Below, piece by piece: positions 1-64,000 of a stretch of DNA of 64,000 nucleotides. Position 1 is the first letter of the stretch. Each line of letters begins with the position of its first letter. A program made the translations under genes and the position numbers. Source of the stretch: Nereocystis luetkeana (lineage: Eukaryota > Sar > Phaeophyceae > Laminariales > Laminariaceae); NCBI GenBank assembly GCA_031213475.1, contig JARUPZ010000013.1, positions 1,174,001 through 1,238,000 on the forward strand, written 5' to 3'. A model generated the notes under the pieces. It did not search any database. It saw only the letters and a program-made list of their open reading frames with translations, and was not told the DNA's origin.

Positions 1-1814
1 GAGGGCTATCGGTGGTCAGTGCCGCGGGTGGGCTCAACCGCCCGGGATCAGAGGCCGCAGAACGTTGCACATTCGAGCAGTCCCGCGCTACGAAGGCCTC
101 GTACGTACCAGAGGTGTGACGGAACGGGCTGACGGCCAAATAGTCCTTTTTTTGCTGGCAGAAATCCCCCGTGTAACTATTAATAGGGAACACCTGGTAC
201 TTCAAGCATGTATATAAAATACTTACTGCGTGTATATCAGTTACCAGAGTGCAAAAAACAAAACGGATCAGTTTAATACTTTTTTAGTCAACCTCGGCGG
301 CACATGGGAGGCGGGGACAGGAGAACTACACCCCCCTCCCCGACCTCGGAAAACAAAAAACCCCCAAAAAAACGTAAAATAAAAACACAGGAAGACGAGC
401 ACAAAAAAACAAAAACCGTACCACCAACCGAATAACCAATCAACTACCCAACCGACCTATTGTTATGTCAACCATCTAACCAGCGACGTGGCTACACGAA
501 CAAAATCAAAAACACACAAAAAAACGAAACCAACTATACCGGTATTACTACTACTGTCACTACTACTGCTACTGCAATACTACTGTATAGTGTTTGATGC
601 GGTACTATATACCTACCGAGGCTGAGTGGGGTGTTATCTCGCTCAATCTTGGATATAACGGAAACGGGTGCTATAATTGCTTCTTCTCATGCGTGTGTCA
701 ACAGGTGGGGTGGTGGGGGGGGGGTGGGGGGGGACACACACGCCCTCAACACGTGACAATGAAATCGTCAACGCTACCTGTTTTCGGACAACTCGTGACA
801 CTAAGCCCTCTTGCTATCCCCACGCCCATACAGAGAGAAATCGGTACCACTACGACTAGGCGCCACTCTGATCGGCAATGTCAACACGGTTTACTCTTCG
901 TATACTTCGACGTTTGAACCCTCCCCACATTTCCGGCCAGAACGGTATACTATGTCCCACTTGTCGACGAAAACGTCGGGACCTTTCGTGTAGAAATATC
1001 AATACCGAACGGCCACTACATCTACGTGGCACCTACCAACCAGGTACGCGTATTCATACCAGCGTTTTCCTTAGAGCGGCATTTTGCTCTACGTATATAC
1101 AGGCCCCAACTTCCATCTACTACTGCTAAAAGCTCTGGAGTACTGGTGGGAGGCAGAAAACAAGCCGCGCGCGTTCCACGATCGCGTCCTCAACGGTCAT
1201 ACTTTATGGCGGTTGACGCCTCTTATGGCCACCAAAACTCGTCGCAACAGAGGTAATAGTAGCTCCCTACTGCCCACGAACATCAACTGGGCACTACACC
1301 AGTATATTGACTGAAACCATTATAGCCCCTTCTCATCGTAAGCACTTTACCCCTCTAGCCTGGGTACAGCCCCAAAAGGCACTGAGCAGCAAGAAACTGG
1401 TTATCTCTCCCTCGCTCATACACACAATTTTTTCCTAATCGTACATAGGCCAGACAAAAATACACGAAACAAAACGAAAACGTCGAAGCCCATCTGCCCC
1501 CGCGCCCCCCCCCCCCCCGCGCAATCTGTAGGACTCGTCGAGTTGCTATAAAATATTAAGCCACCCCCACGCCCCTAGATCTGATACATCATGCATCTAA
1601 CGGTCCGCTGGAGGGGTCACACGGCACATATCCCCGTAGCGCGGTGGCGGCGGGGGTGGGGGGGGGGCGAGGCGAAAATGCCACTATTCGATATAAAACC
1701 GGCCGGCGCCGATCCTCCCCACTCCCAGGTCTGGCTACTGTTATAAACATATATGAAACATCAGCACAAGGAAAAAATCAAGTGAAGCTGTCCGGCAAGG
1801 GCCGGGGGGCTGCT
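1..1814. other. no gene recognised; simple sequence
   Basis: Contains (ACT)n at 545-590, G runs at 710-733, a C run near 1506-1520 and a G run near 1655. TATTAATA at 179-186 lies close to ACACCTGGTAC at 189-199. No exon or repeat family recognised. Confidence 0.5.
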
Positions 1815-2475
1815 TGAACTCCGACGGCTGAACATGAATTCTAGAGCTTCAATCCTTGAACTTCAATTCTAGAGCTCCAACCCTTGAATTTCAACTTTAA
1901 GTCCAAATTTTGCCCTCCAAAGCTTGTGCTTCATTTTTCGGGCTTAGACCCTGGAAAGTCATAGCTCTCGAACATCAACGTTATTGACGTCGACCTTTCA
2001 ACCCTTGGAAGTCACTCTCGAACTTTCAACAATTCAGCTTCCGACAACTAAATGCCAATTCCTCAACTTCAACTCTTCAACTGCAATTCTCGAAGTTCAA
2101 GCGTTGAACTTATACGCCTGAGCTCTAACTTGAAAAAAAAAAACTCTTGACTTTCAACCACTTGCGCTATAACTCTCGGCACTCAAATCTTGAACGTCAT
2201 CGGTTGAGCTTCAACGATTCAACTTATTTTATCGATCCTGAGCTCTCGAACCTCAACTTCAACGCTCGATCTCCAATTCTCTCGAGTCCAATTCTCAACC
2301 CGTTGAGGTTCGGACCCAACAACTGAACTTCAACGTTTGAATTTCAACCGTTCAACTTCAACGCTTGAACTTCAATCGTCCAACTCGACACTCGAGACAA
2401 TCCAGACGTTCGACTTCAATACTTCAACTTCAACACTTGATAATTCCAACTCTCGGAATTCGACCCCAGATACTT
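1815..2475 (+). repeat. CTTGAACTTCAA degenerate satellite
   Basis: About 660 bp of TTCAAC, CTTGAA and CTCGAA-based 10-12 bp units (TTCAACCCTTGAATTTCAAC). Confidence 0.88.
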
Positions 2476-4480
2476 CACCGTATCAGGTGGGGTCCGACAC
2501 CCCCGTCAAATCACTACCACTGTATTGCACATGCCCCCTGTGAGTGCGGAAAAGTATCACCATGTGTCTAGCTACAATACTATTACTATTTTATGGTACC
2601 AAGGGTTCACTCGGCAATCAATCATGTAACGTCTGCTACATGCCCCGTCTCGGAATCCTGCTGTATCTTCAAGCCCAACGATAGCTTCGTGCAAGCTCTG
2701 TGCGGGCCATTACAGTAGTTAGGTCACGGGGTATAGCGCAGTAGCTAGCGCAACAGAAACAGCGCAAAGACAACAGCAAGGGCAACCGCCAGCGCAGGAA
2801 CCCGCTGCATCTAAAAAAACTAGCTCAAAAACCGCGTAGCGCACGCCTATAGTGCGCGGCGAAGACGCCACAGTCAGTACACGACCAAATTCTCACCAGA
2901 TAAGCCACTCTTTTTCAAGGCCCCTAACAGAGAAAGCAGATGCCTCACACGTCACACTAAAAACCTTCATCGGGGGGGGGGGGGGGGGGGGGGGGGTCAA
3001 TCAACTGCAACATGCAAATGGTTTTACGCAAAACCCAAGTCCCAAGCACCCACTGGGCTCTCCGCCGTCGAACAACACACTCATCCCTTTCTTGGCGGAA
3101 GATGATGCCCGTTTCGAAACAGATTCCGAAAGGGTGCGGCACAACAATACTAGCGTGAGCGAGGGTTCATCAGCGAGAATCTCCAGTCCCATGAGGCCTC
3201 CCTACAAGCTAGCGAGATCGCCGCCTGCCTATTCCGGGGAATAGAAAGATAAATCGTGTGCAGGGTCGTATGCCGTGGAAGCGCAATGTGCGGCAACAGA
3301 TCATCTCCCTCTACTGCAACCCTTCCAATTCCTCCATCACATACGTAAGACAGCCAGAATTCCGGGTCGACCCGGAAGTGAATCCGCACCCACAGCTCCG
3401 GCGAAACAGGGCACAGCAAACCCATCTTGTCACGAAGCACCAGCACGCCAATTCTAGCAGGCTAGAGAAATCAACTGCACCTAAGACCGCGCATAGAGCC
3501 ACGTGCTGCCGCACAAACAAAACTGCGTGCGCGTGTATAGCGCAAATGTGCCAACCTTGCTCTGACAAATATTCGTTTTTTCCTACCAACACAAAAACAA
3601 AAAATGCGTCTTTTCCGAAAAGCAGTTGCGTGTTCGTTGTGTAGTGGTGGAGTTGCTTAAAAAAATCCGGCGTGTACGACGAGCCCGATGTGCCCACAAG
3701 GGGAAGTAAACACTACTGAAGACATTTCTACGGCCATGCACCCACTAAAAATATACTTGGTGTACGCAATTATCGTACAAAACTTCCCCGCTCCATGACG
3801 CCCTGTGACCATCAAGGGACAGGAAAAAATACACAAAAAATAAACCATACAAGGCACAGCTTTCATGTGGTAAGCAGGCGCGCAAGCACACAACCGGGCT
3901 GAAACACGCAAGCAAGCGACGCAAAGCAAAGCGGAGTAAAGCAGAGCGAAGCAAAGTAAAGCAAAGCAAAGCAAGGCAGAGCAAAGCAGATCAGAGCAAA
4001 ACAACGCAAAAAAAAAAAAAAAAAAACGCAAGCAAGCAAGCAACCAAAGCGCCCGAGCACGTCTACCAAAAAGCGAGAACAAAAAACGTCCATAAATAAA
4101 AATAAAACGAACACAAACGTGCCGCGTGTGTTCGATCCCTACGTAAGCCCCCACCCCAAGCGGGGACCCCCCCCCCCCCCCCCCTGTTCCCCCACAATGC
4201 AGGCCCGAATACAACCCCCAAGAACTGCCAGGTCCAGCAAGGGTCCCAACAGGCGACACAGCACCGCCGCTGACGCTTGCCGTTTTAGGGTGGCACTGTA
4301 AGGCCTAAATGTCATCCCTCAAGTGAGGAACTGCCGCACATCGTTTAGTTTTTTTTTTCTATAAACCAACGTTTTTCGTAATGTATCTAGGGCCACATGG
4401 CTCGACGGGTTAGCCTTACATTTTTCCTCTTCAGGCAGCTTTGAGAGGAGAGGCGAGCTCCTCAAGTGATTCACCTCAGG
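2476..4480. other. no gene recognised; G25, C15 and GCAAA tracts
   Basis: A G run of about 25 at 2972-2996, (GCAAA)n at 3915-4000, A18 near 4008 and C15 at 4170-4184. The open frames are short or cross homopolymers. Confidence 0.5.
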
Positions 4481-4499
4481 AATATCCCGGTGTAACCCT

Positions 4500-5090
4500 A
4501 CCGAAATATGCATCCGGCTATCGTTAGCGCCATCACGGCGCCACCCTAGGCGCCATTGTTAATTACAGTCACAGTACTGCATGCAGCACAGGCCCTAGAT
4601 GATCTGGAGGCATATATCGTGAGCTCTTCCACGTTGCGTGAACTGCTACAAAACCGTCGCACTCATCCCAAGGCCAGACCCAAACATACACAAGTAGTCC
4701 TGCGTGCAGTATGGGCTCTAGACCATATAGAGTGAGTGAACTGCCACACAACCGCCCCACCCTAAGCGCAAAACTAAACTACAGCAAAAATACCGCATGA
4801 GGTATAGCTTCTACAACATATGACGCATCACCACCGTGAGTCGTGATCCAAGATATGATCTACCACAGTCGACCGATATCTGTCAAGCGTGCGGACTACC
4901 ACACGACCGTCCCCCTCACCCTAGGCGCCACGACTACACACCGCAACGGCCCGCCACGCAGCACAGGAGCTACATGGTGTGTGGATGATGCACACAGCAT
5001 AGCAACAGCACTGCGTGCAGCACAGCCTCTACACGGTCGACACGAAAATCATCTTTTTTCCGATGTGTGAACTACAGTACCACACACCCA
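4500..5090 (+). repeat. degenerate tandem repeat of about 120-150 bp
   Basis: Units recur with CTGCATGCAGCACAGGCCCT / CTGCGTGCAGTATGGGCTCT / CTGCGTGCAGCACAGCCTCT and ACTGCCACACAACCGCCCCA / ACTACCACACGACCGTCCCC and CCTAGGCGCCA. Confidence 0.75.
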
Positions 5091-5394
5091 TTCCTCAAGG
5101 AAAAAAACGATTAACAAGGAAAATAATGAAATAAAAAAAAAAAAAAAACTGTCGTGGCGGGACGGGTCGGGCCGGGAAAGAGACGGCGCGGACCGGGCCA
5201 GGCCGAGACAGAAACGGGACCAAGTATTTCCTCTACCCCAGCATCATGAACCCTGGCAAATGGTGTGGTGCTGGTCCCAGGCGGTCGTCGATTTCAATCT
5301 CCTCTTCCTAAGGGGCGGGGGTTGCGGGGAGGAGGTGGGGGCGGGCGGGCGGTGGAGGTGGAGGATGTTAGGGGTGGTGGGCGACTTCCACGCC

Positions 5395-5690
5395 TCAGAC
5401 AGATCATCTACAGATAGATCATGACCTAGGTAATCTATTACGGCGGACCATGGTAAATAGGACCAAATATTGTTGGTAAACATAGCGGAATATGTAGCTT
5501 TTTGTGTTTACCGTAGGTCCTATTTAATATGGTCCCCCGTAATAGCTGTTCCTCACCTGCGGGTACGAGATATTGCGCAGGATCTGTGCACTACAGATCC
5601 CAACCCAGGAAACATGTGCACATATATAGATCACGCAGATCATACTGGCCCCACCCGGCCACATGAGCTGAAGCTGCTGTAGATCACGCA
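5395..5690 (+). repeat. GATC-rich dispersed repeat interrupted by a family A MITE
   Basis: AGATCATCTACAGATAGATC and CAGGATCTGTGCACTACAGA; shared with 18066-18310 and 40330-40612. Confidence 0.65.
5438..5542 (+). mobile_element. family A MITE
   Basis: Ends TTACGGCGGACC and GGTCCCCCGTAA flanked by TA on both sides (5436-5437, 5543-5544). The element is about 105 bp with a conserved interior (CCAAATATTGTTGGTAAA). The TIR plus TA duplication point to a Tc1/mariner-superfamily non-autonomous element; no transposase is present in the window. Confidence 0.93.
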
Positions 5691-5944
5691 ACCTCCGGAA
5701 ATATTTACCGTAAGATCATGAGATGTGGCAGGCATTTTTACGAGTAGGGGCTGTAAATCGGAGCGGAAAGAGTTCCAGAGATTTAAATCGATACCGGCGG
5801 AAGCCGAGTCATTTTTTCTTCTTCTCCCCAGAAAAAAAACGACTCGCTTGGATTCCGAGCGAACAAAAGCGAAGTGGGAAACGAGCAGGGGCGAGAACAG
5901 CGAACCCCCCCCCCCCCCCCCCCCCCCTCGATGATGGAAAATTC

Positions 5945-6044
5945 GACGTGCTCCGCCTCGGCACTGTAGGATGCGAGGGTGTACGGTTATGCATACGACT
6001 ACGGCCACACATGAAATTGAGTACTCCCCCCCCCCCCCCCCCCT
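5945..6044 (+). repeat. family C 3' fragment ending in C16
   Basis: GTGCTCCGCCTCGGCACTGT AGGATGCGAGGGT … ACACATGAAATTGAGTACT then a C run. Confidence 0.82.
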
Positions 6045-6065
6045 TTCAGAATGTCCCTCAGCCCT

Positions 6066-6660
6066 AATATATAGGTTGGGTTGGGGTCGGTTGGCAGTGA
6101 CACTGAAAAACATGCCGCTCACTGCTTGAGCTAGACAGACGACTAGGTTACCGTTTTTCTTTCTTTCTGGCGGTCGGTCACAGCTGGTGGTCGCGTTAGA
6201 TCATCTGTGCGAGGTGAAGAACCTCTACTCCGCACAAGGGGAATGACCGCATCCCCTACCGGTGGCGTTTATGGTAAGGCACGCAAGAGGCAGTTCCATA
6301 GTAACTCCCATTGCTGCCTCTGGAAGTGGCCACACCGGAAAACAGATTAACAAAATTTGAAGCTGTCATCCATATGCAGGTTTGCCTCACAAGCGTTTCT
6401 TGGTGGGATGCAGCTCACCCTTCATTCGACTTGCCCTTGCAACACCTCACGGGGCTTCGGTGCAAGCAATGTCTACCCTGGTCGGTGAAAACCCGACATG
6501 CCCCGTCCCTCCATTGCAGGGATGCGAGGGTATATGGTCGCACGACTACGGCCACGCATGACATTCACTACCCCTTCACCCCCCCCCATACGACTACGGC
6601 CATGCACGAGATCGAGTACATCTCTCCTATCGAGCCCCCCCCCCGCCCCCCCCCCCTCCC
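6066..6660 (+). repeat. family C poly-C-ended repeat, near full length
   Basis: Starts ATATATAGGTTGGGTTGG, contains GTGAGCTAGACAGACGACTA, a T tract, TCTCTGGAAGTGGCCACACC, GGTGAAAACCCGACATGCCC, GCATGCACGAGATCGAGTAC-type 3' sequence and ends in C runs. No ORF is conserved among copies. It is either a long non-coding retroposon or a DNA element of unknown class. Confidence 0.88.
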
Positions 6661-7089
6661 CCTAGGTCGAATACCTTATCACACGGGTGATAAGACGACA
6701 CCCCCCACATGGGCCGAATTCCCGAGTCAAGTTTCTCAAAAACCCCGAGGACGCACAATGAAAAACGGTGGCTCTGGGAAGACCGGCGTTTGCACCTTCC
6801 CCGTTGTCGAGGAAAATTCAGCTTCGAAATTTGTGAGAGGGGGCGTTGTATCTTCAACACACGGTGTGATAGTGTCATACTTCCAAGTAAAGTAGTGTTG
6901 CGCGATACGTTATGGGTACATAAATCATCCAGACATCCGTCCCCATATTTTTTGTTTCTTCCAACATGCGACTGAAAACGTGCTACTAGGCCGAACGCAT
7001 CGGTGCTGAGATTCACGCAGGCCCGAAGAAATTTGGGACGCCTTCGAGATTCGAGCCCTCAGCCGTGTTTACAGTCGACCGGGGTACCT

Positions 7090-7770
7090 TTTACCGGCAA
7101 ATGCTGTATGACAGCAGAGGGTGCTGCGGTGGCCAGTAGAGTGCTGTTGAGTCATGCCCACGGGGTACAGGGGGTATGCTGTATGACAGCAGAGGGTGCT
7201 GCGGTGGCCAGTAGAGTACTGTTGAGTCATGCCCACGGGGTACAGGGGGTACTTGTACTGGCAAATACTGTGTGACAGTAGGGTACTGCGGTAACCAGTA
7301 GAGTACAGCTGAGTCATACCACGGGGTACTGGAAGCATATTTAACGGTAAAGACTGTGTGACAGCAGGGTACTGAGGTGACCAGTAGAGTGCTGCCGAGC
7401 CATGCCAAAGCATAAAGGGGGAACTTTTACTGGAAAAAACTACTGTATCACAGTAGGGTACTGCGGTGACCAGTAGAGTACTGCTGAGCCATGCTGAAGC
7501 AGCATGTGGGGGGATTTAGCTGGAAAAAAACTACTGTATCACAGTAGGGTACTGCGGTGACCAGTAGAGTGCTGCTGAGCCATGCTGAAGCAGCATGGGG
7601 GGGGGCTTTTGCTGGAAAAAAACTACTGTGCTACAGTAGGGTACTGCGGTGACCAGTAGAGTACTGCTGAGCCATGCTGAAGCAGCATGGGGGGGGATTT
7701 TGCTGGAAAAAAACTACTGTGCTACAGTAGGGTACTGCGGCTACCGGTAGAGTACTGCTGAGCCTATCGC
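7090..7770 (+). repeat. minisatellite, about nine 70-87 bp units
   Basis: Units contain CAGTAGGGTACTGCGGTGAC CAGTAGAGTACTGCTGAG CCATGC. Early units have GGTACAGGGGGTA ends, later ones AAGCAGCATGGGGGGG and CTGGAAAAAAACTACTGT, so two subtypes are arranged in blocks. Frames across it are open on the minus strand only because of the repeat. Confidence 0.95.
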
Positions 7771-7865
7771 CCCTCGGGTGCCACATCCTTGGTCCTGGAA
7801 TTCATGGTGCTTTCGTGAACGTTCAGCCGGAGAAAAGAAACTAAATCAACTCCCGAGAGCGTCTA

Positions 7866-7979
7866 TTAATACGACGGAGGGGGCATAGTTAATAGGACCT
7901 ACGGTACACACAAAAAAAACTATATATCTCGCTATTTTGACTAACGATATTTGGCCCCATTTACTATGGCCCCCCGCAA
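7866..7979 (+). mobile_element. family A MITE
   Basis: Diverged copy; the left end begins TTAATACGACGG after TA, the right end is CCCCCCGCAA followed by TA. TATTAATA (7864-7871) coincides with its left junction. Confidence 0.85.
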
Positions 7980-7983
7980 TAGC

Positions 7984-8075
7984 TTGGGTAGGCGAATTTC
8001 GACGCGAATGGACGAGGGATGAAAAAAAGATGCAACCATCGAATCGCAGTAGGGAGGAGGGAGAAGAGCCTGCTC
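7984..8075 (+). repeat. SINE body fragment between two family A MITEs
   Basis: GGCGAATTTCGACGCGAATG GACGAGGGATGAAAAA … AGGGAGAAGAGCCTGCT. Confidence 0.75.
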
Positions 8076-8183
8076 TTACGGGGGGGGGGGATAGTAAATA
8101 GGACCCACGGTACACACAAAAACCTATATGTTTACCTATTTTTACTAACAATATTTGGTCCTATTTACTATAGTCCCCCGTAG
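8076..8183 (+). mobile_element. family A MITE inside a SINE fragment
   Basis: TTACGGGGGGGGGG to AGTCCCCCGTAG. It interrupts sequence related to the SINE body (GGGAGAAGAGCCTGCT just before it). The left G run has expanded. Confidence 0.88.
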
Positions 8184-8229
8184 TACTGTAGGAGGGCAAA
8201 GATAACATAGAGGTTGCGAAAAGAAGAAA

Positions 8230-9330
8230 TAAAAACAGAGGGGGGGGGGGGGGTACTTTCGGGTGCAACTTCTTCTGATTGGAGGGGGGGAGGGGGCGGG
8301 GGGGGGGGGGTTATTATTCGAGGGGAAAATGCCTCAAGAATATTCGCAGCCCCATCCGTGGAATAGTTTTTCTTTAAAACATTTACACTTACGTCAGAAG
8401 TGGGTTCGATCGATTGAAAACAATCAAAACTCAGCTTGCACTAAATTAGAAAACTTTTGTTGTTGTGATATGCCTACAGAGACCCGCTGAAACTTTTTTT
8501 CGGGTTGCACGTACGACAAGTTTATCGAAATCGGGACTCAGGCGAAGAACTTCCGAAACAATAAGTAGCCTCAGCATCCTAGAATGCCCGACCCCTCCAC
8601 ACACACCCCCCCCACACACACAGCCAAAAGATGTTCCCCCTATTATATCGTCGAATGGCCGACCCCCTCTCCCCTCCCCCTCCTACGCAAGCTATACTCT
8701 TCCCTCCCCCCTGGTCGTAGAACGGCTGACACCCCTCCCCTCCCCCCCCAGCCACTAGGAACTCCCCTAAGCATGGCTGACCCTCCCCCTACCCCTCCCC
8801 CTCCCCCCTCCTCCCCAACCCCTCCGCCCCCTCCCACTCAAGCTGCACTCTCCCCTCCCCGCCCCCCACCCTCCCTCTCCAACAAATAGGAACTCCCCTC
8901 ATCGTGATATGACTGCCCTCCCCCCCCCCCCCCCCCCCCCCCCCCGCCCATCCCCCCTCCCCAACAACCCCTCCTTTCCTCCCGACTCACTTTGTCTTGA
9001 GACGCATTCGGCGATTGTCTCTGAGCGCTGTTGCGGCTTATGTCGGTGGTGCGGCGACGAATCGGATGGGAGTGGGCTACCGGCTTCTTGCAGCCTCCCC
9101 GCTACAATAACGAGCATCACCGGACAAAAGTGTGCGCGTTGGGGGGGGCGGGCGGGGAGGGGCGGGGCGGGGCGGGGCGGGGCGGGGGGGGGGGGGGGGG
9201 GGGGGGTTGAGCGCTAACGAAAGCCTTCGGCGGTTTGGAAATAAAGAAGAGAGAGAGGTAGGGAGGGAGGGAAGGCATATAGGAGGGAAGGAAAGAAGGA
9301 AGGAAGGAAGGAAGGAAGGAAGGATGGAAA
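8230..9330. repeat. C/T- and G-rich low-complexity block
   Basis: 8575-8960 is C/T-rich with loose 85-bp units (CCCCTAAGCATGGCTGACCC), 9140-9206 is (GGGGC)n then G18, and 9245-9325 is (GGAA)n. All long open frames here are Pro/Gly artefacts. Confidence 0.88.
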
Positions 9331-10262
9331 CGTTCGGCTTGAGCACCCCCTTGCAGTTGTCGATAAAACGAGCGCTGGAAAACGATCGCATCCTTACGGT
9401 ATTGCTGTAGCATATGGTGTGCCTCAGAAGTGATCGGAAGCTCCAAGGGCGCATGCGAAGCCCCAAAAAACAATAACTCTTTCTTACTCTCTCTTTTCGG
9501 CAATACGATCCGTGAAAAATCGCAAAAGAAATCACTCATTGGCCTAAAACCGATTGAGTGAACCGCTGATATTGGCAGCTTCCGGTGTGTGCATGCACAG
9601 CAGCGCAACAAGCAAGAAACCCCCCCCCAAAAAAAACTGCAAAAAAACGAAAGACACGTCTCGTATGTACGCGGTGACGAAACCTTTGGTTTGCTTATCG
9701 CCGCTGGTACACTATAGTAGCCTTTCCGGAAAGCCAAGCACAGCAGCCATACTTCTCCCGCGGGCGGCGTAGATGTTTCCTCATGTGGGTACGAAGCCAC
9801 GGCGCATCACAAACACGACATTGAACAATTCGGGCCGAAAAATGACTTATTTGTCCCTTAAATTGGGTCAAACGTCGGGAACATTTCGCCTTCATTCAGA
9901 TCTACAAGCCGAGCGCCGTAACCCGGGGAGGTTGTTTGAAATAGATATCCCGAGGTGCGGTTCCCGCTCCTGCTGCGCCGCCTTTTTTTTTCAGCATGGA
10001 AGACGGGACCCGTACTTTGAGCCCCGAGTTTTCCGCCCACATCGATATTCTTGCGGACACCGCAAATACTACAGTACAAATTGTTCTGTTGCCCATCGGC
10101 TCCAAGACACATTGCCCAACGTTTGCTCACTGGCCGAGCAGCACACGAACCAGCGAACTCCCCTCGGCTCCCACCGGAGAGCCTGTGAGTCAAACATTCG
10201 TACACAAAAACGCCTCGAGCCACGATTTTTCGATAAAACACAGGAGAAGCCAGCGCGAGATA
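9331..10262. other. no gene recognised
   Basis: Mixed-composition unique sequence with a few 60-160 codon open frames on both strands (for example 9858-10298 minus). None has a recognisable domain or splice context that fits the phase-1 end of CLU exon u. Confidence 0.45.
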
Positions 10263-10365
10263 ATATATATTAACAATGTATATACTAGCAATTTGCATAT
10301 ATAATACATATATATTAATATTATATAATATGATATAATATATATATATAGATATATATACAATG
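10263..10365. repeat. AT-rich tract
   Basis: About 100 bp of TATATA/AATATA sequence in an otherwise GC-balanced region. Confidence 0.9.
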
Positions 10366-10369
10366 AATC

Positions 10370-11600
10370 TCGGCCGCTGTGAGCGAACCTTAGAATTCCG
10401 ATTTTTATCTTCAACTCTGTCTGGGACTCCGCACGCCTTCGCTCCCCTGCCTTCGAGCTTGTTTTTCGACCGCTTTCCTCTAGAGTCGCGCGAGACGGCC
10501 TCCGACGGGTGTTCTCTCGTGCGCGCGTCTCGGAGTCTCGCGCCACCGACGAGCCCGGCGACCCCGAACTTGAGGGATGTTTTCTGGAAAAAGGAGACAC
10601 GGACCTTCTATTTTCTGTGGTCCTGGAAATTTGTTTAGGTGTTGTTGCTCCGCGAAGAGCTTCTCGTGACAGACTTCAGCTTACAAAGTAGTAGTAGCTT
10701 TTTACCGACTGCATCAGATGCTACCGCTTTCTACCGACTGCCTTGCTTTGCGGGCCGCCGCCATCGGCCTGTTCGAACCCCTCGGTCCTGCCTTTCTCGG
10801 TGGCTCCCTTCCCTTGCCCCTGTCTCTTCGCCGGACGACTACACGCGCCTTCTCGGCGTATCGCGCAGTTCTTGGTACAAGATCGTTGCATATCCCGGTG
10901 ATTTTGCTTTGTTGTTTTTTTTTAGTTAAATTTTGATAACTCGGCACATCTTCTCTTTTCCCCCTATTAATACTACTACGTACATATCGCTCTACACGGG
11001 TTGCTCGTGTACTCAGGATGCGAACGATTGAAGGGTTCATAATTTTTGCGGAGGATTTTTTATTGGTTCAAACTGACAGTCCCGTTTTCGACCACGAACT
11101 CGAAGAATATTTTGCTGCGTAGAGGAGACACGGAGCTCTATCTTCAGTTTGCGCGAAGACTTCGTTATCGATTTAGTCTTGAACTTTGTCTGGGACTCCA
11201 GACGCCTTCACCTCCCTGCCTTCATGCTTGCTTTTTCGACCTCGATACGTATTGACAATCTCATGTATTCTTGGGTGCGATATCTATAAAAGCTTATTAT
11301 TTACCTGGTATACTGCTGTATACGTGACAGACTTGATCTTATCTCATTTTCTCTCCGAGGTTCGATCTCTCGGCCTTGCTGATGCTACCGCCTTCTCCCG
11401 ACTCCCTTGCTTTGCGGGCCACCATCGGCCTGATCGACCACCTCGGTCTTCCCTCACTCGTCGGCTGCCTTCCATTGCCCCTCTCTCTTCGACGGACGAC
11501 TGCACGCGCCTTTTCTCGGGGTATCGCACCGTTCTGGGTACCGGATCGTTGTATATTATCCCGGTGATTGCTGTGTTGGTTTTAGAACTCGGCACGTCTT
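10370..11600 (+). repeat. diverged tandem duplication, about 0.67-0.77 kb period
   Basis: Copy 1 (about 10370-10930) and copy 2 (about 11145-11590) share GTCTGGGACTCC.CACGCCTT, GATGCTACCGC.TTCT, CTTGCTTTGCGGGCC, TCTTCG.CGGACGACT.CACG, TATCCCGGTGATT. Copy 2 lacks about 100 bp. Several frames are open through both; conservation alone does not show coding. Confidence 0.85.
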
Positions 11601-11874
11601 CTGTTTTCGCCGGGATTCAGACTGAGAATACTACCCATGTCGTCAGCAGTAGGAGTACGGGTACTTTGCGGTTGTTCTGTATTGCCGATCGATATCAGGT
11701 ATCAGGTATCCGGTAGGTGCTCGATACTGCTCATCATACTTGCAGTATCTCGATTGCTGCTTGCTGTTCTCAGGATTGAGTGCGATAATGCGCGTACAGT
11801 ACGCGTCCTGTTCTCGCAGCAATTTATGCGTACGAGTATACTGCAAGTTGCTGTCTGCTGCGATGCCGTACATA

Positions 11875-12062
11875 CCGCTGCTGCTGCTGCTGCTGCTGCT
11901 GTTGTGCTGCTGCTGGTGTTGCGGCTGGGTCTGCACAGTAGCAGCAGCTGCAGCAACCGACCGCAGCAGCAGCGGTGCCTGCTACTACTGCTCTTGCTGC
12001 TGCTGTTACTGCTATCTTTTAGGTTATGCTGCAGCGCTGCAGCTGCTATCGCTTTCATGTCC
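11875..12062 (+). repeat. (CTG)n/(CAG)n microsatellite region
   Basis: CTG7 at 11878-11900 followed by mixed CTG/GCA/TGC. No exon context. Confidence 0.92.
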
Positions 12063-13059
12063 GGTAGAGGTCATCTCCTCTGCACAAGCTCCGTTGGAAG
12101 TAGGTATACAGCTCGCCTTAGAAAGGGGTGATATAGGCGTGGGTTTTGGGTACTTGGCAACTGGGCAGCAAAGGGGCAACAAAACTACAGAGCAGTATAC
12201 TACCATCGTGAACAAAATTAAAGAAATCTCAGTCCTGTGAGAAACGCCTCGGAACTGAGCTGATTTCTGCCCCCGACAGCAGCAACTGCTCCAAATTATC
12301 GATGATCTCCTGGCCCATAAGAAATAATAGACGGATGTGATTTCCGGGCTTCAGAGTACAAGGCTGAAAAAGACAAAAATAATGACGTCCCAAATAAATG
12401 TGCTATAAAAGTTGGTCTATAAAATTCGAGTGAGACAGATAGATCCGAAAACTGAGAACTGACACTCGGCAGTGCCTTTTCCCTGCATCACTTGGCAGTG
12501 CCCTGATCCCGTTCGTAACAAGATCGAATGGTACATTTATGTCAACTTCCTTAAAAGTAATCACACGACTTGGCACTGGGGTATATTTTCCTATCCGGAG
12601 CATGGGTGCCGGCAGGCACCCATGCGGAGCCCTTGTATATATATATATATATTCCGGTGACGAACGCGCACTGACCAATGTAGTCGGGTAGATCACCCTG
12701 AGGGACGGCGATGGTGCCGTGCTAGCAGGCATCTACTTGTGTGCCTCATACCGGTAAGCCGCAGAACCGCTGTGGCAACTTTGCTGCATTTCGTCCGCCC
12801 GAACAAAAAAAAAAAAAAACAAAAAAAAAAAAAACAAACAAACAAACAAACAACTGACTCTGTTTCCAGCACGATCCCGTACGTACTTCTTCCTTTTTTT
12901 TTTGTTCTTTCTTCTTTCAAATTTAATAGTTTTGCCCTTCGTATCCGTTCTCCTGATGCGCGAGTACATCTAAATAGCTGCGTATAATTTCACCAAAACC
13001 AACTTCGAAGATCCAGGAACGGCTGCACAAGGTGCGCCTCCGGTCCGTTCTTCTCACCG

Positions 13060-13093
<34 letters not shown>

Positions 13094-13299
13094 GCGATCG
13101 TAGCACGAACAGTGCAGAAGAACTTTCCCCATATAAAGTCGCGAGGAAAAGAAGCCGTTCATTGGTTCCATCCGATTGTCCCTCGCACGTCCCATCAACA
13201 CACCAAAGGTTTCATTTTTTTTTTCTAGTTTTGAAGAACGACAGATCTCTCTTCTTAGTCGAGAACCTCTCCACTACCGCCCTCGATTCACAGGCTATA
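12063..13299. other. no gene recognised; A-rich runs
   Basis: A15/A13 tracts with (CAAA)n at 12805-12852 and A29 at 13060-13089. Otherwise unassigned. Confidence 0.5.
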
Positions 13300-13408
13300 T
13301 TAGTACGGGGGAACCTAGTTAACAGGACCTATGGTGTACATAAAAACCTATATATTTAACCATTTTTACTAACAATATTTGGTCCTGTTAACTATGTTCC
13401 CCCCGTAA
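13300..13408 (+). mobile_element. family A MITE
   Basis: TTAGTACGGGGGAACC to GTTCCCCCCGTAA flanked by TA. Interior CATAAAAACCTATATATTT is standard for the family. Confidence 0.92.
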
Positions 13409-13796
13409 TAGTACATGGCACACAAATGGCCCATAATAGATATAGTGGCAAAGCGGTCATTCGCTCACCAAGAAGCAGTCGCTGACGGCCGCCCACAGGA
13501 AAGCCTTCACCCCACTCCTGCCTTCCTGTGGGTTAGGATCTGGCGAAATGCGGCGGAAAGGAAGAAAAGAAGAAATAAAAAAAAACGCACATGGCAGCAT
13601 CGAACGTATTCAAGCGGTAAGCGACAGCAAACAAGTTTTAAAAATTGGAAGACGAGGCAGAAAGAAAAAAAGAAAACAACAACAACACACACACAACACT
13701 GAAGCAAACATATAGCATACACACGAGGTGTGACTCAGCAGTAGTATGTACGTGACAGCATACAAGAAACCTCAAATCAAAGTATACAGCGCTTTT

Positions 13797-13965
13797 CGCG
13801 GGTCGTGACCCGACCCGTTCAAAACTTCGCGGGTCGGGTCGGGTCGGGTCGGGTCGGCTCAACACACCTCAATTTTTTGCGGGTCGGGTCCGGTCACAGC
13901 TGATCCGACCCGACCCGTGCCGACCCGACCCGTAAGGCTCACCCTGATCCGCGAAAATCCCTGCT
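13797..13965 (+). repeat. (GGGTC)n inverted satellite
   Basis: TTCGCGGGTCGGGTCGGGTC then GACCCGACCCGTGCCGACCC, GGGTC on the left arm and GACCC on the right. One of four such loci (also 24880, 27868, 44062). Confidence 0.9.
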
Positions 13966-14465
13966 AATATACTGGTACACGTCAAAACCCTTTCAGGACT
14001 GGTCAGTCCCGTGGTCCTCGATATTTTGACAGTGCTAAAAAGGGTCATATACCACAGCGGGTCCCCGATATTTTTCTCTCTCATGCTATACACCGGGTAG
14101 ATCGCCTTCTTCCATCGGTGTGGTAAAAAATGCGGTAAACTCTCCCCTCTGTGTACATGCAGCATGACGGCCTTCGTCCCACGCAGAAGAGCATGGAAAT
14201 TACCGGGGACTGGATCGGCGTCGACGGCCCCCCACGTGAAGGGGAAAAAAAAAAAAACTGTGCCACATTGTCCACGAAGTTATGGACCATTTGTGTTGGA
14301 AAAAAAAAAAAAACTACTTTCGGTCCTTCCAATATCGGACGTGGTACCTCTCACGCTGTCCCCGGCTACGAAACGGCATTCGGACTACAGACGGACGGGC
14401 TAGCATTCCTCGCACTTCGGAGTATAGAGAGGTGTTGGCTGTTCGCAGTGGCGGGTACAGTATTT

Positions 14466-14552
14466 CAACCCTTTTAGTGCTGCGGTGCCGACTAGGGGAC
14501 AAACCCCTCTAGTTCCAAGTGATTTGTCCCAAAAACCGGACTGCAATGCTAT
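14466..14552 (+). mobile_element. family B foldback element (diverged)
   Basis: CCCTTTTAGTGCTGCGGTGC … AAACCGGACTGCAATGCTA. Family B is almost entirely palindromic: CTGCAGTCCCGTTTTGGGGA toward a centre and its complement out. Confidence 0.8.
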
Positions 14553-14555
14553 TAC

Positions 14556-14690
14556 GGGGGGGGTGTACTCAATAGGAGAGATGTACTCGATCTCATGCAT
14601 GGCCGTAGTCGTATGGCCATACATAGAACCTCGCATCCCTACAATGCCGGGACGAAGCATGTCGGGTTTTCACCGACCAGGCAGACATTA
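14556..14690 (-). repeat. family C 3' fragment, reverse
   Basis: G run, TGTACTCAATAGGAGAGATG, GCATGGCCGTAGTCGTATGG, CATCCCTACAATGCCGGGAC, TTTTCACCGACCAGGCAGAC. Confidence 0.88.
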
Positions 14691-14808
14691 CGAAGGGGGG
14701 GGGGGGGGGGGGGGGCATAGTAAGTAGGACCCATGGTAGACATAAAAACCTATATATTTCCTGTGTTTACTCACAATATTTGGTCCTATTTATTATGGCC
14801 CCCCGAAA
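14691..14808 (+). mobile_element. family A MITE with expanded G run at its left end
   Basis: The left end is CGAA followed by about 21 G, then CATAGTAAGTAGGACC. The right end is GGCCCCCCGAAAATA. It follows directly on a family C fragment. Confidence 0.85.
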
Positions 14809-15009
14809 ATAAACGGGCCAAGAGAGGGGTGAGTGGACCCTCTCTTAGACCCGAACCTCTCTTATACCGGAATATGTAAGGTGTACCTCTTAGTATGCCC
14901 GTGTCAAGCCATTTGACGGACTTTGAACCAGGGTTTATCTTGAACCGATAGCTCTTAAACCGTGATATGTTAGAGTGGGGGTCACGGTTTAGGAGAAGGG
15001 TGCGTCCTA

Positions 15010-15099
15010 TCCCTTTTAGCACCGCAGTCCCGTTTTGGGGACAAAACACTTGGGATTAGAGTGGTTTGTCCCCAAAACGGGACCGCGGTGCTAAAAGCG
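15010..15099 (+). mobile_element. family B foldback element
   Basis: CCCTTTTAGCACCGCAGTCC … GGGACCGCGGTGCTAAAAG, near-perfect inverted repeat. Confidence 0.9.
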
Positions 15100-15728
15100 A
15101 AATTGTCTTGAAAATGATGTCTTAGAACCGGAATTGATATTGTATACCTGGTAGCTTTTAGTACGTCGGTGCCAAGCTATTTGGTTTCGTACATATTAAG
15201 CCAGTACTTGGTACGTATTTGTCCTGAAACCGATCGCGCTTGAAAACAAAGAAAAAAATCCTTTAACAGGTGTTGCGTGGCTTCGGAGACCTAGATGTGT
15301 GTAGGAAAGCTCGCGGGAAGTTACCGAAAATCCAGCTGTAATGGACAGGGCTTGAGCACCATCAACCATTTATCGAACGCTTATCATAACGCTATCTCGT
15401 ATATCCCTATACGGCAAACACTCAAGCCAGGCTTCTCTATTCAGCAACCGACTGAACCAGAAACCACAGAAACACAAAAAACACGGAAATACACACCCAA
15501 CACAACAATACAAACACACACACGAAACGCAAACCACCGAAACTACAGCAGTAGAAAGAAAAAAAAACATACACACATACACGAAAAAAAAAAAAAAACT
15601 GACGCCTCCCCCTCCCCCCCGAGAAAAAAACACACACACACACGAAAAGAGCTTTGAAAAAACAACCCCCCAAAATATGCCAGGCAGGAAACATACCAGG
15701 CAGAAAACCACAGGGAACCGTTGCTTAC

Positions 15729-15861
15729 CGAAAGGACCGAGATGCTCCACCCGTTCGACGATGGGCGGAGCCGGGGGGGGCGTAGGAGGGTCCACCGGAG
15801 GCTCTCGATAGTCTGACGTGCTCAGAGAATGGGAAATCGACAGAAGAGCTGCCCGCGTTTC
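15729..15861 (-). CDS. CLU: CLU exon u: last exon recognised, proline-rich
   Basis: 133 nt, phase 0 to 1. The acceptor is an 18-nt CT repeat followed by TTTCAG/GAA, and the donor is TTCG/GTAAGC. The peptide ETRAALLSISHSLSTSDYRE continues PPVDPPTPPPAPPIVERVEH and LGPF. DDK/ETRAALL completes the helix of exon t, then a Pro-rich linker follows. I found no convincing continuation in 1-15728, so the next exon may be small, or may lie outside the window. Confidence 0.88.
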
Positions 15862-18800
15862 CTGAAAGAGAGAGAGAGAGAGAAGAGTAAAACGATTACT
15901 GAAAGGGTGCACAGAGTACAGTAACAAATATGCGAATACGGCATAATCTGACTATTGATAGTAGCCCGAAACAAAATGGAAGATGGAAGGACCCCGGGGC
16001 AGCAGAAAATTTCCAAGTATTCTTATCCATCCCGGAGAACGAAAGACGTATCGAAAAAAACGAGAGAAAACAAAACAAAAATGTGTTCGGCAAAGGTATA
16101 TCGGCACCCGCAGTCTTTTGGGTGGGCGTACTGAACCTTACTGGGGTGTTCGGCGGAGTAATGGGGCCGTACCGAACCTTACTCAAGACTTCGGTAGGAT
16201 ATCCGCCGCGGAAATAACCCCGGTATACTCTGGTAGGTAACCCTGCCGAAACGAAAAAAATGGTCCCGAGTCCGAGGTGCGCTCCCGTACCTTGTCATCC
16301 GGAAGCGACTGGTACGCCGTCATGAAGTACTGCTGAGCCTGCCAGTGCAGCCGCTTCACGATGCGCTTGTCGGGGCTGCCTTTCTTCTGCAGCCTTTGCG
16401 CCTGAGAGGGGTGTGTCGCCGTTGCCGTTCGCGTCAGCGTTGGCGTTAACGTTAGTGCTTGTGATAGCCTTAGCTTTCGTGACGGCGTCAATATCTGCGC
16501 TGTATATAACGCTAGCGGCAGCGTTATCGCTAGTGTTATAGCACCATAAATAGCGTCGGCGTCAGCTTCAGTATTGTCGTCGGCGATGGCCTTGGCGTTG
16601 ACGTTAGCGTCGGTGACAGCGTTAGTGTTTGTGCTAGCGTTAACGTCGGCGTCGAAACGTAACGGTAGGGTCAGCCTTAGTGTCAGCGTTAGCGTTCGCC
16701 CCATCGGTTAGCGTCAGCGTTAGCGTCGGCGTTAGCGTTAGCGCTAGTGTTAGCGTCAGCCATGGCGTCAGCGTTGGCGTCAGTATTAGCGTTAACCTTA
16801 GCGCCGGCATTAGCGTCAGTGTTAGCGATGGCGTCAGCGTTAGCCTTGGCTTCGGCGTCAGCGATGGCATTAGCGTTGGCCTCAAGTGACAGCGTCAGTG
16901 ATAGCGTCAGGGCTAGCGTCAGGGTTAGCGTCAGGGTTAGCGCCAGGGTTAGCGTCAGTGTTGGCGTCAGTGCTCACGTTAGCGTCAGCTTTGGCAGCGT
17001 TTGCCTCAGCGTTAGCGATAGTATCAGTCTTGACGTCAGCGTTAGCGTTGGTGTTGGCGCTAGAGGTAGCCTGATACCGACATATCGTGGCAGAGCTGGT
17101 GCCATATTGTCTGAGCTCCTCACATAAAGAGCTCAACATCTCACCCGAAAGACGACTTCGAGGAAGTTTCTTCGCTCACCGCTACCAAAATTTCCGTGTG
17201 CTAACAGTCCTAAAATAAATAATCGTTTACGACAGTAGAGAAAAGTATCGTAGAAGCCGGTATGCTATTAATTACTGCTCATTGCGGAACTCAATCGATT
17301 ATGTGACATTGAACAAAAAACGGCGTGTACATCTATCGTGACATCGCTCACAAGCAAGCGAGGACCGAAAAAGCAAGCACAAGCAAGCGAGGACCGAAAA
17401 AAATGAAAAATAAAAAATGATCTGATGGCGGACAGCACGTACGTACTACCCTGTTACGAGATACAACAACCGTTTAGCTAGATTGAATAATGACATACGA
17501 ACGATCCTTACATTTGGAGACGGGTAATATGCAGTAGGTACCACTACCCCCACCTACTTTTGGGAACACAAGGGAGGGAGGAAAAGGGAAACAAGTTTTT
17601 TCGGCACGAACGGAGCGGAGCGGAACCGTACCTGCATCGACAGCATCACCCCTCCCCCGTAGTCCAAGATGTGCATGTACTGTCGCGTCGTGAGAGCGTT
17701 CAGCAGGGTAGAAGGGACGGGCGGGGAAAACCGGAACGGTGTTATCGACGCTCGAACCGTGGCGTAACCGCCATGTAACCGTTTTGCAGCTGTCATGTGC
17801 CTGTCGTGTAACTGTCGGATAACAGTCATGTAACCGTCACATACCGGTCGCGTAACCGCCACTTAACAACCACGAAACCGCCGTGTAACCGTCACGCCAC
17901 CGCAATGCAACGCCACGTATCCGTCACGTGACCGTCGTGTAACCGTGACGTAACCCCGCCACGAAGCCTTGTGTAACCGTGCTGCAACCGCAACGGCAAC
18001 CGTAACGGTAACCGCCAATAAACCGTCACGTATCCGCAATGACCCCTAGCGTGCATGTTTATTTGGGTTGGATCTGTACTATTAATACGCAGATCCTGCA
18101 CAGACCTCTCACAACGGCACGTAAGGAACTGAATGGTTTATCTGTAGATGATGTATCTGTAGATGATCTAGATGACTTATCTGAAAATGAACTAGATGAT
18201 CCATCCGTAGATGAGCTAGATGATATATCTGTAGATGATCTAGATGATATGATGTAGATGGCCCATCTGTAGATGACCTAGATTGTCCTAATGTAGACGA
18301 TCTATCCGACGTGTGCCACTCTCAACCATATCGAGGGAGGAGAGTATATACCAGATCGCGCCACACTTCCCTAGCCGGCCACGGAAAGCACCGGGCCGGT
18401 ATTTTAACGGGTTTCTTTCGTCCGTTGGATGCCCCACCAACTGGCAGAAACCGGCACATCATTTCACAGCGCCCGCCAGAAGGAAAAAAAAAACACAACC
18501 ATGACAAAACAACACAACACTTCCACCACCACGACCACGACCACCACAACAAATCAACATCCCTAACCGCCCCCCCTAGCACAGCCCTCAACTCTCATCA
18601 CCGCAACCACTGCCATAATCCAACACCAGTAACACCAACCACGACACAAACAACACCAACAGCAACAACACCGATGGCAAGCACCCCCTCCCCCCGCCAA
18701 ATCCATCACCCCCGCCACTATTATCACTCGTACCACGACCATCGCTGTTCTTCCCACTACCACGCCATGGTCAGTTTTTACTCACCCGGACGATGGGCCG

Positions 18801-21800
18801 AATCTCCTGGATGTCCGCCACCGCGAACATGAAGCCCTTGGGGTTGTTGTCCTTTTCGAACTGCCTCTCCGCCTCATGGATCAGAACCAATCCCTGACAA
18901 GAGGGAAAGGCGGGGGGGGGAGGAGGAGGAGGGGGAAAGACACGTTTCAGTTGTACTTCAATCGAGCAATCAAGCAATTGAGCGATCGATCAGTTTGCCA
19001 AAGCAAGCAGTCAACTATGTAATCAATCAGCCCATGAATGAACAAAAGCAAATCACTAGTCACTCGATCACCAGCTTACGCATGCCAGGTGAAACTCATG
19101 ATCGATCACTCGACCAACTGACCAATAAACCACTTGTTCAACCAATCCGTCTATCAACCAACCAACTAATCAATGAATCAATCTTTGAAGCTGTGAGTCG
19201 CCACGATATCACGAATCATCACAAGGAATGGGTGTCGTTGGGCAACAAACTGATTTTACGAAAATGGCTGGGGGGGCAGTCAGCTGATGGCCAGCCAGCT
19301 TGACTTGCCGACCAAGACCAGGCGGGTGAAACGAACCCAATCAGCCTCCCCCCCCCCGGTCAAGGGGGACCTACCCCACAAAGGAATAATTTTAACCTTT
19401 TTAGAACTGCAGTCTCATTTTGGGGATAAACCACTCAAATTTCAAGTAATTTCTCCCCATAACGGGACTGCGGTCATAAAAGGGTTAACCCTGCATTTAA
19501 CAATCCTTCCTATACATATGGAAACCCCCTATACTAACCATCAAAGAGATCACCAACCAGCCAACCAAACAATCATACTTGTACCTGCATCTCAGTGAGC
19601 TTCAAGACGCAGGTCTTGTGGACATTCGGCTTTTCGGCCATGACCTCCAAGAGACTTCTCCTCTCCACGTGAGTCAGGGCCCCCACCCCGAACCTCTGGA
19701 GCACGCCCTTCACCACCTGCATGAAAAAACAAACATACATACGTACCCGGTACATGGATTTACATAAATAAAATGGAAACTACCAGCCTACGTGCAAGGA
19801 AGGGCACACGAAAGAAAAAAACAACGAAACATTGACAAGTTTTCCACGGAGTTTATTTACACGGTGGGGTGTGAGTGTTCCAAAACGAAGATGGGAAAAA
19901 AAACAAATGTGAAGACACTCCACCCCCACTGGCTTTTTTTTCACGCCGACCTGTTTTGAGGAGTGGAGGAGCGTAGAATCGTTATTTTTTATCCGCATAC
20001 CCTCCATTCCTCGTACCAGGCAAACAAAAACTTAGCTGGTGCCGTATACAGCAGTAGCGCCTTGACGCAAAAAAAAAAAAAAAACTCGAGCAAGGCGAAT
20101 GAGGCAAGAATATTGTGACGGGTGGATGCCGGCGAACGACACTAAAGGATGGCGCACGAATTAACGCTACGGAAATGAACGAAGCAAGAACAGAAAAATA
20201 CAACCGAAAGGAACGAGAGTATAGTGATTCCCAAAACAAAAAAGGAAAGCGAAACACCACTTCGAGGAAAGAGGAAAAGAGAGAGATCGAGAGCACACAC
20301 ACATAAAGTACACCGAAGATGAGAGACCGAGAGCGTAATACCAAACACTCATCTCGAAAAAAAGATCGAGAGTATGCACAGAGGGGGGTATATATAGAGG
20401 TGCAAGAAAGTGTACATAGAGATAGAGGGAGAACCAAGCAGAGAGGCACATGTATACATCCCGCTGCTCGTAGAGTAACCGAGAGCCCAGGGACACAATC
20501 CGTCCCCCTACTCCTACAGCAGCCGTGGGCGGCCGGTCATCCCCACCTCGTCCTCCCAAAACCGCTTGGAGTTCGAGTGAGCTCCGGTGACCAGGTTCAA
20601 GAACTCCACCACTGCCAAATCCCATCCCCACGGCCGCCGAAAGGAGTTCCATGTCAACGGCACGGTGCACAGCGAGGCATTCGCAGGGGGGGGGCGGGGG
20701 TACACGTGCATCAATCAGTCCATTGTTGGGTTCACCGAGGGGATTTTTGTGTACCTCTGTGAACACAAACAGCGTGCGTGTCTTCTCTTTCGGGGGCCTC
20801 TGGAGTGCGCGTATTTGTTCCCCCATCCAATGCGCGTACCTTTTTGACGGCACTGCCCTTTTCGAACCTTCTTCCATCCAGATCTACCTAGAACATGCGC
20901 ATCTATCCACCTGAGAGGTTGTGATATGTGCTGTTTTATATCAATGTATGCCTGGTACACAAGGTTCCTTTCTCGGGAGTTACGTATGGCCACAAACCGA
21001 AAAGGGAAACACAGCAGGCGTTCGTTTGTGCCTCGTGTCAGCTTCGTACTCTAGCAGCCACCGGGCGAAGACCGAACAACATAAAAAAACAAAAATGAAA
21101 AAAAGAACAAGAAGAAAAAAAAACTCTCGAAAGCTAAAACAGAAAAGTGGGTACCTACCGCTCGCCGGGCAAAGTAACACCGACCAGCCCAAACGAACTT
21201 AAAATAGTCAGTTTCCAACAAAAAAATATCCCTCGGAGTACGTACTCTTTCATTCCAGAGTTTTTGGAACCTCTCCTTTGAGATCGGAGTCATTATTTTA
21301 GCGATGAGTTAATGGGAGAACGCAATCAAAGTTCCGCATCTACTCAAGGGTATACCCAACACCCTACACCCGGATCTTCCGGATCTACCGTGAACTAAAA
21401 GCATACATAATATCTCCTTCCGTATCTTGTTCCCTCTATGCGGGGGGGCGCGGGGGGGAAGGAGACGAAAATCGTGCGACCTATCCAGTGACTTCCTACG
21501 TCTTCTTCACACGGTCAAATATCCAGCGTCCAATCCGGGCTCACCAAGCATCCGCATGCCCTGTTCGCTTGTGGACCTCTCGGCCTTCATCCACTTGCGC
21601 TGGAAAGATCTGAGGATGTTCTTCAGGGTCCGCGCCACCATCTCTGTGAGCATCATATCTCGCAGTATGCTTTTTCCATACACGAGGTAACGGTAGAGAG
21701 GCGCGGAGAGGGAGGGGGGGGGGAGGGGGGGCATTCGCGGTTAAATATCCAAAAGACGCGCCATCTCATGTACCACCCTGGCCGTACGTATAGTATACCT

Positions 21801-24800
21801 TTGGATTACGGTGTCAACACCAAACGGTGATTACAATTCCGCCCATCTATTCCATATTCCAAGACAACAACGGTATACCCATCAGGCAGGTCATGGATTC
21901 CCGCCCACAGTACAGTATTGCGGGGGACCATAGTAAATAGGACCTACGTATGACACAAAAACCTATATATTTACCCATTTTTACAAACAATATTTGGTCC
22001 TGTTTACCGTGGTCCCCCGCAATAGGTGGTCCCTCGTAGTGCCGGCTGAGGAGTGTTACTGCCGGCTGCCCACTATAGACAGCGCCTGCAGAATCGCTTG
22101 GCACAGATGAGACTATGGCCAGTGTGGTGGTGTGCTATTAATAGTGCCGGTCCCTCTGTATAGTGCCTGTATTGCTGGCTGGCGCGTACAGACCCTACAG
22201 AGGGGCACCACGGTTTACGGGCTCGTCTTTTTATGTCTCGCCTTCTTCGAATGTACGCGCATGTACTCTATACTCTATACCATGGGTATTGTCCCGGTAT
22301 TCATTTGGTTCCAATTGATATGGGATGGTCATACCACATCTCGCTGGTACCGTTCGCTAGCGTGCAGCCAGGTAGTGCTGCGGTGGTGCGCGTACCATGA
22401 TGATGCGCCTGTTTTTTATTTTCTTCCCCAAGATAACCTCCTTTTTAGCCAGTCTTGTGTACCACGGCGCTAAATGTAAGGGAGACCAGCTGGGGTGAGA
22501 GCATCGTCATCATCGCCACCACAGCCACCGCTACCACCACCACCACCACCGCCGCCGCCACCCCAATCCTACACGGCACAGTACACCCTCACCCCTTCTT
22601 GTGGTCCTTGTCGTCAATCGTAGACCTTACTTGCCCCAGATGTCGGATGTTCACGCCGCACCTGTCCCCCAAAGACGATGCACACCGCACCATCACGACC
22701 ACGCCGAGCCGAATCACAAAGAAACACGAGAACGGAAGGAGGGAGGGGGCGGGAGACAGAACACGCGAGAGGAAGGGCGGGGGGGGGGGGGCAAAGAAAC
22801 ACGCCATGGAGAGAGGAGGGGAGGGGAGGCGCGGGGGAGCAAGACGCCGTGCGTGAAACGTCTGGAGCATGGATGCGGTGCGAAACGGAACATGCCGAAA
22901 CGATCGGTCGAACCGTCGAACCGATACTACAGCGCGGACATGCATCGACTAAAATCATCACCTACCGGTACCAGGTACGACATAAATATTAACAAGGGTA
23001 AGGAAAACACCACCAACCACACCCCCACCACCACCACCACCCACTACCAAAAGCAACCCTAACCCTTGCATCACCAGAAGGCCCCACCACTTGTTGAACT
23101 CCCCCCCCCCCCCCCCCCCCGCCCACCCGGTGGCGCCCCGCGCTTGGTGCAAGCAATGCCCGCCGGGTCGGTAAAAACCCTACGTACTCTTTCCCGGCAT
23201 TGTAGGGAGGAGGGTCTCTATGGTCATACGACTGCGGCCATGCCCGGCATGAGTACACCCCGCCCCCCGCCGGTGGCCACAGACGGGGAGACAGGAAGGG
23301 GATGAGATGAGCAAAACGAATCTATGCAAAACGTGGCAAAATAATACCGCGCGGCCAAAACTTTTGGAGGCGTTTCTAAACAGGGTGCTTCATCTCGAGG
23401 AAGGGACGCACGTTCAAGGCGGGCTACGGATGATTACGCCCCCTTCAACCCCCCCCAAAATCAGCCCATTCGACGCTGCCATCCATATGCAATAAAACCC
23501 GCCTGACAAGCGGTTCTTCGGAAGATGCAGGTCACCCTCCATGCGAATCGCTCAAAACCTCACGGCGCTTTGCGCTCGGTGCAAGGAGTGTGTGTCTGAT
23601 CGGTGGAAACCCGACAAGCCCCGTCCCGTGTGGGGACGCGAGGGTCTATGGTAATACGACTGCGGTCCTGCATGACATGAGCACACCCCTCCTCCCTACC
23701 GCACTGTAGAGGCATGACTCTCTCCTATACCGCACTGTAGAGGCATGACTCTCTCCCCTACCGCACTGTAGAGGCATGACTCTCTCCTACATCGCACTGT
23801 AAAGTAAGGACTCCCTCCTGTACCGCACTGTGACTCTCTCCTGTACCGCATTATAGAGGCATGACTCTCTCCCCTACCGCACTGTAGTGGCATGGCTTGA
23901 GTAACACTCCCCGCCCCCTCACCTGTGCAACTCGATGGGGAGGTCGAGCGAGCCATGCACCGTCTCTTGCAACGCCGACAGCCTCTCCGCCACCATCGGC
24001 ACCACGTTCTCGATCAGTATCTCTGTCGCATGGTGCACCTAAAAAAAAAAAAAAAAAGCGACAACAACAACAACAAAAGCGGAACGTACCAACATAGTCG
24101 TGAAGATGAGCGGGGCATACAGAAAAAAAGAAACAAAAGAGCGGTATATACGTACTGTGCGTACTCAGCACACAGTCGTGAACGTCAGTGGGGCACACAG
24201 CAGTCGGGCATCTGCTTAAAAACCATCCATCCGGTTCAAAACTGTCCGGTAGATGATACCAGGTCAACAGGTTCGTCACGACAAGTACACTCTTGGAATA
24301 TAGGACGAGATACATTTCCAAGTAAAATAGTGAAAGGAAAGACCCATGTGAAGAGCTAAAAGACCAGGTAAATGGCGTTTTTCACGGGGTGGTGTTAAAG
24401 ATGGGTATCCCTGGTTTTTTTCTAAGGCACCGCGTTCTGAAAAAAAAAAAAAAAAACTCTGTCGCATCACGCACATGCAACAGAAAAAAAAAAAAAAAAT
24501 CTCATCACTACAGTCAGTACCATGCCCAAAATATGTGACATGACTTTGCAAGTATATATTACGGGGGACTATAGTTAATAGGACCTACGGTATACATGAA
24601 AACCTATATATTTAACCATTTTTGCGAACATTATTTGGTCCTATTAACTATGGTCCCCCGTTATAGTTGCTGCATGCGGCATTCATGGCTGACGAAAAAA
24701 CGTACATAAGGGCGGCTTTGTTTGAGTAAAAGCCTGTACGTGCTCGTGAAGGTGGGTGGGCCTTAAGGCAAAAGGCATCCCGTTCAAAACAAATCTATCT

Positions 24801-27800
24801 CCGTTGGGTCATGCGCATACAAACAGAGAAAAAAGCGGTATAGTCGTGAGGGTGGGGGTGGGTCAGGAGGTTTTCAAAATATCACGGGTCGGACCAGGAT
24901 ACCCTGACCCTGACCCGACCCGACCCGACCCGACCCGACCCGACCCGCGAGGTTTGACTTGACCCCTGGAAAAAAAAAAAAAAAACTGATATACACCAGG
25001 TACTATATATTATAAACCTGCATGCCCGACCCGACCCGATCCGACCCGCGAGGTTTGGCCTGACCCGTGAACCCTGATATATACCAGCACAAAACCTGCA
25101 CACAGCTCGCCTCTTGGTTCCGAATGGAACGATCGGGGTCGTCCTTGCAAAACCCGCTGAGCGCATCCGGGGAAAGGGGCATGTGCGGCCAGTCCGCCGT
25201 TGTGCTTTCCGGGGCGCCTTCCTGCCGCCCCGCACCCCTAACCAAGCAGTCCCGTCCCTCGCTCAACGTCTGGAGAGATACGGAAGGGGGGTGCATGTGT
25301 ACCGGCGGAATATCAATGCGTCGCCGGTCGTATACACCTGGCACCTCGCATGAGAATCGACTGTCGAAATATCGAAATCGCACCAATTTCACTTTTTTCG
25401 TGTTTCGCTAGTCGGTATCGTATACATATATCGAAATCCGTGAGTATCGTTCGATACCCACCACTGTAAATATTTACTCAGGTACCAGGGGTAGGATTTT
25501 TTCGTTGAACTCATGTATATCGGTACCTCATGTCTCGAACGCCATCGTCGTTGTCGGTATTGCATTTATCGAACTCCACTAACACAATATATCGGTATCG
25601 CATGCGCCAGATATGGAAGTATCGAACTACATTATCGTTTGATATCCTGCACTATTTAATTTTTCGTTGAATTTATGTAGATCGGTATCGGTATCGTATG
25701 TCTCGAAGTCCAGTATCGTTATCGGCATTGAAACCCATTCACGATATATCGGTATCGTATGTATCGAAGCCCATAAACGATATCGGTATCGCGTATATCG
25801 AACTCCAATATCGTGATCGGTATCGGTGTCGAACTCCATTATCGTTATGGGTATCGGACTCCAGGGTCGCTATCGCTATCGGTATCGAACATCGTCATGT
25901 ATCGGTATTGCATGTGCCATTGTCGTTGTCGGTATCGGCATCGAATTCCACTATCGTTATTGCTATCGCGTATATCGAACTCCAATATCGTGATCGGTAT
26001 CGGTGTCGAACTCCGTTATCGTTATCGGTATCGGACTCCAGGGTCGCTATCGGTATCGGTATCGAACTCCAATATCGTCATGTATCGGTATTGCATGTTC
26101 CATTGTCATTGTCGGTATCGGCATCGAATTCCACTATCGTTATCGGTATCGGCATCGAATTCCACTATCGTTATATCGGTATGTATCGCACTCCATTATC
26201 GTTGTACCTGGTATATCGGTATCCACCACCTACTAAACCTATCATACCTGCTCGGCCGGAGCAGGGTAAAACCTGTAAGACATGTTAGCACTGCTGTTTT
26301 GCTCCAACCATATCCCTCTTGGTCCGGCCCGCCCGCTCGCTCCACCTGAAAACAACACACGCCGAGCCCACCCAGCAATTAATGATTTGGATACTAGTTA
26401 AAACGCTTCGCCCCCGCCAAAACATCACCAACAGCAGTATATGCCAGCTACCAGGCACCTGATACATCCGAGGGTTGGTTGAAAATCAATTTCACGACTA
26501 CTGCAGAGGAGACGTCATCACCAACTGTTGTAGATAATTTAGCACCTCATCTGCCGCTGCGGGATGTTGTATGTGCGGGGGGAAACCTTCAAGGTACAGC
26601 CCCAACCAAGGAAACACGCACTATTAACATTAATATACACGGATACTCTCTGCACGAGGCCGTATCAAACCCGTACTCGCAATACGCACGATCGAGTTAT
26701 CGAGTTCACACACAACTTGCAACTATGAGTTTCGACCAAAATCTTCGACATCACAGCTGTTTTCAATGTTGATTTCGAAGACATATCGATCATGCGGAGA
26801 CTACACGGGTCCCCCCCCCCGCCACATGAGGCGAAACATTTGAACCGAATCATGGAAGTGGGGATCGATGAATCTCTGCCCGAGGTGTGAATCCTTTGTT
26901 TTTGCAGTCCAGCCGACGACGCCAATGTGGGGCGGACGCCCCGGGGAGGTCCCTCCCTGCTGTGTCTGTTGTTGGTCGGTGTGTATCTCGGGTCTACAGT
27001 GCACGGAGCGAAGTGACAGACACATACTGGATGTGTCCTTGGCTTGTGTACAATGAGGCAGGACTATTCAGGGGGAAGGGAACGTGATATCCACAACCCA
27101 CAACTCGGGGGCACGATCATCATGTGGAACCACGACTTAGCCTTACTGGTGTGCAACCCAAGGTCGTGCAAAAGAAGGCATGGCAAGACAAGACCACCGA
27201 CACAAGACGAGACGAGACGAGACATGGTGAAGCAAGACAAAACAGGACAAGAACATGCGAGGCGAGGCCAAGGCAAGGCCAAGGCAAGACAAGACAAGAC
27301 GAGGCAAGACAAAACGAGGCAAGACAATGCCTACATGAGACAAAAACAAGACAACAAACAAAGGAAAAAGACACAGAACAAGACAAGACAATCACAACAA
27401 ACACAAACGCAAGGAAACCTCAACACAACGTAACGCATCCCAAGGACGGAGACAAAAACAAGATGACAGACATAAAGACAAGACAAGACTCAAGACAAAA
27501 AAAGTACATAAAACAAAAAAACGGGGAAGCGCCGACAATTGCCGAACGCAGGTGCGTACCAACAGTATCGGGCGGTACCACGAACAACAGAGCACGGGGG
27601 TGCGTGCATAGGTACCTAACACATACCTGCGCCGTTTCCCATGTTGCGATCGCTCTCTCTCGCGATCAAACTTCCCCGCCTCTCCATGCCCGGCTCCTAC
27701 CTCGACCGATCGCAAACGAAGAGAATAGAGCGAACCGAAAAAAAAAAAACGGGGACGGACCGGGGGAGCAAAACAAAACAAACGACCGAAGAGGCAAACG

Positions 27801-30800
27801 AGGCACAGCGGGACAAAGTGACTCGCCCGATCGCAAGGGAGGGTTCTTCACGGATCATGATCTCACCCCGCGGGTCGGGTCAGGACGTTTTCGAAATCTC
27901 ACAGGTTGGGTCGGATCGGATCGGATCGGGTCGGGTCGGGTCGGGTCGGGCCACCCTTACCGTACCCGACCTGGCCTGACGGGCGAGGGTTGACCCGACC
28001 CGTGAACAGTCTTGAAAGCGAGGGGAACAGGGGAATATCGAACGGCCGATAGCAAGGGAGAAAAAAAAAAAAGAAGAAAAAAAAACGGCCGATCGCTATG
28101 GGAGAAAATTAAAGCGAACGGCCAATCGAAAAGACCGATCGCTGTATACTGGAGGAAATAAAAAAACGAATGGCCAGTAACCGTAAAGGGCTCAAAGTAA
28201 AGCGAACGGGCTGACAAAGGCAACAGGGGGTACAGAGAGAACGATCGAACAAGCCAACAAGCCAAATAAAATGACTACCGCGGACCACCCAAAACGTTGA
28301 AAGTACACACCACAAAACGCCAAATAATATCATACAACACAGTAACGTATGTCCCACCCGGACAAGGACGCCGTGAGCGCCCAAACGTTGGAGGTGTCTC
28401 TTTTAACCCCTTTAGAACTCCAGTCCCGTTTTGGGGACAAACCACTCAAATACCCAGTCTTTTGTCCCCAATTGCCACCAAAACGAGACTGCAGTGCTAA
28501 AAGCGTTAAGAGTAGGAAAGGTGCTCCGTATCGAAAGGGATTTGTCGTCGATGGTCAAATGACCAAGGCAAGCAACAATCGAGTACCCCCTCCGACCCCG
28601 CGCTCCCTCTCACCCAACGTATGGCATACGACTACGGTCATGCATGAAATGAACACATGATTACTCCTCCCCCCCCCGCCCCCCTCCCACCCCGCGCCAC
28701 CACATCAAATCCACGAACTAGAGCGTATAAAAAGCGAAAGCTTTTACCCCCCCCCCCCTTGCCTCCGCCCTCAAGCCAACAGCACAAAAAACGAAACCCA
28801 CGCAACCTACCGTCAAGACTTCGTAGCTTGATCCATGCAGCTTGTATCGCGAACGTCCATCACGCATGGGGCAGGAACGGAGGAGGCAGGGGAGGCGCGG
28901 GGGTAGGGGAGGAGGGGGGGGGGGGGGGGGGGCACACATCACGGCAGGTAAAAACCCAAGGGGGAGAAGGCACGATACCCGTCACCGCGGCTTTTGTCCA
29001 GAATGCCGGTGAGGGTACAAGTTCTAATCCTAATATTGATAATGGTTTATTAATAGTACAAGTTGCTGGAGAGTTGAACGCCACGCTAAAACAGTAGCAA
29101 TACCATTAACATTAACACTGACATCACTACGAAGGAGCACCTCTCGTGCCTGGACGACTGTGGCCGGCGTGGCGCGCGAGGGCCGGCACCGCCCTGCGCG
29201 CACCCCCCGCCCTCCCCACCATCACGGCGGGAAAACCCCGGGGCCGAACAAGTCCCAGCGCTTTCCCGGCAAGGCGCGCACAGCAGCAACTTACCACCCT
29301 AACCTCCCAAGTGGTTGCAGGCAAAACAATCATACAGATACATCGACACTACCACCGTCCCCAACATCATTCCGTTTTGTATAGTATATATATATATGTA
29401 TGTATATAATATATATGCGAAATATATATCTACAGAAAACAATTCCGTTCAGGACAAATTTATAAGGATTGTTCAGGCATTCAAATCAAGACCGAGCGTT
29501 TTTTCTATTTCAGAGCGATACAAGCGTATCTAGTGCCTGAGCCGAGGAATCTTGGGGGGGGGGGGGGTTGCCGCTGCATCACCGCAAGAGGTATGGGGGA
29601 AGCAGAGGAAGGCGGGGGGGGGGGGGGGGGGGGCGGGTGTGAAGGAGGGTCGCTGTACGTACACTTGACGTGCTTCACAGCAAGTGTGACGTGCCCCCTC
29701 CCCCCCCTCCCCCCATATATTGCATACCTGGTATATAATATATACTGGTACATATAAGGGGGGTTTCACCGCGGCCGGCGGCTCCGCGTATGCCCGTAAT
29801 GGCGGAAGGCGTACCGGTATGCAACTCGAGGCTCTTAGTGCGGCAGTACTGCCAAGGGGTGCACTAAAAAACAACTTATGAGTGAAATGGAGTAAAACGC
29901 TGGGAACAAAGGAAAAAACGACGACCACCCGCCATCCGGCGCGAAACACATTACTCGTTCGTACAACAGCAAGCACCACATTTTTTTCATTTTAAAACTG
30001 TCACGTACGAGACGCTCGGTGTCCGTACTGTATACTTCGTGTGCAGATAGCCACAAAACAGTTAGTTGAGCAGCAGCCGATCGAAGTAATCGATAGCGCG
30101 AAGCGCCGGCGATTACGTAGTGCGGCAAGCAGAAGCAGCAGCATAGCGTACAGGTACGCATCGTACGAAAACTACGCTGGGGCGAGACCTCCGCCGAGAC
30201 GCCAAACAAATGCCAACTACGAGGCGGTACTCGTACAGCTTCCGAAGCAGATGGGTTCGTCATTCAACTTCAAGATGCGAATACACATCACCGAGAGGGG
30301 GTGACTTGCATAATTACCATTTTCAGGTGGATTAGAGGCAAAACAAACCAGGTACCAGGTATCGCAGACAAGCAAGAGCAGCAGCACAGTAGTAGCACGT
30401 GCATAGCGGCAGCACCAGAGCAGCGGCACAACAGCGGCAGGAGCAGCCGCAGAGGCACATCATGTAAGCCTGAGACTGCCCCCGGCATATCAGTCGAGGA
30501 AGGGGAACCCGGTGGAGCACGAGGAGGAAAGGTATAATGCTGCTGTATATCCCAGGCCGACCTACTCCGTGAGGCGGACTGCGTGAGCAGCAGCAGCAAC
30601 AACAACAACAACAACAACAACAACAGAAAACACGGCAGCTGCACAAAGCAGCAGCAGCAGCAGCAGCAGAGCAGCGTCAGTATCAGCAGCAGTGTAGCAC
30701 ATCACGCACGCCCGAGGCCGCCCTCGGCACAGCAGTCGACGAGGGAAGGTAAAACGGCGTCCCCGATGGAGCTACTTCGTACTCGATAAATCTCGTCCCT

Positions 30801-33800
30801 ACTAGAGTCAAGCTGTGGGTTCATTCGTCTCTACAGCAGTAGGCACGACGAGGAAAGGTGAATGTGTAATCATACCCTCGAGGGTCAGCATCGAAACACG
30901 TTGCAGGGTGAGCGTAACGCGCACGTACATGCATACATGCACTCGTTCAGAACTTCTTCTATTCTTGGCAGTTACATAACAGTACAAAACGACTTCACAA
31001 CACAACCAGACTCCATGATGCATGTGGCACAGTCTGTCAGTGCTGTGCAATGGGAACAGTCATTGCCAATGGTGCTGTGTGTACAAAATTGTTTTCGTAG
31101 ACACCGTTTGTACCTCCACCACCGTACCGCTCCTGCCGCCGCGCGAGCTCATCAGATTTGGTCGGCACCCAAGACCCTGTCCTCTCTGCCTTACGGAGTC
31201 TGGTCGCCCGGCGTGCACAGCAGCCGAAGAGGCTCGCGCCGCTCGTTTCGCGACCATATGCTATAGCCTACGAATATCAAGAGTTGTGCGCAAAACTTGG
31301 CCTTTCACACGTGAGGGTTATGTTAACGAGGACCGTTCTTCAGATTTTTTTCAGTATTTTCCCGAAGTTTCGATATTTTTCGGTACTTGGGAGAATACCG
31401 AATTTTCGGGGAAATACTGAGAAAAACTGAAAAACACTCCTCGTTAAGATCGCGACCCTAAAATACCCGAATCGGAATTTCGACACTCGCTTCTGGAACG
31501 CCCAACCCTCAAGGCCCAAGCAACGTCCGAGCATGACACCCTCCGCCACAGCCCATATTCCCCACACTCTTGCCGCCATGAACTGTCAAAAGCCGCGGAG
31601 GATGCGGCCTTTCCCCTTTCGGCCACAGGAGAAGAGGTCTAATCTGGGTGCTGGCATCGAAAACAGAATATTTTTACCGTCATGAGCGAGCATACATATC
31701 GGTTGACGGCACATTTTCCCCTTGACAGGCAACCGTCAAGGACATCCCATTTCTCAAAACTAGTACATTTCAGAAGAAGGCTTTGACGGGCCAAAGGTAG
31801 GCCTGACGGGGCAGAGGTAGGCAGGCCGTCAACCAAAATATTTGGCCCACGAGACTGAGAAGTCAAATATGGTCCACTCAACTAGTCCAACTCACAGCTG
31901 ACGTTTTTATAACAAAGTTTCTGTATGTAACGAGCCAGCACATCCAGCCACAGCTGTCAAGGGCATCCAAATGGTGAGAGTGTTATATTTCAGAAGAGGG
32001 TTTGACGGGCCGAACGTAGGTCTTGACGGGGCAAAGGCGTAGGCCGTCGATCAAATTCTTCGGCCACGAGACTGTTATAAATCAAGTATCGACCACTCAA
32101 CTGGTCCAACTCACAGTTGTCGTACTGACACCCGGCCAGTCGGCAGCCAGGGCACGGCGCAAGCACGCCCGAGGCCGCCCCTAACACAGTCGGGGTCGGG
32201 GATCACGATGAGGCAGTTTCGGCCCGTGATGTGAACCTCATATCACGCTACCACGAACAACGCGAAAAAGTACGCCTAAGAAGCGCTGAGGAGCGCAGAG
32301 AGCACAGGGCCAGCATCGTACTCATATATATGTATAGGTTGGGTTGGCGTCGGTTGGCGACGCCGCCGTAAAACACGCCTCTCACTGCGTGAGCTAGACA
32401 ACCAGGGTACTTTTTTTTTTAACTTTTTGGCGGTCACCCCGTGGCTGGCGGTCGAGTTAGATCATTTTTGCGCTGGGAGAACCTTAGCTCCGCACAGGGG
32501 GGGGGTGGTCGTATCGCGTAGTGTGTACCATGTATATAGTAAGGCACCCACGAGCCAGTTACATAGTAAACCCATTGCTGTCTCTCGAAGCGACCACACC
32601 CGCAAAAAAAACAATTCATTAACGCTGTCATCCATATGCAACAAAATCCCCTCCAGAAGCGGTTCTCAGCAGGATGCAGATCGCCCTTCGGCGACTCGCC
32701 GAACACCTCACGGCGCTTCGCGTTTAGTGCAAGCAATGTCTGCCTGGTCGGTGAAAACCCGACGTGCTCCGTCCCGGCATTGAAAGGATGCGAGCCGTCT
32801 ATGGCCGTACGCCATGCATTGACATAAATAAGTACACCCTCCCCCCCCGTCTCGAAAAGGATGCGTAGTCAATGGTCGAATGACTAATGCGAGCAACTAA
32901 TGAGGACGCCCCCCCCCCCCTGGCTTACGAATACGGCCACGCATGACATGACTACCCCCCCCCTTCCTCTGTCTCGAAAGAGATGCGTGGTCAATGGTCA
33001 AATGATTGAGGCAAGCAACAAATGAGTACGCCTCCCCCACCCCCCCCTTCTCACCATGCCGCCACTGCTGTTAGCGCTGCCCCCTTGGAGGCGTATGGAG
33101 CTTGCCCAGTTGTTCCGAAAGGACCCTGCTATGCTCCGTCTGCTCGATCCGCCGGGCACGCCTTTCTCGGTCCTTTTGTTCAACGGAAAAATGGTGACGG
33201 TTTAACGGACTGTACAACCGTAGTGCTGAACGTTCAACGGACCGTTAAATGGTATCATCACGGGGGACCATAGTTAATAGGACCTATGGTATACATAAAA
33301 CCTACCGGGGTATATATTTAACCATTTTTACTAACAATATTTGGTCCTATTAATATTGACTATGGTCCCCGGTAATCTTACGGGGGACGATATTAAATAG
33401 AACCTACGGTCGCTACAAAAACCTATATAGTTTGCTATTTCTACTAACAATATTTGGTCCTATTTACTATGGTCCCCCGTAATAGTGTGACTGTTCGACG
33501 GGAAGGGTGACGGTTTCGCGATAGTGGTGACGGTTCAACGGGAGCAGTGACGGTATAAATATAGCGGTAGTGGTGACGTCTCAACGGTAACTGTGACGAT
33601 AATCAACGGTAATGTCACGGTTCAACGGTAACGGCGACAATTCAGCGGAAGCAATGAACATGATGGTGATAGATACACAGTATAGGGCCATGAACAAGAA
33701 ATAGCCTGGTAGCAATAGGAACCTAAGGAACACTTTTTGGGAGGCGCTAAGAATCACATTTTCAGGAAATCGTGCTCGCCTGCTATTGTAGAGAGTTACA

Positions 33801-36800
33801 CTAAATCCTTCCAGGTATTTAGCAGTCTAAGCTCAAGGTTACTCGAGGGTGGTGTTACGACAAGGTTCTAGGGCGTGCTCGTACTAGGTGTGTCTTGCTA
33901 GCGTGTCTAGGCTGCGATCAAGTAATACACTGCTGTACAGTGGAAGCTATGGTGGTGGTAAGGTTGGTGGTGACGTGATCATCACGATCATGGTAAACGT
34001 GATGCGGTAACGACAACGAACACAGCAGTAGCAACGAACAACGAACAACAACCAGTGCCAGTAGTACCCAGCCCTGCCCCCCTCCCCCCCCGCCAACCCC
34101 TGCCTAGTCGGTGAAAACCCGAATCTGTGAAAAAGCGACGTGCTCCTTCCCGGCATTGTAGGGATGCGAGTCTATGGCCATACGACTACGGCCATGCATG
34201 ACATGAGTACACCCCCCACCCCCACCCCCACCCCCACCCCCACCCCCACCCCCAACCACGCTCATCAAACTCACTTGCTCTTGTCGTCGTAGTCGATGTA
34301 GACTTCGTACGCGCTCCGCAAGGAGTCGCTCGTCTCCCCCCTGCCGAGACACTGCCCTTCCCTGTCCCGACACTGCCCCATCGAGGGAACAGCCGTCCCG
34401 ATCCCTCCCCCCCCCCCCCTACCGGGTGCAGTCCCAAGCCCAACCCCACCCCCAGCCCTATACTCACCCCCTAGCCTCCCCACCTCCGCATCCTCAACCC
34501 CCGCCACCCCCCCGCCGCAAACCCCACCCCCAACACCCCCCCCCCCCCCCCCCCCAGTCGGGCGCCGCAGGTTGGGATCCAAGCAGGTCACGGGGGCAAA
34601 GCCGGGGAGGGTTTCCAGGATAAGGCCTAGGCGTTCGTCTGGGGGTCAGAGGGGGGGGGAACGGGGCAGACGCGTTCAGTCCCCTGAACCGCCCGCCGGC
34701 ACCCCCTTCCAGCTCCTCCTTTTCCTCCTCCTGGCTTCCTTCTCTTGAATCTCGCGGCCAGGTAACGGCCACAGCGCCACCGGCGTCGCGGTTTTCAACG
34801 CCAAAGGCGGCAAGGTTCTTGTTCACCCCCTGCTCCGCGCTTTCCCGGCTAATCACGCGGCGCGAGACGCACGGTTTTTCGAACGGTGCTGTTGCGTCAT
34901 CTGACCATTCAAAGGAAGGGAAACGCCGGATACAAGGGGGGAATAAGAGAGAGGTCATCTGACCATTCAAAGGAAAGGAAACGCTGGATAGAAGGGGGGA
35001 ATGAGAGAGAGAGAGAGGGCTTGGGTAGGGGGGGGGTGGTAGTCAGTCACCTACAACCTGACTCCGACCAGATGCGTGGATTATTGAAGACCTCCTCACC
35101 CGACCAGGCCGGCCAGATGTTTGAACACCTATTCAACCCGTCGACAGCCCTGTTTTTTTTTGTACGCCGCTTGTTCCAAATAACGAGTTGGTAATTGTTT
35201 CCCAACCGGAAATAAAATATTGGGTGGGGCTGGCGGGCGGGGTGGTCACGCTTGTGTTACGTTAGCTCTTCAGTTTGAACCGCGTTCTTTTCCGGAACAC
35301 CCTCTGAGAGCCATCGGTGGCTTGTGGTCAGGCTATCGAATGTATTGGGGGGGCATGCTTCTTCCAACTGTCGACCGCACTGTGAGGGGGGGTGTACACG
35401 ATATCATGCACGGCCCTAGTAGTATACCATAGACCCTCGCATCCCTACAATGCCAGGAGGGAGCATGTCCGGGGAGGATCGGGGGACGGTCAGTCAGCAT
35501 GTCTGTTTTTTTACCTATTCCTGTTTGATGCTGTCATAAAAGGATGATGGCGGGGTGAATGCGCCCTCCCCTCACCTCCCTCCACCCCACCCCTTCCCCC
35601 GCCCCCCCCCCAAACCCTCGCGCATAAAAAAAACATCCTCCCACCTGCGGAAACATCCACCAGTCGAGAAGGCATTATCACATCCGGAGGTGAAGCCTCA
35701 TCCGTGCTCGCCTCCTCGGAGGAAGACTTCTGCGGACCAACAGCTTCCCTCCACCCCCCTCCCCCTCCCCCATCTCCTCGTACTCCCCCCCTTCCACTTC
35801 GGCGGAGTCTCCGCGAGTCCTCAGTCGGGGAGGCGTCACCCTCCGATATGAATCCGGCTTCATACCCCCCGTCAACCTGCCCCCCATCCACAACCCCGGC
35901 CTCGCCCCCAGGACGAGCAGCAGCAGCGGCAGCAGCAGCAGCGGCATCAACGGCGGCGGTGGTGGCTCCGGCGGCCGCAGCTACAGCGGCCGGAGAAAGA
36001 GCGCCGGCAAAAGAGCGGAACGACACCTCCAGCGACGACTCGAGCCCGATCGACACGTCCTCGTCGCTTCTCTCCGAGATGTGGGAGTGGCGTTTGTCGT
36101 GGGAGTACCCCTTTCGTTTGCCGAAGGATGTCTTGCTGCCCCCGCTTATTCGGCTACTCAGGTGGTCAACCATGCCGCGCACAGGGCGCGACGAGCTCGG
36201 CCTCAAGGTCTGGCCGCTCGGGGTCTGCTGCATTTGATGAGGGACGGGGGAGACGGGGGGGGGGGGGGGTCGTTTTGATGTGTTGAGGGGTGGGGGTCTA
36301 CTCCTACCAGTATGTGGCAAGGCGAGATAAGGGCAATCCAGAGCAAGACCACAGCCCAGCCCAGCCCAGCCCAGCCCAGCCCAGCAAGGCACCCCCGCTC
36401 CATCTCGAAAGGGGTGCGCGGTCAATGGTAAAACGAGTTGAGGCGAACAACAAAACAATACCCCCCCCCCCCCCCCCCTCCCCTCTATGGTCATACGACT
36501 ACGGCCATGCATGAGACCGAGCACATCTCTCCTATCAAGTAGCCCCCCCCCACCCCAACCCAACCCCACTCCACCCGGCCAGACCCCCACGCGACCCTAA
36601 CCTACTCCACCGTGGTTACGTACGTCGCAATTAGCGCTCATAGGGCCGGCCATCATCTCCCCATCTCCTTTGACAAACTCGGGGCGAAGCATCCGCCAGT
36701 AGATGGACAGCTTCCTGTCTTCGACACGCGCAGCTGCCACCTGCATCGTCCTTCCCGAGTCCAGCTTCACCTGAAGAGCCATATAGAGAGCGAAGGCCAG

Positions 36801-39800
36801 CAGGTGGGCAAAGAGAGCAGGCGTTTAGAGGGTGGGGGGGGGGGGGGGGGGGGGGGGGAGTCAGAAAGAAACAACAACAACAACAACAACAACACAAGGC
36901 CGAGCTGTTTATGAAATGATAGCGAGCAAGCAGAGCAAGAGCGAGCGGGAGGGCAAAAAAGCCGGCCGAGCAGGCATCAATCAACAATCTGGGACCATCG
37001 AAAAATCAGCCTCTGCGATCACCGGATCAACCATCCCATTTTCAGCACCGCTACCATCCCCGAACAAAACAACCGTTCATATTCAGCATGAATGTACAAA
37101 TGATCCTTGTAATTATGAACAAAGCGGGATCATGTTAGGGGTGGCGTCAATGCTCTCCCTCGATCGAGCGACGGAAAACGTCTGTAGTGTTCATCCGTGT
37201 AACCATAGACCCTCGCATCCCTACAATGCCGGGGTGAACCACAATATGTCTGGTTGCCACCTACCAGGCAGACATTGACTGCTTGCACCGAGCGCAATGC
37301 GCCGTGAGGTGTTCGGCGAGTCGCATAGGAATTGAGCTGCATCCTACTAATAGAGTAAGAACCGCTTGTGAGGCGACTGCACATGCACGGCAGCAGTGTC
37401 CAGTTAACTCTTGGATGGGGAGAGCCCCTCCCCCCCCCCCCCCCCCCCCCCCGTCTCTAAGGGGATGCGTGGTCATTGGTCAAGCGACTAAGGAAAACAA
37501 CAAATGAATCCGCCACGACCCTCGCCCCCCCCCCCCCCTCCCGCTCGCCTCCCACGTCCCTCTCTCCCCCGTTCCACTCCCCTCCCTTTCCATTCCAACA
37601 CCAAGGGGGGAGGGGGGGGGGCTCTCCCAGCTCTCGCCTCGTAAGTGATATCGTTCTTGGTCAGCTCGGCCGCGTTGCTGAGTTTAGCGGACAAGACCAC
37701 CCCCGTCTGTCGCCCGCAGACAGGACCTCCCTGTGCTGCTGCGGCGGCTGATACTGCACCCGCTCTCGCCTCCGGCAGCACGTACACCGGGGTACCATCA
37801 TTGAGGAGAGTGTTCAGGTGGTCCACCTATTCAGAGCGGGTTTTGGAGGGGCATGGGAGGGGGCGGGGGGAGAGGGGGTGTACCCGTTTGTGCGTTCAGC
37901 GAACGCGGGTTCTCGAGGAGTATGGGAGGGGGCGAGGGGGGGGGGGGCTGAGGTCGCCATGCAGGTGATCCACCTGTTTAGCGTTAGTGCAGGTTCTCGA
38001 GGGGTATGGGAGGGGGCGAGGGGGGGGGGGGCGTTGTTTAGGAGGCTGTTCAGGTGATCCACCGGTATAACGCGGGTTCTCGATGGGCATGGCGGGGGAA
38101 GGGGGGGGGGGGGGGGGGAGCCGCGGCACGGTTACACGGCCTAGGGTGCTGTTCGGGTGGCGCTCGGGAGAGGCCGGTGTTTCGAAGGGCACGCCAAAAA
38201 AAATGATATGAATATCAGTATCCACAACGGACGTCACGACTATGACGTATACATAGTTCACGTACGCTAAGCCACAAGTGCGTAGCTCCTACATTCCAAC
38301 AGGTACGTACAGTGGCTCAACTACCGAGTAACAAAAACAATCAAAACACATGGGCGGGAAAAAACACATACACACACAAACACACACGATTCGGCTTCTC
38401 TCTCCCTGAGGCCCAAATATTGAGGAGCGAAAAACAAACTAAATACAGGATGACAAAAAAAAACAAGACAGCAGTTACACTTGTTCTCCGTAAACGCACA
38501 AGTATCGAAGGACAAACAGAAGACAACAAACGTACGAGTATCCGGCGAGAAGCGAAACAAAAAGCTTCCCAACAACACCGTTCGTCGACAGGTCTCACTC
38601 GCACGCGTACCCAAATATCGGGATCTACTTCTCTCTAAAAAAACGGCGTGGGCTTAAGAACGCTAAAAGACAAAAAAAAAAGAAAAAGAAGCTTGAACCC
38701 AGGTCGTACACACCACCCCGAGAGTGAGTACAAAAGCCGCTTGGCCTTCATAATAGTGTACCAGGTACCAAATATCCTCATGTTTCGGTGGAGATTGTAC
38801 ATTCATACCTTGTAGGGGCTCTCCGGCGGAAAACTCCTGGAAAAATCCAAGAGGTAGTAGAGGCCGTCGTTTCCCTTGTGGCCCTCGATGTCGCACGCTG
38901 AGTACATTTCCTAGCGGTACGGGAGGACAGAAGTAATGGGGAAAGACTAAGAGTGAACAGCAACACAACTAGAGTACCGCAAGTAGGTAGAAATTTTGAT
39001 TGACGAAAAATCGAAAAATGGTCGTACAAGTACGCACGTGCTACGTAGTTTCAAGCACAACACACACTTTGTGACCCAAAAAATAGACAAACATGTATGT
39101 ACGTATGTAACCGTGACAATAGTAGCAGCCATACCTGAGTATGAACATATCCGACTTAGTTACGTACAAACACTGTCAGACCTTGTAGACCACTGCTGAA
39201 TAGACCCACACACGCCTCGCCTTTTGCTTGACCTTTGTGAGTTGCGCAGGTTGATCTCCTTGCCCGGTTTTGCCCCGAGGCTCCATCATACCATACCATA
39301 CCATATAACACCATACGCGTACCATACCATACTATACCATACCATACCATACCATACCATACCATACCATACCATACCACACCACACCATACCATACCAC
39401 ACCATACCACACCACACCATACCACACCACATCATACCAAACCATACCACGCCTCACCATACCACACCACACCACACCACACCACGTCTCACCTTTTGCT
39501 TGACCTTGTGAGCGCGCAGATTGAGCTTCTGACCCGCTTGCTTGAGCCACTCGGCTAGTTGTGGGTCCTCATTGTGTACAGTACGCGCGCCGTCTGCAGT
39601 GCCGTACTTCAGTGTCTTCGAGTCTACAGGGAGCAACGCCTGGGAAGCGGAACATTTTCGAAAATTGGGATTTAAAGCACTTTCGACATTGAGAGAATTA
39701 AACGCTCACTGCAGTTTATTAGAGATTTATACTACAAAGTTCGAGATTGACACTTGGGGAGATTGAGAGAGTTCATGTTTCAGTTTAGAGATTTTCTTTT

Positions 39801-42800
39801 GGTATTGACAGACTTGGGAGATTTGCATCTCTAGTTGAGACATTCAGTCTGTGCAAATGTTGTACAGATTCAGGCTACAAGTAACAGGGATTCAGGGATA
39901 GAGCCCCTAAATTCTAGAGATTCACATATTTATAGACAGAAAGCGAGAGATATTCAGAGACGTAGAACAGGGAACACACATATCTATTTACATTATTTTC
40001 CCAAGCATACCAGGTATCATAAGATTCCCCTTCGAGGTGTGGCTTGACCTGAAACACCGGGGAAGGCAGGGCAAGCCGTATACGAAGTACCCTAGGCTGG
40101 TGCTACAGTGGTGGTGGTGGTGGTGGGGTATGATGCCATGCTTTGAATTACCTCGTCTAGGCGTCTCTCGGGAGTGGCCCCGTTCCTCCCGAAAAGAAGG
40201 ACGTGTCTAGAGTTTGCTGGCGCAGCGCAACCCAATCCGAAGGTGGTGCATACTGCTGTATAGCGAAATCAACACGGGTGACAAGAGGAGAAGTCACTCG
40301 GCCCCGTGGCTCTGAGCGGTTGAATACCCCGGGCAGATCGTATACAGATCATGTGCAGATCATCGGTGCCCCATTCAATGATCTAGATCATTCAAGGCAG
40401 AAAAAAATATATTCCCGATTTCGTATTATCTAGCTGCTCCTGTTGCCGGGTGGAACCCCGCATAATCTGCATTATGTAGCACGTATTTCCTGGGCAGGAT
40501 CTGAGACTGCACAGATAGATCCTGCACATACAACCTCTCACACAACGGTAGGCGAGGAAATAGATCATCTACAGCAGATAAATAGATCATGATCTGTGCT
40601 ATTAATAGTTAGGCATAAAAAAGGTCCCAACAGTGACCCCGCCTGCCTGATCGCTTAAAACCCGACGCGCACCGTCCCGGCATTGTGGCGATGCGAGGGT
40701 CTATGGTCATACGACTACGGCCATGCATGACATTATGAGTACCTCCCCGCCCCTCCCCTACTATATAGCTTGGGTTGGCGTCGATGGGCAACGACACTGT
40801 AAAACATACTGCTCACTCGTACGTGAGCTAGACAACCAGGGGACCATTTTTTTTTTTGGCGGTCGCCCACAGCTGGTCGTCGAGTGAGATCAAATGTGCG
40901 AGGTAAGTAATCTTTACTCCGCACAAGCGCATTGATCGTACTACGTAGTGTTCAAGGTAAGACACCCACGAGGCAGTTACATAGTACTCTCATTGCTGTC
41001 TCTGGAAGTGGCTACACCGGAAATCATATTAACGCCTTGAAGCTATCATCCACACGCAAGTCCGCCTCACAAGCGGTTTTTATTAATAGTAGGATGCAAC
41101 TCCCCCTTCATGCGACTCGCCGGACACCTCACGGCACTTCACGCTTGGTGCAAGCAAATGTCTGCCTGGTTGGTGAAAACCCGACATGCTCCGTCCCGGC
41201 ATTGTAGGGATACGTGGGTCAAAGGCCATACAACTACGGCCATGCATGAGATCGAGTACATCTCTCCTATCGAATACACACCCCCTCTCCCATACCCCCT
41301 CCCCGTACGAGGCGTGGTCACTACTGACCTGGGCGGTCATTCGGAAGCCCTTGAAGTCGATGAGGCACTGCAGGGCGAAGTGCAACCCGCGAATGCGCGT
41401 GCCCAGGTAGTGCGTCGCGCCTCTCAAATCGTGTCCCGCCCCTGCGTGGGAAAGATAGGTGCATCCGAGAGCACGAAAGAACGGGGGGGAGAGACAACGG
41501 GGACGAAAGAGGCCAAGGAAAGAACGGAGGCGTTGTGTATGTATGGCTCGCTTGCGCGCACGCGAAAGGAAACCAGCAACAGAGCAAACATCGGAGACAA
41601 AAAAAAAGCAACTATAATAGCAGCGGCAACGCCACCCGACACAAGCACCAGCATCAAAAACAACAACGATACCAGCAGCAAGAGCAACAAACAAGGACGA
41701 AAAACACAGAGAAACAACCCCCCTGCGCCCAAATCGACCTTGAAAAAACACCAAATAAAAAAAAGGCGTGATGTCGCATGCATACAGACAAGAAAAAGTA
41801 GGGGGTGGGGGGGGGGGGGGGGGGAAACAAGACAAACCGTACAGGGCACTTGGGAAACGAAATAAACGCCCCTTGCGGGAGGGGAGGAGGGAGGGAGGGG
41901 GAGGGAGCGCAGCGTTCGCCTGACACGAAAGAAAACCAACAAACACACACACGTCGACACGCGAGAGACGTGAAAAAAGCAACCGCTTGCGGAAGGAACA
42001 CGCGGTGCTTTCCCGCGACGCGTCCACAAAAGTAGCCAAGACACAAACACACCCCCACCCACCAACCCACCTTTGGCCGCCGCCTCATCGTTGCCGCAGT
42101 AGGGCCCGCTGGACCCGTCGGCAAGCTTGAACAGGATTCCTCGCCACACGAACTTCTTGCCGCCCGCCACTCCGCCGACCGCTCGCGGTCTGAGGATGCA
42201 CACAAAATATGTCCAGTGCGCACCATACACACGGTGACGACACCGAGGTTTAGGCCTAGAACACTATCGATCGAGTAGTGACGGCGGATGACGCGTACAA
42301 CGCATGCCGCACACACAGCGTATGAAGCCCATGCAGCGCATACAGCGCATGCAGCGCATACAGCGCATACAACACACATACAACACACATACAACACATA
42401 ATATGAGCACGAGGGGGGGGGGGGACACACAACGTACCCCCCCCCCACCCCATGTAATATAATTCGAAGTATGGTAACAACGCAATGAGCGCCGAAATGT
42501 TGGAGGTGTCTCCGCCAGGAGTAGGAACAGTGTTCCGTGTCGAGAGGGATGCGTGGCCAATGGTCAAATTGCCAAGGCAAGCAGCAACTGAGTACGCCCC
42601 CGCCCGCATCCCGCCATCTCAAGCACCTCCCTCCCTAGGCAATGCCTGCCTGGTCGGTGGAAACCCGACATGCTCTGTCCCGGCATTCAAAGGATGTAAG
42701 AGTTATGTTCTCGCAATAGATGTTAGTATCCCCCCCCCCCTCCCGCCTCCCTCTGCCCCCTCCAAATCCCTTCTCTCGCCCACCGCTCCACCCCCCCCCG

Positions 42801-43754
42801 CGTCTCACTTGATGCTCTTGTCGTCGGGATCGAGGAAGTACTCCGATATGATGGTCTTCCCGTAGGTTACAGCTGCCGCCACGAAATCTCTGTTGACCGT
42901 TGTAAGGCGCTGCCACTTGTGATAGCAGTTGTCTTCAGTTTCTTCCGAGAGGTCGAGCGCTATCTGGAACAGCGTGTTCCAGTTACCGGTGTCCTGCAGC
43001 GGCCACACCATACCGAACGCCAAGAGGAAAAAGCAGAAGGGAGGGGGGGGGGGGAGGAAGAGGGGGGAAGGCGGGGGGCAGAGAAGGAGGAGAAGTGGGA
43101 GGGGGGGGGTCAAGGAGAAGGAGAAGGAGGAGGAGGAGGAGGAGGAGGAGGAGGCGTTCGAGGGGGGGGTCGAGACGAGGCGTTCGGGGGGGGGAAGTGT
43201 ACTCGATATCATGCATGGCCGTAGTCGTGCGACCATAGACCCTCGCATCCCTACAATGCTGGGACGGAGCACGTCGGGTTTTCAACGAGGGGAGGGGGGG
43301 GGGAGGGGTAGAAGGAGGAGGAGGAGGAGGAGGAGGAAGAGGAGGAGAGGAGGGGGAAGAGTAGGCGGGGCGGGGCAGGGAGGGGGAGAGCGGGGGGGGG
43401 GGGGGGGGGGGGGGGGGGGGCGGTATAGGAAGGGGAGAGGAGAAACGAATCGCGATAGCAAACAAGCTGTCTCGTCTGGCTGACGTTTCAGCAACGCCGA
43501 CAGAGACACCTTCCACTACCCAGGACACAAAAAAACTTTCAGCGCTACCAGGCAATACCAAAACACGGTACGCGGACCTCAATCTCCTCCGCGCAAGCCC
43601 CGGTAGCGCAGTCCCCCGCAGTGTCTCCAAACAGGAGTTTTCTGATTGGACCGAAGGCGGTCTCATGCGGGTTCTCCTTGGCATCCCCTGTCCCGTGCCT
43701 TGCAAGCGCCTCAACAGGACGCCTCTCGAAGAGCGCCTCCGCTGGCCTCGCGCC
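15729..43754 (-). CDS. CLU: CLU-family (clustered mitochondria / CLUH / eIF3-p135-like) gene, 21 internal exons, both ends missing
   Basis: CLU proteins are cytosolic RNA-binding proteins that keep mitochondria distributed and support translation of nuclear mRNAs for mitochondrial proteins. Twenty-one exons (join of the exon entries below) give 1001 codons plus 1 nt with no internal stop, and each donor phase fits the next acceptor. Recognisable Clu blocks in order: WNTLFQ, FVAAAVTYGKTIISEYFL, KFVWRGILFKLADG, AGHDLRGATHYL, LHFALQCLIDFKGFRM, YGTADGARTVHNEDP, CDIEGHKGNDGLYYLLDFSR, YWRMLRPEFV, PLSPDALSGF, EVHHATEILIENVVP, GVNIRHLGQV, MMLTEMVARTLKNIL, VEFLNLVTGAHSNSKRFW. The family assignment is secure. 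Missing are the start codon and N-terminal exons (above 43754) and everything after exon 21, where a TPR array normally sits. Introns range from about 0.2 to 9 kb. Confidence 0.93.
16291..16401 (-). CDS. CLU: CLU exon t: helical, TPR-like
   Basis: 111 nt, 37 codons, phase 0 to 0. Acceptor CACCCCTCTCAG/GCG, donor GACAAG/GTACGG. The peptide AQRLQKKGSPDKRIVKRLHW continues QAQQYFMTAYQSLPDDK. Alternating helices ending in a D-K turn resemble a degenerate tetratricopeptide unit, as expected after CLU-central. A 0.65 kb GTTAGC/GTCAGC satellite lies just upstream in the intron. Confidence 0.9.
16425..17080 (+). repeat. GTTAGC/GTCAGC hexamer-based satellite in a CLU intron
   Basis: About 650 bp of GCGTTAGCGTCAGC-type hexamers with G/T and A/C variants. 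Because the unit is 6 bp, all frames stay open and give artificial Ser-Val, Ala-Leu or Thr-Leu-Pro dipeptide ORFs on both strands. They are not genes. It lies between exons s and t. Confidence 0.95.
17632..17679 (-). CDS. CLU: CLU exon s: 16-codon micro-exon
   Basis: 48 nt, phase 0 to 0. Acceptor ACGCGACAG/TAC, donor CAG/GTACGG. It encodes YMHILDYGGGVMLSMQ. It is short, but it joins PIVR to AQRLQKKG in phase, with the same donor hexamer as exon t. No conserved motif of its own. Confidence 0.78.
17755..18050 (+). repeat. CGTGTAACCGTCA degenerate tandem repeat
   Basis: About 300 bp of GTAACCGTCACGTAACCG-like units of 10-13 bp within the intron between exons r and s. Confidence 0.85.
18066..18310 (+). 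repeat. GTAGATGATCTA repeat with shared leader
   Basis: A short leader (ATCTGTACTATTAATACGC, CAGATCCTGCACAGACCTCT) is followed by 15-bp units of CTGTAGATGATCTAGATGA. The same leader and units recur around 5395-5690 and 40330-40612, so this is a dispersed repeat, not a coding Asp/Leu-rich peptide. TATTAATA is at 18080-18087. Confidence 0.8.
18786..18893 (-). CDS. CLU: CLU exon r: DIQEIRPIVR
   Basis: 108 nt, 36 codons, phase 0 to 0. Acceptor CCCTCTTGTCAG/GGA, donor CGG/GTGAGT. The peptide GLVLIHEAERQFEKDNNPKG continues FMFAVADIQEIRPIVR, corresponding to the D...I.PIVK stretch that ends CLU-central. Confidence 0.93.
19392..19488 (+). mobile_element. family B foldback element with TTAA duplication
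   Basis: TTAACCTTTTTAGAACTGCA to GGTCATAAAAGGGTTAA. TTAA at both borders suggests piggyBac-type targeting. Intron between CLU exons q and r. Confidence 0.92.
19585..19716 (-). CDS. CLU: CLU exon q: CLU-central region
   Basis: 132 nt, 44 codons, phase 0 to 0. Acceptor TTTTTTCATGCAG/GTG, donor CAG/GTACAA. The peptide VVKGVLQRFGVGALTHVERR continues SLLEVMAEKPNVHKTCVLKL and TEMQ. RFG.G.L after the FW motif matches KFG....L in CLU proteins. Confidence 0.93.
20547..20611 (-). CDS. CLU: CLU exon p: VEFLNLVTGAHSNSKRFWEDE
   Basis: 65 nt, phase 1 to 0. Acceptor GATTTGGCAG/TGG, donor GACGAG/GTGGGG. It encodes V.EFLNL..G....S..FW, the CLU-central (eIF3 p135-type) entry motif. It joins in frame to VVKGVLQRFG in the next exon. 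Confidence 0.95.
21545..21669 (-). CDS. CLU: CLU exon o: LLTEMVARTLKNIL block
   Basis: 125 nt, phase 2 to 1. Acceptor ATGGAAAAAG/CAT, donor ATGCTTG/GTGAGC. The peptide ILRDMMLTEMVARTLKNILR is a near-invariant CLU segment, followed by SFQRKWMKAERSTSEQGMRM. The acceptor is purine-rich in its last 8 nt but has a long C/T tract upstream. Confidence 0.96.
21918..22022 (-). mobile_element. family A MITE in CLU intron
   Basis: TTGCGGGGGACC to GGTCCCCCGCAA, flanked by TA on both sides. Both ends carry the same T-to-G change (TTA to TTG), so the TIR pair remains perfectly complementary. Confidence 0.92.
22593..22661 (-). CDS. CLU: CLU exon n: GVNIRHLGQV mini-exon
   Basis: 69 nt, phase 2 to 2. Acceptor GGGGGACAG/GTG, donor AAGGG/GTGAGG. 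The peptide CGVNIRHLGQVRSTIDDKDH, KK matches the strongly conserved CLU motif G.N.R.LG.V. An in-frame GTAAGG inside it could act as an early donor, but only the longer exon fits the phase of exon o. Confidence 0.95.
23138..23270 (+). repeat. family C 3' fragment
   Basis: CTTGGTGCAAGCAATGCCCG … CGACTGCGGCCATGCCCGGC ATGAGTACACC then C-rich. Confidence 0.85.
23464..23690 (+). repeat. family C 3' half
   Basis: GACGCTGCCATCCATATGCA, CAAGCGGTTCTTCGGAAGAT, TGCGGTCCTGCATGACATGA. The shorter of two adjacent copies. Confidence 0.85.
23690..23905 (+). repeat. 29-30 bp minisatellite abutting CLU exon m
   Basis: Seven or so units of TACCGCACTGTAGAGGCATG + ACTCTCTCC, some truncated, ending 20 bp from the exon m donor. 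Units touch each other with no spacers, so it is not CRISPR-like. Confidence 0.9.
23923..24038 (-). CDS. CLU: CLU exon m: VHHATEILIENVVPMVAERL
   Basis: 116 nt, phase 0 to 2. The acceptor is preceded by an uninterrupted run of 15 T (…TTTTAG/GTG); donor CACAG/GTGAGG. The peptide is VHHATEILIENVVPMVAERL then SALQETVHGSLDLPIELH, with the split Arg giving LPIELHR, the start of the LHR.G.N.R.LG motif. A 29-30 bp minisatellite begins directly beyond its donor. Confidence 0.95.
24559..24663 (+). mobile_element. family A MITE in CLU intron
   Basis: TTACGGGGGACT to GGTCCCCCGTTA flanked by TA; standard interior. Confidence 0.93.
24880..25080 (+). repeat. (GACCC)n satellite next to CLU exon l
   Basis: AAAATATCACGGGTCGGACC, then CCTGACCCTGACCCGACCCG and a second block at 25025-25072, ending about 30 bp from the exon l donor. 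Confidence 0.9.
25111..25269 (-). CDS. CLU: CLU exon l: PLSPDALSGF block; GC donor
   Basis: 159 nt, 53 codons, phase 0 to 0. Acceptor GTATCTCTCCAG/ACG. The peptide ends WPHMPLSPDALSGF, CKDDPDRSIRNQE. The donor is read as CAAGAG/GCGAGC because only then does NQE join VHHATEIL, matching the family pattern N.EV..AT..L...VIP. A GT donor further on (GTGCAG/GTTTTG) would add four residues absent from the family. It follows a 9 kb intron. Confidence 0.9.
25395..26235 (+). repeat. TATCGGTATCG satellite
   Basis: About 840 bp built from TATCG, GGTATCG and CGAACTCCA(A/T)TATCGT modules with larger direct repeats of about 120 bp (for example near 25885 and 26065). It lies in the intron between exons k and l. 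Open frames across it are repeat artefacts. Confidence 0.9.
26236..27169. other. intronic stretch without assigned feature
   Basis: Mostly unique sequence inside the long CLU intron. A short open stretch on the plus strand at about 26734-26889 (DFEDISIMRRLHGS) looks peptide-like but has no start, splice or family support. Nothing else recognised. Confidence 0.4.
27170..27510 (+). repeat. (AAGAC)n / (GGCAAGACA)n satellite
   Basis: Purine-rich tandem AGACAAGACAAGGC units, about 300 bp, CLU intron between exons k and l. It gives a long artificial Lys/Gln/Arg/Thr ORF on the plus strand. Confidence 0.9.
27868..28012 (+). repeat. (GGGTC)n inverted satellite
   Basis: CGCGGGTCGGGTCAGGACGT TTTCGAAATCTCAC then GGATCGGGTCGGGTC, then GACCCGACCCG. 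The core AGGACGTTTTCGAAATCTCA recurs at 44085 and 24870. Confidence 0.9.
28403..28509 (+). mobile_element. family B foldback element with TTAA duplication
   Basis: TTAACCCCTTTAGAACTCCA to TGCTAAAAGCGTTAA with a small insertion in the right arm. Confidence 0.9.
28617..28690 (+). repeat. family C 3' fragment
   Basis: ACGTATGGCATACGACTACG GTCATGCATGAAATGAACAC, ends C-rich. A C2-like unit (CGAAAGGGATTTGTCGTCGA) precedes it at 28525. Confidence 0.75.
31700..32125 (+). repeat. two-unit diverged tandem repeat
   Basis: Segments near 31735-31890 and 31962-32115 share ATTTCAGAAGA.GG.TTTGACG, GGCC.AA.GTAGG.CTTGACGG, GGCAAAGG.GTAGGC.GTC and CCACTCAACT.GTCCAACTCA. The period is about 225 bp. Confidence 0.75.
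32327..33052 (+). repeat. family C full copy followed by C2 units, each ending in C runs
   Basis: A family C copy (32327-32848) followed by modules TCTCGAAAAGGATGCGTAGT CAATGGTCGAATGACTAATG and TCTCGAAAGAGATGCGTGGT, each terminated by ACGCC plus a C run. The modular 3' end shows the C run recurs after every GAGTACGCC/GAGTACACC. Confidence 0.87.
33258..33374 (+). mobile_element. family A MITE carrying an internal TATTAATA
   Basis: A family A copy (ACGGGGGACC to GGTCCCCGGTAA). Against other copies it has two insertions: 7-8 nt within the CATAAAACCTA segment and exactly 6 nt (TTAATA) at 33350-33355. Removing the 6 nt restores the family alignment. It abuts the next family A copy. Confidence 0.9.
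33378..33482 (+). mobile_element. family A MITE
   Basis: TTACGGGGGACG to GGTCCCCCGTAA followed by TA; 4 bp from the preceding copy. Confidence 0.92.
33485..33660 (+). repeat. GTGACGGTTCAACGGTAA tandem repeat
   Basis: Eight or so degenerate 18-24 bp units, immediately after two adjacent family A elements. Confidence 0.8.
34095..34255 (+). repeat. family C 3' fragment ending in (CCCCCA)n
   Basis: CTGCCTAGTCGGTGAAAACC … GCATGACATGAGTACACC, then CCCCCACCCCCA repeats 60 bp before CLU exon k. Confidence 0.88.
34275..34340 (-). CDS. CLU: CLU exon k: short basic/charged exon
   Basis: 66 nt, so it keeps phase whichever frame is used. Acceptor GTCTCGGCAG/GGG, donor GAGCAA/GTGAGT. In phase 0 it reads GGDERLLAERVRSLHRLRRQ then EQ, a likely helix. 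In the alternative phase it would read SAYEVYIDYDDKSK, but that frame meets a stop in the next exon. The splice sites are good; the frame choice is inference. Confidence 0.65.
34535..34638 (-). CDS. CLU: CLU exon j: ERLGLILETLPGF, ends in a poly-Gly homopolymer
   Basis: 104 nt, phase 1 to 0. Acceptor CTGACCCCCAG/ACG; the donor is placed at GGT/GTTGGG because that alone restores phase 0. The peptide is (D)ERLGLILETLPGFAPVTCL, DPNLRRPT and then about seven Gly encoded by a 20-base C run on the plus strand. The run straddles the donor, so both its length and the exact splice position are uncertain. Confidence 0.65.
35384..35475 (-). repeat. family C 3' fragment, reverse
   Basis: GGGGGGTGTACACGATATCA, CTCGCATCCCTACAATGCCA. 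Confidence 0.82.
35645..36227 (-). CDS. CLU: CLU exon i: large low-complexity insertion
   Basis: 583 nt, phase 0 to 1. Acceptor AAATGCAG/CAG, donor CCGCAG/GTGGGA. The 194 residues are rich in Ser, Ala, Gly and charged residues. They include RGMVDHLSSRISGGSKTSFG, the hydrophilic KRKGYSHDKRHSHISERSDE, a poly-Ala tract of about nine residues and a Gly run. It is probably disordered. It stays open for 583 nt and fits both neighbouring phases, which supports it being coding. Canonical CLU proteins have nothing comparable here. Confidence 0.85.
36403..36550 (+). repeat. family C2 then C 3' fragments
   Basis: TCTCGAAAGGGGTGCGCGGT … C18, then ACGACTACGGCCATGCATGA GACCGAGCACATCTCTCCTA ending in a C run. 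Confidence 0.82.
36624..36770 (-). CDS. CLU: CLU exon h: second half of barrel, then YWRMLRPEFV
   Basis: 147 nt, 49 codons, phase 0 to 0. Acceptor GCTCTTCAG/GTG; donor GAC/GTACGT, with GTAACC four bases on as an alternative. The peptide starts VKLDSGRTMQVAAARVEDRK and continues LSIYWRMLRPEFVKG to NCD. YRMLRPEFV is the conserved CLU segment that normally sits immediately before PLS.DA.SGF. Here that second motif is on exon l, 11 kb away. Confidence 0.95.
37195..37525 (-). repeat. family C reverse fragment plus forward C2 unit
   Basis: 37195-37378 is reverse family C (CTCGCATCCCTACAATGCCG, GGCGAGTCGCATAGGAATTG). 37436-37525 is a forward C2 unit after a C23 run. At 37345-37360 the copy has TA-CTCTAT-TA at the same site where the 41081 copy has TATTAATA. 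Confidence 0.8.
37638..37826 (-). CDS. CLU: CLU exon g: first half of a Tudor/SH3-like insert; GC donor
   Basis: 189 nt, 63 codons, phase 0 to 0. Acceptor CTGAATAG/GTG; the only donor that keeps frame with the next exon is GAG/GCGAGA. The peptide VDHLNTLLNDGTPVYVLPEA continues to TGVVLSAKLSNAAELTKNDI and TYE. The pattern GTPVYVL...TGVVLS......TYE/VKLDSG resembles a small beta-barrel (Tudor or SH3-like) in which G..V.V, G.V and Y.V...G recur. The barrel identity is inference. Tandem partial copies of the 5' edge lie just upstream. Confidence 0.85.
37940..38090 (-). repeat. tandem partial copies of the exon g acceptor region
   Basis: Two extra copies of the exon g splice acceptor and first codons lie upstream of the real exon. 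At 38041-38072 the minus strand reads GG.TCACCTGAACAGCCTCCTAA, against GTGGACCACCTGAACACTCT in the exon, and a second copy is at 37950-37985. Each is followed by GGGTTCTCGAGGGGTATGGGAGGGGGCGAGG-like sequence and a G run. The copies sit about 90 and 143 bp apart, so an intron minisatellite has grown from an exon edge. Confidence 0.8.
38809..38910 (-). CDS. CLU: CLU exon f: end of Clu domain core, LLDFSRSFPPE
   Basis: 102 nt, 34 codons, phase 0 to 0. Acceptor TACCGCTAG/GAA, donor AAG/GTATGA. The peptide EMYSACDIEGHKGNDGLYYL continues LLDFSRSFPPESPYK. The family equivalent is D.EGH.G.DGR.Y.LDF.R.FPPE, a hallmark of Clu domains. Confidence 0.97.
39195..39262 (-). repeat. decayed duplicate of the 3' edge of CLU exon e
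   Basis: The minus strand reads GGCAAGGAGATCAACCTGCG followed by a near copy of the exon e end and donor region (GGTCAAGCAAAAGGCGAG). Residues translate as AKPGKEINLRN, against KQAGQKLNLRA in exon e, with a 1-nt insertion and a GTGAGA-to-GCGAGG donor change. A pentanucleotide satellite separates it from the real exon. Confidence 0.8.
39287..39486 (+). repeat. (CCATA)n / (CCACA)n satellite
   Basis: About 200 bp of tandem ACCAT and ACCAC pentamers, pure CCATA at the left and interspersed CCACA at the right. It lies between exon e and its decayed copy, inside the intron downstream of exon e. Confidence 0.95.
39493..39639 (-). CDS. CLU: CLU exon e: LP....TL.YG..DGARTVH block
   Basis: 147 nt, 49 codons, phase 0 to 0. 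Acceptor CTTCCCAG/GCG, donor AAG/GTGAGA. The peptide reads ALLPVDSKTLKYGTADG, ARTVHNEDPQLAEWLKQAGQ, then KLNLRAHKVKQK, matching the family block TL.YGS.DGG.TVH..D..L....K..AEKLNL..HKV. A decayed partial copy of its 3' edge lies 0.25 kb downstream, beyond a CCATA satellite. Confidence 0.97.
40330..40612 (+). repeat. GATC-rich dispersed repeat
   Basis: GATCGTATACAGATCATGTG, AGATCCTGCACATACAACCT, AGATCATGATCTGTGCTATT. TATTAATA at 40600-40607 is at the same GATCTGT-CTATTAATA junction as in the 18080 copy. Confidence 0.75.
40640..41290 (+). repeat. family C fragment and full copy in tandem
   Basis: 40640-40745 is a 3' fragment (CGACTACGGCCATGCATGAC). 40757-41290 is a full copy from GCTTGGGTTGGCGTCGATGG to ATCGAATACACACCCCC. 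TATTAATA is at 41081-41088. CLU exon d begins about 40 bp beyond its end on the other strand. Confidence 0.88.
41329..41441 (-). CDS. CLU: CLU exon d: GHDLRG..H..LQCLIDFKGFRM block
   Basis: 113 nt, phase 1 to 0. Acceptor TTTCCCACGCAG/GGG, donor CAG/GTCAGT. The peptide AGHDLRGATHYLGTRIRGLH continues to CLIDFKGFRMTAQ. This is the strongest family signature in the window: CLU proteins have GHELKG...Y....I.GLH.PL..LIDY.G.R..A at this point. Confidence 0.97.
41800..41930 (+). repeat. G run and GGGA-rich tract
   Basis: G15 or so at 41806-41824 and GGAGGGAGGGAGGGGGAGGG near 41880, CLU intron between exons c and d. Confidence 0.9.
42071..42189 (-). CDS. CLU: CLU exon c: Clu domain GGKKF..RGILFK block
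   Basis: 119 nt, phase 2 to 1. Acceptor CATCCTCAG/ACC, donor AAAG/GTGGGT. The peptide contains GGKKFVWRGILFKLADG and PYCGNDEAAAKG, the Clu motif that normally reads G.KY...GI.FK.A.D....YGG.E.A.KA. It joins in frame to AGHDLRG in the next exon. Confidence 0.96.
42325..42405 (+). repeat. GCATACAGC 9-10 bp repeat
   Basis: GCGCATACAGCGCATGCAGC then ACACACATACAAC units, CLU intron between exons b and c. Confidence 0.9.
42515..42690 (+). repeat. family C2 unit and C 3' fragment
   Basis: TGTCGAGAGGGATGCGTGGC CAATGGTCAAATTGCCAAGG, then CTGCCTGGTCGGTGGAAACC CGACATGCTCTG. Confidence 0.82.
42809..42993 (-). CDS. CLU: CLU exon b: start of Clu domain
   Basis: 185 nt, phase 0 to 2. Acceptor GCCGCTGCAG/GAC, donor ATCAA/GTGAGA. 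The peptide begins DTGNWNTLFQIALDL and ends GKTIISEYFLDPDDKSI. This is the classic Clu-domain opening: WN..FQ, then a helix F.AAA..Y.KTIISE.FL. The split Lys codon is completed by the next exon. Confidence 0.95.
43030..43440 (+). repeat. (GGA)n and G-run block
   Basis: GGA/GGAGAA repeats at 43090-43150 and 43300-43370 and a G29 tract at 43391-43420, flanking a family C fragment, in the intron between CLU exons a and b. Confidence 0.9.
43185..43292 (-). repeat. family C 3' fragment, reverse
   Basis: GGAAGTGTACTCGATATCAT, CTCGCATCCCTACAATGCTG, between two GGA-rich tracts. Confidence 0.82.
43572..43754 (-). CDS. CLU: CLU exon a (N-terminal to Clu domain)
   Basis: 61 codons, phase 0 to 0. The acceptor is GGGCGGCAG/GGC after a T-rich tract, and the donor is best read as CGC/GTACCG (GAG/GTCCGC two codons earlier is also in phase). 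The peptide includes NPHETAFGPIRKLLFGDTAG and CAEEIEVR and leads directly into the Clu domain start. It is less conserved than the next exons, so the call rests on splice sites, frame and position. No upstream exon was identified. Confidence 0.72.
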
Positions 43755-44061
43755 CTGCCGCCCAACAACAACAAAATGGTCGCGGTACGTAAAACACACA
43801 CACAAACACAAAAACAACAAAAACAAAAGCCAAGGGCGAGTTTCAGGGTGGTTAGGTATGTAGGTTGTTTCGCAGGAAAGGTACCATACGTGGAGCTACG
43901 CAAACCAGAGGCTACCCGACTCGTATGCCGAGCACCTTACCAAAACATCATATTCATCGTACCAGGTACGATCTATTCCGAAAACTGGAGAAGGGTGCTG
44001 TATGGTGTCGGTAGGCGGTAAGACCGGGAAAAAGTCAGGTTTCTCTCTTCCCGGGTCACGA

Positions 44062-44258
44062 TTGAACCGGCCCGCGGGTCGGGTCAGGAACGTCTGAAAG
44101 TCTCACAGGTCTGGTTGGGTCAATAAGTCTCACGGATCGGGTCGGATCGGGTCGGGTTCAGAAGTTTTCAAACTCTCACGGATCGGGTCGGGTCGGGTTC
44201 GGTCACCCTTATCCCACCCGACTCGATAGGACTGACCCGACCCGCGCACAGCCCCCCG
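44062..44258 (+). repeat. (GGGTC)n inverted satellite
   Basis: Three GGGTC blocks separated by CTCAC cores, closed by GACTGACCCGACCCGC. Confidence 0.9.
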
Positions 44259-44525
44259 GAAAATAAAACGTGCTCGTAGGTAGCTACAAGGTTTCCCGTT
44301 CGGAGGCATTCGGATGAGGGGAGACGCGAGGCAAAAATCTGATGACGGGCGTGTGCAGCTGAGAAACGAAAGACCCACCGCTGTAAAAGTATTGATTTTT
44401 TCACGAGCCCAAACAACGAAAGGAATGAGGAACGACCCCCGGAAGGCAAAAGCGGTACGTGTACGCATGCACGTACGCAAAACATCCTGATCGGTTACCC
44501 GGGTACATACGTACCCTAAAGCACA

Positions 44526-44622
44526 TTAACCCTTTTAGGGCTGCAGTCCCGTTTTGGGGACAAATTACTTATAATTTGACTGGTTTGTCCCCAAAACGGG
44601 ACTGCGGTCCTAAAAGGGTTAA
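44526..44622 (+). mobile_element. family B foldback element, best-preserved copy
   Basis: TTAACCCTTTTAGGGCTGCA to CGGTCCTAAAAGGGTTAA, both TTAA borders intact and arms nearly perfect. Ends CCCTTTTAG/CTAAAAGGG after TTAA fit the piggyBac pattern of CCC-ended TIRs at TTAA (established for the superfamily; assignment here is inference). Confidence 0.93.
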
Positions 44623-44699
44623 AGCACACCAAGAAAGAGGTTGGTCGGTCTCGTGTCCTGCCGCGCAACGCTGGCCGTAGCAAAATCCTATCGCAGAAT

Positions 44700-46390
44700 C
44701 GTCACACACAGCTTGAAAATTGTACGAGTTTCGTCAAAAAACAAAAAACAAACGATTATCAACAGCTGATGAAGTTGTCTCGTCTTTTCTTCAGCTTATG
44801 GGAAAAACACCAGGAGGTTCCGTTGAAACACCCTAATTTCAGCACGCAATTAGATTGGATAGAGAGACGTTCGAATAAATACTGGTATAAGGCAATATAC
44901 GAATATTATATCATGTGTGTAGTCTCCTAGAATGCGCGAAATATTGAAACCATCTTCACCAATTCCGACACGAGTAAAAAACACGAAATAATGAATTCCA
45001 GCCGCTCCTAAATACACATCAACAAGCTCACGAGTTCACCTCTTGTGAGGGCGGCGGATTCCTCCTTTTTTCCTTGTTTACTCATCTTCGTTTTCGGATA
45101 TCACAACCAAGTATTGCTTCGGTTAAACAAAGACGAAAAAAAATATGCCGCCAGAGACGGCCGGGACCCGGCCGGGATCAACGAGACGTGGGTTTATTGA
45201 AAAGCTTGCTGAATTTTTGGTCAGAATCACGCTGGTGGCAACGACATGACGCCAGCGACGAATAGTTGAGCCGAGAAGGTTCTCTCTGTCGGGATTTAAC
45301 CTACGACACAACGGCAGCAGCAGCAGCAGCAGCAGCGGCAGCAGCAGCAGCGGCAGCGGAACGTGCGAATGCTGATCAGCGTCGATATACTTCAACACGA
45401 CTGCTGTGAACATTTTTGTGCCTTCAAGGCGGTCTGGCCTGTGTGAAAAAGTTTCTGCCATCGCCTAGAATCGAGTTCGACGACCACTCAGCTTTTGTCC
45501 GAAGTCAGCGCGTTCGGAAGAGACCGCAACAAAACCAAATACCCGTACCAGGAAAACACTATCACACCAGGGTGATGAGATAACACTTCCTCGGACGATT
45601 TTTCAAAGCTGGGTTTCTCTCCAACCGGGAGGGCGTACTGAAGACGATGACCGATGCGTCTATACAGCCTTTTCCACGATTTTTTTCCGAAGCCACCATT
45701 TTCGTAGTGTGTGCCCCTCCCATGTTTTGGAGGAAACCCGGGTCTGAAACTCGTCCAAGGGGGTGTGATATCTTATCACCCAGTGTGGTAAGGTAGGCTC
45801 ATCACGTAGGCTCAATGACAGCACGGAGATCGCGCAGTCCACGTACCCAAACGAGCTTGTGCGGCAAGAGTTGTCGTTTGTAGAGTGGCGTTTCGTAGAA
45901 GGTAAAAAAAAGTACGCGTCGTACGTAGCCTTGGGAAATGGCACAATTACTCCATCCCACGGCAGCCTCGACGCCATGGAATCGAGTCTGCAGATCTCTC
46001 CGCGACACAACCCGCGCTCAGACATGTGGTGTCTGGGAGGGGCGTGGTGCTTGAATCGGCGCCATGTAGTGGTTCTAACAGAAAACACCTGGTATCGGTC
46101 GTGACACTGCGGTTGGATATTTGACGAGTGAGTCATTCCCCTCTCTCGTTTCCAGGCATTGATGCTTCTTTGGGCCGGGACGATTGTGCAACACCTAGGA
46201 ATCTGAACTTTGGGAAAAGGCTGGCTTGCGTCCTCCTTTCATCACATTGGAAGGTTTTGGTTTGTCGTCACTTGACAAACCCCGACCGATTTTCCCAGCT
46301 TCCCTTATATTCGCTGTATCTGGCAAGTGAGCCAAAACGCTAAAAAACAGACACACCAGGTTTGATACGCAACAGTACACTCGTACTCGT
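44700..46390. other. mostly unique sequence upstream of the CLU exons
   Basis: Few repeats apart from (CAG)n/(CGG CAG) at 45308-45360. A 158-codon frame (minus, 45660-46136) and a 112-codon Leu-rich frame across the CAG tract (minus, 45123-45461) exist without domain or splice support. N-terminal CLU exons or the promoter could lie here, but I could not identify them. Confidence 0.45.
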
Positions 46391-46394
46391 ACGT

Positions 46395-46510
46395 GGACAT
46401 GTTGTTCACATTAAACTATTCGTTCTACCCGTCGGCATCCAGCACAACCAGTGTCCGTGACGATTCTTCCATCCTATTAATAGAAGAAATACAAGTTCTG
46501 TGGCGACAAA
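46395..46510 (-). repeat. LINE 3' end fragment with TATTAATA
   Basis: Plus strand CACATTAAACTATTCGTTCT … CCAGTGTCCGTGACGATTCT then CATCCTATTAATAGAAG. Related copies read ATCCTAGAGAGATA with no insertion. Confidence 0.8.
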
Positions 46511-47052
46511 TTTACGACAACGTCAGAGATGCTGCTGTATATGGTATATTGTTATGCAGTTAAGCAGAGTAGACAAGGCCAAGCCATGCCATCGTGGGTG
46601 GATGACGAGCCTGATTTGCTTGTTTCGTACCAGGTATTGTCTGACGCATCGCTTACGGGGGTGGGGCATAGTTGCCGAACGCAGGACGGAAATGGCAGAC
46701 GGGGTAGCAAGGTACCACAGTGGACCGATTAAGGAAGAGTGGGAAGAACCAGGCTACGCTACTCGTACCACAAACTGCTGAGGCTACCTGGAGGGTGCTT
46801 TGTGCTTCGGCTTGCTTGTTATTTTAGCCGGTTACTTTGAAGTGTATGCCACATCAGACACGACATTTTTCAATATTTCCCCCCCCTTTTTTTCTCTTTC
46901 GATTCGTTTCCTCTGTTTTCTGGTTCTCATTTTTTTCTTTTCTTTTTTTCTTTTCTTTTCTCTCTTCCAAAGAATGTGTACGTGGTGCCTGTCGTATCCG
47001 GTGTGTTCTTCACATTAAACTGTCGTGTCCAGTATGATGGTATGGTATTGTA

Positions 47053-48060
47053 TTGTTGTTGTTGTTGTTGTTGTTGTCTTCACATTAAATCGTCCTTTCT
47101 ACCCAGCTTCATCAGCACACCCAGTGTCCGTCCTGATTCCCTATCCTAGAGAGATACCGATTCTGTGGCCACAGAGTGTGAGACAGAGGAAGACCAAAAA
47201 TAAAACCAAATCGCAAATTCAAGTGTCAAGCAAGTGAAGTGTCAGCGTACCGCATACGAGAACACAACAACACAAGCAAGACCGGAAAAATAAGAGCAAA
47301 AGACAATAAACAAAAAAAAAAAAATCTGAAACGAAAAAAAGAAGAAAGAGAAAAAGAAAAAACAGAATGCAAACGACGTAAGGACTTCAGAAAGCCTGCT
47401 AGACGGACAACATACGTGCTCAGGAAGGGCAGGTATCTGCTGCACGGACGAAGCAGCACGAAAGAGAGGGAGATACAGGCAAAAGTCTGTAAAGAGCTAG
47501 TCGAACCGATACCTAGCCACCCGGTCTATCATTTCGTTTCTGCATTCGTCGACAGCTGTATCAGAACAGCTGCCCCTCCACCGTCCCCCCCTCCCCTTGT
47601 CGCCATTCTTGGCGTCCTCTGCTGCGTGGCGCAGCCGGCTCTTCTGTGTTTCGTCCATGTGCCACCTCGCCATGAAGCAGTCCGCCGCTTCGACGACCCC
47701 CCGGTACCACTTCCCGCTCTTCTTAGCCGCCCTCGGCCATAACAACGTCTCTATTCCGAACAGCAGGGGGGAGCTTTCCGTGGACCCCTCGGTGGCTTGA
47801 AAAACCCTGAGGTCGTCTGCTAGGCATTGGGCCCAGTTCTTTTCCGGTCGGCCTCGTCCCGGGTTTTCCCCACCAGCCATCGTCCCAAACATCACCCGGT
47901 GGGTCAGCCGCTCATTGGTCGTCCGCTGTACGGCCCCCGCAAAGAGGAGGCGTCGTTTGCGGATGGTCGCCTAAACGCTCTCGCATTGTGCCTTTTTGAG
48001 GGCCTTGGCGTACGACATGAGGTGGTCAGTGCGTTGCCGGCGCTGGAAGCCAATGATCCG
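47053..48060 (-). pseudogene. LINE, 3' part: end of reverse transcriptase ORF, 3' UTR and (AAC)n tail
   Basis: Continues the RT frame beyond the family A insertion: RIIGFQRRQRTDHLMSYAKA is a typical C-terminal segment of non-LTR elements. The frame has a TAG at about 47972 (after CESV), then continues TIRKRRLLFAGAVQRT to the stop at 47497. Downstream on the minus strand is a 3' UTR ending TTTAATGTGAAGAC then (AAC)6-7 near 47055-47080. A single nonsense codon and the 5' truncation make it a dead copy. Confidence 0.9.
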
Positions 48061-48062
48061 TA

Positions 48063-48167
48063 TTACGGGGGACCATAGTTAATAGGACCAAATATTGTTA
48101 GTAAAAATGGTCTAGTATGTAGGTTTTTATGTATACCATAGGTCCTATTAACTATGGTCCCCCGTAA
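48063..48167 (+). mobile_element. family A MITE inserted in LINE reverse transcriptase ORF
   Basis: TTACGGGGGACC to GGTCCCCCGTAA with TA duplicated at 48061-48062 and 48168-48169. Taking out the element and one TA joins the two halves of the RT frame exactly (…HHKLLL / RIIGFQRR…), proving the TA target duplication. Confidence 0.96.
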
Positions 48168-48169
48168 TA

Positions 48170-49130
48170 GGAGGAGTTTGTGGTGTGCCGTTCTGAGTTC
48201 AGCGAAGTGCTCCTGACCAAGAGTCCACGTCACGCACCCGTACAGCAGGGTCTCCATCACCTCGGCCTTTAGCATGCGCACTTTTAGGGTGAGCGGGGCA
48301 TCCTTCATATCGTACAGCTCCCGTTTAAACCGATTGTAGCATGCCCATGCGAGTCGGATCCGTCGCATGATCTCTGGCATAATGTCAGCGCTTGCGACGA
48401 CAAGGCCGCCCAGGTACATAAACTGCATCGTCTGCCTATACCTCTGTCCCGCTGCTTCGATGACGAGCGGTGAGGTCCGGGGTGCTTGATTCGGTGTCCG
48501 CAGCAGCATGGTCTCCGTCTTCTTTTCGGATACGGTGAGACCTGCTGCTTCGAAAACGGTCACAATCACGGTCATCATCTTCGCAAGGCCTTCCGCCGAC
48601 TTGGACACAATGCCTGCATCGTCCGCGTACAGCATACCCCACACTGCCCTCCGTACGAAAGTTAGTGGGTCAACCTTCACCCCGTCCTCGCCGAGGTCAT
48701 CCTCGAGGTGAACCAAGTCCCTCAAAATATCTGGGTCTTCACTGAAGCGTATCAGCACGGCGTGTATCACAGCAGCGAAGAAGATATTGAACAGAAGTGG
48801 TGACAAGACACATCCTTGCCGCAGCCCCTGAGTGACGTCGAACCATTCCGAGTGCTCGCCGTCATCCGTACGCACGCGGGCTCGCATGCCTTCGTGGAAC
48901 TGGCGAATAACGGTAAGCATCTTCTCTGGTACGCCGAAGCGTGCGAGCACCACCCACAGTAGCTCACAGTCGACGGAGTCGTATGCTTTCTGCAGATCGA
49001 TGACGCACATGTACAGGGGGATTTTTCTAGCTCGTCCGAGTTCTTGCAGTCGGCGCACAACGAACAGCATGTCGACCGTTGATCGTGCTGGGCGAAAACC
49101 GCACTGTTCCTCGGGGAGTATTGTCTACCC
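48170..49130 (-). pseudogene. LINE, 5'-truncated reverse transcriptase domain
   Basis: Non-LTR reverse transcriptase. Blocks: [20 protein letters not shown] (48980-49115 region), [40 protein letters not shown] and the catalytic YADD motif in [16 protein letters not shown], then [11 protein letters not shown] and LYGCVTWTL in the thumb region. Endonuclease and N-terminal RT are absent: the frame starts abruptly at about 49127 beside another repeat. The body from 49127 to 48170 has no stop, so the copy is fairly young. Confidence 0.95.
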
Positions 49131-49290
49131 TGCTTTTTACTGTATAAAAAAGCAGTTTATTGATAATATCTCTGTGGGTTTCGTGAGCACAGAACTCGTA
49201 TCTCTCCAGGATTGAAGAATCGGCACGGACACTGGCTGTGCTTGATGTCGACATGTACAAAAACCGGTCTCATGTAAACAACACACACAC
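49131..49290 (+). repeat. LINE-type 3' end fragment
   Basis: GTGAGCACAGAACTCGTATC … GAATCGGCACGGACACTGGC. Same segment as 58690-58830 and the reverse of 50490-50640. It marks the breakpoint of the truncated LINE. Confidence 0.75.
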
Positions 49291-49323
49291 TGGATACGAC
49301 AGGCACGACATCAACATTGCATT

Positions 49324-49421
49324 GACCTTTTTATTAATGCAGTCCCGTTTTGGGGACAAACCACTTGGAATTAGAAGGGTTTGTCCCCAAATCGGGACTG
49401 CAGTACTAAAAGGACTAGAGG
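49324..49421 (+). mobile_element. family B foldback element
   Basis: CCTTTTTATTAATGCAGTCC to ACTGCAGTACTAAAAGG. TATTAATG here is a same-length substitution, not an insertion. Confidence 0.88.
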
Positions 49422-50029
49422 AAAAAAAAAGGAGAACAGATTGTATCACAGGTACCGGAGGTCTCGAACCGACCAGGTACCGAAAAGCTTCTTCCCAACA
49501 GGCAGTAAGTACGAGTACGAAATCGCAACAATATTTCAAGAGAGATTCCTACGAACCGAACCGAAACTACATAAAACAAAATAATAAGCAGGCCGCTACG
49601 ACGAAGCAAAGCCTCATACCACAACCCCCCGCCGTTGCAATGTAAAAAAAACCTTGCATCTCTACAAACACGACCCAACAGGTACAGGGGACATGCAGGA
49701 TAACAGAAGCCGAACAACATTTCCCGACGTCAGACACAACAGAACAAACCTGCAGATGGTTGCCGGAGCATACGCTCTGTCTCGGGACACGCATGGGACG
49801 ATTTTCTATTGGTCTTCAAAAAAAATATCATACCATATCGGTATAATACCAGGTATATAACAGTTCTCATGTATCAAAACACTTCGTACGACACAAAACA
49901 GACAGCCGTACGAAGGAAATAAAAGACGACTGGGTACGTACTACGTGTACGTACTATTAATACGTGTACGTACTACGTGTACGTATGCACGTATTGCTGT
50001 TTCTTTTTAAAATACGCCTTCACAGGATT

Positions 50030-50265
50030 GAGGATTTCGTCACAACTCATCCTTGTTGTTGTTGTTGTTTTCACGTCAAATCGTCTTTTCTACCCAGCTT
50101 CGTCAGTACACCCAGTGTCCGTCCTGATTCCCTATCCTCGAGAGATACTGATTCTGTGGTCACAGACTGCTGTGAGGCAGAGGTAGACCAAATATTAAAA
50201 ACTACCAGGTAAATCGCAAATTCAAGTGTCAAGCAAGCGAAAAGTCAGCGTACCTTGACACCTGA
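50030..50265 (-). repeat. LINE 3' end fragment with TACCAGGTA
   Basis: Matches the LINE 3' UTR at 47085-47240 (TCGTC.TTTCTACCCAGCTTC, GCAAATTCAAGTGTCAAGCA), except for 7 extra nt forming TACCAGGTA at 50203-50211. An (AAC)n tail sits at its left edge in complement. Confidence 0.85.
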
Positions 50266-50489
50266 AAACGTCATAAAAAAGTGATCATATCGGTGCAGCA
50301 GTATGAAACAATCGTGTTACAACAACAGACAACACGAACTGATCAGCCGCCGGGGTAAAGGCGGGATTCTGACAACGACCATTTTTATAAGAACGGTTTC
50401 CATCGTCAAGCGGGTCGCCCGCAAACCACAATAATACAACAACAACCTCTGCAAGCTTCAAGAAATTTATGGTATTGTACATCCGGATC

Positions 50490-50640
50490 ATATCATCCGT
50501 TTATCTGTGTGTGTTCATCACATTAAACCGTTCTTTCTACCCGTCGACATCCAGCACAACCAGTGTCCGTGCCGATTCTTCAAAACTACAAAAGAGATAT
50601 TGTACAAGTTCTGTGGTCACAAAGCTACACCACACTATTA
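50490..50640 (-). repeat. LINE 3' end fragment
   Basis: CACATTAAACCGTTCTTTCT ACCCGTCGACATCCAGCACA type; subfamily shared with 46395, 59880 and, in reverse, 58690. Confidence 0.8.
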
Positions 50641-50939
50641 ATATTATTCATAATAGAGATACTACGTTGCCACGTACCTGGTAACTGGTACCTGGTACCT
50701 GGTATGCAGTAAGCACAGCAGTGGGCAATGCAATGCCATGTCACCATACTATTAATAGATACGACAGGAACGACATACGCATTCTATGGAATAGATAAAA
50801 CGAAAGGTACGTACGAGTACATCGCCAAAAAATACAAGATACCACTGGTACAAAATACGATAACAGCTGCACACAACCCCTTCCGAATTCCGAAACAGCA
50901 GCAGCAGTGGCGAAGAACACGCCAGCTTGCTTTTATCAA

Positions 50940-51070
50940 CTGCTCAAAAGTAGTGCCGGTTGCCTATGCGCCGCCCCAAAACACCGGCCCTATACTCGTA
51001 GCGTCAACCGGCACCATATACTCCGCACGCCACCAACACCACCCGGTCAATCTGTGAAACATGCAAGCGA
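50940..51070 (+). repeat. dispersed repeat shared with 57890-58010
   Basis: CACCGGCCCTATACTCGTAG CGTCAACCGGCACCATATAC against CACCGGCACTATAGCGTCAA CCGGCATTATATAC. Confidence 0.8.
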
Positions 51071-51224
51071 TTCCACCGCACTATTAACACGAGCACTACT
51101 CGACCGCGCCTATCGAGGGACCACGATAGTACACGTACTGCTGTATTAATATTCATAGTGCGGACAAGCTCCGATAAAACTGACTAGTGCCATGCATGCT
51201 GCCTGCGTCCGTGTTGTACCGTGC

Positions 51225-51325
51225 CAGGTACGTACGTATGTACGTACAAGTACATACGTACGTATCATACGTACGTATCGTATCATACGTATCGTACCGT
51301 ACGTACGTACGTACGTACGATTGAA
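51225..51325. repeat. (ACGT)n-rich tract
   Basis: CGTACGTACGTATGTACGTA and similar; TACGTA hexamers are stacked here. Confidence 0.85.
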
Positions 51326-51529
51326 AGGAATGGTGTACTACTGCTGTACCAGGTATTGATGTAGTTCGGGCACGAGATTCATCATTCCCCATTCCCTAAC
51401 CACCACGCAGAGGCCGATGCTGCTGTACTCGCGCATCATCTTCCGTTTTCTCTCTGGTATCCCACAATATATAAAGGTACCAGGTATATATTAGCGGAAA
51501 GCGCGAGAGCGTGAGTGAGCTACCTTCGA

Positions 51530-51640
51530 TGAAAATCGACGAGCAGTGGGAATGCTAGACCTTACGCGAGACAAAAAATAAAGGCACGTACCGGGAGGGA
51601 GAAGAGACGGCACCTGTGACCACGGCTTGTCCAGAAGATC
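51530..51640 (+). repeat. SINE body fragment
   Basis: ATCGACGAGCAGTGGGAATG … AAATAAAGGCACGTACCGGG AGGGAGAAGAG. Shares the variant GAGCAGTGGGAATG with the 55308 fragment. Confidence 0.75.
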
Positions 51641-51745
51641 GCCGAGGGTAAAACCTTCTACGAGCTAGGCTGCAAAGTAAAATTGATGTTGAAAAAAAAA
51701 AATAAAAAAGTCCCTTTTTTATTCCTGCAGTCCCGTTTTGGGGGC

Positions 51746-51890
51746 AACGGGGGACCATAGTTAATAGGACCTAATATTGTTATTACGGGGAGTCATAGTT
51801 CACAGGACCAAATATTGTTAGTAAAAATGGTTAAATATATAGGTTTTTTATGTATACCATAGGTCCTATTAACTATGGTCCCCCGTAATA
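51746..51890 (+). mobile_element. nested family A MITEs inside a family B element
   Basis: A left-end fragment (CGGGGGACCATAGTTAATAG, 51746-51780) is followed at a TA by a full family A copy (51783-51888). The host is a family B element whose halves lie at 51706-51745 and about 51966-52020. Confidence 0.88.
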
Positions 51891-51968
51891 GTAAAAATAG
51901 TTAAATAGTTTGGTTTTTGTCTCTACCATAAGTCCTACCAGGTATCTACTATGGCCCATCGTAATACT
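51891..51968 (+). mobile_element. family A right-half fragment with TACCAGGTA
   Basis: Resembles the family A interior and right end (CATAAGTCCTA … TCTACTATGGCCCATCGTAA). It is interrupted by 7 nt (CCAGGTA) at 51936-51944, absent from all other copies. Confidence 0.85.
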
Positions 51969-52021
51969 TGGGTTTTGGGTGATTTGGCCCCAAAACGGGA
52001 CTGCAGTGCTTCCTAAAAAGG

Positions 52022-52118
52022 TTAACCCTTTTAGAACCGCAGTCTCGTTTTGGGGACAAACCATTCAAAATTCAAGTAGTTTGCCCCCAAAACGGGACTG
52101 CGGTTCTAAAGGGGTTAA
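52022..52118 (+). mobile_element. family B foldback element with TTAA duplication
   Basis: TTAACCCTTTTAGAACCGCA to GGTTCTAAAGGGGTTAA, directly after the split family B copy of 51706-52020. Confidence 0.92.
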
Positions 52119-52300
52119 CACAAAAGAAAGCTACCGCGCGAATACGTACACCCCCTGATAATCTCGGGTTGCCACTTTTTGATTCCTGCGGTCCCAAAGT
52201 TTTTGATCGTCGCTTCTTCTCTTCGTTCGTAGTCGTATTTTTGTTTGCGCCACTACTACTGCTGTTCTGCAGCCGCAAAAAGGTTATATACTATCAGAAA

Positions 52301-52852
52301 AGAGGGGGGGGGCGAAAGGGGGACGAGGGGGAATGAGGGGGAGGCGGTCTGCCCAACAGACTGAAGCCTGGTTATGGCCATCATCGTCATGATGCACTAC
52401 CTTCTTTGGGACCCAAGTAACTAGCATGGTGCCACCTGGGCAACTTTGCGTGTCTGTATGCTCCAGTGCCTGCCTGTCGTATTTTCTTTCCCCCCCGCCC
52501 GTGATTATCGCTTTTTTGTCCCTTCTTTTTTTCATTTTTCTTTCATTCCCGTTTGTACCTCTTTGTGTCTTTGTTAGTATGGTCTGTTTTGCCTTTTTTG
52601 CGTTTTGCTATCTGCTTCTGTTTTTTTTTTTTTTTTTCTTCGCTTCATCTTCTTTTTTAGGTTTTTGTCTGCTATTAATAGTCTCCTTTTTGCTTCCCTG
52701 GTGTCCGCAGTGGTGGAGTGCGTATGCTTGTTTTTTGTTTTTGCCTCTGTTTTACTTGAGGTATTTATTCCACTCCAGAGTTATTGGAGCCTGTCCTGCG
52801 ACCACGGACTGCATTGTATTGTGAGTTAATGTCAGAACAACAACAACAACTA
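52301..52852 (+). repeat. 550-bp dispersed repeat with (AAC)n tail, copy 1
   Basis: Nearly identical to 61317-61893: GGCGGTCTGCCCAACAGACT, CTGGTTATGGCCATCATCGT, a T-rich middle and the end ACTGCATTGTATTGTGAGTT AATG plus (AAC)n. Looks like a LINE 3' region copied recently. The shared 132-codon open frame is T-rich and uninformative. Confidence 0.9.
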
Positions 52853-52882
52853 TCACGGGGGACCAAAGTTGATAGGACCTAT
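52853..52882 (+). mobile_element. family A left-end fragment
   Basis: TATCACGGGGGACCAAAGTT then GATAGGACCTATGG, only the left TIR, directly after an (AAC)n tail. Confidence 0.75.
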
Positions 52883-53500
52883 GGACTTCCGTTCCCCTCG
52901 CTGCCTCGGCAAGGAATGCTGCGAGGCATGCCCTATCAGGCTAATAGCGAGTGGGGTAGGTCTTTCTGGCGGGTGTAAGGCCGGACTCACCCTCAAGGAG
53001 TGATACCTTCTTGCTGCTGCCTGTGGCCGCGAGGCTCAGGCGGCAGTAGAGTTGGGTCGTACGTGGTGCGTCAGGCACGGAGACCTACGATTCGCGCGTC
53101 TTTTTAGGCAGCTGCGGCAGAGCAGCAATGATCAATCGGGGTGTCCATGCGCGGAGGCAGGCGCCACCACAGGCCACACTACGGCACAGTCTATTGCGCC
53201 GGTAGGAGGCTGGATTCGACGACGAGGGAGGAGGGAGACTGAGCGTCGACGTGCGGGGAAGAGACGGATTGACCTCCCCCTGCGCGAGAATTTTTATTTC
53301 CCAGATCAGAACCGCAAGTGCGAGGAGCATTTTGTTTTTCAGGATGACGGAGAAAGGGAAACGACTGGAAGGGAATGGCAACGAGTGCACGCGCAAAGGA
53401 GCGGGTGGATTGGGCCAAGGCGATGATGCGGCCATGAAGAGCGGCAGGAAGACGGTGCATGGAGACCCATGATTTGCGCGCACACTATCATCACGAGAGA
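52883..53500 (+). repeat. possible degenerate retroposon segment
   Basis: GC-rich stretch with an open frame from 53052 to 53426 (Arg/Glu-rich, no recognised domain). It is flanked by a retroposon tail on the left and unlike nearby unique DNA. I do not recognise it; coding is doubtful. Confidence 0.35.
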
Positions 53501-53810
53501 AGCAGTCATAGTTTGTTTTTTCTTGGTTTTGTTTTTCACGAGGCAGAATAGTATCTACCGGTACTCGTCACTGGTTTTTGTAGTTTAACGAGTTGTATAC
53601 CCTTCATGGGGAATAACCTACGCAACTATCAGGGACGTGGTATCATAACTGTGCTGCACCTTTTTGTGTCAGACAGTCCAGGAAGAGATGGCGATCGTTG
53701 ATATTCGTGTGGCAGTAAGGTTCGATTGCTCCTTTTTTCACTGCATATCCGCGAGTCTTCACTCTGACAGCACTCCAGATAGCAGGCAGGTGTGTTCCTC
53801 TTTCGTTTTC

Positions 53811-54448
53811 ACGACTACCGTGCGTTTCGTACGGTGCAGGCAGCACTTCAGACAGCATCCGCTGTAGTCAGCAGCCACGAGTTGGTTAGTGGTGGGAACG
53901 GGGGTACTCTTCTATATTATAGTTGAGAGGATATACCCGCGGCCACGTTAGTTCAGTTTTGCACATTGGTTTTATCTTGTGTGCGCTTTTTCCGTCTCGT
54001 GTATTTTGAGGCAGCCGAATTTACGTTTTTTTTTGTTTTTCGGATCTTCCTAGGGCTCCAGCACCTTTGTGTGACCACGGACTCCTTCGTCAGAGAGTTA
54101 ATGTGAGGACAACAACAACAACAATGGTATACGATTACCGTGCGTTTCGTACGGTGCAGGCAGCACTTCAGACAGCATCCGATGTAGTCAGCAGCCACGA
54201 GTTGGATAGTGGTGGGAACGGGGGTACTCTATGTTATAGTTGAGAGGATATACCCGCGGCCATGTTAGGTCAGTTTGCACATTGGTTTTAGCTCGTGTGC
54301 GCTTTCTTCGTCTCGTGTATTTTGAGCCAGCCGAATTTTCGATTTTTTTTTGTTTTTCGGATCCTTCTATTAATAGGGCTCCAGCACCTTTGTGTGACCA
54401 CGGACTCCTTCATCAGAGAGTTAATGTGAGAACAACAACAACAATGGT
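53811..54448 (+). repeat. two-copy tandem repeat of about 310 bp with (ACA)n tails
   Basis: Units at about 53811-54122 and 54134-54440 share TTTCGTACGGTGCAGGCAGC, GTTGAGAGGATATACCCGCG and CTCCAGCACCTTTGTGTGAC, and each ends GTTAATGTGAG.ACAACAACA. Head-to-tail LINE 3' ends. Only the second has TATTAATA (54368-54375). Confidence 0.92.
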
Positions 54449-54522
54449 ATACACAAAAACCTATATATTTACCTATTTTTACTCACAATATATGGTCCTA
54501 TTCATTATGGTCCGCCGTAAAA
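54448..54522 (+). mobile_element. family A right-half fragment
   Basis: GGTATACACAAAAACCTATA … ATGGTCCGCCGTAA; the left TIR is missing. It follows an (ACAACA)n tail, so the break is at a retroposon end. Confidence 0.85.
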
Positions 54523-54599
54523 AACAGCGAAAAACAGCAATATTAATAGTGATTCCGAGGGTCTACATGTTACGTATTTGAAGCAAAAACGGTTGGCAA

Positions 54600-55160
54600 G
54601 ACCTTCAAACAGTTACGGATTTGGCGAAATTGGGGGCCCTTAGGTACAGTCCATGGGAACATTAGCTTTCAACTAATTCTGTGGAGCGAGAAATCGAATA
54701 TTCAACGAAAACATTTCTCTATCCCGTCCCCTGGATACGTTTTTTTCAAAACATATTTTTGTGCCATCTTGTTCCTCTCACTGCTTTGAGTTTATTCAAC
54801 CCACCATGCACTACTTTTCTCTCAACTCGATTCCGTCCGCTTCGCATTGCCTCGTTGAAAAAAGGAAAATTGCAGGTGTCGACAATTGAGCGTTCCGGCC
54901 AAAACATCAACATATACGGGTTCTAGGATGAAATTGCGACAGCAGCGATCATTGATTTTCAATTTATCGACGGAAGTCGATGCACCTTGGCCCGCGCGAT
55001 CACGATAAACTTTGTTTCAGCGGCTAACTCTTGCAATTGGGTGGAAAAAAGTGGGGGTTAGGTAAAGTGAAAAAACTTAGCGGACGAATCGGTCATCACT
55101 TTTGCTTTCCAGCTTTTGGACAAGCCGTGATCACAGACAGGTGGCGCCCCTTTACCCCCC
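54600..55160. other. no gene recognised
   Basis: Unique mixed sequence between LINE ends and a family C fragment; short frames only. Confidence 0.4.
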
Positions 55161-55164
55161 CCAC

Positions 55165-55312
55165 CTCCCCGGTCTGCCTGGTCGGTGGAAACCTGACATG
55201 CTCCGTCCCGGCATTGTAGGGATGCGAGGGTCTAAGGTCATACGACTACGGCCATGCATGAGATCGAGTACATCTCTCCTATCCAGTACACCCCCCCCCC
55301 CCCCCCCCCCCC
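55165..55312 (+). repeat. family C 3' fragment ending in C22
   Basis: CTGCCTGGTCGGTGGAAACC, TACGGCCATGCATGAGATCG, CTATCCAGTACA then a C run. Confidence 0.85.
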
Positions 55313-55385
55313 GGTACGTGCCTTCATCCTTATCGCGCACAGGGGCATTCCCACTGCTCGTCGATTCCATCGAAAATTGCTATAG
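55308..55385 (-). repeat. SINE body fragment
   Basis: GGTACGTGCCTTCATCCTTA … CTCGTCGATTCCATCG. It lies immediately after a family C poly-C tract. Confidence 0.7.
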
Positions 55386-55389
55386 CCCA

Positions 55390-56600
55390 AGCTCTGGCGC
55401 TTTCCGCTCTTCCAAAAAAAAATGCAAGAAAAAGTGACTGCGAGGATCATGCGCACTCGGCCAGAAATTGAACCTAGCTGATTGACTTTAGAAGGCACGA
55501 GGACCACCTACCTAGCCACCGGGGACGCCGATTCTAATTGCTAAGATCAAGAAAACCCAAGAAGAACGAAGCTGTGAGACCTATGACAATGGGAGCGCGA
55601 AGTCAAAGTTATTCTCGAAAAAAAACGCTTTCAAAGGACAGCCGAAGACATCCCCGTACCGCCGCTGTGGGGGAAAAGAGGGAAAACGTTTGATTTTTTC
55701 TCCATTTTTTCTTCTGACGGCTGCAGGCGGCGCAATTTGTTTTCATAAAAATCAGTTCGTGCGACGACAGACGCTTGATCTCGACACAGACTCAGCCCAC
55801 GGCCAACCTGCCAGGTGCCGGGCAAGGCCAACTAGTACAGATAACGGCCTCTCGAAGATATTACGTGGATCCATGGTCTAGGGGGCGAGAGCTTACCGGC
55901 GAGTCCTACGGAATCCTCCCAAACCTGAAAAAAAGACGTACTTTTCGCCGTTCGAGACTTAATTGAGAAATGTTGTCACCTGTTTCGTGCACACCAGCGT
56001 CCAATCCTTTTTTTTAATCATACGCCTGGCCAGCGCCCGCCACACTTCACCGGCCATTGTGTGAACACGGTGACCCTAGGATGGGTCCGAGCCCCCAACA
56101 AGCGCATTCCGTTCAGAATTAATGACGCAGTCGTCGGTTTAGTCGATCGATGTCTGTCGAGGACTCGGAATCCCGCTACTTCGGGCATAACATCCGCCTA
56201 GTTTTTCCGAAGCCGATCTTGGCCCAACATCGGCCCCAGAATAGTTTGTTTTGGGGTTTTCCAAAAGTTTGGAACTTTCGGTTTGAACAACTGTGCTCAA
56301 TAGCAAGCTGTACCCGAAAAATTAGGACGGGTATTTTCGGAATTCAATATTTTCATGGAATTTTTGCGTTTCCATTGTCTCTTAAGATCAAAACTTTCCC
56401 ATTAAAAAAAAAACTCCTTATTAAAAAGGTTGGTGTGATAATTCGATCGCGTGGTCTATATACGGGGCGTGTAGGTTTTTACAGTAGAGCTGCCTACAAA
56501 ATTATTGGCAGGTGTGAAAGCAAGAAATCGCGACCTAGGTCACTGCGGTTGTTATGGTGTACTCCCTGTATATAGGTGTTGAAGTAGGGTCAGCACAGGT
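55390..56600. other. no gene recognised
   Basis: Unique mixed sequence. The plus frame at 56150-56575 (141 codons) is basic and aromatic-rich with no known motif. Confidence 0.4.
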
Positions 56601-57190
56601 CTAGTCCAGGGTCCTCAGGTTCGTGCTGCTTACCCCAGCAACAAACATTAACTGGGCGTCAAGTCTAGCCAACTCATATCCGCGGCAAATATGAAAAACG
56701 ATTTTTAATTTTTCAACCCCCAGATTGCAGTTGAAGACGGCGTAGCCTATAGAATACCAGGTAGGTCGTAATGATCTACTGTAGAAATGCCGACTGCTGA
56801 GGCAGAGCAGACAGACCGCCATGCTCGTGTGTGTGGGGGGGGGGGGTCGAGGTGGAAACTCGTGCGATACGATTGACAAAACGGAACATCTCTGCCGTCT
56901 GGGGTGGTCTGAGCCAAAGCCACGACTTGAGTCCAGCAGGCAGGCAAGAGTCAAAACAAAGGGGCATATGCTGCTGTGTTCCACAGCGGTACGTAACGCT
57001 CCAACCCACCTCTCATCCCTCCTGACACACGATACACCCTTGCGCAGGACCCAAAAGCCCACGCTTGCCGCCCCTCTGGCGGTCGCCGTGCGACGCGACC
57101 TACAGAGTATTATGATGAGGAGCCCTTTACAAAACTCCTCCCGTTTCCGGGACAAACTTGCTTGGAACTACGTAGACCCATCGAAGTAAT
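56600..57190. other. no gene recognised
   Basis: A 184-codon minus frame (56601-57155) crosses a G12/C12 run and has no recognisable domain. It lacks the repeat signatures of its surroundings. Confidence 0.4.
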
Positions 57191-57248
57191 TAGACCCATA
57201 CATGTGTAATGGAAGCATATACAGAGGTGCAGTACTACATACAGTAAA

Positions 57249-57555
57249 AGGGATATAACCCGTTTTGGACTGCAGTCCGGTTTTGGGACACCAACTACTT
57301 GATATTTTTTAGTGGCTTGTCCTCAGAAACGGGACTGCAGTCTGCCCTTATAAATAGCCAAGATAGTACTGCAGTCCCGTTTTGGGGACAAACCAGTCAA
57401 ATTCTAGGTAGTTTGCCCCAAAACCGGGACTGCGGTTATAAAGGGGTTGAAGGTTAACCCTTTAAGGACCGCAGTCCCGATGGGGGGGCAAACTACTTGA
57501 AATTGGAGCGGTTTGTCCCCAGAACGGGACTGCGGTCCCAAAGGTAAAGGGGTTA
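57249..57555 (+). mobile_element. three family B elements in a row
   Basis: Copies at about 57249-57350, 57365-57449 and 57454-57553 (the last begins TTAACCCTTTAAGG). They are diverged from one another, so they are independent insertions or an old local amplification, not a recent tandem copy. Confidence 0.87.
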
Positions 57556-57784
57556 TACGGGTACGTAGGAGCTACTTGCAGTACCTTTTCTGCGCCCCCT
57601 CCATTGCCAACAGCTGCTTTGAAAAATCGCGGGCTCAGCCTGGCGCACAATCAATCCCACAGCATAATACATGCGTACCTGGTATCATACGTGTCAGAAT
57701 GGTGCACTTTTTCAAGATAATCCGGTTTGAGGCCATGCTATACCAGGTATATAGCAAAAGAGATAAATAAGATCACAGGTGGAT

Positions 57785-58020
57785 CGGTTTGTCTCAACAA
57801 CAACAAAACCTGCTTGCAAGTAGCGAAAGAAAGACCACGCCCCGTTTTTGGGCTCGTCGCGGAGTGCACCACTGCTGTACAGACGCTACAGCAGTGCCGT
57901 TATGCGCCAGCCCCAGCCAACAACACCGGCACTATAGCGTCAACCGGCATTATATACTCCGCGCACTACTACACTGGTTAGTCTCAATCATGCCAAGCGA
58001 TTTCACAGGCACCTTAGGGG
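57785..58020 (+). repeat. dispersed repeat shared with 50940-51070
   Basis: The longer copy, with ATGCCAAGCGATTTCACAGG at its end where the other copy has CATGCAAGCGATTCCACCG. Confidence 0.75.
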
Positions 58021-58081
58021 GCAGCCGGCACTATTACTATTAATACTCAACCGGCACTATATACAGAGGGACAAACTGCTG

Positions 58082-58312
58082 TTTTGTTTTGTTTTTTTCT
58101 TGTTTCCATCCAATTGAACATCTTCGCTCTTTTTTCTCTCTCCTTCCTATGAGTCTTAACTCAGATCCGGGGTCACGCAACAGGCTCTCCTCCCCCCTCC
58201 CCACAACGGTACGTGCCTTCGATTTCATCTCGAGAACCTTTCTTCCCTCGTGGACTCGCGTCGAACTGCGCCTACCCACGCTACTAGGCGCTCTCAGCAG
58301 TCGATTTTGTCA
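58082..58312 (-). mobile_element. SINE, 5'-truncated copy
   Basis: The body only, with tail complement TTTTGTTTTGTTTTTTTC at the left. Matches AACTCAGATCCGGGGTCACG and GGTACGTGCCTTCGATTTCA. No tRNA head. Confidence 0.88.
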
Positions 58313-58343
58313 AAACACACACACAACATGGGGAGGCGGCGAA

Positions 58344-58397
58344 ATTGCAAGTACGTGCAAGGCTCTTGACTCTTGACATATCGCACGTACTTGCAAT
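58344..58397. other. perfect 15-bp inverted repeat
   Basis: ATTGCAAGTACGTGC (58344-58358) and GCACGTACTTGCAAT (58383-58397) separated by 24 nt containing CTCTTGACTCTTGACA. Confidence 0.9.
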
Positions 58398-58619
58398 GCG
58401 GTTTAATAGCAGGGGTGTGTTGTAGCTATGTGTGGCCTACATGGTAACGAACGGGATCAGGGCGCCAGGTGGGCCTCCGGCGGCTCCTGCGCAGGGCTGA
58501 TGACATTTCGGCATGTTTTCTTTTTTTTTTTCTTTCATTTGTTGCTTTGCTTTCTGTTTTTGTTTTCTTTAGCTTGTTTTTTTTTTCTTTAGTTTATTAG
58601 TTTCCTTTTGCCATCTCTA

Positions 58620-58835
58620 CTTCATAGAATGTGTATGCCGTGCCCGTCGTATCCAGTATGATGACATGGCATCGGGTAGTTTACTCTGCTTACTGCATAC
58701 TAATGCTCTAGTTTTGTGACCACAGAACTTGCATCTCTCTATTATTATAATAGGACTGAAGAACCGGCACGGACAACGGTTGCGCTGGACGTCGACGGGT
58801 ACAAATAACGGTTAATGTGAAGAACATACACAGGG
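58620..58835 (+). repeat. LINE 3' end fragment with a long palindromic insert
   Basis: Ends GGTTAATGTGAAGAACATAC. At 58738-58753 it reads CTATTATTATAATAGG where the copy near 49205 has CTCCAGG; the extra 11 nt are TTATTATAATA. Confidence 0.8.
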
Positions 58836-58996
58836 TGTCAATCGGGATAGACCCAACGCCGGGTCAAAGTACCTAATGGGAACAGGGTGCCAGGTGGAAA
58901 AAAAGATACCACACTGGCCCGACTTACAGCGACAGCTATCATACAAAAATATACTCCAAACGATCCTTATATTTCGGGTCAGAGCGGTACGTGTTC

Positions 58997-59099
58997 GCCC
59001 TTTCAGAACTGCAGTACCAGGTATCATCTTGGGGACGAACCACTCGACTTTTGAGTAGTTTGTCCCCAAAACGGGACTGCGGTCCTAAAAGGACTGTAA
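58997..59099 (+). mobile_element. family B element carrying TACCAGGTA
   Basis: Left arm GAACTGCAGTACCAGGTATC; other copies read GAACTGCAGTCCCGTTTTGG. Removing 7 nt (CCAGGTA) restores equal length. Right arm GGACTGCGGTCCTAAAAGG. Confidence 0.9.
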
Positions 59100-59877
59100 C
59101 CCCAAGCACCTTGCACGTACATACATACGTACGCGCAATTCCTCCGCTGGTCCACAACACGGCAGGGCTCGGAACCCTGACCCCCAAAAATGAACAGGCG
59201 CAAGCAAATCATGCACTACCACCGAGGTAGAAGACAGAGCAAAACGAGCGGTCGACTCCTGGGTGGCTGGATATCCCAACTTACTGGTCAAGCCTAAATG
59301 GGGTTTACTAAAGAGGGCCGGCATGTCTTAACATGAAACACTGGTGGAGTGTGCATGCTAAATGTGCGTGGTACAGATAGACTGGGACCGGTACACAAAT
59401 AAGAAAGTGTACGATTAGGCGAAAGCTTTTTACACCCAGATCTCCAAAAAAAAACAGAAAAGGAAGAAAAAAAAAAAAAAGTTGACCTTTCAGTAGTTTT
59501 CGAGGCTAACCACGACGAATCAACCGGGGTGACCGCCGTGTAGACAAGGACAGGTACGTAGATATCTAGCGAAAACTAAAGTGAACAAATGACACAGCGG
59601 ATCCAAAAATAGCGGGTGGGCCCTCGATCCAGGAGGTTTCGTCGGGGAGAGATAAATCGACCTCATAAAGGGCATCCTGACCACCGCTGTCGTACCAAGC
59701 GCATCTGCTGTCGGTGCGCGCCGGTTCTTGCACCGTTCTCCGTAATCTGGAGAGAATCCGTCTGAGCAGAATTTCTGCATTTTTTCATCGCGGAGCATGC
59801 TTTGGTGGCTCGAGGGCTCGTGACTCATGACGGCAGCCGCAGTAGGAACGAAAAGGGCGTTGACGGCTTCTGCCGTG

Positions 59878-60010
59878 TGTGTCTTCTTCACATTGAACCG
59901 TTCTTTCTACCCGTCGACATCCAGCACAACCAGTGTCGACATCCGTTCCTTCAATCCTATGGTAAAGGAGAAACGAGTTCTGTGGTCCGTAGATAGCACT
60001 CACTCGGTAC
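59878..60010 (-). repeat. LINE 3' end fragment
   Basis: CACATTGAACCGTTCTTTCT, CCCGTCGACATCCAGCACAA. Same subfamily as 50490-50640. Confidence 0.8.
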
Positions 60011-60053
60011 GTAAATGCAAGGGCCGTTTGTGTGTTAATGCGACCACCTTAAA

Positions 60054-60149
60054 TTAATCCTTTTGGAACCACAGTCCCGTTTTGGGGACAAACCCGTAAT
60101 TTTTCAAGTAGTCTGTCCCAAAAAGGGGACTGCGGTCCTAAAAGAGTTC
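60054..60149 (+). mobile_element. family B foldback element
   Basis: TTAATCCTTTTGGAACCACA to TGCGGTCCTAAAAGAGTT. Confidence 0.88.
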
Positions 60150-60334
60150 ATGGTCCTTGCATTCCGTCCGGAGAGGGGGGTTGGTACGTGCGATCCCAGA
60201 ATTATATATATGATTCTGCAGGGTCAAAACATGAACTATAAACAATGCCTGGTAAAGAATTTTTCAAAGGTCGTCAGAGTACCAGTACCAGACCTGTACG
60301 AGCAGTCCGAGTACGAGTCATTTTATTTTATTTT

Positions 60335-60680
60335 TGCTCATCCCATTCAATATCTTCGCCCATCTTCTTCTCTCTCTCCTTCCAACTCGTAACTCAGATC
60401 CGGTCACATAGCAGGCTCTTCTCCCCCCTTCCCGCTACGGTACGTGCCTTCATTTTTATCGCGAGAATATTTCAGCCTTTTCTTCCCTCGTCGACTCGCA
60501 TCGAATTGTGCCTACCCACGCTGCAAGGCGCTCTCAACAATTGAATCCTTTTTTATTTTTATTTTTTTTGCAAATAAAGTCAAAGTCCGACCCACCTGGG
60601 GCTCGAACCCAGGACTCAAACAAGTAGAATTCGAGGTTAACCACTTGAACCACCGGACGACCGGCTACATTGGGATTCAG
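60335..60680 (-). mobile_element. tRNA-derived SINE, full-length copy
   Basis: Minus-strand head GGTTCAAGTGGTTAACCTCG and CTGGGTTCGAGCCCCAGGTG match the 62690 copy almost base for base, as does the body. The tail is at the left (TTTTATTTTATTTTTGC). The A and B boxes are intact; a mature tRNA is unlikely because the acceptor ends do not pair. Confidence 0.92.
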
Positions 60681-60754
60681 TAAATGACTGCGGACATGGC
60701 GAGTACCAGCATTTTTTGGAGTACTGAGTCTCAAGCGTACGAGGAGCTGAAATT

Positions 60755-61245
60755 ACTTACCAGGTACTCGTGTAGTCCTCACGCTTCCCGAGGGTACCCG
60801 GAAATGACTGGGGACTCTCGCGGGGTACTGCACAGGTCCAAATGTCTGTGACCTACCTCCCCATTCCCGAGAGTACGAGGAGCTGAAAGGGTAGAGTCCT
60901 CGCGAGGACCGAAGGTACCAGGAGCTGGAATGACTGAGTACTCGCGAGTCCCCATGGTACCGGAGGCTGAAATGACTCGAGTACTCGCAAATTCGGAGGA
61001 CTGGGTACTCGCTCCCAAGGGTGCAAAGAGCAGCAATGACTGAGTGTGTTCCAAAGGTACCAGGAGCTGAAACGACTGGTACTCGCGAGTCCCGAGGATG
61101 CATGTACCACGGGACCAAAAGACTCGAAACCCGCGAGTCCCAAGGATACCAAGAGCAAGTACGACGAGTACTCGCGAGTCCCTACCAGGGGTCGAAACGA
61201 CTCATCACTGGTAATGGTACGACTGGTACTCGCTGGCAAAGGCCC
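60755..61245 (+). repeat. GTACTCGCGAGTCC minisatellite
   Basis: Units of 35-50 bp: ACTCGCGAGTCCC.AGGTACC, AGGAGCTGAAA.GACT. The internal CTCGCGAG is itself palindromic. Confidence 0.88.
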
Positions 61246-61316
61246 TCTAAGTTGCCAGAAAATTGCCGTCGAACGGAGGTACTGGACGCCGACGCGAGTG
61301 TGCAGAATGGCAGGGA

Positions 61317-61893
61317 AGAGGGGGGGGGCGAAAGGGGGACGAGGGGGGAATGGCGGGGGGGGGGAGGGGAGGCGGTCTGCCCAACAGACTGAAGCCTGGT
61401 TATGGCCATCATCGTCATGATGCACTCCTTTCTTTGGGACCCAAGTAACTAGCATGGTGCCATCTGGGCAACTTTGCGTGTCTGTATGCTCCAGTGCCTG
61501 CCTTTCGTATTTTTTTTCCCCCCCGCCCGTGATTATCGCTTTTTTGTCCCTTTTTTTTTCATTTTTCTTTCATTCCCGTTTGTACCTCTTTGTGTCATTG
61601 TTAGTATGGTCCGTTTTGCCTTTTTTTTGCGTTTTGCTATCTGCGTCTGTTTTTTTTTTTTTTTTTTTTTTGCTTAGCTTTATCTTCTTTTTAGGTTTTT
61701 GTCTGCTATTAATAGTCTCCTTTTTGCTTCCCTGGTGTCCGCAGTGGTGGAGTGCGTATGCTTGTTTTTTGTTTTTGCCTCTGTTTTTACTTGCGGTATT
61801 TCTTCCACTCCAGAGTTATTGGAGCCTGTCCTGCGACCACGGACTGCATTGAATTGTGAGTTAATGCGAGAACAACAACAAACAACAAACAAC
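61317..61893 (+). repeat. 550-bp dispersed repeat with (AAC)n tail, copy 2
   Basis: Same as copy 1, with length differences in G, T and AAC runs and a handful of substitutions. Both contain TATTAATA at the same internal position (52673 and 61707), so that footprint predates their divergence. Confidence 0.9.
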
Positions 61894-62112
61894 TGGCTGC
61901 TGTATATAGTTATACGTGCCCCCGGAGGCACATGCAGAAATTTCGCAGGATTGTATCACGTATCACGTAGATAATGGTCCTAGAATATATACCTGATACC
62001 AGGGCAATACCCCGCCGTCGGTCGGAGACACGTCTCTATTGCGTGCCTCCAGGTGCACTTGGCCTTTTCCAAGCCGTACGTGGTGCGTGTCCTGGTGTGT
62101 GTTGTGCGGCGC

Positions 62113-62206
62113 GTTCTTTTAGAACCGCAGTCCCGTTTTGGGGGCAAACCACTCAAATTTCAAGTCGTTTGTACCCGAAACGGGACTGCGATCCTAAAAA
62201 GGGTCA
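62113..62206 (+). mobile_element. family B foldback element
   Basis: TTCTTTTAGAACCGCAGTCC to GACTGCGATCCTAAAAAGGG. Confidence 0.88.
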
Positions 62207-62689
62207 AACCGTTTCTGCCCACGTACATCAGAAGTAAACATGTTAAATAAAAGTATTAACAGCAGTGTCCGTCCTGGTCTTACGGTTGGTTATATCCCAA
62301 CTGGGACACCACCCCTTGAGTAAAAAAGAGGGGAAATACGGATTTTTTTACGGAGTTATGGCAACACTGTCATTGTATTCGCGAGTTTGTTCTCAACATA
62401 CCTGGTACAACATATGCCCAATGCCAATGTACTCGTACTCCGGCTCAATTCGTAGTCGTAAGAATTGACGTTCCGATTTGTTTGTTCAGGTCGCCTGTTC
62501 TTTCCGCCGACGGAAGGAAATACGCTCAAGACGCTCAAGATGCTCAAGATCTGATTGCGCACGAGTAACCATTACTCACAATGGTTGGCTCCATGCCGTC
62601 GAGCTCAAATGTCAAGTATTTTGTATTCCTTCTGCGTACGTACATACAATGCCGTATGTCCAGGGTACGGTATGTAGCAGCCGGTCGCC

Positions 62690-63025
62690 CCGGTGGTTCA
62701 AGTGGTTAACCTCGAATTCTACTTGTTTGAGTCCTGGGTTCGAGCCCCAGGTGGGTCGGACTTTGACTTTATTTGCAAAATAAAAAAAAGGGATTCAATT
62801 GTTGAGAGCGCCTTGCAGCGTGGGTAGGCACAATTCGATGCGAGTCGACGAGGGAAGAAAAGGCTGAAATCTTCTCGCGATAAAAATAAAGGCACGTACC
62901 GTAGCGGGAAGGGGGGAGAAGAGCCTGCTATGTGACCCCGGATCTGAGTTACGAGTTGGAAGGAGAGAGAGAAGAAGATGTGCGAAGATATTGAATGGGA
63001 TGAGCAAAAAAAACAAATAAAAAAA
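62690..63025 (+). mobile_element. tRNA-derived SINE, full-length copy
   Basis: The head contains a Pol III A-box-like TGGTTCAAGTGG (62694-62705) and a B box GGTTCGAGCC (62738-62747) within a T-arm CCTGGGTTCGAGCCCCAGG. The body has GTTGAGAGCGCCTTGCAGCG, CGATGCGAGTCGACGAGGGA, GGCACGTACCGTAGCGGGAA, and the tail is A-rich (AAAAAAAACAAATAAAAAAA). A second copy in reverse is at 60330-60680. Confidence 0.92.
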
Positions 63026-63029
63026 TGTG

Positions 63030-63365
63030 TGTGACATCTTCACATTCAATCGTCCTTTCTACCCAGCTGTTCGTCCTGATTCCTTATCCTACAGGGGATA
63101 CTGGTCACAGAATGTGAGACAGAGAAAGCCGAGAAGCGACTTTTTTTTTCTCGCAAATTCATGGGTAAAGCAATCGAAGCGCCAGCGCATCCGGTACGAA
63201 AACACAACGACACAAGATAAACCTGGAAATAAAAACAAAAAGACAACCGGAAATTCTGAAACGAAACAGAATACAAGTTACGGAAGGTCAGAAAGGCTGC
63301 TACGTACGTAGAAAGAAATCATACGTACTCAAGGACAGATTGCTGCATGGACAAAGAAACAAGAA
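63030..63365 (-). repeat. LINE 3' end, longer copy
   Basis: About 240 bp alignable to 47085-47340 (CACATTCAATCGTCCTTTCT, GAATGTGAGACAGAGAAAGC, GAAACGAAACAGAATACAAG). It follows the SINE of 62690-63025. Confidence 0.8.
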
Positions 63366-64000
63366 GGAGAGGAAGATACCGACATACCAGGTAAAGGAAC
63401 ACCATGGGGTATGACAGTGTATAACTCACCCCCGGTAATACTATTTTGTGTTTCGTGTTTTGACCAACCGAGGTGGTATACGGCGGCGGGGGTGTATACA
63501 CCGTGATACTCCCGGTGAAAAAGTAGGTGGTTGTTCGGCACTTCGCATCATTCACCACCCCTGGGTGCTATGTACAGGTTTACTATTAATAACTGTATGG
63601 GTGTGATAGTAAAGGGTGGTAATGCTGTTGTAGCACTCGTTACAAACGACATTCAACCTTCAACATTCAAGAACAGAATACAATGGCGATGAGTCAACAC
63701 CAATGTCGACCACCCCCCACCAACGGACAGAGGTTGACGATATTTCAAACACCCTTCTGCGAGAGTTCCTAGCGACAACCACCAGGCATGCTACAGCAGT
63801 GTCTTCCTAGGCGTCCACAACAGATTATTTGGGGCGCGGCGACTGGATGAACAGGCGCTTGACATCGCCACCTTCAGTATTCTGAGAGCCAGCTTGTTCA
63901 AGGACACCGAATACAACCACGAGTTCAGTGCAAACTCGTTTGGGATGATAATATTGGGGCAATAGCCCACGGCGGAGGCGATAGACTACACTCACAGGAA

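Follow-up and report, generated by a model that had tools for sequence, protein, structure and literature searches.

The window analyzed here, a stretch of 64,000 nt of the Nereocystis luetkeana genome, carries the palindrome TACCWGGTA at all 25 coordinates given in the first-pass annotation (16 copies with A in the centre and 9 with T). Its excess, claimed there against an expectation of less than one copy, was confirmed, as Markov models of orders 0 to 3 sum to 0.43-0.55 copies for the window; the order 4 model gives 1.27. TACC-N-GGTA is the most frequent palindrome of the N4-N-N4 form in the window (n = 26; runner-up TAGG, n = 9), and copies of TACCWGGTA are patchily distributed, with none in the first 8 kb and 15 in the last 16 kb. 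The features, in window positions, are given below (unstranded unless a strand is stated; putative scars were assigned by exact word match unless another basis is given).

11302..11310, putative scar TACCTGGTA
15145..15153, putative scar TACCTGGTA
22969..22977, putative scar TACCAGGTA, whose left TA is also part of TACCGGTA at 22963
26205..26213, TACCTGGTA within a tandem repeat, probably no scar, since substitutions and gaps of 1-2 nt separate it from its repeat relative
29725..29733, putative scar TACCTGGTA
30353..30361, putative scar TACCAGGTA, adjoining an apparent decayed tandem unit (CCAGGTA at 30348)
38759..38767, putative scar TACCAGGTA
40008..40016, putative scar TACCAGGTA
43960..43968, putative scar TACCAGGTA
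46628..46636, putative scar TACCAGGTA; 7-nt gap, empty paralogue with TG at the target
47361..47450, minus strand, plain-TA state of the three-state TATTAATA site, by paralogue comparison
48061..48169, family A MITE, 109 bp including its TAs, starting TATTACGGGGGACC; 22/22 terminal bases match
49847..49855, putative scar TACCAGGTA
50203..50211, putative scar TACCAGGTA in a LINE 3' region (label of the first-pass annotation); empty paralogue
50675..50704, clustered 7-nt units, with TACCTGGTA at 50675, 50689 and 50696 and an ACTGG unit between the first two
51347..51355, putative scar TACCAGGTA
51478..51486, putative scar TACCAGGTA
51936..51944, putative scar TACCAGGTA within a family A MITE; plain TA in the paralogue, 3/3 alignments
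56755..56763, putative scar TACCAGGTA
57676..57684, putative scar TACCTGGTA
57741..57749, putative scar TACCAGGTA
59015..59023, putative scar TACCAGGTA within a family B MITE; 7-nt gap in 3/7 alignments, 4/7 otherwise
60758..60766, putative scar TACCAGGTA
62399..62407, putative scar TACCTGGTA
63385..63393, putative scar TACCAGGTA

The phenomenon turned out to be far larger than the first-pass annotation had claimed: a count gave 182,395 copies in the 465,085,209 bases of the genome, compared with 1,744 copies of the reversed, non-complemented control pattern. With the TAs of the genome put at approximately 24.4 million by scaling up from 264 kb, a copy would border roughly one in every 134 of them. 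The word was found in 20 of the 21 sampled pieces at an overall density of 386 per Mb, with a mean of 3.85 and a variance of 4.45 per 10-kb locus (n = 20 loci). Since copies lying within amplified repeats are counted repeatedly, the number of excision events must be smaller than the number of copies. No copy was present in the two contigs (L049 and L050, 6.4 kb) of a bacterial bin holding a relative of the reverse transcriptase, and viral contigs contained no relative of this reverse transcriptase. No earlier report of such a scar census appeared among the matches listed from the open-licence literature; the string TACCAGGTA does occur there, and its uses among the matches listed look unrelated.

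The central base of TACC-N-GGTA is almost always A or T (A 54, T 48, C 3 and G 1; n = 106), which bears out the W centre described in the first-pass annotation; mismatch resolution, offered there as its cause, would account for it. The identity of the W base in relation to the side bearing an extra TA (23 vs 13) was non-significant by estimate. Decayed forms are frequent, as the transition neighbours of the word number 60 against 19 expected.

Paralogues spanning the site were available for 16 of the 109 TACCWGGTA sites examined. An exact insertion of 7 nt, converting TA into TA-CCWGG-TA at or near a TA, was observed at seven of these, so that the conversion proposed previously holds for this set; the remaining nine lack a clean gap, being ambiguous or fitting substitution. 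Origin of the 9-mer by substitution, named beforehand as the outcome that would speak against insertion, accords with four of the 16 sites, which align without gaps to at least one paralogue (L013:6993, L021:1191, L027:6842 and L027:7039). At the seven clean sites, as read by eye from the alignments, the paralogue target is TA in three, TG, CA and CA, each one transition from TA, in three, and TC/CC in one. The strongest case is L026:8773 compared with L014 (87.6% identity over 217 columns), where GGCTTATCAATC corresponds to GGCTTACCTGGTATCAATC. Within the window, the gap at 46628 measures 7 nt in all four spanning alignments (identity to the L012 paralogue 79.7%). The empty relatives previously claimed for 50203, 51936 and 59015 were recovered from the window's own sequence, each with a 7-nt gap: for 50203 the paralogue lies within 47092-47251, has CA at the target and gives a 7-nt gap in two of three alignments and an 8-nt gap in the third; the paralogues of 59015 carry TC/CC rather than TA, the gap being clean in three of the four alignments listed within the window and split 6+1 in the fourth. 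In a strict census of all gaps among local paralogues, 7-nt insertions fell at 32 distinct loci, three of them corresponding to TACCWGGTA and four to another word, which counts against the scar reading.

The flanks of the word have a signature of their own. A second TA lies seven bases away in 31.7% of TACCWGGTA flanks genome-wide (of 182,395 copies, 57,667 in the forward and 58,051 in the reverse direction), compared with about 7% for the ordinary TAs sampled; the corresponding flanks of the reversed control number 150 and 153. In the sample, a second TA at +6/+7 was found in 29% of 204 flanks against a background of 7%, and among eight other TA-bounded words the rate was 4-9% in seven and 21% of 38 in TACCGGTA. 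The spacing of the scar's own TAs is likewise seven bases, i.e., that of the preferred target TA-N5-TA. Tandem doublets number 15,917 genome-wide, against 2 for the reversed pattern, and together with the target signature they fit repeated TA-targeted insertion.

These doublets, as well as longer runs such as 50675-50704, could also be produced if a 7-nt unit TACCWGG spread by replication slippage or filler synthesis with no transposon involved. The W pairs in 59 listed forward doublets, counted by eye on rows of which two pairs overlap, were AA 23, TT 17, AT 14 and TA 5; same-W doublets thus exceed one half (40/59, p 0.009), so that simple duplication may account for some of the tandem units. 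However, the 19 mixed-W doublets are hard to get in this way, approximately 91% of the copies have no second intact unit after them, the flanks of copies in the window are otherwise mostly unrelated to each other, and slippage explains neither how a first unit comes to lie at a TA nor the A/T mixtures between adjacent units; we consider it improbable as the general origin of the word.

Considering these data, we assign a probability of roughly 80% to the reading that most TACCWGGTA copies are scars, each left by one insertion and subsequent excision of a TA-duplicating cut-and-paste DDE transposon, presumably a TA-specific one of the Tc1/mariner/pogo-like type. Two of the marks expected of such elements were encountered: TA on both sides of the scar at 7/16 paralogue sites, with the targets listed above, and a central mismatch resolved to either base (A 54, T 48 of 106). 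The element would insert at a TA, favouring those with another TA seven bases off; staggered cuts would then leave a few bases of its 5' ends on the donor as 3' overhangs, which would pair around a single central A.A or T.T mismatch and be sealed, and repair would choose A or T, giving TA-CC(A/T)GG-TA. Compatible overhangs would be CCAGG/CCTGG (5 nt), CCAG/CCTG (4 nt, with a 3-base overlap) or CCA/CCT (3 nt, with a 1-base overlap). The footprint interpretation of the first-pass annotation is supported in part, by the 7-nt insertions, the W centre, the tandem scars, the target signature and a sister scar.

The intact element with TA-bounded CC(A/T)... or CCWGG... ends, for which a search had been suggested, was not established in approximately 356 kb of local sequence (0.08% of the genome). 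Inverted ends starting TACC were scanned up to 8 kb apart in 264 kb and up to 10 kb apart in the partly overlapping 356 kb, and repeated words starting TACC, sequence beside scars and large insertions between paralogues likewise established no TA-bounded CC(A/T) ends. Since no such source emerged from these 356 kb, we infer the overhang length and the type of transposase, as also the mismatch repair. The best candidate, a 91-bp inverted pair in L025/L029 (TACCAGGATTG), has relatives matching on both sides of its end and is therefore taken as probably internal to a repeat; a 355-bp pair in L018 (TACCTCTATCG) was set aside, as its outer flanks match. Profile searches returned three weak matches to PF01359, none over the cut-off, and no match to PF13358 at E 0.001, though a DDE_3 family exists. 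DDE_1 domains gave 48 matches at E up to 10, 44 of them marked over the cut-off; neither the DDE_1 elements, whose ends were unreadable, nor the DDE_3 family could be tied to the TACCWGGTA scar. We propose that the source is low-copy, lies outside the sample or is extinct.

A sister scar, TATTAATA (TA-TTAA-TA), is linked to the family A MITE, an abundant TA-flanked element, through one paralogous site that is seen in plain, scar and re-inserted states; this MITE is likely the source type of TATTAATA scars. The left end of the DDE_3 element of L054, TATGACGGAGG, resembles the family A terminus (23/29) and places this element in the TATTAATA system, so it was rejected as a source of TACCWGGTA. 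Both are TA-flanked and scar-linked, but the scar differs and the TA excess at +6 is absent (8% of 122 flanks); they are a sister system in the same genome.

Removal of TA-bounded DNA in very large numbers is known from ciliate IES, which are absent from the soma and present in the germ line and leave a single TA, whereas the present scar retains a TA and five additional bases. As improbable as slippage is a mass removal, perhaps limited to one stage, of TA-flanked elements absent from the sequenced tissue, in which every excision, leaving a scar that is itself a preferred TA-N5-TA target, would seed further insertions, so that 7-nt arrays would slowly build up with the source hardly gaining copies. 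Marginally less probable is programmed or somatic excision, an imprecise counterpart of IES removal in which the sequenced tissue would have lost elements still present at another life stage. In its favour, scars vastly exceed recognizable sources in the sample, which would call for highly efficient excision; against it, the common decayed forms are more simply explained by inherited scars, and the MITE of the TATTAATA scar persists in the assembly. Least credible is a selected protein-binding or methylation motif arising by substitution, which the CCWGG-centred palindrome and the gapless paralogues would suit, against the exact insertions flanked by TA on both sides, the spread over nearly all sampled pieces and the copies inside MITEs.

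Inherited transposon scars, the preferred reading, have known relatives. The Sleeping Beauty footprint has the form TA-C(A/T)G-TA, and the duplicated TA target and the short 5'-end residue between two TAs are common to it, to Tc1/mariner elements and to the present scar. The TA target and 7-nt residue depart from piggyBac, which targets TTAA and excises precisely. NHEJ footprints of Sleeping Beauty and Tc1/mariner are identical to the 3' overhangs (PMC7827188), and Tc1/mariner footprints measure 2-4 bp (PMC7913693), a range exceeded by the five bases plus TA of the present scar; in further distinction, the present case is a genomic census with no element, and its target is TA-N5-TA. The pogo-like Passer also has a TA target within a palindromic preference, albeit with AAGTACTT preferred and footprints of 0-4 bp (PMC9976928), and DDE_1 domains are present in the kelp genome.

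The best reading, then, is of excision scars of a known general kind, the surprise being their scale and the missing source. If most copies are scars, they would constitute a fossil record in which the very many inherited excisions of a single element type can be counted even though the element itself is missing, with a figure inflated by copies in amplified repeats. The frequency of non-copying jumps, the sealing of ends by the host and the attraction of new insertions by scars would then become testable and, as further TA-bounded words also stand out in this census, excision history might be readable from words alone.

The palindrome TACCWGGTA was found, without mismatch, at all 25 positions listed in the first-pass annotation, which expected fewer than one copy in the window; the expectation is 0.43-0.55 copies under zero- to third-order Markov models and 1.27 under a fourth-order one. 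The whole assembly (465 Mb), in which the window occupies C13:1174001-1238000, contains 182,395 copies (392 per Mb, those inside amplified repeats being counted more than once) vs 1,744 for the control, the same pattern reversed without complementing. The palindrome is real and hugely enriched. In a 264-kb sample (the window and loci L009-L028) the centre of TACC-N-GGTA was occupied by A in 54 cases, T in 48, C in 3 and G in 1 (n = 106), and this near-even A/T ratio fits a mismatch resolved either way, as had been proposed. Single-base neighbours of the 102 perfect copies comprised 60 transitions (19 expected) and 44 transversions (34 expected), the most frequent decayed forms having a flanking TA changed to TG or CA (13 and 11); the transition excess with few extra transversions suggests that the scars are moderately old and differ in age.

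The proposed origin by insertion, TA to TA-CCWGG-TA, was examined among paralogues in the window and 25 further loci (109 TACCWGGTA sites), 16 sites being spanned by an aligned relative. An exact 7-nt gap was present in at least one alignment at seven of them, including 50203, 51936 and 59015, which had been named previously.

TACCWGGTA sites with a 7-nt gap in paralogue alignments
window, 46628
window, 50203
window, 51936
window, 59015 (7-nt gap in 3 alignments, otherwise aligned in 4)
locus L014, 656
locus L015, 1290 (7-nt gap in 16 alignments, otherwise aligned in 13)
locus L026, 8773

As read from the alignments, the paralogue dinucleotide remaining once the seven bases are removed is TA at three sites, TG or CA at three and TC/CC at one. 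The other nine sites gave no clean gap, being confused by tandem repeats, divergent relatives or, in two cases, the 9-mer being common to both sequences; at four of these nine at least one paralogue was gapless, and substitution could account for the 9-mer there. A strict census of all gaps between paralogues counted 32 separate loci with a 7-nt insertion, and at three of them the word was TACCWGGTA. Judging from these alignments, in 7/16 testable cases TACCWGGTA is a scar that was inserted at TA or close to it; insertion is demonstrated for a set of sites, not for each copy.

A second TA-bounded scar-like word, TATTAATA, has 21 copies in the window (including 178, 7864, 22136, 50750 and 63584). 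It is tied by sequence comparison to the family A MITEs (~109 bp, with ends TA-TTACGGGGG...) at one three-state paralogous site, which is plain TA in the window, TATTAATA in one L012 copy, and TATTAATA with a family A MITE inside its right TA in another. Most simply, an element would first have inserted and then left a scar on excision, with a later insertion going into that scar. A likely helper for the family A MITEs is a family of ten near-identical elements, one cut by a contig end:

L054, 529-4301, and nine more places: DDE_3-type element with a 493-aa open frame

It begins at TA with a terminus similar to that of family A, and was rejected on this ground as the TACCWGGTA source. About 123 residues, a long insertion, separate the putative second D of its frame from the triad E.

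A search of ~356 kb established no element with CC(A/T) ends; since an abundant source would have been visible in this sample, as family A shows, that of TACCWGGTA is scarce, lost or equipped with ends that were not recognised. The genome contains 48 matches to DDE_1 domains.

Sleeping Beauty produces 3-nt 3' overhangs and footprints identical to them (PMC7827188), and footprints of 2-4 bp are given for Tc1/mariner (PMC7913693) and of 0-4 bp for Passer, a pogo-like transposon (PMC9976928). TACCWGGTA works like a Tc1/mariner-type footprint, but its membership in that class is unproven, because it exceeds the reported range and no source element was established. On geometry rather than data, overhangs of 5 nt (CCAGG), 4 nt (CCAG) or 3 nt (CCA) would each be compatible with the product. 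The terms "footprint", "excision" and "MITE" are absent from the main text of the Ectocarpus transposon paper (PMC12477816; term search), and no earlier genome-wide census of such scars was seen in the literature searched.

Other TA-bounded words were in excess in the 264-kb sample: TATTAATA (61 vs 5.0 expected), TACGAGTA/TACTCGTA (51 vs 10.3), TACWGTA (89 vs 33.8), TACAGCAGTA/TACTGCTGTA (20 vs 1.1), TACCGGTA (19 vs 3.6), and also simple repeats such as TATATATA. Apart from TATTAATA and the simple repeats, these may be scars left by additional families that insert at TA. For the CAGCAG word, mixed forms were rarer (TACAGCTGTA 0, TACTGCAGTA 4 vs 1.1 expected, both strands). In a repeat at L031-L043 a variable short stretch follows CCAATCCTGGTA at position 1501, as if this TA had been repeatedly visited. 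The window also carries family B, which we take to be piggyBac-like:

palindromic family B repeats (~105 nt) at 19385-19489, 44519-44623, 52015-52119 and elsewhere, several having termini similar to TTAACCCTTTTAG

Among 120 listed relatives of the window reverse transcriptase, those in Ectocarpus sp. CCAP 1310/34 had 64-65% identity, in one bacterial bin 77%, and others up to 92%; on this basis the host is likely to be a brown alga or a close relative of one. Two contigs of a JALZUO bin named Oligoflexales (L049, L050) carry relatives with 83% and 58% identity. The bacterial-bin relatives are probably contamination.

A second TA starting at +6 was found in 29% of 204 TACCWGGTA flanks vs 7% for ordinary TAs, with a lesser excess at +1 and +3. 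For eight other TA-bounded words the +6 value was 4-9% in seven and 21% (38 flanks) for TACCGGTA; TATTAATA has a TA excess of its own at +2. Genome-wide, TA-N5-TACCWGGTA occurs 57,667 times forward and 58,051 reverse (31.7% of flanks), including 15,917 doublets per strand. These tandem scars, TACCWGGTACCWGGTA (15,917 vs 2 for the reversed pattern), comprise 8.7% of TACCWGGTA copies, when ~0.75% is predicted by random landing on TAs. The central bases of 59 forward doublets listed (two pairs of rows overlapping) were AA in 23, TT in 17, AT in 14 and TA in 5. The 19 mixed doublets are hard to obtain by plain duplication, while the excess of equal pairs (40/59 listed, p 0.009) leaves room for such an origin of some. 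For 51936 and L026:8773, both among the seven sites with the 7-nt gap, the scar-free paralogue, as read from the alignments, is already TA-N5-TA, which is consequently part of the target there; as TA-CCWGG-TA has the same spacing, the scars themselves are expected to be good targets.
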